Below are positions 1-36,055 of a DNA stretch of 36,055 nucleotides, one piece after another. The DNA comes from Paracoccaceae bacterium (lineage in GTDB: Bacteria > Pseudomonadota > Alphaproteobacteria > Rhodobacterales > Rhodobacteraceae). The DNA lies in NCBI GenBank assembly GCA_014879735.1, contig JACSRN010000110.1:1-36055 (forward strand), in the 5' to 3' direction. A program made the translations under genes and the position numbers. The notes under the pieces were generated by a model. That model did no database searches and was not told where the DNA came from. It saw only the letters and a program-made list of their open reading frames with translations. Position 1 is the stretch's first letter. Each line of letters opens with the position of its first letter.

Positions 1-417
<417 letters not shown>

Positions 418-481
418 ACCGGCGGCCTGCTGGGCCAACAGCGGCGGCGCGCGGTTGACCGTGCAAATTTGGGAGAAACCG

Positions 482-547
482 ATGGAAACCGATGCAACGG
501 AACCACGCTGCCGCAACGGTGCCGGCAGGATGCGGGGGCAGGGATGA
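482..547 (+). CDS. Short upstream ORF (21 aa) overlapping the CoA transferase start
   Basis: An ATG at 482 preceded by GGGAGAAACC (a fair Shine-Dalgarno) opens a 21-codon frame whose TGA (545-547) overlaps the ATG of the next gene as ATGA. The peptide, METDATEPRCRNGAGRMRGQG, resembles nothing I know. It may be a leader that couples translation to the CoA transferase, or chance. A similar arrangement precedes the MFS gene at 26167. Confidence 0.3.
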   Translation: METDATEPRCRNGAGRMRGQG

Positions 548-1737
548 CGGCCCCTGACGGGCCGCTGGCCGGCGTGCGCATTCTGGATGCCGCCTCGTTG
601 CTGGCGGCACCGACGTCGGTCACGCTTCTGGCCGAATACGGCGCTGAAGTGATCAAGATCGAGCAACCCGACGGTGGCGACACCATGCGCCGCTATCCAC
701 CGTTTCATGACGATGTTTCCCTGCTGTGGAAGGTCATCGCCCGGGACCGCAAGAGCGTGACGCTGAATTTGCGCCGGCCGCAGGGGCGTGAGGTCTTTCG
801 GCAGCTTGTGGCGAACTGCGACGTGGTCACGCTGAACAACCGGCCGGAAACACTGACGAAATGGGGGATCGACTTTGACGATCTGGTCAAGGTCAATCCC
901 CGGCTGGTGATGCTGCATGTCAGCGCCTACGGCCGGACCGGTCCCTATGCCAACCGCCCGGGCTTTGCCCGCGTGGCCGAGGCCTTTGCCGGCCTGACCC
1001 ATCGTACGGGCTTTGCCGGGGAAGAGCCGGCCCAGTCGGGCTATCCGATGCTGGGCGATGGCGTGACCGGCCTTTACGGGGCCTTCGCCATCCTGCTGGC
1101 GCTGCGCCAGCGCGACCGGACGCAACAGCCGCAACTGATCGATCTTGGTCTTTACGAAACCTTCCTGCGGCTGATCGAGGATCAGATCCCCGCCTATGGC
1201 GAAGACCGCAGCGTGATGTCGCGGATCGGCAATTCCAACCCGCTGATCTGCCCGAACGGCCTGTTTCCCACGCGGGACGGGCGATATGTGTCGATCCCCG
1301 CCTCGACCGAGGCGCTGTGGCGGCGGCTGGTACGGCTGATGGGGGACGATTCCCTTCTGGCCTATGACAGCAACCCCCTCCGCATCCGGCACCGCGACCT
1401 GATCGAGGGCAAAGTGGCTGCCTGGACGCAGAGCCACGACTTCCGTGACCTGCTGCAGATCTGCGCCGATGCGGGCATTGCCTGCGGCCCGGTCTATTCG
1501 GTCGAGGATATCGTGCAGGATCCGCATATCCAAGCACGCGGCTCGATCGTCGAGGTCGAGGACGAGGATTGCGGCAAGGTCATGCTGGCTTCGCCGGCCG
1601 GCCGGTTTTCCGGGTTCGAGGCGCAGATCGGCACGTTGGGTCCCAGGCTGGGCGCCCATACCGACGAGGTGCTGCGCGAGGTCCTGGGCTATGGGCCCGA
1701 CAAGATCGCGCTGCTGCGCGACGCCGGTGATATCTGA
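544..1737 (+). CDS. Class III CoA transferase (CaiB/BaiF family)
   Basis: The 397-residue product moves CoA between carboxylic acids in the cytoplasm, activating an acid as its CoA ester. It opens with the family start GPLAGVRILDAASLLAAP, followed by AEYGAEVIKIEQPDGGD, the SVTLNLRRPQG stretch and the NPRLVMLHVSAYGRTGPYANRPGF block. D172 in the LGDGVTG segment matches the Asp that forms the acyl anhydride in this family. I start at ATG 544 because the family's N-terminus begins about there; an in-frame TTG at 469 would add 25 atypical residues. The downstream serine hydrolase and the two MaoC-type proteins follow on the same strand and probably form one operon. The acid substrate is unknown. 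Confidence 0.9.
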   Translation: MTAPDGPLAGVRILDAASLLAAPTSVTLLAEYGAEVIKIEQPDGGDTMRRYPPFHDDVSLLWKVIARDRKSVTLNLRRPQGREVFRQLVANCDVVTLNNRPETLTKWGIDFDDLVKVNPRLVMLHVSAYGRTGPYANRPGFARVAEAFAGLTHRTGFAGEEPAQSGYPMLGDGVTGLYGAFAILLALRQRDRTQQPQLIDLGLYETFLRLIEDQIPAYGEDRSVMSRIGNSNPLICPNGLFPTRDGRYVSIPASTEALWRRLVRLMGDDSLLAYDSNPLRIRHRDLIEGKVAAWTQSHDFRDLLQICADAGIACGPVYSVEDIVQDPHIQARGSIVEVEDEDCGKVMLASPAGRFSGFEAQIGTLGPRLGAHTDEVLREVLGYGPDKIALLRDAGDI

Positions 1738-1768
1738 GCGGCGCATCGTGCAAAAGGAAATGAAATCA

Positions 1769-2971
1769 ATGATGAAGATTGAAGGATACTGCGATCCGCG
1801 CTTTGATGCCCTGCAGGATCTGCTGGCGCGGAATGTCACCCAGGGCCGGGAGATCGGCGCCAGTCTTTTCCTGAGCATCGACGGCGAGACGGTTGTCGAC
1901 CTGTGGGGTGGCTGGCGCGATCGCGAACGGACGCGGGTCTGGGACGAACATACGATCGTCAATGTGTTTTCCGGCTCCAAGCCCGTGACCAGCCTTGCCG
2001 TTCTGATGCTGGCCGACCGTGGGTTGATCGACCTTGATGCACCGGTCGCGCGGTACTGGCCGGAATTTGCGCAAAACGGCAAGGCGGGCGTGCTCGTCCG
2101 GCATGTCATGAGCCATACCGCTGGCCTGCCTGCCTGGCTGCCTCCGTTTTCTTTCGCCGAAGCGGCAGATACCGCCACTTCGACCGCACGTCTGGCGGCA
2201 CAGGCCCCGTGGTGGGAGCCGGGAACCCGCGGTTCCTATCATGCCAGTACCTTCGGCCATCTGATGGCGGAACTGGTGCGGCGCGTCACCGGCCGGCCGC
2301 TGCGCACGTTCATCGCCGATGAGATTGCCGTCCCGCTGGACGCCGACTTCTATCTCGGCCTCACGGACGACCAGTTCGACCGGGTGGCCACCGTCTATCC
2401 GGCGTCGGATGCGCCCAAATCCGCCCCCGCAGTCGCCGGCGCCGCCGCCGCCGCGCCGACGGATGAGGAGGTCATCGCCAGGCGCACGCGGGAGGGATCG
2501 TTCTCGGGCACGCTGGGCGATGAACAGACCGTGTTCAATTCTGCCGAATGGCGGCGCACCGACTTTGCCGGCAGCAGCGGCCATGCCAATGCACGGGGCC
2601 TGGGGCGGATCATCGCCACATTGGCCAATGGCGGCACGTCCGAAGGGATACGCCTGCTGCAGCCGGGCACCATCGACCAGGTTTTTCGCGAACAGGCGAG
2701 CGGGATCGATGCCTATTACATGAAACCGATCCGGTGGGGCATCGGCTATGCGCTGGCACCCGTCGGGCAGAAGGAACGTGGCCCGCTGCCGTTCATCCGA
2801 CCGGGAAGCCGGACCTGCTATTGGTATGGCACCGGCGGTTCACTGGCCCTGGCTGATGGCGAGCGCCGGATTGCCATCGGCTATGCGATGAACCGCTGCC
2901 AGACGGGCAGGGGCCAGCTGAACGGCGAGTATTACAATGCAATCTACGATTGCCTTGGCATCCCGGGCTGA
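1769..2971 (+). CDS. Serine hydrolase of the beta-lactamase/EstB family
   Basis: About 400 residues of the class C beta-lactamase-like family (esterases, carboxypeptidases). The nucleophile motif S-x-x-K is SGSK at residues 68-71 (if counted from ATG 1769), and a tyrosine follows in GSYHASTFGHL. No signal peptide is visible, so a cytoplasmic esterase is more likely than a cell-wall enzyme. An Ala/Pro-rich insert lies around 2420-2465. Three ATGs stand close together (1760, 1769, 1772); AGGA at 1755-1758 is too close to the first, so I prefer 1769. It follows the CoA transferase by about 30 bases and precedes the MaoC genes by 14 bases. It may hydrolyse an ester or lactone substrate of the pathway (inference). 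Confidence 0.88.
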   Translation: MMKIEGYCDPRFDALQDLLARNVTQGREIGASLFLSIDGETVVDLWGGWRDRERTRVWDEHTIVNVFSGSKPVTSLAVLMLADRGLIDLDAPVARYWPEFAQNGKAGVLVRHVMSHTAGLPAWLPPFSFAEAADTATSTARLAAQAPWWEPGTRGSYHASTFGHLMAELVRRVTGRPLRTFIADEIAVPLDADFYLGLTDDQFDRVATVYPASDAPKSAPAVAGAAAAAPTDEEVIARRTREGSFSGTLGDEQTVFNSAEWRRTDFAGSSGHANARGLGRIIATLANGGTSEGIRLLQPGTIDQVFREQASGIDAYYMKPIRWGIGYALAPVGQKERGPLPFIRPGSRTCYWYGTGGSLALADGERRIAIGYAMNRCQTGRGQLNGEYYNAIYDCLGIPG

Positions 2972-2985
2972 GGAGGGCGGGGACG

Positions 2986-3447
2986 ATGTATGTAGACCGT
3001 GACATGGCGCTGGCACTGGCGCTGGAACCGATCCCTGTTGAGGTGGAACGGGGCAGGCTGAGGTTATATGCCAAGGCAATCGGCGAGACCAATCCCGTCT
3101 ATACCGATGTCGCGGCGGCCCGCGCGCAGGGCTATCCCGACCTGCCGGCGCCGCCGTCCTTTCTGGGCAATGCGGTGGAACTGGACATTCCAGAGCCGCT
3201 GTCCTGGATGTCGGCGGTGGGCATCGACATCACCAGCACGCTGCACGGTGAACAGTCGATGGTCTACCACAAGATGGTTTTCGCGGGCGACAGCTTGCTG
3301 CTGGCCCGGCGGATCGTGGATGTCTATGTGAAGAAGGCCGGCACGCTGGAGTTTGTCGTGAAGCGGACGGACGTTCTGCGCGGCAACGATCTGGTGGCTG
3401 AGGCCTATTGCTCGATTGCGGTGCTGCATCCGGAGGCAGGAAAATGA
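2986..3447 (+). CDS. MaoC-like half protein, FAS1-type dehydratase N-domain
   Basis: A 153-residue hot-dog fold protein matching the N-terminal half of two-domain R-hydratases. The segment equivalent to the catalytic hydratase motif reads AIGETNPVYTD: Glu34 and Tyr39 stand where active halves have Asp and His, so this half is probably structural or binds the acyl chain. The start at ATG 2986 is supported by AGGAGGGCGGGG just upstream. Its stop overlaps the start of the next gene as ATGA (3444-3447), typical of subunits made together. With the next gene it likely forms a heteromeric enoyl-CoA or dicarboxyl-CoA hydratase. Confidence 0.85.
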   Translation: MYVDRDMALALALEPIPVEVERGRLRLYAKAIGETNPVYTDVAAARAQGYPDLPAPPSFLGNAVELDIPEPLSWMSAVGIDITSTLHGEQSMVYHKMVFAGDSLLLARRIVDVYVKKAGTLEFVVKRTDVLRGNDLVAEAYCSIAVLHPEAGK

Positions 3448-3842
3448 ACCTTCTCGATCTGAAGGCCGGCGCGGAATTGCCGCCGCTGGCCATCGGCCCG
3501 ATCACGCGGCGGTCGCTGGCGCTGTTTGCCGGCGCCTCGGGCGATCACCAGCCGGTGCATATCGACCTTGATGCCGCGCATGCCCGCGGCCGACCCGATG
3601 TCATCGCGCATGGCATGCTGTCGATGGCCTATCTGGGCCGCTATCTGGATAACCTGTTCCCGCAGGAACGGCTGAAAAGCTTCTCGGCGCGTTTTGCCGC
3701 TGTAACACCGGTGCTGGCCGAGCCGGTTTGCCGCGGACGTGTCGAGACGGTGGAAAATGGCGAGGCCATTCTCGATCTGACGGTGGCGCTTGGCGACGGA
3801 ACGGTAACGGTCAGGGGGCGGGCCGTCGTTGACCTGAGTTGA
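3444..3842 (+). CDS. MaoC-family (R)-hydratase, catalytic half
   Basis: A 132-residue hot-dog protein carrying the hydratase motif FAGASGDHQPVHIDLDAA, with Asp34 and His39 in the positions used as catalytic dyad in MaoC/R-hydratases, followed by VIAHGMLSMAYLGR. It would add water to a 2-enoyl-CoA (or remove it). It is translationally coupled to the preceding half-domain protein. In itaconyl-CoA and mesaconyl-CoA hydratases the two halves are normally fused; here they are split. Whether the substrate is such a C5 dicarboxyl-CoA is inference. Confidence 0.88.
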   Translation: MNLLDLKAGAELPPLAIGPITRRSLALFAGASGDHQPVHIDLDAAHARGRPDVIAHGMLSMAYLGRYLDNLFPQERLKSFSARFAAVTPVLAEPVCRGRVETVENGEAILDLTVALGDGTVTVRGRAVVDLS

Positions 3843-3851
3843 GCGTCAACC

Positions 3852-3880
3852 GCTTCCTGCGGTGCCGCATCGCAGGGAGC
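3852..3880. terminator. Hairpin between convergent genes
   Basis: A 10-bp stem (GCTTCCTGCG at 3852-3861 pairing with CGCAGGGAGC at 3871-3880, one G-U pair) with a 9-base loop fills the 42-bp gap between the MaoC gene and the convergent hydrolase gene. There is no strong T-run, so it could be a weak two-way terminator. Confidence 0.5.
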
Positions 3881-3884
3881 CCGC

Positions 3885-4703
3885 TCAGCGGTGGCGCGCC
3901 TGTGCCACGGCAAGCGCATGGGCCGCGAACCTGTCGATGGCCGCAGCGGCCAGATCCGGCTGGTCGGCCATCACGAAATGGCCCGAGCCGGGGATCACGA
4001 CCGCCTCGAAATCCGCCAGATGGCCACGCATGGCGTCGATCAACCCGGTCGATTCCCCCGGTTGCAGCGGACGCCAGCGGAACTGTGAATCAAAGGTCGT
4101 GGCCTGGATCACCATGGCCGGCACGCGCAGCGACGCGATGGTCTGCCGGGCACTGCGGGTGTCCCAGTCGACCGAATCGAGAAACAGCGCCCGCGCCAGG
4201 TCGAGATCGCGCTCGAGTGCCCGGCCGATCAGGAACTCCTTCAGCTCCCGGGGGGTTCCTTCGTCGAACATGCGCCCGAACAGCGCCGTAAGGAAAGGTG
4301 CCATGCCACCGGCCACTGCCGCCCGCGCATTGGCCAGCATGGTGTCGCGGTCGCTGACGTAAAGGCTGCCATCGATCAGGATCAGCCCGGCGACGCCCTC
4401 GGCATCCTGGCAATAGGCCTCACGGATGATCTTGGTGGCCAGGCTGTGGCCGATCAGCACGACATGGTCAGCCCGCAGGCGCCGTTTCGCCTCGTTCACG
4501 GCATGCGCAGCGGCGGCCATCGTTGGATCGCCACCAACCGAGCGGCCATGGTTCGGCAAGTCGATCGAGGCGCAGCGATAGCGGTGGGCCAGGCGGGCGG
4601 TAATCGGTTCCCAGTCGCGGCTGTCGCAGCAAAAGCCGTGAACGAACAGCAGCGCCGGCGCGCCGGCTCCGCTGCTTTCGGAATGAAGGGTGGTCGCAGA
4701 CAT
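3885..4703 (-). CDS. Alpha/beta hydrolase
   Basis: A 272-residue alpha/beta hydrolase. HGFCCDSRDW near residue 22 is the oxyanion-hole region, the nucleophile elbow is GHSLA with Ser87, and the late GSGHFVM supplies the His. The start is ATG 4703 with GGGGAA upstream; a GTG at 4736 that overlaps the SDR stop is possible but would add 11 atypical residues. It lies 29 bases behind the SDR gene in the same direction and is probably in one operon with it. Candidate roles are ester, lactone or C-C bond hydrolysis, or thioester hydrolysis; the substrate cannot be named. Confidence 0.88.
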   Translation of the reverse strand: MSATTLHSESSGAGAPALLFVHGFCCDSRDWEPITARLAHRYRCASIDLPNHGRSVGGDPTMAAAAHAVNEAKRRLRADHVVLIGHSLATKIIREAYCQDAEGVAGLILIDGSLYVSDRDTMLANARAAVAGGMAPFLTALFGRMFDEGTPRELKEFLIGRALERDLDLARALFLDSVDWDTRSARQTIASLRVPAMVIQATTFDSQFRWRPLQPGESTGLIDAMRGHLADFEAVVIPGSGHFVMADQPDLAAAAIDRFAAHALAVAQARHR

Positions 4704-4732
4704 CGCTATTCCCCGGGGCGGCGGTTGAAGCG

Positions 4733-5488
4733 TCACGAGATGGTCAGGCCGCTGTCGACGATCAGGGTCTGCCCGGTGATCTTTCGTGCTTCGTCAGAGG
4801 CGAGGAACAGCACCGCATAGCCGATCTCGCGCGGCTCGACCGTGCCCAGAAGGCTGCGCTGCGCGGTTTTAGATGCGCCGGGGTTCGCTTGCTCCAGCCG
4901 CTTGCGGACCCGTTCGGTCGTGGTCACGCCGGGGGCGACGGCATTCACCCGGATGCCATGGCGGGCATACTCAACGGCCATCGACCGGGTCAGCGAGATA
5001 ATGCCGCCTTTTGCCGCGGTATAGGCATCCCGCCCCTCGGTTCCCATGATCGCCAGCACCGAGGTTGCGTTGATCACCGCGCCGCCGCCATTGGCGATCA
5101 TATGCGGAATTGCATAGTGGCAACCCGCCCAGACCCCGTGCAGGTCGATCTGCAACTTCTTCCAGAATTCCTCGAAGGGCGTCTCGGTCACGCGGCCGTC
5201 CTGCAGCGATGAGCCGCCGGCATTGTTGTAGAGGACATCTATTCGGCCATGGGCCTGCATGATCGCGTCGACCGCTGCCTTGACCGAGTCGGGCGACGAG
5301 ACGTCGGTTTGCACGAAGCGACAATCGAACCCGCGTTCGCACAGCCGCGCCGCGGCGGCGGCGCCGGTTTCAATATCGAGTTCGGCGATCACGACCCTGG
5401 CGCCCTCTTCGCAGAACAGTTCTGCACAGGCGTATCCGATGCCGGCCCCGGCGCCGGTGATCAGGGCGGTCTTGTCTTTCAGCCGCAA
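4733..5488 (-). CDS. Short-chain dehydrogenase/reductase (SDR)
   Basis: A 251-residue classical SDR that oxidises or reduces an alcohol/ketone with NAD(P). The Rossmann motif TGAGAGIG, the NNAG segment, the Ser of NATSVLAIMG, and the Y-x3-K pair in DAYTAAKGG are all present. An acidic residue (AELDIE) after the second strand favours NAD(H). The start is TTG at 5488, supported by a strong GGAGGAG six bases upstream; no better ATG exists. An operator-like palindrome overlaps the probable -10 of its promoter (5581-5597). Confidence 0.92.
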   Translation of the reverse strand: MRLKDKTALITGAGAGIGYACAELFCEEGARVVIAELDIETGAAAAARLCERGFDCRFVQTDVSSPDSVKAAVDAIMQAHGRIDVLYNNAGGSSLQDGRVTETPFEEFWKKLQIDLHGVWAGCHYAIPHMIANGGGAVINATSVLAIMGTEGRDAYTAAKGGIISLTRSMAVEYARHGIRVNAVAPGVTTTERVRKRLEQANPGASKTAQRSLLGTVEPREIGYAVLFLASDEARKITGQTLIVDSGLTIS

Positions 5489-5580
5489 GCGCGTCTCCTC
5501 CGAAGTACTGCCAGCGCGGGTCTGTGCCGCACATTTTGCCCGGCAGGCCCAGCCGATCTGGGTGAGTTACCCGATTTGTG

Positions 5581-5597
5581 AAATGGTCGTACCATAT
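5581..5597. promoter_or_regulatory. GntR/FadR-type operator, site 1
   Basis: AAATGGTCGTACCATAT: perfect inner arms ATGGT/ACCAT around three bases. It matches TNGTNNNACNA, the consensus described for the FadR subfamily of GntR regulators, and the AAATGGTCNNACCWWWT motif found five times in this window. It overlaps the inferred -10 of the minus-strand SDR promoter. Confidence 0.7.
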
Positions 5598-5646
5598 TTT
5601 CGTGTGATTTGCAATCGCTTCCTGCAGGGCAAATTCGACCGCTCAC

Positions 5647-5663
5647 AAATGGTCAAACCATTT
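5647..5663. promoter_or_regulatory. GntR/FadR-type operator, site 2
   Basis: AAATGGTCAAACCATTT: a perfect palindrome with 7-bp arms and a 3-bp centre, the best copy of the five. TTGACA begins two bases downstream, in front of the TRAP binding-protein gene. Confidence 0.75.
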
Positions 5664-5802
5664 ACTTGACAGCATGGCCAGCCGTCCGGCAGGTTGCGGA
5701 CCTGACGGATCAGGCACGATTCGGTTTCCCGTGACAGTCGCCTGCATCGGTTCGGCCGTTACCGAGGGAACGGACGAAAACAGATCTGGGAGGAGATCAT
5801 CC

Positions 5803-6816
5803 ATGAGAAAATTCGGATTGACCGCACTTGCACTGCTGTTCGGCACCAGCCTTCTGGCATCGGCCGCACAGGCCGAACGGTTCATCGTCACCACCAACCT
5901 GCCACCATCGCATTGGGGGTCCGTCCAGGGCGGCGTGCCATTTCTGGACTGCGTGAAGACCGCGACCAATGGCGAGGTGGAGTTCGACTATTTCGACAGC
6001 GGCAAGCTGGCCAGCTTCTTCGAATCGCTGAATGCCGTGAATACCGGAATCGCGCAGATCTCCTACATCGTGGTCAGCGCGCAGTCCGACAAGTTGCCGC
6101 TGACCGGGATCACCATGCTGCCGGGCCTGGGCAGCAGCACGGTCGAAATCACCGCCGCCACGCGCAAGGTATTGGAATCCGACACCGAAATTGCCCGCGA
6201 ATATGCGAAGAACCGCATCGTTCCGCTGATGATCAACATCTTCCCCGCCTATCAGATGCTGTCGGTCGGCGCGCCCTTCGACAGCGTCGAGGCCATCAGC
6301 GGCAAGAAGGTCAGCTCCGGTGGCGGGCCGCTGCTGATGACGCTGAACACCCTTGGTGCCAGCGGCCTGGAGATGGCAACCGGCGATCTGTATCTTGCAT
6401 TGCAGCAAGGCACCATCGACGGAACCATGCTGTCGACGACCAGCGTCAAGGCGTACAAGCTGGAGGAGGTGATCAAATCGATCAGCGCGAACGGCAATTT
6501 CGGCACTGCAGCCGGGATCTGGTCGATCGATTCCGACGTCTGGACGACGGTGCCAGACGCGCACAAGACGGCGTTTCTGGACTGCGGCCTGAAGGTCGAG
6601 CAGGATCTGGCAAAATGGGCTGACCAATTTGTCCTGGATACGCAGAGTGACCTGAAAGCGCTGGGGATCGAGGTTTTCGACTTTACCCCCGAGGCACTGG
6701 CGAAGATCGAGGTAAAGCTGGAAGAGACCCGGCAAGTCTATGTCGACCGCTCCGCCTCGCGCGGCATCGACGCCCAGAAGGCCTATGACGAATACATGGA
6801 AATCCTGTCCGAATAG
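5803..6816 (+). CDS. TRAP transporter solute-binding protein (DctP family), orphan
   Basis: A 337-residue periplasmic binding protein with a signal peptide (MRK, hydrophobic stretch, cleavage near SAAQA-ER at about residue 25). The family hallmark GDLYLALQQGTIDG is at residues 194-207. The position where most DctP proteins have the carboxylate-clamping Arg (GxKxR) reads GKKVSSGGG, Ser171 in place of Arg, so substrate recognition may differ. ATG 5803 has GGGAGGAG upstream. No DctQ or DctM membrane gene is next to it or anywhere in the window. It is probably monocistronic, with a GntR-type operator at its promoter. A paralogue is at 24720-25739. Confidence 0.9.
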   Translation: MRKFGLTALALLFGTSLLASAAQAERFIVTTNLPPSHWGSVQGGVPFLDCVKTATNGEVEFDYFDSGKLASFFESLNAVNTGIAQISYIVVSAQSDKLPLTGITMLPGLGSSTVEITAATRKVLESDTEIAREYAKNRIVPLMINIFPAYQMLSVGAPFDSVEAISGKKVSSGGGPLLMTLNTLGASGLEMATGDLYLALQQGTIDGTMLSTTSVKAYKLEEVIKSISANGNFGTAAGIWSIDSDVWTTVPDAHKTAFLDCGLKVEQDLAKWADQFVLDTQSDLKALGIEVFDFTPEALAKIEVKLEETRQVYVDRSASRGIDAQKAYDEYMEILSE

Positions 6817-6832
6817 GCGATGAAACCACCGG

Positions 6833-6852
6833 GACGGGGGAATACCCCCGTC
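6833..6852. terminator. Hairpin between convergent genes
   Basis: GACGGGGG (6833-6840), loop AATA, CCCCCGTC (6845-6852): a perfect 8-bp GC-rich stem between the stop of the TRAP binding-protein gene and the stop of the convergent ThDP-enzyme gene. No T-run follows, but position and stability suit a two-way terminator. Confidence 0.65.
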
Positions 6853-6861
6853 CACCGATGA

Positions 6862-8469
6862 TCAGGACAGGGTCGCGCTGATCATCCCCATCTCGTCGAT
6901 CTCGATCACGCGGGGCAGGGGGCCTGTCTCGGCCAGGCATCTGTCCAGATCGGCAAGATCGCTGATGCGAATGTGCTGCCAGCCATAGCCCTTCGCCAAA
7001 GCGGCAAAATCGGGGCTGTGGATATCGACCCCCAGCGGCGCGATCCCGGCACCCACCATGACATTGCGAATCTCGCCATAGCCGTGGTTGTTCCACAGGA
7101 TCATGGTGATTGCGGCGCCGATCTCGGTCGCGCTGCCCATTTCGGGCAGGGAAAACTGCAGCCCGCCGTCGCCGATCAGGCAGAAGACTGGCCGGTCGGG
7201 GGCTGCGATCCATGCCCCGATCGCGGCCGGCAACCCGTATCCCAGCGTGCCATACCCGGTGGCTGAACTGAAAAAGGCCCCGGTGCGCGGCGGCGCGAAA
7301 ACGGTCAGGCCGGCATAGACCGGCTGGGCGGAATCGCCGATGAAAATGCCGTCCGGGGCATGTCTGGCAAGCTGGTCGAGCAGGGCGCATCCCGCCCGCT
7401 GCACCGGGGTCAATGCATCCGAAACCCTGCCGCGGATCTGCGCCACCCGCCGGGCCGCCGCGCCGGATCTGGGCGCCGCGGGCAGCGCCTGAAGCAGATC
7501 GCCCGCGGCGCTTTCGGCGTCGGCCAGCAGCAGGAGGGCCGGCGCCAGGCCGCGCTGGCCTTGCAACGGATCGATGTCGATGCGGATCACCGGCGCTTTC
7601 GGCGCATCCGGCCCGTCAAGGCTGCGGTCGAAATCGGTAGGGCCAAGCTCGGTTCCGATGGCAAGGATCAGATCCGCGGCTGCAAGCAAATCCGTCACCG
7701 GCGGCAGACAGGCGGCGACCGACAGGCCCAGCGGATGGTCCGGTGCAAGCAGGCCCCGTGCATTGGCGGTCATCAGCACCGGCGCATCCAGCCTTTCGGC
7801 AAGGCCGCGGATCGCATCGCCGGCCCGCAATGCCCCCCCGCCGGCAACGATGACGGGCCGGGCCGCGACGGCACAGAGATCCGCCGCCCGCGCGATGGCC
7901 CAGGGCGGCGCAGCCGGGCGCGCGGGCAGGGTGAACGGCCGCAGCGGGCCGGGCCGGCCGGTGTCGCGCAGCAGCAGATCGACCGGGATCTCGATATGCA
8001 CCGGGCGCGGTCTTGCCCCGGCAAACAGCGAGAACGCCTCGGCCAGAGCTGCGTGCAGATCACAGGGCGTCAGGATCGTGCGGCTGAAGGCCGTCACCTG
8101 CGCCATCAACTGACCCTGATCGGGCAGCTCATGCAGATGGCCGCGTCCAGAACCGATATCCCCCATCCGGCCGACGGTGGAGATGACCAGCATCGGGATC
8201 GAATCGGAATAGGCCTGCGCGATGGCTGTCACCGCATTGGTCAGGCCCGGCCCGGTGATCAGATAGCAGACCCCCGGCTTGCCGCTGACGCGGGCATAGG
8301 CATCGGCCATGAAGCCCGCGCCCTGTTCATGCCGGGGCGTGATGTGGCGCAGCCCGCTGCCGTCCAGCCCGCGATAAAGCTCGATCGTATGGACGCCAGG
8401 AATGCCGAAGACGACCTCGACGCCATTCGCAGCCAGGCAGGCGGCAAGCTCATGTGCAAGCGAGGTCAT
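6862..8469 (-). CDS. ThDP-dependent enzyme, 2-oxoacid decarboxylase/acetolactate synthase-like
   Basis: About 535 residues with the three domains of the acetolactate synthase superfamily. The catalytic Glu is in RHEQGAGFMADAYARVSG, and the ThDP/Mg motif runs from GDGG to NN in GDGGLQFSLPEMG...WNN. The N-terminus (VVFGIPGVHTIELYRGL) recalls 5-guanidino-2-oxopentanoate decarboxylases (AruI type) more than IlvB. An AruI-like enzyme would decarboxylate a 2-oxo acid to an aldehyde; paired with the aminotransferase at 16207 this resembles the arginine transaminase route (inference). Last gene of the minus-strand operon. GAAGG touches the upstream ATG at 8481, so ATG 8469 (MTSLAHELAA) is the better start. 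Confidence 0.85.
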   Translation of the reverse strand: MTSLAHELAACLAANGVEVVFGIPGVHTIELYRGLDGSGLRHITPRHEQGAGFMADAYARVSGKPGVCYLITGPGLTNAVTAIAQAYSDSIPMLVISTVGRMGDIGSGRGHLHELPDQGQLMAQVTAFSRTILTPCDLHAALAEAFSLFAGARPRPVHIEIPVDLLLRDTGRPGPLRPFTLPARPAAPPWAIARAADLCAVAARPVIVAGGGALRAGDAIRGLAERLDAPVLMTANARGLLAPDHPLGLSVAACLPPVTDLLAAADLILAIGTELGPTDFDRSLDGPDAPKAPVIRIDIDPLQGQRGLAPALLLLADAESAAGDLLQALPAAPRSGAAARRVAQIRGRVSDALTPVQRAGCALLDQLARHAPDGIFIGDSAQPVYAGLTVFAPPRTGAFFSSATGYGTLGYGLPAAIGAWIAAPDRPVFCLIGDGGLQFSLPEMGSATEIGAAITMILWNNHGYGEIRNVMVGAGIAPLGVDIHSPDFAALAKGYGWQHIRISDLADLDRCLAETGPLPRVIEIDEMGMISATLS

Positions 8470-8484
8470 CGCGTGGCCCATCCT

Positions 8485-9705
8485 TCAGCGATTGGGATCA
8501 AGCAGGCTGCGACAGGCTTCCGCCAGGGTTTCGCAGCCCAGGATGATGTCGGTTTCGGCGGTATCCTCGGTCCAGTGATGGCTGATTCCGCCGATGCTTG
8601 GCACGAACAGCATTCCCGCGGGCATGACCCCGGCAAGGATCTGGGCATCGTGCCCCGCACCGCTGGGCATCATGGTCCAGCCACCGGGGGCAAGCCGCCC
8701 GGCCGCCGTGGCAAGCGCATTGCGTAGGGGTTCCGCCATGATGCTGGGCTCGGTCCGTGCCGTCATCTCCAGTGTGGCCCTGCAGGTGGGGCCGGCCTCG
8801 ACGGTGATGCGACGGATATCGGCATCGAGGCGATCCAGAACCGCAGGATCGACATCGCGCAACTGCAGGTGCATTTCGGCCAGATCGGGAATGATGCTCA
8901 CCTGACCCGGCTCGACCCGGATGCTGCCGATGGTCCAGACCGTATCGCTGGCGGCATGGGCGCTGAGATGGGCATCGATCCGCGCGGCAAGGGCAATCAG
9001 CGCGCGCGAGGCGTCGCGCCGCCGCGCCATGCTGGTGGTGCCGGCATGATTGCGTTCGCCGTGCAGCGTGATCCGGTACTGGTAGATTCCCACGATTCCG
9101 GTGACGATACCCAGCGCAAGGCCGTTGTCTTCCAGTGTCGCACCCTGTTCGATATGCGCCTCGAGATAGCCGATGTAATCGCCCACCGGCAGCCGTTGGC
9201 GCGGCAATTCGGCAAGGCCCGCCCGTTCCAGGGCGGTGATCAGCGGAAGGCCGGTGGTCGCATCGCGTGCCTCAGCGATTTCGCTCTCGTCCAGTTGCCC
9301 CACTGCCGAGCGGCTGCCGAGGAAACTGGCGAAATGGGCTTCCTCGTCGGACCAGACCACGCAATCCACCGCGCCGGGCAGGCCTTTCTCAAGAAAGCTG
9401 CGGGCGATCTCCAGCCCGAAGATCACCCCCATCGCACCATCGAGCCATCCGGCATGGTTCTGGCTGTCGGAGTGCGATCCGACAAGCAGCCGCGGCCCGG
9501 ACGCCGGGCTGCGGCCCAGGATATTGCCGATCCCGTCGAGTTCAGCCGCAAGACCCGCAGCCGTCATGCGCGCGACCAGCCAGCGCCGTGCGGCCATATC
9601 CTGCGGCGTGAAGGTCGGGCGATGCACGCCGGTCAGGTGGCGGCCAAACTCTGCCAGCTCGTGCAGATCGGCCATCAGCCGCTGTGGATTGATGATTGCA
9701 TCCAT
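8485..9705 (-). CDS. M20-family Zn amidohydrolase, hydantoinase/carbamoylase type
   Basis: A 406-residue metallo-hydrolase of the group with N-carbamoyl-L-amino-acid hydrolase, allantoate amidohydrolase and beta-ureidopropionase. Metal ligands can be placed: His78 in GSHSDS, Asp89 in WLDGAMGV, the acidic pair in WSDEEAHFAS (E121/E122), His184 in LEAHIEQG, and the late His in MPSGAGHDAQ. HAGTTSMARRRDA is the substrate-carboxylate loop of the dimerisation domain. It would cleave a carbamoyl or acyl-amide group from an amino acid in the cytoplasm. ATG 9705 lies nine bases after the ABC ATPase stop, so it shares that transcript. Confidence 0.9.
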   Translation of the reverse strand: MDAIINPQRLMADLHELAEFGRHLTGVHRPTFTPQDMAARRWLVARMTAAGLAAELDGIGNILGRSPASGPRLLVGSHSDSQNHAGWLDGAMGVIFGLEIARSFLEKGLPGAVDCVVWSDEEAHFASFLGSRSAVGQLDESEIAEARDATTGLPLITALERAGLAELPRQRLPVGDYIGYLEAHIEQGATLEDNGLALGIVTGIVGIYQYRITLHGERNHAGTTSMARRRDASRALIALAARIDAHLSAHAASDTVWTIGSIRVEPGQVSIIPDLAEMHLQLRDVDPAVLDRLDADIRRITVEAGPTCRATLEMTARTEPSIMAEPLRNALATAAGRLAPGGWTMMPSGAGHDAQILAGVMPAGMLFVPSIGGISHHWTEDTAETDIILGCETLAEACRSLLDPNR

Positions 9706-9714
9706 GAAACGGCC

Positions 9715-10500
9715 TCAGGGCGTGTTGGTGTTGGGCGCCAGCACCGCCGACAGGAAGCCGCGGGTGCGCTCTTCGGTGGGGCTGCCGAAGATCTGTGCCG
9801 GCGAGCCGCTTTCGACCACCCGCCCCTCGGACATGAAGACGATCTTGTCGGCAACCTCGCGGGCGAAGTTCAGCTCATGCGTGACGACGACCATGGTCAT
9901 GCCGGTTGCGGCAACATCGCGCATGACCGACAGGACCTCGCCCACCAGCTCTGCGTCCAGCGCCGAGGTTGGCTCGTCGAACAGCATGAGCTGCGGCTTC
10001 ATCGCAAGCGCCCGGGCGATGGCCACCCGCTGCTGCTGGCCACCCGACAGGGCGGCGGGATAGGAATGCTTCTTGGCGCTCAGCCCGACCCGATCCAGAA
10101 GCGCCTCCGCCTCGGCCAGGGCCTCGCTGCGCTTCTGGCGCAGCACATGGATAGGCCCCTCGGTCACATTTTCCAGCGCGCTCTTGTGCGGAAAGAGATT
10201 GAAGCGCTGGAACACCATGCCGGTGACGCGGCGCTGGCGTGCAATCTCATGGGCGGGCAGGCGATGGACGACATCGTTGACGACACGAAAGCCGGCCAGT
10301 TCGCCATTCACCCAAAGCGCACCGGAATCGATGGTCTCTAGCTGGTTGATGCAGCGCAGAAAGGTGGTCTTGCCCGAACCGGACGGCCCGATGATGCAGA
10401 CGACCTCGCCCGGATGGACATCGATATCCACATCGATCAGCGCCTGGTAGCCGCCGAAGTTCTTGCCGACCTTGCGAGCATGTACGATGGGCGCGGTCAT
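9715..10500 (-). CDS. Polar amino-acid ABC transporter ATPase
   Basis: A 261-residue ABC ATPase of the GlnQ/HisP group. Walker A GPSGSGKTT, Q-loop in MVFQRFNLFPH, signature LSGGQQQR, Walker B LMLFDEPTSALD and the switch His in VVVTHEL are all intact. The sequence FNLFPHKSALENV is typical of polar amino-acid importers. Its ATG overlaps the permease stop (10497-10500), so they are made together. It energises uptake through the permease and binding protein encoded just upstream. Confidence 0.95.
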   Translation of the reverse strand: MTAPIVHARKVGKNFGGYQALIDVDIDVHPGEVVCIIGPSGSGKTTFLRCINQLETIDSGALWVNGELAGFRVVNDVVHRLPAHEIARQRRVTGMVFQRFNLFPHKSALENVTEGPIHVLRQKRSEALAEAEALLDRVGLSAKKHSYPAALSGGQQQRVAIARALAMKPQLMLFDEPTSALDAELVGEVLSVMRDVAATGMTMVVVTHELNFAREVADKIVFMSEGRVVESGSPAQIFGSPTEERTRGFLSAVLAPNTNTP

Positions 10501-11351
10501 CCGTGCTTGCCTCCATAGACAAAGCCGCGGCCCAGGCGCTTTTCCAGCCAGTATTGCCCGGCAGAGAAGATCGAAACCACGACAAGATACCAGGCGGTGG
10601 CAACGAAAAGCATCTCCATGATCTTGGCGTTCACATAATAGATGTCCTGCACCGTTCCGGTCAGTTCAAGAAAGCCGATCACGCTGGCCAGCGCGCTCAT
10701 CTTGAGCAGGCCGATGAATTCGTTGCCCAGTGGCGGAACCACGACGCGCAACGCCTGCGGGCCGACGATGCGGCGGAAGGTCATGCCATAGCTCATGCCA
10801 ATCGACTTTGCGGCCTCGTGCTGGCCGGCATCGACCGACAGGAGGCCCGAGCGGATGACCTCGGAGGTATAGGCGCCCTCATGCAGGCTGAAGGCGATGA
10901 TCGCCGCGACCACCGGCGTCATGACCATGACGGTATTGACGTGCCATATCCCCAGAATGCCGATGACCGGAAAGATCAGGGCCAGATTGTACCAGATCAG
11001 CAGTTGCAGCAGGATCGGCGCGCCGCGGAAAAGCCAGGTGTAGAAGGCGGCGCTGGACAGGATCACCGGGTTGCGCGACGACCGGCCAAGCGCGACCAGC
11101 GTTCCGATCACGACCCCGATCGCCATTGAGACGACCGAGATCAGGATGGTCATGACCACACCCCACAGAATGCGCGGGTGAAACAGATAGGCCCCGACAG
11201 TGGACCAGTCGATATTGCCGGTGGCAAAGGCCCAGACGATGTAGAGGAGGCAGGACGCCAGAAGTGCTGCGCTGAACCAGCGGCCGAAATGCCGTGGCCT
11301 GGCATGTTTCAATTCTGCGATATCTATCGCGGCGGTGCTGTTCGGTGCCAT
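10497..11351 (-). CDS. Polar amino-acid ABC transporter permease
   Basis: A 284-residue inner-membrane protein with several hydrophobic segments and the EAA loop HEAAKSIGMSYGMTFRRIVGP that docks to the ATPase. SEVIRSGLLSVDAGQ just before it is typical of HisMQ/GlnP-type permeases. Only one permease gene is present, so it probably works as a homodimer. ATG 11351 has AGGGGA upstream and begins 28 bases after the binding-protein stop. Confidence 0.93.
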   Translation of the reverse strand: MAPNSTAAIDIAELKHARPRHFGRWFSAALLASCLLYIVWAFATGNIDWSTVGAYLFHPRILWGVVMTILISVVSMAIGVVIGTLVALGRSSRNPVILSSAAFYTWLFRGAPILLQLLIWYNLALIFPVIGILGIWHVNTVMVMTPVVAAIIAFSLHEGAYTSEVIRSGLLSVDAGQHEAAKSIGMSYGMTFRRIVGPQALRVVVPPLGNEFIGLLKMSALASVIGFLELTGTVQDIYYVNAKIMEMLFVATAWYLVVVSIFSAGQYWLEKRLGRGFVYGGKHG

Positions 11352-11379
11352 TCCGCGTCCCCTGCGACCCCCGGGCGCC

Positions 11380-12219
11380 TTACGGCGCCTCGCCCTGGTT
11401 GATCGTGGGCGCGGCAAGCGCGCTGGCCTCAAGCCCCCACTTGCCGATCAGTTCGGCATATACGCCTTTCTCGAACACCTTCTGAAGCGCTGCAAACACC
11501 GCATCGCGGGTTTCGCTGTCATCGGCGCGGAAACCGATGCCGACCATGACATTCGTGAAGGGGCCGCCGATCGTGCGGAACGGGCCTTCCTCGCTGGCCA
11601 GGACCGTCGGAATCGCTTCGGTGCCCTGCAGCGAGGCATCGGCACGCCCGGTCTTCAGATAAAGGAACTCGGTCGCCATATCGGTATCGGTAATCACCGC
11701 GATCGGGTCAAGCCCGGCGGGAATGCAGTTCTCGTCGCTCCACTTGGTCACAGTCTCGGGATAGGAGGTGCCGCGGTTGGCGCTGACGACGCGGCCGCAG
11801 ATATCCAGCGGCTCCTGAATGTCGGCATTGGCGTCCAGCGTGTAGAAGACGGCACCGGCCGACAGATAGTCGATGAAGTCGATGCTGTTTTCGCGCCGGA
11901 CCGGGGTGTCGTACATGCCGCTGATGACCAGATCGATGCGGTTCGACTGCAGGTTCGGGATCAATCCCTCAAAGCGCGAATGGACGAATTTCAGTTCCGT
12001 GCCCAGTTCCGCCGCGACGGCGGTGATCAGATCGACATCGAAGCCGACCAACTCTCCGGTGACGGGGTCGATGAACTCCATCGGCGGGTGGTCGCGTTCG
12101 ATCCCGACATTCAGGCCCCCGGCCTCGGCGATCCTTGCGGGAAGCTCCTGGGCAAGGGCGGGCAGGGCGGCAAGCAGCGCAACCGCGGCGGTTGCCGTAG
12201 CGGTGATGTGACGGAACAT
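11380..12219 (-). CDS. ABC transporter solute-binding protein (family 3)
   Basis: A 279-residue periplasmic protein with a signal peptide (MFRHITATATAAVALLAALPALAQ, cleavage after ALA) and the two-lobe family 3 fold: GLNVGIERDHPPMEF, GELVGFDVDLITAVAAELG, and the second-lobe DADASLQGTE-like segment (residues GRADASLQG). Such proteins bind amino acids or small polar compounds. CAGGAG sits six bases before ATG 12219. First of the three transporter genes; the deacetylase-like gene precedes it by 52 bases. It lacks a lipobox, so it is soluble in the periplasm. Confidence 0.93.
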   Translation of the reverse strand: MFRHITATATAAVALLAALPALAQELPARIAEAGGLNVGIERDHPPMEFIDPVTGELVGFDVDLITAVAAELGTELKFVHSRFEGLIPNLQSNRIDLVISGMYDTPVRRENSIDFIDYLSAGAVFYTLDANADIQEPLDICGRVVSANRGTSYPETVTKWSDENCIPAGLDPIAVITDTDMATEFLYLKTGRADASLQGTEAIPTVLASEEGPFRTIGGPFTNVMVGIGFRADDSETRDAVFAALQKVFEKGVYAELIGKWGLEASALAAPTINQGEAP

Positions 12220-12271
12220 GTCAACTCCTGTTGGTTCTTGGTCTCGTTGGGTCTTGGTCGCGTGATTGGGG

Positions 12272-13186
12272 TCAGCGGATCGGTCGTGCAATCTGCGGAA
12301 CCGGCTCGCTCCAGAAGGGCAGTCGCTCGCTGCGCGGCACCCATTCGCCCCGCGAGACGAGGCCGTCGATATGCGCGGCGATCTCGGCCATGGTGGCAAA
12401 CCAGACACCGCCGCGATCCTGCATGTATTCGATCAGTTCGACCGTCGCGGCAGCCCGCGCAGGGCGGCCTGAAACGAAGGGGTGCCAGACCGACGACCAG
12501 ATGCCACCACCTTCCCAGGCGGCATCGAATTCGGACCGGAACACCCGCATGGCAACGTCGGGTGGCTGGATCGGCAACATATGGTTGAAATCCCGCATGT
12601 TGACATATTGCGGCCAATCATCCAGCGCGTGATCCGAGGGCAGTTCGATCATCCGGCCCCCGGAACTTTCGATCATGTAGGGCACGTCATCGCCGGCCAG
12701 CGAGGCATCGTAGCGAAAGCCCTCCGCAATCAGCAGATCCAGCGTCTGCGGCGAAAATGCCCCTGACGGGCAGCGGTAGCCGACAGGCCGCTGTCCAGTC
12801 AGCGCCGTGATTGCGTCGATGCCCCGCCGCAGCACATCGGCCTCGCCCTCGGGGGTCAGGGCATTCACCCGCTCGTGCAGCCAGCCGTGGTGGCCGATCT
12901 CGTGGCCCTCGTCGGCCAGCATGCGGACGACATCGGGATAGGTCTCAACACACCAGCCCGGAACATAGACTGTCTGGCGAATGTCGAAATGCTTCCAGAT
13001 CCGCATGATGCGCGGCATGGCGATGCGCGGGCCATAGCGGAGGGCGGAAGACAGGGTGATCCTGCGCATGGAATCTTCGGGATAGTACAGGTGCAGCAGG
13101 CTTTCGGCGTCCATGTCATAGGCGAAGCAGACCGCGCAGCGAGCACCGTTCGGCCAGGTCGGGGGATTTTCGATGAGCTGAAGCAC
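12272..13186 (-). CDS. Polysaccharide deacetylase-like (NodB-fold) hydrolase, possible cyclic amidase
   Basis: A 304-residue NodB-homology protein. The metal-binding Asp motif is in CFAYDMDAES (D24, D26) and the HxxxH motif in GHHGWLHE (H100, H104). The layout (Trp/Pro-rich N-terminus, no signal peptide, about 300 residues) matches the cytoplasmic branch that includes PuuE-type allantoinase, cyclic-imide hydrolases and HpPgdA-like proteins rather than secreted chitin deacetylases. Beside an amino-acid importer and a carbamoylase-like M20 enzyme, ring-opening of a cyclic ureide or imide is an attractive but unproven role. The start is GTG 13186 with AGGA upstream. First gene of the six-gene minus-strand operon. 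Confidence 0.85.
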   Translation of the reverse strand: MLQLIENPPTWPNGARCAVCFAYDMDAESLLHLYYPEDSMRRITLSSALRYGPRIAMPRIMRIWKHFDIRQTVYVPGWCVETYPDVVRMLADEGHEIGHHGWLHERVNALTPEGEADVLRRGIDAITALTGQRPVGYRCPSGAFSPQTLDLLIAEGFRYDASLAGDDVPYMIESSGGRMIELPSDHALDDWPQYVNMRDFNHMLPIQPPDVAMRVFRSEFDAAWEGGGIWSSVWHPFVSGRPARAAATVELIEYMQDRGGVWFATMAEIAAHIDGLVSRGEWVPRSERLPFWSEPVPQIARPIR

Positions 13187-13205
13187 TTGGTCGTCCTGAT
13201 CTGGC

Positions 13206-13219
13206 TGGAGTCAACTTTA
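13206..13219. promoter_or_regulatory. TetR-type operator, site 1
   Basis: TGGAGTCAACTTTA, 12 of 14 bases matching the TAGAGTCAACTCTA palindrome shared by three sites around the tetR gene. It lies just upstream of the deacetylase-like gene. Confidence 0.6.
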
Positions 13220-13277
13220 ACGTCGGGCGCCGCTTGAAGGTTTCCCGTTGCGATGCAATAGTTGCCACGATGCATTT

Positions 13278-13291
13278 TAGTGTCAACTCTA
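13278..13291. promoter_or_regulatory. TetR-type operator, site 2
   Basis: TAGTGTCAACTCTA, 13 of 14 bases of the shared palindrome. It overlaps the minus-strand -35 and lies in the spacer just before the tetR -10. Confidence 0.7.
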
Positions 13292-13364
13292 AATTTATAC
13301 TCAAACCCAGATCGCCGCCAGAATCTGATCGATCCGGTCTGGCGGATGCATGCAGGAGGACCAT

Positions 13365-13994
13365 ATGGCCGGCGGCTTGAGGAAGAAGCAGAAGGTGCGG
13401 CGTTCCGAGCAGGTTCTGGATGCGGCGGATACGCTGTTCCGCGACCACGGCTACGAAGAGACCAAGATCGAGGATATTGCAGAACTGGCCTCGGTCGCCT
13501 CGGCGACCGTCTACAACTACTTCAAGAACAAGCCGAATCTTCTGATGGAAATCGCGCTTCGCCATATCAGCGCCGCCGTTCCCGAACGTCAGCGGTTTCT
13601 TGACAGGTTGCCGCTCGATCCGGTCGAAGGGATCATTGAATTCGAAAAGCTTCTTGCAAATCAGGCTGTTAGACATCTTACTCGCGAATCCTGGCGGGTG
13701 GTCATGGCAGCCCGGTTTACCGAAGGGAACGGTATCGCGCATCGCACGGGGCGGCGGCTGAACCTGGTGATCCGCCGGCAATACATGTCGATGCTGCGTA
13801 CCTATCAGCTGCGCGGAAGCATCCGGCCCGAGGTGGATCTGTCGGTCCTGTGTGATGTGTTGATCGGAATCGGCGATGCCGCCCTGACGCGACTGGTAAC
13901 GTCCCCCGCCATGACGCTCGAAACCATGCGAGAGGCCGCGCTACCGCATCTGCGTCTGGTCCTTCTTGGAGTCGTTTCCAGCCGTCCGCAATAA
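13365..13994 (+). CDS. TetR-family transcriptional regulator
   Basis: A 209-residue TetR-type regulator. The N-terminal helix-turn-helix is clear: RSEQVLDAADTLFRDHGYEE, then TKIEDIAELASVASATVYNYFKNK, followed by LLMEIALRHI. The C-terminal ligand domain is not assignable. ATG 13365 has AGGAGG five bases upstream, better than ATG 13350. Three copies of a 14-bp palindrome flank the gene, two in the divergent promoter and one between tetR and the next gene. It likely represses itself, the minus-strand deacetylase/ABC/M20/ThDP operon and the downstream amidohydrolase operon, and is released by a pathway compound. Confidence 0.93.
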   Translation: MAGGLRKKQKVRRSEQVLDAADTLFRDHGYEETKIEDIAELASVASATVYNYFKNKPNLLMEIALRHISAAVPERQRFLDRLPLDPVEGIIEFEKLLANQAVRHLTRESWRVVMAARFTEGNGIAHRTGRRLNLVIRRQYMSMLRTYQLRGSIRPEVDLSVLCDVLIGIGDAALTRLVTSPAMTLETMREAALPHLRLVLLGVVSSRPQ

Positions 13995-13996
13995 TT

Positions 13997-14010
13997 TATA
14001 GTCCACTCTA
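13997..14010. promoter_or_regulatory. TetR-type operator, site 3
   Basis: TATAGTCCACTCTA, a close match to TAGAGTNNACTCTA, three bases after the tetR stop. A TATTTT (14009-14014) could serve as -10 for a separate promoter of the amidohydrolase operon. Confidence 0.65.
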
Positions 14011-14021
14011 TTTTTGTCTTG

Positions 14022-14041
14022 ATCCGCCTGCTGTGGCGGAT
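14022..14041. other. Stem-loop upstream of the amidohydrolase gene
   Basis: ATCCGCC (14022-14028), six-base loop, GGCGGAT (14035-14041). A second stem, CCGGCCC (14070-14076) with GGGCCGG (14085-14091), lies closer to the start at 14104. They could end the tetR transcript or structure the leader; no T-run follows either. Confidence 0.35.
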
Positions 14042-14103
14042 TAGCCTCTGGGCCGGAAACCAAGAGGGACCGGCCCCGATCGACGGGCCGGCGGCAAACC
14101 AAG

Positions 14104-15690
14104 ATGAACCGTGACGAATTCTCGCCGGCGCAGCGCAGTGCGCTGGATTGGCTTGCGCAGGAAAATGCGGCCTTTTCGCTGGACCATCAGACCATCTGGT
14201 CGTTTCACGAACCGGCCTGGCGCGAATATCGCTCGGCCGCCTGGTATGCCGCACGGCTGGAGGCCGAGGGCTTCGAAGTCGAGCGCGGCTCGGCGGGGAT
14301 GCCAACTGCGTTCCGGGCGCGGTGGAGCAACGGCTCCGGCCCGGTGATCGCGGGCTATGCCGAATATGACGCGGTTCCGGGCCAGTCACAGGTTGCCGAA
14401 CCGCGCCGCGCGCCACGCCCGGGGACCAGCAAGCACGCCGCCGGCCATACCGACCCGCATTCGGCGCTGGGGATGGGATCGTTCGCGGGGTTCCTGGCGG
14501 CCAAGCGCGCGATGGAGGCGCATGGCATCGGCGGAACGCTGGTCTATTTCGGTGAGCCTGCGGAAAAGATGTGTGGCGCCAAGCCGGTCCATGCGGCGCA
14601 TGGTTATTACGACGGGCTGGATGCCGCGATCAGCTTTCATCCGCATTCCTTCAACGCGCTGACGAATGGCGTGTTCTGGGACACCACCAGCGCCCCCTAC
14701 TGGAGCCGGATCTACACGTTCGAATGCGACACGCCCGAGACCTGGCAGGATTCGGTGCATGGCGGCACGGTGGCCCATGCCCATGCCAGCGCACGGGCGC
14801 CGGGGGCAATCGACGCGGTGTGCCTGATGTACACCAATTCCAAGATGATGAAGGAATCCATGCTGCCGCATACCGGCACCTGGACGCTCAACGAGTTCAT
14901 CCCCGTCGCCGGCCAGGCTGCGGCCGACAATCTGGCACCCGCCTATTCCCAGATCCAGTATTCGATGCGGGCGCCCAACCTTGAGATGTGCGCGACGGTG
15001 TTCGAGGTGCTGGACCGGAACGCCGCACATATCGCAGCGATGACGCATTGCACCATGCGGGCGGACTGGATCACCAAGACCCGGCCTGGCCTGCCCAATC
15101 ACGCCATGGCCGAAGCGACCTTCCGCAACTTCGAGAAGCTCGGCGCGCCGCAATGGTCGGAAGCAGCCCGGGAATTCGCGCGTGAAGGGCAGCGGGCGCA
15201 GGGTTTCGATGCCATGCAGAACCCCTTTCTCGATGCGATGGAGCGTCTGACGCCGCCGGCGGAAGCCGAGGCCGCCTTCCGGGCGCAACTGCCGCCCTGG
15301 CAACTGAACTATGCCGCCGACGACTATGTCGACTACACCTGGCATGCGCCAACCGTGCGGCTTTATGTGGCGCGGCCGACGCTGAAGCCCGATCCTTCGG
15401 GAAAGCGCTATGGCGAATGGCTGCGCCACGCCATGAATGGCGATCCCGCCTGCATCGACCCGATGTGGTCCAAGGCGGCCGAGGTGATCTCGACGACAAT
15501 CATCGATCTGATGACCGTTCCCGCGATCCTGGAGCGCGCGCAGGCCGAATTTCGTGAACGTACCGGCGGCGGGATCGGCGGCAGCAAATGGATCGCCCCG
15601 CTGCTGCCCGCCGATTTCGAGGCCCCCGTCGGCTATCACTGGCCGGAATGGGTCGAGACCCCGCGCGGTCCGGAATGGTCCATCCGCTGA
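14104..15690 (+). CDS. Amidohydrolase of the AbgB group (M20 superfamily)
   Basis: A 528-residue cytoplasmic metallopeptidase-like hydrolase resembling subunit B of p-aminobenzoyl-glutamate hydrolase. Family features: VIAGYAEYDAVPG with the metal-bridging Asp, HAAGHTDPHSALGMG, TLVYFGEPAEK with the acidic residue that activates water, FHPHSFNALT, and the C-terminal GGGIGGSKW block. It probably cuts an amide between an amino acid and an acyl or aryl group. There is no AbgA partner, so it may act alone on another substrate. The Shine-Dalgarno is weak (GCGGCA). Operator 3 of the TetR set precedes it, and three genes follow at short spacing. Confidence 0.88.
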   Translation: MNRDEFSPAQRSALDWLAQENAAFSLDHQTIWSFHEPAWREYRSAAWYAARLEAEGFEVERGSAGMPTAFRARWSNGSGPVIAGYAEYDAVPGQSQVAEPRRAPRPGTSKHAAGHTDPHSALGMGSFAGFLAAKRAMEAHGIGGTLVYFGEPAEKMCGAKPVHAAHGYYDGLDAAISFHPHSFNALTNGVFWDTTSAPYWSRIYTFECDTPETWQDSVHGGTVAHAHASARAPGAIDAVCLMYTNSKMMKESMLPHTGTWTLNEFIPVAGQAAADNLAPAYSQIQYSMRAPNLEMCATVFEVLDRNAAHIAAMTHCTMRADWITKTRPGLPNHAMAEATFRNFEKLGAPQWSEAAREFAREGQRAQGFDAMQNPFLDAMERLTPPAEAEAAFRAQLPPWQLNYAADDYVDYTWHAPTVRLYVARPTLKPDPSGKRYGEWLRHAMNGDPACIDPMWSKAAEVISTTIIDLMTVPAILERAQAEFRERTGGGIGGSKWIAPLLPADFEAPVGYHWPEWVETPRGPEWSIR

Positions 15691-15710
15691 CCCCGAAACA
15701 GGAGAGTTCC

Positions 15711-16166
15711 ATGTCCCTTCCCGAACACGATGCCGTCGTGGCCTATATCGCGGCCAACCGCTTCCCCTTTCCCGGCCAGACCACCTGGCCCGCGGACTAC
15801 ACCACCCTGACCAATGCGCCGGCCCGCCGCCGCAGCGTTCCAACGCCGGCAGGCGAATATTTCCCCGATATCGTCGTCATCGACAGCGCCGGCAAGACCC
15901 GCGAGATCGGCGATGTGGAAGTGGCGCTTGATCCCGCCAAGATCCCGCTGTGGAAGGCCGCGTCCGAGGCTGGGGATCCCCTGCCGGATTATGGCACGCG
16001 GATCTTTTTTCTCTATGTTCCGCAGGGACTTGAGGAGGAAGCACAGAAGATGCTCGACGAAAATGGCATTCCCTATGCCGGGGTGCGCGGCTATGTCGGA
16101 GATGCCGGTGGTGCGATCCGCATCCTGCCCTTCGTGACCAGGGGCAACCCCTACGATCATCAGTGA
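15711..16166 (+). CDS. Small protein of unknown function, PD-(D/E)XK-like pattern
   Basis: A 151-residue soluble protein with AGGAGAG before ATG 15711. I do not recognise a named family. The core reads FPDIVVIDSAG (D53), then REIGDVEV (E65, D68, E70), a conserved-looking LWKA, a strand RIFFLYVPQG and a helix EEEAQKMLDENGI. That order, Asp on one strand, acidic residues on the next, Trp helix, then a VP strand, resembles the restriction-endonuclease-like fold of small uncharacterised proteins. The catalytic Lys is not obvious, so it may be a non-nuclease member. It is wedged between amidohydrolase and aminotransferase genes in one operon. Confidence 0.8.
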   Translation: MSLPEHDAVVAYIAANRFPFPGQTTWPADYTTLTNAPARRRSVPTPAGEYFPDIVVIDSAGKTREIGDVEVALDPAKIPLWKAASEAGDPLPDYGTRIFFLYVPQGLEEEAQKMLDENGIPYAGVRGYVGDAGGAIRILPFVTRGNPYDHQ

Positions 16167-16206
16167 TCCACCACCACGGCATGCGAACCGCAGGGACAGG
16201 CAGACC

Positions 16207-17415
16207 ATGACTTCGCCCGACTGGCTTTCCCTCATCAGTCCGCAATCGCGGCTTGCGCCCTCCAGCGGTATTGCCGAGGTCATGAAGCATGGTTTTGGCC
16301 GGAGCGGGATCATTCCGCTCTGGGTGGGCGAGGGCGATCAGGTCACGCCGCGGCTGATTGCCGATGCCGCGGTTGCCTCGCTCGCGGCGGGCGAGACCTT
16401 CTACATGCCGCAGCCCGGCATCCCCGAGCTGCGCGTCGCGCTGGCGCGCTACAGCGACCGCCTGTTTGGCGGCCTTTTCGGGGCGGCCTTCGATCCCGGC
16501 CGCTTCTTCGTGACCGGGTCGGGGATGCAGGCGATCCAGATCGCCATCCGCATCGTCGCGGCGCCGGGTCAAGAGATCCTGGTGCCCACACCGGCCTGGC
16601 CGAATTTCGCCGCAGCCGTCGGCGTTGCGGGTGCGCGTGCCGTGCCGGTGGCGCAGCAGTTCTCACCCAATGGCTGGCGGCTGGACCTTGCCGATCTGGA
16701 GGCGGCGGTCACTCCGGCAACACGCGCGCTGTTTCTCAACACCCCGTCGAATCCCAGCGGCTGGACGGCATCCCAGGCAGATCTGGCCGGTTTTCTGCAG
16801 TTTGCCCGGCGCCATGGGCTGTGGATCATTGCGGACGAGGTCTATGGCCGTTTCACCGATGCCGGCGGCACCAACCCGTCGCTGCATGCGCTGATCGAGC
16901 CGGACGACCGGGTTATCTTCGTCAACAGCTTCTCCAAGAACTGGGCGATGACGGGCTGGCGCGCCGGCTGGATCGAGGCGCCGCCCGCCCTGGCCCGGCC
17001 CATCGAGAATCTGATCCAGTATTCGACCTCTGGCGTGCCGGTCTTCGTGCAGCGCGCCGCCGTTGCCGCGCTTGACGATGGCGAGGACGCGCTGGCCGCA
17101 ATGCTGCGGCGGGTGCGCATCGGGCGCGACATCGTCACCACGCGGCTGGCACAGGTCAAAGGTGTGGAGTTTGCACCACCCGGGGCGTTCTATCTGTTCT
17201 TCCGCATTGCCGGCACGACCAGTTCGGTCGAAACCGCCGCCCGGATCCTGCGCGACACCGGGGTCGGTCTGGCGCCGGGTTCGGCCTTCGGGGACAATGG
17301 CGAAGGCTTCTTCCGCCTCTGTTTTGCGCGCGACCCCGGCGATCTGCGCCGGGCGGCGGATCTTGTCGCCGACTGGGTTGCGGCCGGGGTCGGTTCGCGG
17401 GATCTGACGGCCTGA
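16207..17415 (+). CDS. PLP-dependent class I aminotransferase
   Basis: A 402-residue fold-type I aminotransferase. Lys244 in SFSKNWAMTGWRAGW is the Schiff-base lysine; ADEVYGRF (Asp210, Tyr213), TPSNPSG and Y66 in ETFYMPQPG are the usual cofactor contacts, and the FRLCFA segment carries the substrate-carboxylate Arg. It would convert an amino acid to its 2-oxo acid. With the AruI-like ThDP enzyme of the divergent arm this recalls an AruH/AruI type transaminase-decarboxylase route. Shine-Dalgarno AGGGACAGG precedes ATG 16207. The EamA gene starts two bases after its stop. Confidence 0.92.
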   Translation: MTSPDWLSLISPQSRLAPSSGIAEVMKHGFGRSGIIPLWVGEGDQVTPRLIADAAVASLAAGETFYMPQPGIPELRVALARYSDRLFGGLFGAAFDPGRFFVTGSGMQAIQIAIRIVAAPGQEILVPTPAWPNFAAAVGVAGARAVPVAQQFSPNGWRLDLADLEAAVTPATRALFLNTPSNPSGWTASQADLAGFLQFARRHGLWIIADEVYGRFTDAGGTNPSLHALIEPDDRVIFVNSFSKNWAMTGWRAGWIEAPPALARPIENLIQYSTSGVPVFVQRAAVAALDDGEDALAAMLRRVRIGRDIVTTRLAQVKGVEFAPPGAFYLFFRIAGTTSSVETAARILRDTGVGLAPGSAFGDNGEGFFRLCFARDPGDLRRAADLVADWVAAGVGSRDLTA

Positions 17416-17416
17416 C

Positions 17417-18280
17417 ATGGAAGCCCCGCTGAAGGGTGCGGTGCTGGTCTGCATCGCAATGCTGCTGTTCACGCTGAACGATGCGATGGTGAAGCTTGCC
17501 GGCCACGGCCTGCCCATCGGACAGGTGATGACGCTGCGCGGCATTGCCGCCGCCGCCCTTCTGGTGCTGGTCATGCGGGCGGTGTCGGTCAGGATGGAAT
17601 GGCGCCAGGCGCTTGCGCCGATGTCGCTCTTGCGGGCGGTCTTTGACGCATTGGCCAGCATCCTGTTCGTCCATGCCCTGCTGGATCTGCCTATCGCCAC
17701 GGTGACGGCCTTTTTGCAAACCGTTCCGGTCCTGTCATCGATTGCCGGTGCCAGGGTCTTTCGCGAAGGCATCAGCCGGGTGCAATGGTTGTCGCTGGGG
17801 CTGTGCATGTCGGGGGTCATTGCCATAACCGGGCTCGATCCGGCCGGCAGCCTGCCGGCGGTACTGGTCGTCCTGCTTGCCGTCGTGCTGATGGTGCTGC
17901 GCGATCTGGCCACCCGAAAGACCGATCCATCGGTGCCGTCGCTGACGATCGCGCTGGTGTCGACGCTGGCCGTGCCGGTGCTGAACCTGCCGCTGTCCGG
18001 GGTGGCGGACTGGAGCATTCCTGGTCCGCTGCAAGCGGGGTTGCTTGCTGGAACGGCACTCTGTGTTGGCGGCGGGACACTCTTGCTGATCATCGCCATG
18101 CGGATCACGACCCTGTCGCGCATCGCGCCGTTCCGCTACTCGGCGATGGTCTTCGCCGTGATCGTGGGTGCCGTGGTCTGGCGGGAAATACCCGATGCCG
18201 GCGTGCTTCTTGGCGTGGCGCTGATCCTGATCGGTGGCACCTTGGGCGCCGGCGCGGCACGAACGGCGCCGGCCACCTGA
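17417..18280 (+). CDS. EamA/DMT-superfamily transporter
   Basis: A 287-residue inner-membrane protein with about ten hydrophobic segments and two EamA repeats; the first shows LLFTLNDAMVKLAGHGLP and the second ends in VVWREIPDAGVLLGVALIL. Members export or import amino acids and other small metabolites. As the last gene of the TetR-linked plus-strand operon it may export a pathway product or surplus amino acid, or be a second uptake route. Direction cannot be told from sequence. Confidence 0.9.
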   Translation: MEAPLKGAVLVCIAMLLFTLNDAMVKLAGHGLPIGQVMTLRGIAAAALLVLVMRAVSVRMEWRQALAPMSLLRAVFDALASILFVHALLDLPIATVTAFLQTVPVLSSIAGARVFREGISRVQWLSLGLCMSGVIAITGLDPAGSLPAVLVVLLAVVLMVLRDLATRKTDPSVPSLTIALVSTLAVPVLNLPLSGVADWSIPGPLQAGLLAGTALCVGGGTLLLIIAMRITTLSRIAPFRYSAMVFAVIVGAVVWREIPDAGVLLGVALILIGGTLGAGAARTAPAT

Positions 18281-18433
18281 TCCGTCAGGCCTTCCGCGGT
18301 CAGTTCAAGCCCGCCTCCAGCACCGCCGTATCGACACGGTGATGGTCGTTGCTCCAGAGGATCGGCCTGCCCCTTGCTGGCAAAGCGGAGATCCACGAAG
18401 CAGTGTCCGGCCGCTGCCGCCGGGTGATCGACC
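18281..18433. other. Spacer with possible coding debris (minus strand)
   Basis: A 153-bp stretch between the convergent EamA and FadJ-like genes. On the minus strand one frame reads VDHPAAAAGHCFVDLRFASKG and, after a frame change, another reads RPILWSNDHHRVDTAVLEAG before a stop at 18300. Neither has a start. They look more protein-like than random GC-rich shadow but I cannot assign a family; this may be a remnant of a gene lost by frameshifts. Confidence 0.3.
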
Positions 18434-20437
18434 TTATGCCCTGCACCCTCGGCCTTGGTCCTGCCGGTATCCTGATCCTGCGCTAGTTCCGTGCGCCCCG
18501 CGTCCGCGGCGTTCGGTCAGGAACATCGGCCCGCCCTTGCTGCGGGGGAAGCCATAGCCGTGAACTTCGACCAGGTCGATATCGGACGGCTGCGTGGCGA
18601 TGCCCTCCGCAAGGATTGCCCGTCCCTCCTCGGCCATCGTGGCCACGAGACGGTCGGCAATCTCGGCGGGAGAGAGCGACAGGTTGCCGGTTACAAGCGG
18701 CGCGATGATCCGTGCCGCCTCGGCCGATGGGCGTGGCTTGCGGTCCTCCGGCACGTAATCATACCAGCCGCCGCCGGTCTTCTGGCCTTTGCGGCCCGCG
18801 AGAACCAGAAGGTCGCCCGGTTGTACGGCAATGGTCTCGCCCTGGGCGCGGGCCGCTTCGCGCTGCAGCCACGAGATGTCGAGACCGGCCATATCCTGCA
18901 TTTCGAACGGACCCATGGCAAAGCCGAAAGCGCGCAGTGCCGCGTCGATCTCGGGCACCGGCACGCCCTGGCGCAGCATATCTTCGGCAGCGGCGCGATA
19001 GCGGCGCAGGATGCGGTTGCCGATGAATCCATCGCAGATGCCGGAGCGCACCGGAATCTTGCCAAGCCGCCGGGCCAGATCGAAAGCGGTGGCCAGGGTC
19101 TGGCGGCTGGTGTCGGGTGTCGGCACGATCTCCAGCAGCTTCATCACATGGGCCGGGCTGAAGAAATGCAGGCCAAGGAAGCGGTCGGGATGCGCAAGGC
19201 CTTCGGCGATGCGCCGGGGATCGAGATAGGAGGTATTGGTGGCAAGGATCGCATCAGGGCTGCAGATGCGGCCAAGCTCGGCAAAGACCGGACGCTTGAT
19301 CTCCAAGGTTTCGAACACCGCCTCGATCACCAGATCGCAGGGCGCCATCGCCGCAAGGCCCACCGTGCCCGAGAGGCGGGCAAGCCGCTCGCCCGCCTGC
19401 GCCTCGGTGATGAGCCCGCGCTTGACCCCGGCCTCGACCAGCCCTTTCAGCGTGGCAAGGCCGCGCTGCAGCGCGGCCTCGTCGCGCTCCGACAGGGTGA
19501 CGGACAGTCCTGCCGCAAGAAGTGCGGCGCCGATGCCAGTACCCATGGTGCCGCCGCCGATCACGCCGGCACGGGTCAGGGTGCGCGGGGTGACGTCACG
19601 CAGATCGGCGGGCCGGGGGGCGGCACGTTCGGCGAAGAACAGATGGCGCAGCGCTGCGGCCTCCTCCGAGGCGCGCAGGCGCAGAAACACCATGCGTTCG
19701 TTGGCAAGGCCAGCTTCCGCACCATTCTCAACCCCGAACCGCAGCACCGCCAGCGCCGCCAGTGGCGCCGGATTGCCCTTTGACGCCTTGGCGATACGGG
19801 CCTCGGCTGCGGTCCAGACCTCGGGCGTGGCCGAGACCGGGCGGGCAGATGCAGCGACCGGCAGCGGCTGGCCGATACGGCCGGCAGCAAAGGTCAGCGC
19901 CGCCCCGACCAGATCGCCCTGGACGACCTGGTCGATAAGCCCCGGTTCGGCATCCTGTCCGGCGGTCACGACCCGGTTTTCCGCGACCACCGGAATGGCC
20001 GCCTCGACGCCGATCAGGCGGGGCAGGCGCTGGGTGCCACCTGCGCCGGGGATGATCCCCAGATTCACCTCGGGCAGGCCGAGCCGGGTGCCGGGGGCGG
20101 CAATGCGGTAGTGGCAACCAAGCGCCAGTTCCATCCCGCCGCCCAGGGCGGTGCCGTGCAAGGCCGCGATCCAGGGTTTCGAACTGGCCGCGATCTGCTG
20201 GATCAGATCGGGCAGATGCGGCTCTTCCGGCGGACGGTCGAATTCGGTGATGTCGGCGCCGCCGACGAACATCTTGCCGGCGCCGGTCAGAACGATGGCG
20301 CCGACCGCGGGATCCGCCTCCAGCCGGGCGATGGCATCGGCCAGTGCCAGGCGCGTCGCCTTGCCCAGAGCATTGACGGGCGGGTTGTCAATGGTGACGA
20401 GGGCAATGCCGCTGTGGTTCTCGATCTGCAGGTCCAT
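18434..20437 (-). CDS. FadJ/FadB-like bifunctional enoyl-CoA hydratase / 3-hydroxyacyl-CoA dehydrogenase
   Basis: 667 residues. Residues 1 to about 180 are a crotonase domain with the oxyanion segments and both catalytic glutamates: E103 in GGGMELALGCHYRIA and E123 in LGLPEVNLGIIPGAGG. From residue 290 comes the NAD-binding domain (GVIGGGTMGTGIG), the catalytic His region LGLHFFSPAHVMKLLEIV and the C-domain DGFIGNRI. It hydrates and then oxidises 2-enoyl-CoA in beta-oxidation. ATG 20437 chosen over an upstream in-frame ATG at 20503. The C-terminus after GYGFPRSKGGPMFLTE turns into an Arg/Gly-rich tail unlike the family, suggesting a frameshift near 18510. It stands alone, not in an obvious operon. 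Confidence 0.9.
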   Translation of the reverse strand: MDLQIENHSGIALVTIDNPPVNALGKATRLALADAIARLEADPAVGAIVLTGAGKMFVGGADITEFDRPPEEPHLPDLIQQIAASSKPWIAALHGTALGGGMELALGCHYRIAAPGTRLGLPEVNLGIIPGAGGTQRLPRLIGVEAAIPVVAENRVVTAGQDAEPGLIDQVVQGDLVGAALTFAAGRIGQPLPVAASARPVSATPEVWTAAEARIAKASKGNPAPLAALAVLRFGVENGAEAGLANERMVFLRLRASEEAAALRHLFFAERAAPRPADLRDVTPRTLTRAGVIGGGTMGTGIGAALLAAGLSVTLSERDEAALQRGLATLKGLVEAGVKRGLITEAQAGERLARLSGTVGLAAMAPCDLVIEAVFETLEIKRPVFAELGRICSPDAILATNTSYLDPRRIAEGLAHPDRFLGLHFFSPAHVMKLLEIVPTPDTSRQTLATAFDLARRLGKIPVRSGICDGFIGNRILRRYRAAAEDMLRQGVPVPEIDAALRAFGFAMGPFEMQDMAGLDISWLQREAARAQGETIAVQPGDLLVLAGRKGQKTGGGWYDYVPEDRKPRPSAEAARIIAPLVTGNLSLSPAEIADRLVATMAEEGRAILAEGIATQPSDIDLVEVHGYGFPRSKGGPMFLTERRGRGAHGTSAGSGYRQDQGRGCRA

Positions 20438-20583
20438 GGTCACGTCCGTTCGGGCGATGGTGCGATTGGCGTCGGGCCAGCGCCGGGCGCCGCGGGTATC
20501 CAATCACCGAAACCGGACGAAGACCACAGGCCGGAGCAGATCGTTGCCGATTCTTGCGCCGCCGCACGATACTTCGCGCGGTG

Positions 20584-20598
20584 GCCGGCGTCGCCGGC
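20584..20598. terminator. Short GC-rich hairpin downstream of the YkuD gene
   Basis: GCCGGC, loop GTC, GCCGGC, ten bases past the YkuD stop on the minus strand. No T-run; weak candidate terminator. The rest of the 170-bp gap between YkuD and the FadJ-like gene shows nothing else. Confidence 0.35.
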
Positions 20599-20607
20599 GG
20601 AACCCTC

Positions 20608-21192
20608 TCAGAGCAACCGCACCTGGGTGCCGATTTCAACGAGGTCGAACAGCCGCTCGATATTCTCGTTGTAGATCCCGACGCAGCCATTCGAGGCCGG
20701 CCGCCCGATCTTCTCGACAAGATCGATGCCGTGGATGCGGTAATATTGCCAGCTCAGATTCAGCGCCCGTGTGCCAAGCGGATTGTCCGGCCCGGGCCCG
20801 ATGGATTTTGGCAGGTCCGGATCACGGGCGCGCATGTCCGGGGTCGGAATCCAGGTCGGGCTATGCCGCTTGAGCACCACCTCGGTATAGCCGCGCCGGG
20901 TCAGTTCCTCGCTCATCGGAACCGACGAGGGATAGACCAGATAGGTGCTTTCGTCCTCGGACCAATAATGCAGCACGCGCGATTCGAGATCGCAGAGAAT
21001 GGCGCCCTTGCGCAGGGTCTGAAAATGGTCCTGCCAGCGTTGGCTGCGAAAGCTGGCGGTATTGTGCCGGTTTGCCGCCGAGGGCGGAATCGCCGTCACC
21101 TCCTGCGCGCGCAGGAGCGCGGGGGCTGCCAATGTCGCGATGCCTGCGGTGGCGACACCGAACAGGCCGCGGCGGGTCATGGATTGGGTCAT
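20608..21192 (-). CDS. L,D-transpeptidase (YkuD domain), Tat-type signal
   Basis: A 194-residue exported protein with a twin-arginine leader (MTRRGLFGVATAG, then a hydrophobic run and ALLRAQ). The YkuD motif has HGIDLVEKIGRPASNGCVG: His154 and the nucleophile Cys170 are present, but the usual His before Gly-Cys is Asn168 and the following Arg is Gly172. It would form 3-3 crosslinks in peptidoglycan or attach proteins to it, in the periplasm. ATG 21192 has AAGGAAC upstream. It follows the CAP lipoprotein gene by 14 bases and is probably co-transcribed. These envelope genes look unrelated to the surrounding catabolic operons. Confidence 0.9.
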   Translation of the reverse strand: MTQSMTRRGLFGVATAGIATLAAPALLRAQEVTAIPPSAANRHNTASFRSQRWQDHFQTLRKGAILCDLESRVLHYWSEDESTYLVYPSSVPMSEELTRRGYTEVVLKRHSPTWIPTPDMRARDPDLPKSIGPGPDNPLGTRALNLSWQYYRIHGIDLVEKIGRPASNGCVGIYNENIERLFDLVEIGTQVRLL

Positions 21193-21206
21193 GGATCGTT
21201 CCTTTC

Positions 21207-21731
21207 TCAGTTTGCGACCGTCAAGGTCCACCAGAGCTTGTTGCTCGGCTCTCGATAGACGCCGAGGCCGATGCGGCGGGCGGCAGGATCGAGCAGCACT
21301 GCCCGTTGCGCAGCCGTTCCCATCCAGGTCGCAATCGTCTGCACTTCGTTCTCGTAGGTCTCGGAAACCAGTTCGCCCAGGATCTGGCCCTCGAATCCGG
21401 CGCGGCGGGCCCGGTCGAGGGGCGAGCTGCCATCGGCACCGAAATTCCAGGCGCGGTCCTGCTCTGCCATTGCGCGCGACTGGTCGTCGGCCGCCGCCAC
21501 CAGCGCGGCGTCAAGCGTGACCGGCGCCAACCCCGCGGCGGTGCGGGTATTGTTGACGGTCTCCTGCGCCCGTTCACGCACGCTGGCCACGTTTTCCGGC
21601 GTTACCGCATAGACGCCCTGAACCGAAGCTCCGGTCTTGTCCAGCCGGGGCGGCGCAGACGGGTTGAGTTGCGCACAGGCCGTCACCGCAAGGATCGCCG
21701 CAAGGCCGAGAGCCGTGCGCGCCCGGCCCAT
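21207..21731 (-). CDS. CAP-domain (SCP/PR-1-like) lipoprotein
   Basis: From ATG 21731 a 174-residue protein with a clean lipoprotein signal, MGRARTALGLAAILAVTAC, so Cys19 would be lipidated and anchored in an envelope membrane. The mature part has the bacterial CAP pattern: VNNTRTAAGLAPVTLDAALVAAADDQSRAMAEQ, then the core around GELVSETYENEVQTIATWM and GLGVYREPSNKLWWTLTVAN. Function of such proteins is not settled; an envelope role is likely given the YkuD partner. An in-frame GTG/ATG at 21815/21812 would give a longer leader, but has weak ribosome-binding support. Confidence 0.85.
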   Translation of the reverse strand: MGRARTALGLAAILAVTACAQLNPSAPPRLDKTGASVQGVYAVTPENVASVRERAQETVNNTRTAAGLAPVTLDAALVAAADDQSRAMAEQDRAWNFGADGSSPLDRARRAGFEGQILGELVSETYENEVQTIATWMGTAAQRAVLLDPAARRIGLGVYREPSNKLWWTLTVAN

Positions 21732-22215
21732 CGCCGGGCCGGGAGTCTTAGGCAGAAAGGCCGGTCGCGCGGCGGGGGCCGGGGAAAGATATATCGAGAG
21801 AGCGTCTGTCATCACATCGTTTTCGTTGTTCCGAATGCCCCTGTAGCCCTTCCAGCCGCAGGAGGTTCAAGTCAGAACTCCGTGACACACGGGATTGTCA
21901 GATCGATGCGAACAGGGTCGGGCCAGGGCAGCGCATATCGCAGCAGCCTGGCGGGAACGATTGATCGGCCCGGCACCCGGCCGGCTCCTGGCCGTCTTTC
22001 CCGCCCTGCGGCAGTGCCGTGATCCGGCGCGTGGACCGCTTCAGCCCCTGGATTGCGAGCGCCGCGTTGCCGATGCCAGCATGCCGAACCCGAAAGCCGC
22101 CATTCCCGATCTCATCGGTTCCTTCTCTCCCAGACATGCGAGTTCCGGACGCTGCAGATGTTGCGACAAAGCGCTTGTGATGACTTGCCACCCGGCTTTG
22201 GACCGGCGTCGGATT
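21732..22215. other. Intergenic stretch with a possible small frameshifted gene
   Basis: 484 bases without a confident gene. On the minus strand ATG 22115 follows GAGAGAAGGAACCG, a good Shine-Dalgarno, and begins MRSGMAAFGFGMLASA, membrane-segment-like, but this frame stops at 22041 after 24 codons. The next frame continues with AALAIQGLKRSTRRITALP and stays open to 21898. It may be a broken small membrane protein or coincidence. No other structure noticed. Confidence 0.25.
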
Positions 22216-23706
22216 TCAGCTGCTGATGTAGACGCTCTTGGTGGCGAGATAGGCCTCGACATGGGCACGGCTGCCCTTGATGCCGTAGCCGCTGTTCTTC
22301 ACCCCGCCAAAGCCGACCATCGGATCGATGAGGCCGTAGCAGTTCACCCACATCGTGCCGGTGCGTATGCTTTTGACGACCTGCAACGCGCTGTCGATGT
22401 TGCGCGACCAGACGGCACCGCCCAAGCCGTATTCGGTCCGGTTGCCCAGCTGGATTGCCTCCTCCACGGTATCGAAGGGAATCACCGATATCACGGGGCC
22501 GAAGATTTCCTCGCGGGCGATGGTCATGTCGTTATGGACATTGCCGAATACCGTCGGGCGCACGTAATAGCCGCCGGCCGGCGACCCCTCGGGGCGGTTG
22601 CCGCCGCCTGCAAGCTGCGCGCCCTCGGCCGGGGCGATGCCGATGTAATGCATGACCCGCTCCAGTTGCGCCCGCGAGACCAGCGGGCCAAGCTGGCTTG
22701 TGCTGTCGAAGGCATGACCCACGGCGATACCCGCGGCATGTGCCGCCAGCCGTTCCGTCACCTCCTGCACGATGCTGCGGTGCACGAATACCCGCGAACC
22801 TGCAAAGCACACCTGGCCCGAGTTGGTGAAAACGCCCATGGCGGCGCCGGGGACGGCCTTGTCCAGATCGGCGTCGGCCAGGATGATGTCGGGCGATTTG
22901 CCGCCAAGTTCCAGTTGCAGGCGTTTCATGTTCACGGCCGAGGCCTCGATGATCCGCCGGCCTGTGGCGGTCGAGCCGGTGAAGGCCACGCGATCCACGT
23001 CGGGATGGGCCGCCAGCCTTGCACCCGCAACGGCGCCGGTGCCGGTGACGACATTGACGACGCCATCGGGCAGGCCGATCTCATGCAGCATCTGGACCAC
23101 GCGCAGAACGCTGAGCGAGGCGTCCTCGGCAGGTTTCATGACCACGGTGCAGCCGGCCGCCAGCGCCGCCCCGAGGATCCACCACTGGCTGATCAGCGGC
23201 CCGTTCCACGGGATGATGCCGCCCACCACTCCGACCGGCGACTTGAGGGTGAGGGTCGTCACATTGCCGGCCAGCGAATTCTGCATCGTCTCGCCGGTCA
23301 CATTCACCGCCTGTGAGGCGAAGAACAGGATCATCTGCAGCACGGCGTTCTTCATGGCGCGGGTACGGCTGATCGGCGCGCCCATGTCGGCCGATTCGAT
23401 CTGCGCCAGTTCTTCGTAATGCGCCGACAGATGGTCATGCGCGCGGATCAGCAGCAATTGCCGTTGATACGGGGTCCAGCGGCTCCAACTGCCCTCGAAC
23501 GCCGCGCGGGCAGCAGCGACGGCACGGTCGACATCCTCCGGACCACCTGCGGCCAGCCGGGTCAGGACCTGCCCGGTCGAGGGATCGAAGCTGTCAATGC
23601 TTTGCCCCGACAATGCGGGCGTCTCGCGGCCGTCGATCAGCAAGCCATGTTCGACACGCGACAGGAAGGCGGCGGCCGCCGAATTCAGCGGCTCAAGCTT
23701 GGTCAT
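22216..23706 (-). CDS. NAD(P)-dependent aldehyde dehydrogenase
   Basis: A 496-residue member of the aldehyde dehydrogenase superfamily. Asn168 in PWNGP, Lys191 in VVMKPAEDAS, FTGSTATG, general base Glu266 in LELGGKSP, and nucleophile Cys300 in NSGQVCFAGSR are all present. It oxidises an aldehyde to the acid; NSGQVC is common in broad-range betaine-, phenylacetaldehyde- or aminobutyraldehyde-type enzymes. It lacks the CoA-acylating features of MmsA. Third gene after the TRAP binding protein and the 3-hydroxyisobutyrate-dehydrogenase-like gene (27-base gap), so likely under the same GntR-type control. Confidence 0.93.
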   Translation of the reverse strand: MTKLEPLNSAAAAFLSRVEHGLLIDGRETPALSGQSIDSFDPSTGQVLTRLAAGGPEDVDRAVAAARAAFEGSWSRWTPYQRQLLLIRAHDHLSAHYEELAQIESADMGAPISRTRAMKNAVLQMILFFASQAVNVTGETMQNSLAGNVTTLTLKSPVGVVGGIIPWNGPLISQWWILGAALAAGCTVVMKPAEDASLSVLRVVQMLHEIGLPDGVVNVVTGTGAVAGARLAAHPDVDRVAFTGSTATGRRIIEASAVNMKRLQLELGGKSPDIILADADLDKAVPGAAMGVFTNSGQVCFAGSRVFVHRSIVQEVTERLAAHAAGIAVGHAFDSTSQLGPLVSRAQLERVMHYIGIAPAEGAQLAGGGNRPEGSPAGGYYVRPTVFGNVHNDMTIAREEIFGPVISVIPFDTVEEAIQLGNRTEYGLGGAVWSRNIDSALQVVKSIRTGTMWVNCYGLIDPMVGFGGVKNSGYGIKGSRAHVEAYLATKSVYISS

Positions 23707-23733
23707 CCGAAGGCTCCCGATGAAAGTTGCGGG

Positions 23734-24633
23734 TCACAGACTGTGGTTTTCGGGCACGACATGGGTGCCACAAAGACTGTCCATCATCAGCGCGGCGGCA
23801 TTGACCTGCGTGTCGTAGCTGTAGGCATTCATCGCCATCTGCAGGAAATTCTTGGCCACATCGCCGAACTGCATGGCCACGCCGGTTTCGGCGCCAAGCT
23901 GGCAGGCCAGTTTCACATCCTTGTGCAACAGGCCGAGCGTGAACCCCGACGGCAGATTTCCGCTGACGATATGTTTCTCGAACATGAGTTCGGTAAAGAA
24001 GTTACGGCCGGATCCCTTGTTGATGATCTGTACCGCCCGACCGGCATCGACACCGTTCTTTACCGCCAGCGCAACTGCCTCCATCGCGACAAAGCGCTGC
24101 GCCGCAGACAGCATGTTGTTTGCCAGCTTGATCACATTGCCGGTGCCGATTTCGCCGGCACGAACGACATTCGGGCTGATCTTGTGCAGCAGGGGCGCCG
24201 CGCGCGCATAATCCTCGGCCGGGCCGCCAACCATGATGGCGATTGTGCCGGCCTCGGCGCCCACTGGGCCACCGCTGACCGGTGCGTCCAGCATCGACAC
24301 ATCCGCCTGCCGCAGCCGGCGGGCCAGCGCGCGGGTGACGGAAGGATCGCCCGTGGTCTGGTCGATCACGATGGCGCCGGGCCGCAGATGGCGGGCCAGA
24401 TCGCCCCTGCCATAAAGCAGATCCTCGACATGTTGCGATGTGGGCAGGCAGAGCATGACCGTCATGCAGGATGCCGCGACCTCGGCCCCGCTGCCCGCGG
24501 CCTGCGCACCTGCCGCAACCAGCCGTCCGACCGCGGCTGCGTTCATGTCATAGACCGTCAGCGGTTCCGCCAACTGCAGCCTGCGCGCGAGCGCGCCGCC
24601 CATGCTGCCAAGACCGATGTAACCGACCGCCAT
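23734..24633 (-). CDS. 3-hydroxyisobutyrate dehydrogenase-like beta-hydroxyacid dehydrogenase
   Basis: A 299-residue NAD(P)-dependent enzyme. The N-terminal Rossmann motif is GYIGLGSMGGALA. The substrate motif DAPVSGGPVGAEAGTIAIMVGG and the catalytic Lys in GTGNVIKLANNM are typical of 3-hydroxyisobutyrate, tartronate semialdehyde and L-threonate dehydrogenases. It oxidises a beta-hydroxy acid to a semialdehyde, which the neighbouring aldehyde dehydrogenase could take further. ATG 24633 is nine bases after GGAAGG; ATG 24642 abuts it and is less likely. Located between the TRAP binding-protein and aldehyde dehydrogenase genes. Confidence 0.92.
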   Translation of the reverse strand: MAVGYIGLGSMGGALARRLQLAEPLTVYDMNAAAVGRLVAAGAQAAGSGAEVAASCMTVMLCLPTSQHVEDLLYGRGDLARHLRPGAIVIDQTTGDPSVTRALARRLRQADVSMLDAPVSGGPVGAEAGTIAIMVGGPAEDYARAAPLLHKISPNVVRAGEIGTGNVIKLANNMLSAAQRFVAMEAVALAVKNGVDAGRAVQIINKGSGRNFFTELMFEKHIVSGNLPSGFTLGLLHKDVKLACQLGAETGVAMQFGDVAKNFLQMAMNAYSYDTQVNAAALMMDSLCGTHVVPENHSL

Positions 24634-24665
24634 TGCGGGCATCCTTCCATCTCTTGCCGCGGGGA

Positions 24666-24687
24666 CTGCCGCCGCATCCGGCGGCAG
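24666..24687. other. Stem-loop between the TRAP and dehydrogenase genes
   Basis: CTGCCGCCG (24666-24674), loop CATC, CGGCGGCAG (24679-24687): a perfect 9-bp stem in the 86-bp gap inside the operon. It could act as a partial terminator or mRNA stabiliser, leaving more binding protein than enzyme; such arrangements are common after binding-protein genes. Confidence 0.5.
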
Positions 24688-24719
24688 CCCGCGTGCATAA
24701 CCCCCTAGTTCCTCTCGGT

Positions 24720-25739
24720 TTATTCTGGCAGCGCCGCCCGAAGTGCATCATAGACGGCCTGGGCGTCCGGCGCGCGCTCCTTGATCCGTTCCAGGAATTC
24801 CAGCGCGGCAGCCTCCTTGTAGCCGTCCAGCGTTTCAAGGTCGGCGGCCGAGAACTCGAAGGCTTCAACATCGTTCTGGCGCAGGCGTTCGACGGTGCGG
24901 GCGACTTCTGCCTCCAGAAACCGGGCCACATTGTCTTCGGCCTGGGCAGCGCAGGCGGCAAAGGTTTCCTGACCAGTGGCATCCAGCTCGTTCCAGCGAT
25001 CCAGCCGCATCACCACCAGCCCGGCGGTCTGTGCCAGGTCGGCGTTCAGGCTGACGCTGCGCAGGACATCGTCCAGTTGATACGAGGTCACGCCGGTGAT
25101 CGGCAACGTTGCCGCATCCAGCGTGTTCTGCTGCAGTGCCATGTAGATGTCGCCAGGCGGCATCTGGATCGGCAATGCACCCATATGGGTATAGAGCGGG
25201 AAGAAGGCGCCGCCGGCGATCCGCACCTTGATGCCCTGCATCTCGGCCAGGGATTGCGGCGCATCGCGGTTCAGCAGAATCTGGCTGAGCGGATAGGGAT
25301 TGTACATCAGCGCTTTGAGGCCGACCGCCGCAAGTTCGTCATCCAGGGCGGTGGTCTCGCTTCGGACCGTGCGATAGGCCTGCAGGCTTTCGGTCGGCGT
25401 CCCTGATGTGCCGGGCAGGGTCGTCACGCTTTGCAGCGGCAGTTCGGACGACACCAGGCCGACGCTGAACAGCACGATGTCCATGACCCCGCTGCGGATC
25501 GAGTCGTAGGATTGCTGATAGGACGCAATCTGCCCGCCCGGGAAATAGTTGAAGCCGATCTGGCCCGCCGACCTTTCCTCGACGCAACGCATGAAGACCA
25601 TGTCCATTTCCGACGACGCGAAATGTGTCGTGGGTTCGGGCTCGGAGAAGATGAAGGTCTGGGCGCCGGCGCCGGATGCGCCGAGAAGCAGGGCCGCGAA
25701 TACACCGATCCGCGCCCCGAGATGTTTCGTGACAGTCAT
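24720..25739 (-). CDS. TRAP transporter solute-binding protein (DctP family), second orphan
   Basis: A 339-residue periplasmic binding protein with a signal peptide (cleavage near ASGAGA-QT, residue 26). GDIYMALQQNTLDA parallels GDLYLALQQGTIDG of the paralogue at 5803. Here the carboxylate-clamping Arg is kept (GIKVRIAGG, R173), so a carboxylate ligand is expected. GGGAGGACCT lies before ATG 25739. No DctQ/DctM genes are in the window; the membrane part must be encoded elsewhere. It leads an operon with a beta-hydroxyacid dehydrogenase and an aldehyde dehydrogenase and has a GntR-type operator over its inferred -10. Confidence 0.9.
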   Translation of the reverse strand: MTVTKHLGARIGVFAALLLGASGAGAQTFIFSEPEPTTHFASSEMDMVFMRCVEERSAGQIGFNYFPGGQIASYQQSYDSIRSGVMDIVLFSVGLVSSELPLQSVTTLPGTSGTPTESLQAYRTVRSETTALDDELAAVGLKALMYNPYPLSQILLNRDAPQSLAEMQGIKVRIAGGAFFPLYTHMGALPIQMPPGDIYMALQQNTLDAATLPITGVTSYQLDDVLRSVSLNADLAQTAGLVVMRLDRWNELDATGQETFAACAAQAEDNVARFLEAEVARTVERLRQNDVEAFEFSAADLETLDGYKEAAALEFLERIKERAPDAQAVYDALRAALPE

Positions 25740-25828
25740 AGGTCCTCCCTGAAGCTTCACATCCGTGACATCGGCACGCATCGGGCCCGGCGATGATCAT
25801 CTATTCGGCGCGCCGACGATGTGATGCG

Positions 25829-25845
25829 AATAGGTTAGACCATTT
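25829..25845. promoter_or_regulatory. GntR/FadR-type operator, site 3
   Basis: Read on the minus strand: AAATGGTCTAACCTATT, matching AAATGGTCNNACCWWWT. It overlaps the inferred -10 of the TRAP binding-protein promoter, the same arrangement as site 1 and the SDR gene. Confidence 0.65.
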
Positions 25846-25961
25846 AATTTTGCGGCGCAACAGCGCAAGGACAAAATTTTATCAATGCTTTACAGTGCAT
25901 TGGTACTGGATATGCGAAATTTCCCCTGCCATGATCACTTGCCGAGCCTGCCGACAGAGCA

Positions 25962-25978
25962 AAATGGTCCGACATTAT
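25962..25978. promoter_or_regulatory. GntR/FadR-type operator, site 4
   Basis: AAATGGTCCGACATTAT. The left arm is exact, the right arm degenerate. TTGACA starts at 25978, at the same phase as in sites 2 and 5. Confidence 0.6.
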
Positions 25979-26077
25979 TGACACGGACCGAATCTCATCG
26001 TCATATGTCCGAGCGGCAACGGCGGTTCACCACGGAAAAGGGCCATCCCGACCCGCAGGCGTAAGGAACAGACCGGG

Positions 26078-26170
26078 ATGATTGCATCGAACATCTGGCC
26101 CGGGACCCCGCCGGAAAAGGATGCCAAGATGATACCGCAGGACCGGCAACGCGGATCCGTGACCCGATGA
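26078..26170 (+). CDS. Short upstream ORF (30 aa) overlapping the MFS start
   Basis: ATG 26078 after AGGAACAGACCGGG opens 30 codons, MIASNIWPGTPPEKDAKMIP and ten more residues, ending with a TGA that overlaps the MFS ATG (ATGA, 26167-26170). The MFS gene has no good Shine-Dalgarno of its own, so translational coupling is plausible. No similarity recognised. Confidence 0.35.
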   Translation: MIASNIWPGTPPEKDAKMIPQDRQRGSVTR

Positions 26171-27348
26171 CTGCGGCTGCAGGACAGCGCGAGATGCTCG
26201 TGGCCTTTGCCGCCGGACTCGTGACCTTCTCCTTGCTCTATGCGCCGCAGCCCGTGCTTCATCTGATCGCGGCGCGGTACGATATTCCACCGCAAAGCAG
26301 TTCGCTGACCATTTCGCTGCCGACCGCCATGCTGTCGGGCGCGTCCTTGCTGCAGCTTTTCATCGGACGCGGTCTGAACCCGGCGCGGCTGGTACCTGTA
26401 GCGCTGACCCTGGCCGCCCTGGCAAATCTGCTGGGGATGCTGTCGCCCAGCTGGCACCTGCTGCTTGCGGCGCGGGTTCTGACCGGGGTTCTGATCGGCA
26501 TCGTCCCCTCGGCAATGATGACCTTTCTGGCCGTTCACATCGCACCCGAGCGGATGGGCCGGGCCATGTCGACCTATGTCGCTGGAACCGGGGCAGGCGG
26601 TCTTCTGGGCCGGCTGGCCGCGGGCACGCTGTCGACAGACGGCCACTATGCATCGGCACTGATGATGACAAGCCTGATTTCGCTGATCATTTCGGTCACG
26701 TTGTTCTTCATGTTTCCTCCTGCCTCCCCCTCCCCTGCCCCGACGGCCGCGCCGCGGCGGCGCGTCGATCCGGCGGGCCTGCGTCGCGCCCTGGTCACGC
26801 CGTCGGTGGCAAGTGTCTATCTGATCGGGTTCCTGCTCATGTCGGCCTTTGTGGGCATCTTCAACTATCTGCCCTTCCTGTTGTCCTCGCCCCGGTTCGG
26901 CCTTTCGCAATCCAGCCTGACCTTTGCCTTCCTGCCGATGGCAACAGGAATCGTCGCGGTGCCGATATTCGGCCGCCTCTATGATCGGCTTGGTCCGCGA
27001 CGGATGCTCTGCTTTGCATTTGCGATGATTGGCGGCGGCGGGTTGCTGACCCTGTCGGACCGGCTGGAACTGCTGTTCCCGGGCCTGGTCATCGTGGCAC
27101 TTGGCGCCTTCGCCGGGCATAGTTCCGCCAGCGCCACGCTTGGGCGACAGTCGCAGGTCGACAAGGCCTATGCCTCGTCCTTCTATTTCTGCTTCTACTA
27201 TCTGGGCTCCAGTGTCGCGGGCTATGTCACCGGCATATTCTACGATTCCGGCGGCTGGCCGATGATCGTTACGGTCATGGCCGGGCTGAGCCTGACCGGC
27301 ATTTTGCTGACCCTGACCACGCAGCCGGCCGCCCGAAGGGCATGTTGA
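26167..27348 (+). CDS. MFS transporter
   Basis: A 393-residue membrane protein with about twelve hydrophobic segments in two halves joined by a Pro/Ala/Arg-rich loop (PPASPSPAPTAAPRRR, near residue 187). RLYDRLGPRRML in the second half is the typical cytoplasmic loop of major facilitator proteins. The overall look (LLYAPQPVLHLIA start, single-chain sugar/drug-like) is of the YnfM type. It could import the pathway acid or export a product. The MmgE/PrpD gene follows by 32 bases. Its promoter carries operator site 4. Confidence 0.9.
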   Translation: MTAAAGQREMLVAFAAGLVTFSLLYAPQPVLHLIAARYDIPPQSSSLTISLPTAMLSGASLLQLFIGRGLNPARLVPVALTLAALANLLGMLSPSWHLLLAARVLTGVLIGIVPSAMMTFLAVHIAPERMGRAMSTYVAGTGAGGLLGRLAAGTLSTDGHYASALMMTSLISLIISVTLFFMFPPASPSPAPTAAPRRRVDPAGLRRALVTPSVASVYLIGFLLMSAFVGIFNYLPFLLSSPRFGLSQSSLTFAFLPMATGIVAVPIFGRLYDRLGPRRMLCFAFAMIGGGGLLTLSDRLELLFPGLVIVALGAFAGHSSASATLGRQSQVDKAYASSFYFCFYYLGSSVAGYVTGIFYDSGGWPMIVTVMAGLSLTGILLTLTTQPAARRAC

Positions 27349-27380
27349 TCCCCCCACCCCGTGCAAACCTACAGGCAGAC

Positions 27381-28709
27381 ATGACGAAGACAGATCAGTT
27401 CGGCAAGGATCTCGCGCGGTTCGCGCTTGCCCCGGCGCCCGATGTGCCGCGCTTTTATACAACGGCAATGCTGAACTGGCTGGGTTGCGCCATGGCAGGG
27501 GCGCGGCAATCGGCAACAGCCCGGGTCGCGGCCTATTGCCTGACGCAGGCGCAATCTGGTCTGCGCCCCCCAATCGGCCGTAGCGAAAGACTGGTAGCCC
27601 CGGCGGCCGTGCTGGTCGACTGCCTCTCCTCGGCCAGCCTTGCCTATGATGACATTCACTTTGAAACCACCCTGCATCCCGCAGGGCCGGTCGCCGCGGC
27701 GATCTTTGGCCTTGCGCGGGTCGAGACCATTCCCGGCGATCTGGCGCTTGCCGCATTCCGCGTCGGGATGGAGGTTGAATGTCGCAGCGCGCTTGCGATG
27801 TTCGCGGGAACGGCCGGCGGGGCGCGGGGCTGGTATGCCACGGGATTGACCGGCGGGCTTGGCGCGGCGGCGGCGGTGGGGCGGCTGATGCGTCTGGACC
27901 AGCCGCAGATGGAGGCGGCGCTGGGTCTGGCTGCAGCGCGGGCGGGCGGAACACGGGGCACCCACGGCTCGATGGCGGCGCATGTGGTGCCCGGCCTGGC
28001 GGCGGAAAGCGGCTTTGTGGCCGCCGGCCTGGCGCGCACTGGGTTCAGCTGCGGGATCGGCGCCCTGACGGGCGCGAACGGTCTTCTGCGCCTTGTCGCC
28101 GGCGAGCCGGATCTGGATCTGGCTGGTGCTGGCCTTGGCGAAAGCCATGTCTGCGAGGCGACGGCCTGCAAGCCCTATCCCTTCGGCTTCATCGCCCATG
28201 CCACCATCAGATGCTGCCTCGACCTTGCCGCCCTGCCGCGCCAGAATACCGCAGGGCCGGTCCGGATCGAACTGTCGGTTTCTCCGACCGCGGCGCTGCT
28301 GGGCGGCAATCCAATGCCCGCCACCGTGTTCGAAGCGCATGTGGCGTTGCGCTATATCGCGGCCCGGGTTCTGACGGATCCCAGGCTTGCTTTCGAACCG
28401 CTGGATGAGGATTTCGTGGTTCGCGCCGATATTGCCGCCATGATGCCGCGGATCGAGATCACTGCCGATCCGCGGCTGGCCGATGCGCAGGCTGTCTGCA
28501 CGGCAGTCCTTGCCAACGGCCGCAGGATCGAGATCCGCTGCGACGAAGCGCCCGGCTCACCCGGAAATCCGCCGGGTGCCGATGAGACGGAAGCCAAGTT
28601 CCTGCGCCTTGTCACCCCGGTCATTGGCACCGATCGAGCCGACGCATGGCAGGCGGCGGTGGCGGGGATGGCGGATTGTCAGGATATCTCCCGCCTTCTC
28701 GCGCCCTGA
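27381..28709 (+). CDS. MmgE/PrpD-family protein
   Basis: A 442-residue member of the family that holds 2-methylcitrate dehydratase (PrpD), cis-aconitate decarboxylase and iminodisuccinate epimerase. Seen: an N-terminal helical part with LNWLGCAMAGAR, SASLAYDDIHFETTLHPAGPVAAA (the active-site DDxH...HPG region), and CKPYPFGFIAHATIRC for the Lys/Tyr/His segment of the helical domain. It acts on tricarboxylates or similar multi-carboxylic acids in the cytoplasm. ATG 27381 preferred; ATG 27342 overlaps the MFS stop but has GAAGGG too close. Such a gene also sits in the P. aeruginosa itaconate locus. Confidence 0.9.
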   Translation: MTKTDQFGKDLARFALAPAPDVPRFYTTAMLNWLGCAMAGARQSATARVAAYCLTQAQSGLRPPIGRSERLVAPAAVLVDCLSSASLAYDDIHFETTLHPAGPVAAAIFGLARVETIPGDLALAAFRVGMEVECRSALAMFAGTAGGARGWYATGLTGGLGAAAAVGRLMRLDQPQMEAALGLAAARAGGTRGTHGSMAAHVVPGLAAESGFVAAGLARTGFSCGIGALTGANGLLRLVAGEPDLDLAGAGLGESHVCEATACKPYPFGFIAHATIRCCLDLAALPRQNTAGPVRIELSVSPTAALLGGNPMPATVFEAHVALRYIAARVLTDPRLAFEPLDEDFVVRADIAAMMPRIEITADPRLADAQAVCTAVLANGRRIEIRCDEAPGSPGNPPGADETEAKFLRLVTPVIGTDRADAWQAAVAGMADCQDISRLLAP

Positions 28710-28733
28710 TACCGGCCAATGGTCCGGTATCAG
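28706..28733. terminator. Strong two-way terminator hairpin
   Basis: CTGATACCGG (28706-28715) and CCGGTATCAG (28724-28733) form a perfect 10-bp stem with an 8-base loop exactly between the convergent MmgE/PrpD and HpcH/HpaI genes, covering both stop codons. No T-run, but placement strongly suggests termination in both directions. Confidence 0.75.
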
Positions 28734-29581
28734 CGTCCGCCGCTCTGGCGCATCACCTGATCGGCGAGCATCCGGTCCATGAACGAGAATTCGGGATTGC
28801 GCGGATCCGCATCCATGATGATCTGCGCGCGTTCGACCTCGGCCATGGAGGGGCAGATATTGTCGCGAACGGCCGGCAGATGCCGGGGCGAAACCGCGAT
28901 GCAGGCGGTATAACCGCTGTCGCGCCAGCTGCGGACGAAGCGCGCCACCTTGTCCATGTCGCGGAAATCCGGGATCAGCGATCCCCCGGTGGAGAGGATC
29001 TGTCGCGACGCCGCGGCCGCGGCAATCTGCGCGCGCGGCCCCGTCATCGCCGGGCAGGACAGATCGTCGCCGCCAGGCGAAAAGATCCGGCACCCCACGT
29101 CCAGCCCATAGTCGATATAGCCAAAATGCACGCCCACCACGCAGTCCATGGCAAGAATTTCGTCAATCGCCCGCAGGCCGCGATAGCTTTCGATCATCAC
29201 ATGAAAGCTGCGGCTGCGCCCACCCTCGGCGGCAATCGCCGCCGCCCGGGCCAGTTCGGCCGCAGATTCCAGTTTTGGATAGCACAGAACCAGATCGGCG
29301 GGATGCGCGCCAAGCGCCTGCAGATCCCGAGCCCCCCAGGCCGAGGCCAGATTGTTGACCCGGACAAGCGGGGTCTTTCCGGCCATCACCGTCTCGCGCG
29401 CCAGGATCTGCAGCAGCTTTTCGCGCGCATGGTCTTTCAGGTCGGCCGGAACCGAATCCTCCAGATCCAGCATGATCCCGTCGCAGTGCAGGTGCGGGAT
29501 CTTGGGCCAGTAGACGTCGTTGACGATCGGCACTTCAAGAAAACTTCTGTGCCGGCGGTAGGAAATGCGGGCTGTTGTCAC
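28730..29581 (-). CDS. HpcH/HpaI-family aldolase / CoA-ester lyase, first
   Basis: A 283-residue TIM-barrel lyase of the CitE/HpcH group. IMLDLEDSVPADLKDHARE (Mg- and CoA-site region), LVRVNN, HVMIESYRGL with a metal-binding Glu, and VHFGYIDYGLDVG with a metal-binding Asp are present. Such enzymes split citramalyl-, malyl- or related 3-hydroxyacyl-CoA esters, or 2-keto-3-deoxy acids. The C-terminal part after GGSLIP differs from the CitE-like gene at 30737, so the two are not recent duplicates. GTG 29581 has AAGAGAG upstream; a TTG at 29599 has no ribosome site. Last gene of a four-gene minus-strand operon. Confidence 0.88.
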   Translation of the reverse strand: MTTARISYRRHRSFLEVPIVNDVYWPKIPHLHCDGIMLDLEDSVPADLKDHAREKLLQILARETVMAGKTPLVRVNNLASAWGARDLQALGAHPADLVLCYPKLESAAELARAAAIAAEGGRSRSFHVMIESYRGLRAIDEILAMDCVVGVHFGYIDYGLDVGCRIFSPGGDDLSCPAMTGPRAQIAAAAASRQILSTGGSLIPDFRDMDKVARFVRSWRDSGYTACIAVSPRHLPAVRDNICPSMAEVERAQIIMDADPRNPEFSFMDRMLADQVMRQSGGR

Positions 29582-29627
29582 GATTGGCTCTCTTGGCAAT
29601 GCTGACGGGGCGGGCCGTGGCCCGGGA

Positions 29628-29954
29628 TCAGCGGATCGGGGAAAAGGCGGTGGGTGTCAGGATCTCGTTGGACATGAGGTCCACCAGCATCCCGTCGCGC
29701 TCGCTGTCTTCACGGGCCCGGTTCCACTCCGGGTCTTCGCGAAAGGCTGCCCAGCACGCCATCCGCTGATCAAGCGAATCCCAGCGCAGCAGGTACATCA
29801 ACTCTGGCCGCCGCGGCCCGAATTCGGTGATGAAGAACCCCAGCGGCGTGAAGCCGTGCTTCTTGAACAGCGCAAGCGTTGCCGTCTCGAAACGGTGAAG
29901 CAGCGCCGGCAGGCGGCCGGGCAGACAGTGATAAGTGCAGCGCTCGATATACAT
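29628..29954 (-). CDS. NIPSNAP-family protein
   Basis: A 108-residue protein beginning MYIERCTYHCLPGRLPALLHRFE, with GFTPLGFFITEFGPRRPELMYLLRWDSLDQR, the typical NIPSNAP pattern of a dimeric alpha-beta barrel. Family members often accompany catabolic enzymes, but their function is unknown; a small-molecule-binding or helper role is possible. ATG 29954 lies seven bases after the SDR stop, with TAGGCTG as ribosome site. Confidence 0.87.
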   Translation of the reverse strand: MYIERCTYHCLPGRLPALLHRFETATLALFKKHGFTPLGFFITEFGPRRPELMYLLRWDSLDQRMACWAAFREDPEWNRAREDSERDGMLVDLMSNEILTPTAFSPIR

Positions 29955-29961
29955 GATCAGC

Positions 29962-30699
29962 CTATACGCAAAGATATCCGCCATCGACCGGAAGGGTGGC
30001 GCCGTTGATGTAGCTGGCGGCATCCGAGGCAAGGAACACGATGGCCTCGGCAATCTCGCGCGGCTGGCCAAGACGCTTCATCGGCGTATGGATATCCATC
30101 CAGCTTTTCACATCGCCAAGGTTGTTGCCCAGCATCGGCGTCTCGATGTAGCCCGGCGCGACGCAGTTCACCCGGATTCCGAACGGCGCCAGTTCGCGGC
30201 ACAACTGCCGCGTCAGCCCGATCACGCCGGCCTTCGAGGCTGCATAGCCCGCCTCGGCAAAGCCGCTGCGCTCGCCCACCACCGAGGAGACGTTGACGAC
30301 GACGCCCTTGCCAGAGGCTTTCAACTGCCCGATGCAGCCGTGAACCATGTTGAAGCTGCCGGTCAGGTTGATGTCGATGTTCCGGTCCCAACCCGCACCC
30401 GAGGCCGCATCGCCGATCTGAGATCGTCCGGCCACGCCAGCACAATTCACCACGAGCGTGACAAGCCCGTGCTGGTGCCTGACCTTCTCCAGCGCCGTCC
30501 CGCATTCCTCGCGGTTCGTCACGTCGAGACTCAACTGGAACGCCTCGTAGCCCGAGCCGGTCAGTTCTGCCACCCGGTCGATCGCCAGCGGGGTGTTCAG
30601 GTCCGCGATGCCCACGCGATAGCCGGCGCAGGCCAGCAACTGCGTCGTGGCAAACCCTATTCCGCTTGCGCCGCCGGTAATGATCGCGACCTTTGTCAT
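29962..30699 (-). CDS. Short-chain dehydrogenase/reductase (SDR), second
   Basis: A 245-residue classical SDR: TGGASGIG cofactor motif, VNCAGVAG, Ser in NVSSVVGERSG, Tyr-Lys in AGYAASKAG, and C-terminal PVDGGYLCV. ADLNTP after the second strand suggests NAD(H). It would oxidise a hydroxyacyl intermediate to a ketone or the reverse. GGGGAGGGG precedes ATG 30699. It lies 37 bases after the CitE-like gene and directly before NIPSNAP, in one operon. It is only distantly like the SDR at 4733. Confidence 0.93.
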   Translation of the reverse strand: MTKVAIITGGASGIGFATTQLLACAGYRVGIADLNTPLAIDRVAELTGSGYEAFQLSLDVTNREECGTALEKVRHQHGLVTLVVNCAGVAGRSQIGDAASGAGWDRNIDINLTGSFNMVHGCIGQLKASGKGVVVNVSSVVGERSGFAEAGYAASKAGVIGLTRQLCRELAPFGIRVNCVAPGYIETPMLGNNLGDVKSWMDIHTPMKRLGQPREIAEAIVFLASDAASYINGATLPVDGGYLCV

Positions 30700-30736
30700 C
30701 GGTCCCCTCCCCTTCCTGCCTTGAATGTGTCGCCCG

Positions 30737-31630
30737 TCAGGCCGTTGCGAAGCTGGCATGCAGCGACAGCACGTTGCGCGCCTGAACCAGATGCGGAATG
30801 TCCAGCATCTGCCCGTCCAGCCCGACCGTGCCCGCCCCATCGGCTGCAGCGAAGGCGGCAACCACACGTTCGGCGAGGCGAACTTCGTCGGGACCGGGCA
30901 TGAAGGCTGCGTTGATGCCATCCACCTGTGCCGGATGGATGGCGAAGCGTGCCGAGAAACCTTCGCGCCGCGCTTCGACGCAGCTGGCATAAAGCCCTTC
31001 GGCATCCCTGAAGTCGACATAGAGCGTCTCGACGCATTTCACGCCTGCAGCCTTGGCGCCAAGAAGGCACTGGCTGCGCACCATCCGGTAGGTGAATGCC
31101 CATTCACCATCCGGCGTCTTGTTCGTGGCGGCACCGATCGCGCTGCTCAGATCCTCGGCGCCCCAGGTCAGGCCCCACAGGCGGCGCAGATCGTGCCTGG
31201 CGTAATCGCCCAGGGCGAAGGGCGCGGCTGCGGTTTCGGTCGCCACCGCAAGGATGCCTATCGTATCGTCCTGCAACCCGCGGGCTGCGGCCAAGGCGTC
31301 GATGTAGTTGGTCACGGTCTGGACATCATTGGGACCGGTGCATTTCGGCAGCAGGATACCCGCCAGCGCCGGGCCCACGACGGCACAGAGGTCAGCCAGC
31401 GCGAGCCCGGTGGTCAAGGGATTGATCCGCACCCACAGTGCACCGCCGTATCCGGATGGAGGCGCATCGAGTAGTGTCGCCAGCGCTGCCCGGGCCTCGG
31501 CCTTGCGCGACGGCATCACCGAATCTTCCAGATCCAGAACCAGAGCATCGGCGGCGGACTGCAGCGCCTTGGCGATTTTTCTCTCGCTGTCGGCTGGCAC
31601 GAACAGGAACGATCTTATGGGTCTTGTCAT
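30737..31630 (-). CDS. HpcH/HpaI-family CoA-ester lyase (CitE-like), second
   Basis: A 297-residue CitE-like lyase: RSFLFVPADSERKIAKAL at the start, ADALVLDLEDSVMPSRK, LWVRINP, ILLPKCTGPNDV, the metal-binding VATETAAAP and GAEDLSSAIGA, and late FAIHPAQVDGINAAFMP. This is the pattern of (S)-citramalyl-CoA, malyl-CoA and beta-methylmalyl-CoA lyases, which release acetyl-CoA and pyruvate or glyoxylate. GGGAGAGGCCG precedes ATG 31630. First gene of the minus-strand operon, divergent from the CoA transferase operon; together they could activate and finally split a C5 acid. Confidence 0.93.
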   Translation of the reverse strand: MTRPIRSFLFVPADSERKIAKALQSAADALVLDLEDSVMPSRKAEARAALATLLDAPPSGYGGALWVRINPLTTGLALADLCAVVGPALAGILLPKCTGPNDVQTVTNYIDALAAARGLQDDTIGILAVATETAAAPFALGDYARHDLRRLWGLTWGAEDLSSAIGAATNKTPDGEWAFTYRMVRSQCLLGAKAAGVKCVETLYVDFRDAEGLYASCVEARREGFSARFAIHPAQVDGINAAFMPGPDEVRLAERVVAAFAAADGAGTVGLDGQMLDIPHLVQARNVLSLHASFATA

Positions 31631-31853
31631 CGGCCTCTCCCGGGGACGTCACGGAATGTGGCGGCGTTTTCCTGCGGCACCGGATGGCCGCAGATAGGTT
31701 TGGGCACCGCCTGCAGAAAACAGCTTTACACCTTTGGAAAAGAAATGCAAGAAATGGTCAGGCCTAATATTGACGCCGTTGCGCCGCAGGATCATGTCTT
31801 GGGACAGGGGCGCATCGGATGCGGGCCGAGCCGCGATTCTGGGGAGGGAACGG
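31631..31853. promoter_or_regulatory. Divergent promoter region of the CitE-like and CoA transferase operons
   Basis: 223 bases. It holds an inverted repeat CTGCGGC (31672-31678) / GCCGCAG (31687-31693), GntR-type operator site 5, and a -35-like TTGACG (31770-31775) for the plus-strand operon. I see no second operator for the minus-strand side. Confidence 0.55.
31752..31768. promoter_or_regulatory. GntR/FadR-type operator, site 5
   Basis: AAATGGTCAGGCCTAAT, with a perfect left arm and a diverged right arm. TTGACG starts at 31770, one base after it, the same operator/-35 phasing as sites 2 and 4. Confidence 0.6.
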
Positions 31854-33092
31854 ATGCAGGAATTTGCGTTTGCGCAGGATGGACTGCCGCAAGAGGCCTT
31901 GATGAAACGCCCGCTGGAGGGCGTCCTGGTGATCGATCTGGGACAAATCTACAACGGGCCTTACGCAACCTTCCTCATGGCGATGGCCGGCGCGCGCGTC
32001 ATCAAGGTCGAACCGCCGGGCGGCGAGAAGATGCGTCGGCGTGGTTCGGTCGGGGGTGCGATGCTGCCCTTTGCCATGCTGAATTCGAACAAGGAATTCG
32101 TGACGCTGAACCTGAAATCGCCGGAAGGCGTGGCGCTGCTGAAACAGATGATCGCGCAGGCGGATGTACTGCTGGAAAACTTCGCACCGGGGACGATGGA
32201 CAGGCTGGGCCTCGGCTATGACGTTGTGCGCAAGCTGAACCCCCGGCTCGTCTATGCGTCGGGCACCGGCTACGGCTCATATGGGCCGAATCGCAATCTT
32301 CTTGCCATGGATCTGACGATTCAGGCGATGTCGGGCGTCATGGCCTCTACCGGATTCCCCGACCGTCCCCCGGTCAAGGCCGGGCCGGCGCTGTGTGATT
32401 TCTTCGGCGGCATCCATCTTTATGGTGCGGTGATGACCGCCCTGTTCCGGCGCGAACGAACAGGAGAGGGATCGCTGGTCGAGGTTTCGATGCTGGAATC
32501 GGTCTATCCCTCGCTTTCTTCCACGCTGGGGCTGTATTACGGATCGGGCGGCCAGAACCCGCCCCGGACCGGCAACCGCCATGGCGGCATGGCCGAAGCC
32601 CCCTATAATGTCTACACCTGCAGCGATGGCTATGTGGCCCTGCTCTGCGTCAGCGACAAGCACTGGGAATCGCTGCTGGAGGCGATGGAGCGTACCGATC
32701 TTCTGAGCGACCCTCGCTTTGCCGGGTTGCAGGCTCGCGTCGACAACATCGACGATCTCGACCGGATCATCGACACCTGGACCCGCCAGTTCACCCGCGA
32801 CGCGCTGTTCGACCTTCTGACCGCCAGACGGATTCCCGCAGCGCCGGTCCGCGAGATCGACGAGGTGGTGAATGATGCCCATATGCACGAACGCGGTACG
32901 CTGCGCCGGATCGAGCATCCCGACCTCGGCAATGTGGTTCTGCCGGCCGGGCCGATGATCTTTCCGGGGTCGGAAAGGACCGAACTCTCGCCCAGCAAGG
33001 CGGCGGGCGCCGACAACCACTTGGTCTATTCGGATTGGCTTGGCCTGTCGGCCGAGGAATTCGCCAGACTGCAGGCGGGCGGCGCGTTCTGA
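31854..33092 (+). CDS. Class III CoA transferase (CaiB/BaiF family), second
   Basis: A 412-residue CoA transferase with RPLEGVLVIDLGQIYNGPYATFLMAMAGARVIKVEPPGG, FVTLNLKSPEG, VLLENFAPGTMDRLGLGYD, and the catalytic Asp182 in PALCDFFGGIHLYGAV. It transfers CoA to a carboxylic acid from an acyl-CoA donor such as succinyl-CoA. The CoA-site loop GSGGQNPPRTGNRHGG follows. ATG 31854 has GGGGAGGGA upstream; a later ATG at 31902 starts at the conserved core. It leads an operon with an acyl-CoA dehydrogenase and a Cat1-like protein, downstream of a GntR-type operator. It is distinct from the CoA transferase at 544. Confidence 0.93.
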   Translation: MQEFAFAQDGLPQEALMKRPLEGVLVIDLGQIYNGPYATFLMAMAGARVIKVEPPGGEKMRRRGSVGGAMLPFAMLNSNKEFVTLNLKSPEGVALLKQMIAQADVLLENFAPGTMDRLGLGYDVVRKLNPRLVYASGTGYGSYGPNRNLLAMDLTIQAMSGVMASTGFPDRPPVKAGPALCDFFGGIHLYGAVMTALFRRERTGEGSLVEVSMLESVYPSLSSTLGLYYGSGGQNPPRTGNRHGGMAEAPYNVYTCSDGYVALLCVSDKHWESLLEAMERTDLLSDPRFAGLQARVDNIDDLDRIIDTWTRQFTRDALFDLLTARRIPAAPVREIDEVVNDAHMHERGTLRRIEHPDLGNVVLPAGPMIFPGSERTELSPSKAAGADNHLVYSDWLGLSAEEFARLQAGGAF

Positions 33093-33145
33093 CACGGGAT
33101 CCCGGGTCCCCGGCTCGGCCGCGACCCCTGCTATCTGGAGGAAAG

Positions 33146-34312
33146 ATGAACTTTGACCTGACCGAGGATCAGATTGCGATCCGCGAGGCGGTGGCCGCTG
33201 TGGCCCGCCGGTTCGACGATCACTACTGGTCGAGCAAGGAAGCCCTGGGCGAGTTTCCGCATGAGTTTCATGCCGCCATGGCAGAGGGTGGCTGGTTGGG
33301 CATCACCATGCCCGAGGAATACGGCGGTGCCGGCCTCGGCGTCACCGAAGCGGCAATCATGATGAACGAGGTGGCCCGGCACGGCGGTGCCGCGGCGGCC
33401 ATCTCGACCATCCACATCAACCTGTTCGGCCCGCATCCCATCATCGTCTTCGGGACCGAGGCGCAGAAGGCCGAATGGATTCCGCGACTTGTCAGCGGTC
33501 GGGACAAGGTGTGCTTTGGCGTCACCGAACCGGACGCCGGTCTGGACACCACGCGCATCAAGACCTTCGCGCGCAAGGTGGATGGCGGCTATATCGTCAA
33601 CGGCCGCAAGCTCTGGACCTCAACCGGCCAGGTGGCGACCAAGATCCTGATTCTGGCGCGGACGACACCCATCGAGGAATGCCGCAAGCCGACCGACGGG
33701 ATGAGCATCTTCTACACTGACCTGGACCGCACCAAGATCGAGGTGAAGCGTATCGCCAAGATGGGCCGCGCCGCGGTGGATTCCAACGCGACTTTCATCG
33801 ACGATTATTTCGTGCCCGACTCCGATCTGATCGGCGAGGAAGGCAAGGGGTTTTCCTATCTGCTGCACAGCCTGAACCCTGAACGCATTCTCGTCGCTGC
33901 CGAGGCCATCGGAATAGGCCATGATGCGCTTGGCCGCGCCGCGCGCTATGCGCAGGACCGCGTCGTCTTCGGCCGCCCGATCGGCCAGAACCAGGGCATC
34001 CAGCACCCGCTGGCCGAAAGCTGGATCGAGCTGGAAGCCGCGCTGAACCTGACGATGAAGGCGGCCTGGCTTTACGACAATGGCCGGCACTGCGGTGCCG
34101 AGGCGAATGCGGCAAAGTTCCTTGGCGCCCGCGCCGCCTATACCGCCTGCGAGCGCGCCGTGCTGACCCATGGCGGCCTGGGCTATTCCAAGGAATATCA
34201 GGTCGAACGGCTGTTTCGTGAGGCGTTCGTCTTCCGCATCGCCCCCGTTACCGAGCAACTCATCCTGTCCTACATCGCCGAGAAGGTCCTCGGCCAGAAG
34301 AAGAGCTATTGA
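33146..34312 (+). CDS. Acyl-CoA dehydrogenase
   Basis: A 388-residue FAD enzyme: helical N-domain (FDLTEDQIAIREAV), CFGVTEPDAGLDTTRIKT and LWTSTGQ in the flavin-binding middle domain, RVVFGRPIGQNQGIQHPLA, and THGGLGYSKEYQVERLFREA in the C-domain. The usual catalytic Glu of short/medium-chain enzymes (YEGT region) is replaced: the segment reads FRIAPVTEQ with Pro367 there. Glu246 in SLNPERILVAA lies where isovaleryl- and long-chain-type enzymes hold their base. GGAGGAAAG precedes ATG 33146. It introduces a 2,3-double bond into an acyl-CoA, passing electrons to ETF. Its TGA overlaps the next gene's TTG. Confidence 0.94.
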   Translation: MNFDLTEDQIAIREAVAAVARRFDDHYWSSKEALGEFPHEFHAAMAEGGWLGITMPEEYGGAGLGVTEAAIMMNEVARHGGAAAAISTIHINLFGPHPIIVFGTEAQKAEWIPRLVSGRDKVCFGVTEPDAGLDTTRIKTFARKVDGGYIVNGRKLWTSTGQVATKILILARTTPIEECRKPTDGMSIFYTDLDRTKIEVKRIAKMGRAAVDSNATFIDDYFVPDSDLIGEEGKGFSYLLHSLNPERILVAAEAIGIGHDALGRAARYAQDRVVFGRPIGQNQGIQHPLAESWIELEAALNLTMKAAWLYDNGRHCGAEANAAKFLGARAAYTACERAVLTHGGLGYSKEYQVERLFREAFVFRIAPVTEQLILSYIAEKVLGQKKSY

Positions 34313-35622
34313 GGGCGCCGACCTTGCCGAAATTCCCCTATCCGGATCTGTCCGCCGGGCCGTTGCTGCAGGCGATCGGCGCCGCGCGCGAGGTCTATGT
34401 CTCGGGCTGCGCGGCGGAAATCACCGCGCTGCCTCAGATGCTGGGGGAGTCCCTGCCAGGGGCAACCGTCACCGGCATCCTGAGCCCACTGGTCAACGAG
34501 CAATCCTATGCGTCGGCCGCCGCCGGCCGGCGTTGCCGGAGTTTCTTTCTGAATGCCGGCCTGAAGCGCGATCTTGCGCGCGGTCTCGTCGACCTGTGTC
34601 CCTGGCATTACGGGCAGATGATCGACTGGGTTTCGACCGGCGTCATCTTCGATGCCGCGGTGATCATGGTATCGCCTCCGGATGATTCCGGTTGCGTCAC
34701 CCTGGGAACGCAGGCCGATTTCCTGCCGATCTTTCGCCATCGGGTGCGGCGTCTGATCGCCGTGATCAATCCGCAAATGCCAGGGACGCGCGGCCACCAG
34801 CCCATTCCGCTGACGGCATTCGCTGCTGTCTTCGTTCACGACCGGCCGCTGCTTTCGCCCCGGCCGGCTGCGGGTGATGCGGATGAGACGACGCAGACCA
34901 TCGCGCAGAATGTCGCCGCGCTGATCCCCGACCGGGCCACCTTGCAGCTGGGCATCGGCAAGATCGCACAGGCGGTGTCGCGCGGGCTGGAGGGGCACCG
35001 GGGGTTGCGCATCGTCTCGGGCCTGATCGACGACGATGTACTGCGGCTGGACGATGCCGGCGCGCTGGATCGCGCGATCCCGATCACCACCGGCGTGGCC
35101 ATCGGGTCGCAGGCGCTGTATGCCCGTCTGGACGGCAACCCGCGCTTCGCTTTCAGCCCCGCCACAGCGACCCATGCCGCCGCGGCTCTGGCCGGGATCG
35201 ACCGTTTCCACGCCGTCAACACGACGCTGCAACTCGATCTGTTCGGGCAGGTCAATTCCGAAATGGTCAACGGGCGCCTCATCTCGGTTCCCGGCGGCTT
35301 TCCCGATTTCCAGCGGGCGGCGCGGGCCGGGATATCCGGGCGTGCCATCGTGGCGCTTCGCGCCGGTGCTGCCGGCAAGGCCGGGCCGGGAATCGTGGCC
35401 AGCCTGTCCAGCCCGGCGGTTGTCACGGCAACCAAGACCGAGGTCGACCTTGTCGTGACCGAGTTTGGCCTGGCCGATCTGCGCAATGCCAGTCTCGATC
35501 AACGCGCCGAACGGCTGATCGCCATTGCCGCTCCTGGCGATCGCGATGCCCTGATGAACGACTGGGACCGGATCCGCCGCCGCGCCTTCGGCATTTCCGA
35601 ACCCGTGCTTTCTGGTCGGTAG
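34309..35622 (+). CDS. Acetyl-CoA hydrolase/transferase-like protein (Cat1/4-hydroxybutyrate CoA transferase family), atypical
   Basis: A 437-residue class I CoA transferase-like protein: LQLGIGKIAQAVSRGLEG, LFGQVNSEMVNG, and GGFPDFQRAARAG match the family's two domains. The Glu that forms the CoA thioester in this family (the HTEM/YTEV position after the GIG helix) reads RIVSGLIDDD, with Gly238 in place of Glu. It may therefore have another mechanism, a different partner, or be inactive. The start is TTG 34309 overlapping the dehydrogenase stop; TTG 34324, eight bases after GAGGG, is an equal alternative. Third gene of the CoA transferase operon. Confidence 0.85.
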   Translation: MRAPTLPKFPYPDLSAGPLLQAIGAAREVYVSGCAAEITALPQMLGESLPGATVTGILSPLVNEQSYASAAAGRRCRSFFLNAGLKRDLARGLVDLCPWHYGQMIDWVSTGVIFDAAVIMVSPPDDSGCVTLGTQADFLPIFRHRVRRLIAVINPQMPGTRGHQPIPLTAFAAVFVHDRPLLSPRPAAGDADETTQTIAQNVAALIPDRATLQLGIGKIAQAVSRGLEGHRGLRIVSGLIDDDVLRLDDAGALDRAIPITTGVAIGSQALYARLDGNPRFAFSPATATHAAAALAGIDRFHAVNTTLQLDLFGQVNSEMVNGRLISVPGGFPDFQRAARAGISGRAIVALRAGAAGKAGPGIVASLSSPAVVTATKTEVDLVVTEFGLADLRNASLDQRAERLIAIAAPGDRDALMNDWDRIRRRAFGISEPVLSGR

Positions 35623-35638
35623 CGGACCAGACGCCGTT

Positions 35639-36055
<417 letters not shown>

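What the first reader, a model, noticed from the sequence alone, without database searches (positions are those of the whole stretch)
5581..31768. Five copies of a 17-bp operator link scattered catabolic operons into one GntR/FadR-type regulon
AAATGGTCNNACCWWWT occurs at 5581-5597, 5647-5663, 25829-25845 (minus), 25962-25978 and 31752-31768, only in promoter regions as far as I could see. The position is patterned: sites 2, 4 and 5 abut a TTGAC(A/G) -35 within -1 to +2 bases in front of plus-strand genes, while sites 1 and 3 overlap an inferred -10 of minus-strand promoters with a TTGC(A/G)(A/C) -35 17 bp upstream. The motif fits TNGTNNNACNA, the FadR-subfamily consensus. It joins two TRAP binding proteins, SDR/hydrolase, ALDH/dehydrogenase, MFS/PrpD and CoA transferase/ACAD genes. 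No GntR gene is in the window. An operator centred near -47 could mean activation as well as repression.
Basis: partly seen in the sequence, partly recalled or inferred. Interest (0 to 1): 0.75.

Follow-up and report, generated by a model that had tools for sequence, protein, structure and literature searches.

The report
GntR-family regulon with its regulator found
Short, near-mirror-image DNA switches in front of scattered breakdown and uptake genes all appear to be read by one GntR-type control protein, whose gene sits on another piece of the same genome next to more copies of the switch; this is an ordinary kind of bacterial regulation, but a so far undescribed and comparatively large example.

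Summary
The five sites are real, but the stated consensus fits only three exactly (two have one mismatch), and a sixth copy lies inside a gene. A genome-wide search with a consensus from the window sites put the next-best matches on one other contig, C186. There they flank an FCD/FadR-subfamily GntR gene, the DctQM membrane parts missing beside the window's TRAP binding proteins, and MaoC-BKACE-thiolase and amidohydrolase genes. Of 30 FCD loci, only this one carries a strong site. Two other genera hold a regulator of 59-68% identity with the same 17-bp sites and much of the gene set; none of 12 congeners has an orthologue. I link 25 genes in 11 putative operons. TTGAC lies in two registers: just after the site (9 of 56 site-sides, 0.48 expected) or 39-45 bases before its end, so that the site covers the -10 (7 of 56). 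Most likely a metal-containing FCD regulator senses an organic acid, represses where the site covers the -10, and possibly activates from beside the -35. Substrate unknown. Known kind, new member.

The parts
5581..5597 (-). operator 1, over the presumed -10 of the SDR/hydrolase promoter (minus strand)
   Evidence: similar layout by eye at G258:C35:3260
5647..5663 (+). operator 2; TTGACA -35 begins 2 bases after it, in front of dctP1
   Evidence: same layout at G258:C35:3497
25829..25845 (-). operator 3, over the presumed -10 of the dctP2-HIBADH-ALDH promoter
25962..25978 (+). operator 4 (one mismatch to the stated consensus); overlaps the TTGACA -35 by one base, in front of MFS-PrpD
31752..31768 (+). 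operator 5 (one mismatch to the stated consensus); TTGACG -35 one base after it, in front of CaiB2-ACAD-CoA transferase; divergent CitE operon on the other side
6613..6629 (+). sixth good match, inside dctP1; not conserved in G258, probably incidental
3885..5488 (-). alpha/beta hydrolase and SDR genes, presumed target of operator 1
5803..6816 (+). dctP1, TRAP substrate-binding protein (PF03480), presumed target of operator 2
22216..25781 (-). ALDH, 3-hydroxyisobutyrate-dehydrogenase-like gene and dctP2, presumed target of operator 3
26167..28709 (+). MFS and MmgE/PrpD genes, presumed target of operator 4
28730..31630 (-). HpcH/HpaI, NIPSNAP, SDR and CitE-like lyase genes, divergent from operator 5; linked by position only
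31854..35622 (+). CaiB-type CoA transferase, acyl-CoA dehydrogenase and acetyl-CoA hydrolase/transferase C-domain genes, presumed target of operator 5
544..3842 (+). CaiB1, EstB/beta-lactamase-fold, FAS1-type and MaoC dehydratase genes: found with the regulon in G258 (74-82% identity) but their promoter would lie beyond the contig end

Best explanation
The 17-bp palindromes (AAATGGTC-N-GACCATTT type) are operators of one local regulator: the FCD/FadR-subfamily GntR protein encoded at C186:8966-9709 in the same genome. SHOWN BY SEQUENCE: the best-matching sites cluster on the window contig and C186, lie between genes (one exception at 6613), stand in front of the regulator's own gene, and recur with an orthologous regulator and many of the same targets in two other genera. 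The regulator keeps the LPxER...SRxxxREA DNA-binding segment and an Asn-x3-His...His...His metal-site pattern. INFERRED: a dimer binds each palindrome. It blocks RNA polymerase where the operator covers the -10. At a second set of promoters it binds just upstream of the -35, where it may activate or block. A metal-bound organic acid, probably a pathway intermediate, releases or tightens it. The regulated genes form a TRAP/MFS uptake and CoA-dependent breakdown route that includes beta-keto acid cleavage by a BKACE.
For: Genome-wide: with AAATGGTCNNACCATTT and up to 3 mismatches, 26 distinct sites lie outside the window, 5 of them on C186 (0.93% of that DNA; P about 4e-6); the six distinct sites with at most 2 mismatches (one of them the intragenic 6613) are all on C201 or C186. 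A matrix from the five window sites alone scores the five C186 sites 16.8-24.8; apart from two weak neighbours (13.4, 12.6), the best other score on C186:1-40000 is 10.8. Regulator: of 30 FCD loci (about 3 kb each, some cut by contig ends) only the C186 one holds a strong site (21.4; next 13.35). Conservation: the palindrome pattern WWWWGGHNNNDCCWWWW gives 12 sites in the genome, 9 of them these operators; 5 of 7 in G208 (Alterinioella nitratireducens) lie on the regulator contig, and 11 of 13 in G258 lie on C35 (regulator) or C36 (more of the gene set). The relatives carry the regulator at 68% and 59% identity. 13 of 15 site-linked window genes have a match at the G258 locus, against 0 of 8 unlinked interior genes tested. 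Protein: FCD and GntR domains over cut-off; HTH aligns with PdhR, LldR and NanR; Asn-x3-His, +44, +66 in 3 of 3 orthologues, the spacing of Ps5454 (PMC7674646, passages). Negative control: 12 congeners lack an orthologue (best hit 35% identity) and show 83 scattered pattern matches, no three within 50 kb by eye in the listing, which was cut in the last genome.
Against: No binding or expression data. Total numbers of matches are not raised over the reversed-pattern controls (12, 7 and 13 sites against 9, 9 and 7); the evidence is in where they lie. The bare core TGGTCNNACCA is not enriched: 21 strand-matches against 38 for its reversed control, on many contigs. 6613 is in a coding region. 25962 has a degenerate right arm and is missed by the looser pattern. 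One other asymmetric match, C1:174781, scores 18.7. The matrix used to pick G208 and G258 sites includes the C186 sites; G208 shows the -35-adjacent register at none of its five sites. C186 and the window contig are not shown to be physically joined. ALDH and HIBADH have no match at either relative's locus, and G208 lacks dctP1, dctQM and the amidohydrolase there.
Confidence: 0.87

Rival explanations
1. The same regulator acts as a pure repressor at every promoter; the -35-adjacent sites merely block access of sigma factor or RNA polymerase.
For: In 7 site-sides the site covers the presumed -10. DgoR, a metal-containing FCD protein, represses from operators overlapping its promoter (PMC7674646, passages incl. 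abstract). -35-adjacent promoters have a good TTGAC, which activated promoters often lack (recalled), and their -10 hexamers (2-4 of 6 matches) are hardly weaker than those of the other class (3-4 of 6). Two promoters are bracketed by an upstream and a downstream site 39 and 40 bp apart, one of the four sites being weak.
Against: -35-adjacent sites lie where activators often bind (recalled). FCD proteins that activate exist, such as CitO (PMC4746285, passages), and E. coli FadR does both (PMC3460868, passages).
Confidence: 0.5
2. The palindrome is read by another regulator (one of the other FCD proteins or an unrelated factor) and its presence beside the C186 GntR gene is coincidental.
For: The TKGT-N3-ACMA core is shared across the FadR subfamily (PMC4494728, section 10) and the genome has 30 FCD matches.
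Against: No other FCD locus examined carries a strong site. Site cluster and this GntR orthologue occur together in three genera and neither was seen in 12 congeners.
Confidence: 0.06
3. The repeats are chance, promoter sequence or a dispersed repeat without regulatory role.
For: AT-rich intergenic DNA in a 65% G+C window favours such words; pattern totals per genome are near those of the reversed controls; one good copy is intragenic.
Against: 12 matches against 1.39 expected in the window, clustering in three genomes and the same layout at dctP1 in G258.
Confidence: 0.02

Closest known systems
LldR / PdhR / GlcC-type FadR-subfamily GntR regulators
   Same: GntR plus FCD domains; TKGT-N3-ACMA palindrome; sites in front of the regulator gene; organic-acid metabolism
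   Different: Only 82-97 bits to these NCBIfam models, whose cut-offs are 301-330, so not an orthologue. About 25 linked genes here, against averages of 4.4 (LldR), 5.8 (GlcC), 6.9 (FadR) and 7.3 (PdhR) in PMC5343134 (table passages).
E. coli FadR
   Same: Palindrome with GT and AC 3 nt apart and a TGGTC core (recalled); FadR both represses and activates (PMC3460868, passages)
   Different: FadR has no metal site (PMC7674646, passage); targets here are not the fad genes; 53 bits against cut-offs of 189 and 249
DgoR, CitO, Ps5454 (metal-containing FCD regulators)
   Same: Asn or Asp plus His metal site; the Ps5454 residues Asn144, His148, His192, His214 have the same spacing
   Different: Effector unknown here
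Paracoccus denitrificans BKACE15 (8RIO) and the phloroglucinol TAL cluster
   Same: The regulon's BKACE is closest to 8RIO among solved structures (E 5.7e-140) and passes the NCBIfam 3,5-dioxohexanoate model (528 against 430 bits)
   Different: BKACE15's role is stated to be unknown (PMC11961710, passages). The ring-opening 'cyclase' of the phloroglucinol cluster (PMC10470551, passages) is not on C186 or the window contig; the three PF04199 matches lie on C113, C155 and C10.

Membership tests
FadR subfamily of GntR regulators (regulator) | N-terminal GntR winged helix (PF00392) and C-terminal FCD domain (PF07729) | tested here: met
   61.4 and 92.9 bits, over cut-offs of 27 and 24.3
FadR subfamily of GntR regulators (operator) | A/T-rich palindrome with TKGT/ACMA boxes, GT and AC usually 3 nt apart | tested here: met
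   Alignment of 15 sites (10 own genome, 5 L064; the 13 of G258 not included): G5, G6, C12 invariant; T4, C8, C13 at 90% or more. Definition from PMC4494728
FadR subfamily of GntR regulators (regulon) | sites in front of the regulator and its targets, conserved across genomes | tested here: met
FadR subfamily of GntR regulators | dimer binds the operator and an effector changes binding | not testable with these tools
   needs protein and DNA
metal-containing FCD group | Asn/Asp-x3-His and two later His at conserved spacing | tested here: met
   3 of 3 orthologues, +44 and +66; Ps5454 Asn144, His148, His192, His214. Metal itself not tested
NanR, LldR, PdhR, GlcC or FadR orthologue | score over the curated NCBIfam cut-off | tested here: not met
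   NanR 111.7 against 260; PdhR 96.5 against 330; LldR 88.9 against 311; GlcC 82.4 against 301; FadR 53.2 against 189
anaerobic-type phloroglucinol cluster | cyclase-family cyclohydrolase beside a BKACE-type lyase and phloroglucinol reductase | tested here: not met
   no PF04199 match on C186 or C201; the reductase was not tested

The most novel reading that the evidence does not exclude
One FCD regulator controls an undescribed CoA-dependent degradation route of about 25 genes through two fixed operator registers: over the -10 for repression, and abutting the -35 (centre near -46) for activation, with some promoters bracketed by both at 39-40 bp. The route supplies the missing physiological role of BKACE15-type beta-keto acid cleavage enzymes.
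Probability: 0.22. Interest if true: 0.55.

Novelty: new member of a known kind. Interest (0 to 1): 0.42.

Why it matters
It turns five sites seen by eye into a named candidate regulator with a testable target list, and groups genes that lie on separate contigs (two TRAP binding proteins without membrane parts, a remote DctQM pair, CoA transferases, a BKACE). It gives a genetic context for BKACE15-type enzymes, whose role is stated to be unknown (PMC11961710, passages), and a clear case for testing whether operator position decides between activation and repression in the FadR subfamily.

Tried and rejected
Intragenic site 6613 as a functional operator: not conserved in the G258 dctP orthologue; left out of the register counts. 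The weak sites C186:8743 (12.7) and 8881 (15.3) were also left out of the 28-site set, whose weakest member scores 15.4.

C1:174781 (score 18.7) as a regulon member: it lies behind a gene that reads as adenosylhomocysteinase and ahead of a TonB-receptor-like ORF (names from reading), and is asymmetric; probably unrelated. C155:26219 and C14:43 were not pursued beyond an ORF list of the first.

Bare core TGGTCNNACCA as a search motif: 21 strand-matches against 38 for its reversed control; the A/T-rich arms are needed.

Phloroglucinol degradation as the pathway: suggested by the 3,5-dioxohexanoate model for the BKACE; no cyclase-family gene at the loci. Itaconate-type pathway: the CitE-like lyases reach 86 and 143 bits against the 375 cut-off of RipC. 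Neither adopted.

More orthologues: GntR at E <= 1e-60 was found in 1 of 390 (order sample) and 1 of 385 (class sample) genomes, both times the own genome; the samples may overlap, and only the best few candidates per genome were scored. On plasmids, 20 of 20 records with a match were below 60% identity; not followed up.

Literature: seven searches answered. Judged by listed titles and abstract starts, I saw no paper on this regulon; most hits were not opened, so this is weak evidence of absence.

A structure prediction was not made.
Full report
OBSERVATION. All five sites are present at the stated coordinates. The stated consensus fits three exactly; 25962 and 31752 each have one mismatch. 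Allowing three mismatches, the window holds 12 strand-matches against 1.39 expected, and 0 of 100 shuffles reached 12. A sixth good copy at 6613-6629 lies in the coding region of dctP1. The five listed sites lie in the roughly 7% of the window that is non-coding (gene table drawn up by hand).

REGULATOR. In the whole genome (4.39 Mb, 201 contigs) the consensus AAATGGTCNNACCATTT with up to 3 mismatches gives 44 strand-matches against 24 for the reversed control. The six distinct sites with at most two mismatches, 6613 among them, are all on the window contig C201 or on C186. Outside the window there are 26 distinct sites, 5 of them on C186, which is 0.93% of that DNA (P about 4e-6). The bare core TGGTCNNACCA is not enriched (21 strand-matches against 38 for its reversed control). 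A matrix built from the five window sites alone scores the C186 sites at 83, 5289, 5344, 8558 and 8782 between 16.8 and 24.8; two weaker neighbours, 8881 and 8743, score 13.4 and 12.6. These sites flank a cupin gene; a MaoC-BKACE-thiolase-Gfo/Idh-SDR gene row; an amidohydrolase gene; DctQ-DctM; and a GntR gene at 8966-9709. The GntR protein has GntR and FCD domains over cut-off. The window has two dctP genes but I saw no dctQM there; C186 supplies such a pair. Of 30 FCD loci in the genome (about 3 kb each, some cut by contig ends), only this one has a strong site (21.4; next 13.35; median 8.8). The window has no FCD gene. One off-cluster match, C1:174781, scores 18.7 with the ten-site matrix and is asymmetric.

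CONSERVATION. The regulator recurs at 68% identity in Alterinioella nitratireducens (Paracoccaceae; L064, which I take to be the same locus as G208:C13 because contig length and position agree) and at 59% in G258. It was found in 3 of 295 genomes of a family sample including the own one, only the own one in the order (390) and class (385) samples, and as an orthologue in 0 of 12 congeners. With the pattern WWWWGGHNNNDCCWWWW, written after seeing the own-genome and L064 sites, the own genome has 12 sites (9 are these operators; a tenth, C186:40296, repeats C14:43 near a contig end; 25962 is missed), G208 has 7 (5 on the regulator contig) and G258 has 13 (7 on C35 with the regulator, 4 on C36 with more of the gene set). 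Totals are not raised over the reversed controls (9, 9 and 7); it is the clustering that is unusual: P about 3e-14, 8e-10 and 6e-18 under uniform placement, with C36 added to the G258 locus after the fact. G258 is the one genome whose sites were not used to write the pattern. The 12 congeners have 83 matches in all; in the listing, cut in the last genome, I saw no three within 50 kb. At the G258 locus 13 of 15 site-linked window genes have a match (dctP2 only at 32%; ALDH and HIBADH absent); at the G208 locus 9 of 15 do (SDR1 only as a 34% paralogue). Of 14 interior genes of the window, 8 were tested: 0 of 8 in G258 and 1 of 8 in G208 (an ABC ATPase at 37%). Of 10 C186 genes, 9 match in G258 and 6 in G208. 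dctP1 relatives at E <= 1e-70 occur in 2 of 295 genomes, both with the regulator; G208 has the regulator without dctP1.

PROMOTER GEOMETRY. In 28 strong sites (5 window, 5 C186, 5 G208, 13 G258; 6613, 8743 and 8881 left out), 56 site-sides were checked for TTGAC, whether or not a gene follows. It starts -1 to +2 bases after the site in 9 of 56, against 0.48 expected from the other positions. A second group, offsets -45 to -39, has 7 of 56, four of them at -39; there the presumed -10 overlaps the left arm of the operator, as TATGGT or AATGGT in 3 of 7. Three others lie at -32, -27 and -26, in or near the spacer. Some sides share one TTGAC (G258 10770/10810 and 3309/3343; C186 5289/5344), and C186:83 on the minus strand faces the contig end, so the counts are not fully independent. 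-10 hexamers match TATAAT at 2-4 of 6 in the first class and 3-4 of 6 in the second. dctP1 has the -35-adjacent layout in G258 too, and the SDR operon there looks alike by eye. At C186:8782/8743 (the second weak) and G258:C35:10810/10770, an upstream and a downstream site bracket one TTGAC promoter at 39 and 40 bp. G208 shows no -35-adjacent site.

MECHANISM. The HTH segment aligns with PdhR, LldR and NanR and keeps the arginines of LPxER and SRxxxRE; that such arginines contact the operator G rests on PMC4494728 (section 10 read; position numbering not mapped) and recall. The FCD domain keeps Asn-x3-His with further His at +44 and +66 in 3 of 3 orthologues, the spacing given for Ps5454 in PMC7674646 (passages). 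Such proteins bind carboxylates with the help of a metal, as in DgoR (repressor) and CitO (activator, PMC4746285 passages). I infer an organic-acid effector. Repression at sites over the -10 is likely; activation at -35-adjacent sites is possible, at about even odds.

PATHWAY. By family the regulon joins TRAP and MFS uptake, a CaiB-type and an acetyl-CoA-hydrolase-type CoA transferase, ACAD, a MaoC hydratase, HpcH/CitE-like lyases, thiolase and BKACE, with a second CaiB and two more dehydratases in the row whose promoter is beyond the contig end. I count 25 genes in 11 putative operons, four of these genes by divergence only. The BKACE passes the 3,5-dioxohexanoate model and is closest to BKACE15 of P. 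denitrificans, whose role is unknown (PMC11961710, passages). The cyclase family of the phloroglucinol ring-opening enzyme is absent from both contigs. I do not name a substrate.

VERDICT. A new, rare and comparatively large regulon of a known kind. On checking I lowered the main odds slightly (0.88 to 0.87) and the novel case (0.25 to 0.22), because the pattern totals equal their controls and the -10 matches do not separate the two promoter classes.

Noticed in passing
window 1-69 and 35987-36055: The two ends of the contig are identical for 69 bases in inverted orientation and both read into the 3' part of an aldo/keto reductase gene (the left one tested by Pfam): the assembly probably broke inside a pair of AKR paralogues, whose 5' ends and promoters are missing.
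   Followed up: partly
window 6862-21700: Interior block (TPP enzyme over the NCBIfam cut-off for 5-guanidino-2-oxopentanoate decarboxylase, M20-type hydrolases, ABC transporter, TetR-like, aminotransferase, FadB-like; most names read from the sequence) has no operator, and 8 of 8 genes tested have no match at the G258 locus: a separate cluster lying inside the regulon.
   Followed up: partly
L064 8017-9704; G258:C35 about 12.9-14.6 kb: A gene pair that reads as electron-transfer flavoprotein carries the operator in front of it in both relatives, suggesting a dedicated ETF for the regulon's acyl-CoA dehydrogenase.
   Followed up: no
window 5803-6816: dctP1 reads KVSSGGG where dctP2 reads KVRIAGG, that is, it lacks the arginine usual in carboxylate-binding TRAP proteins (recalled), so its ligand may differ.
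   Followed up: no
G000:C186:40296 and G000:C14:43: The same palindrome-like 17-mer sits near the ends of two contigs, perhaps an overlap that would join C186 to C14.
   Followed up: no
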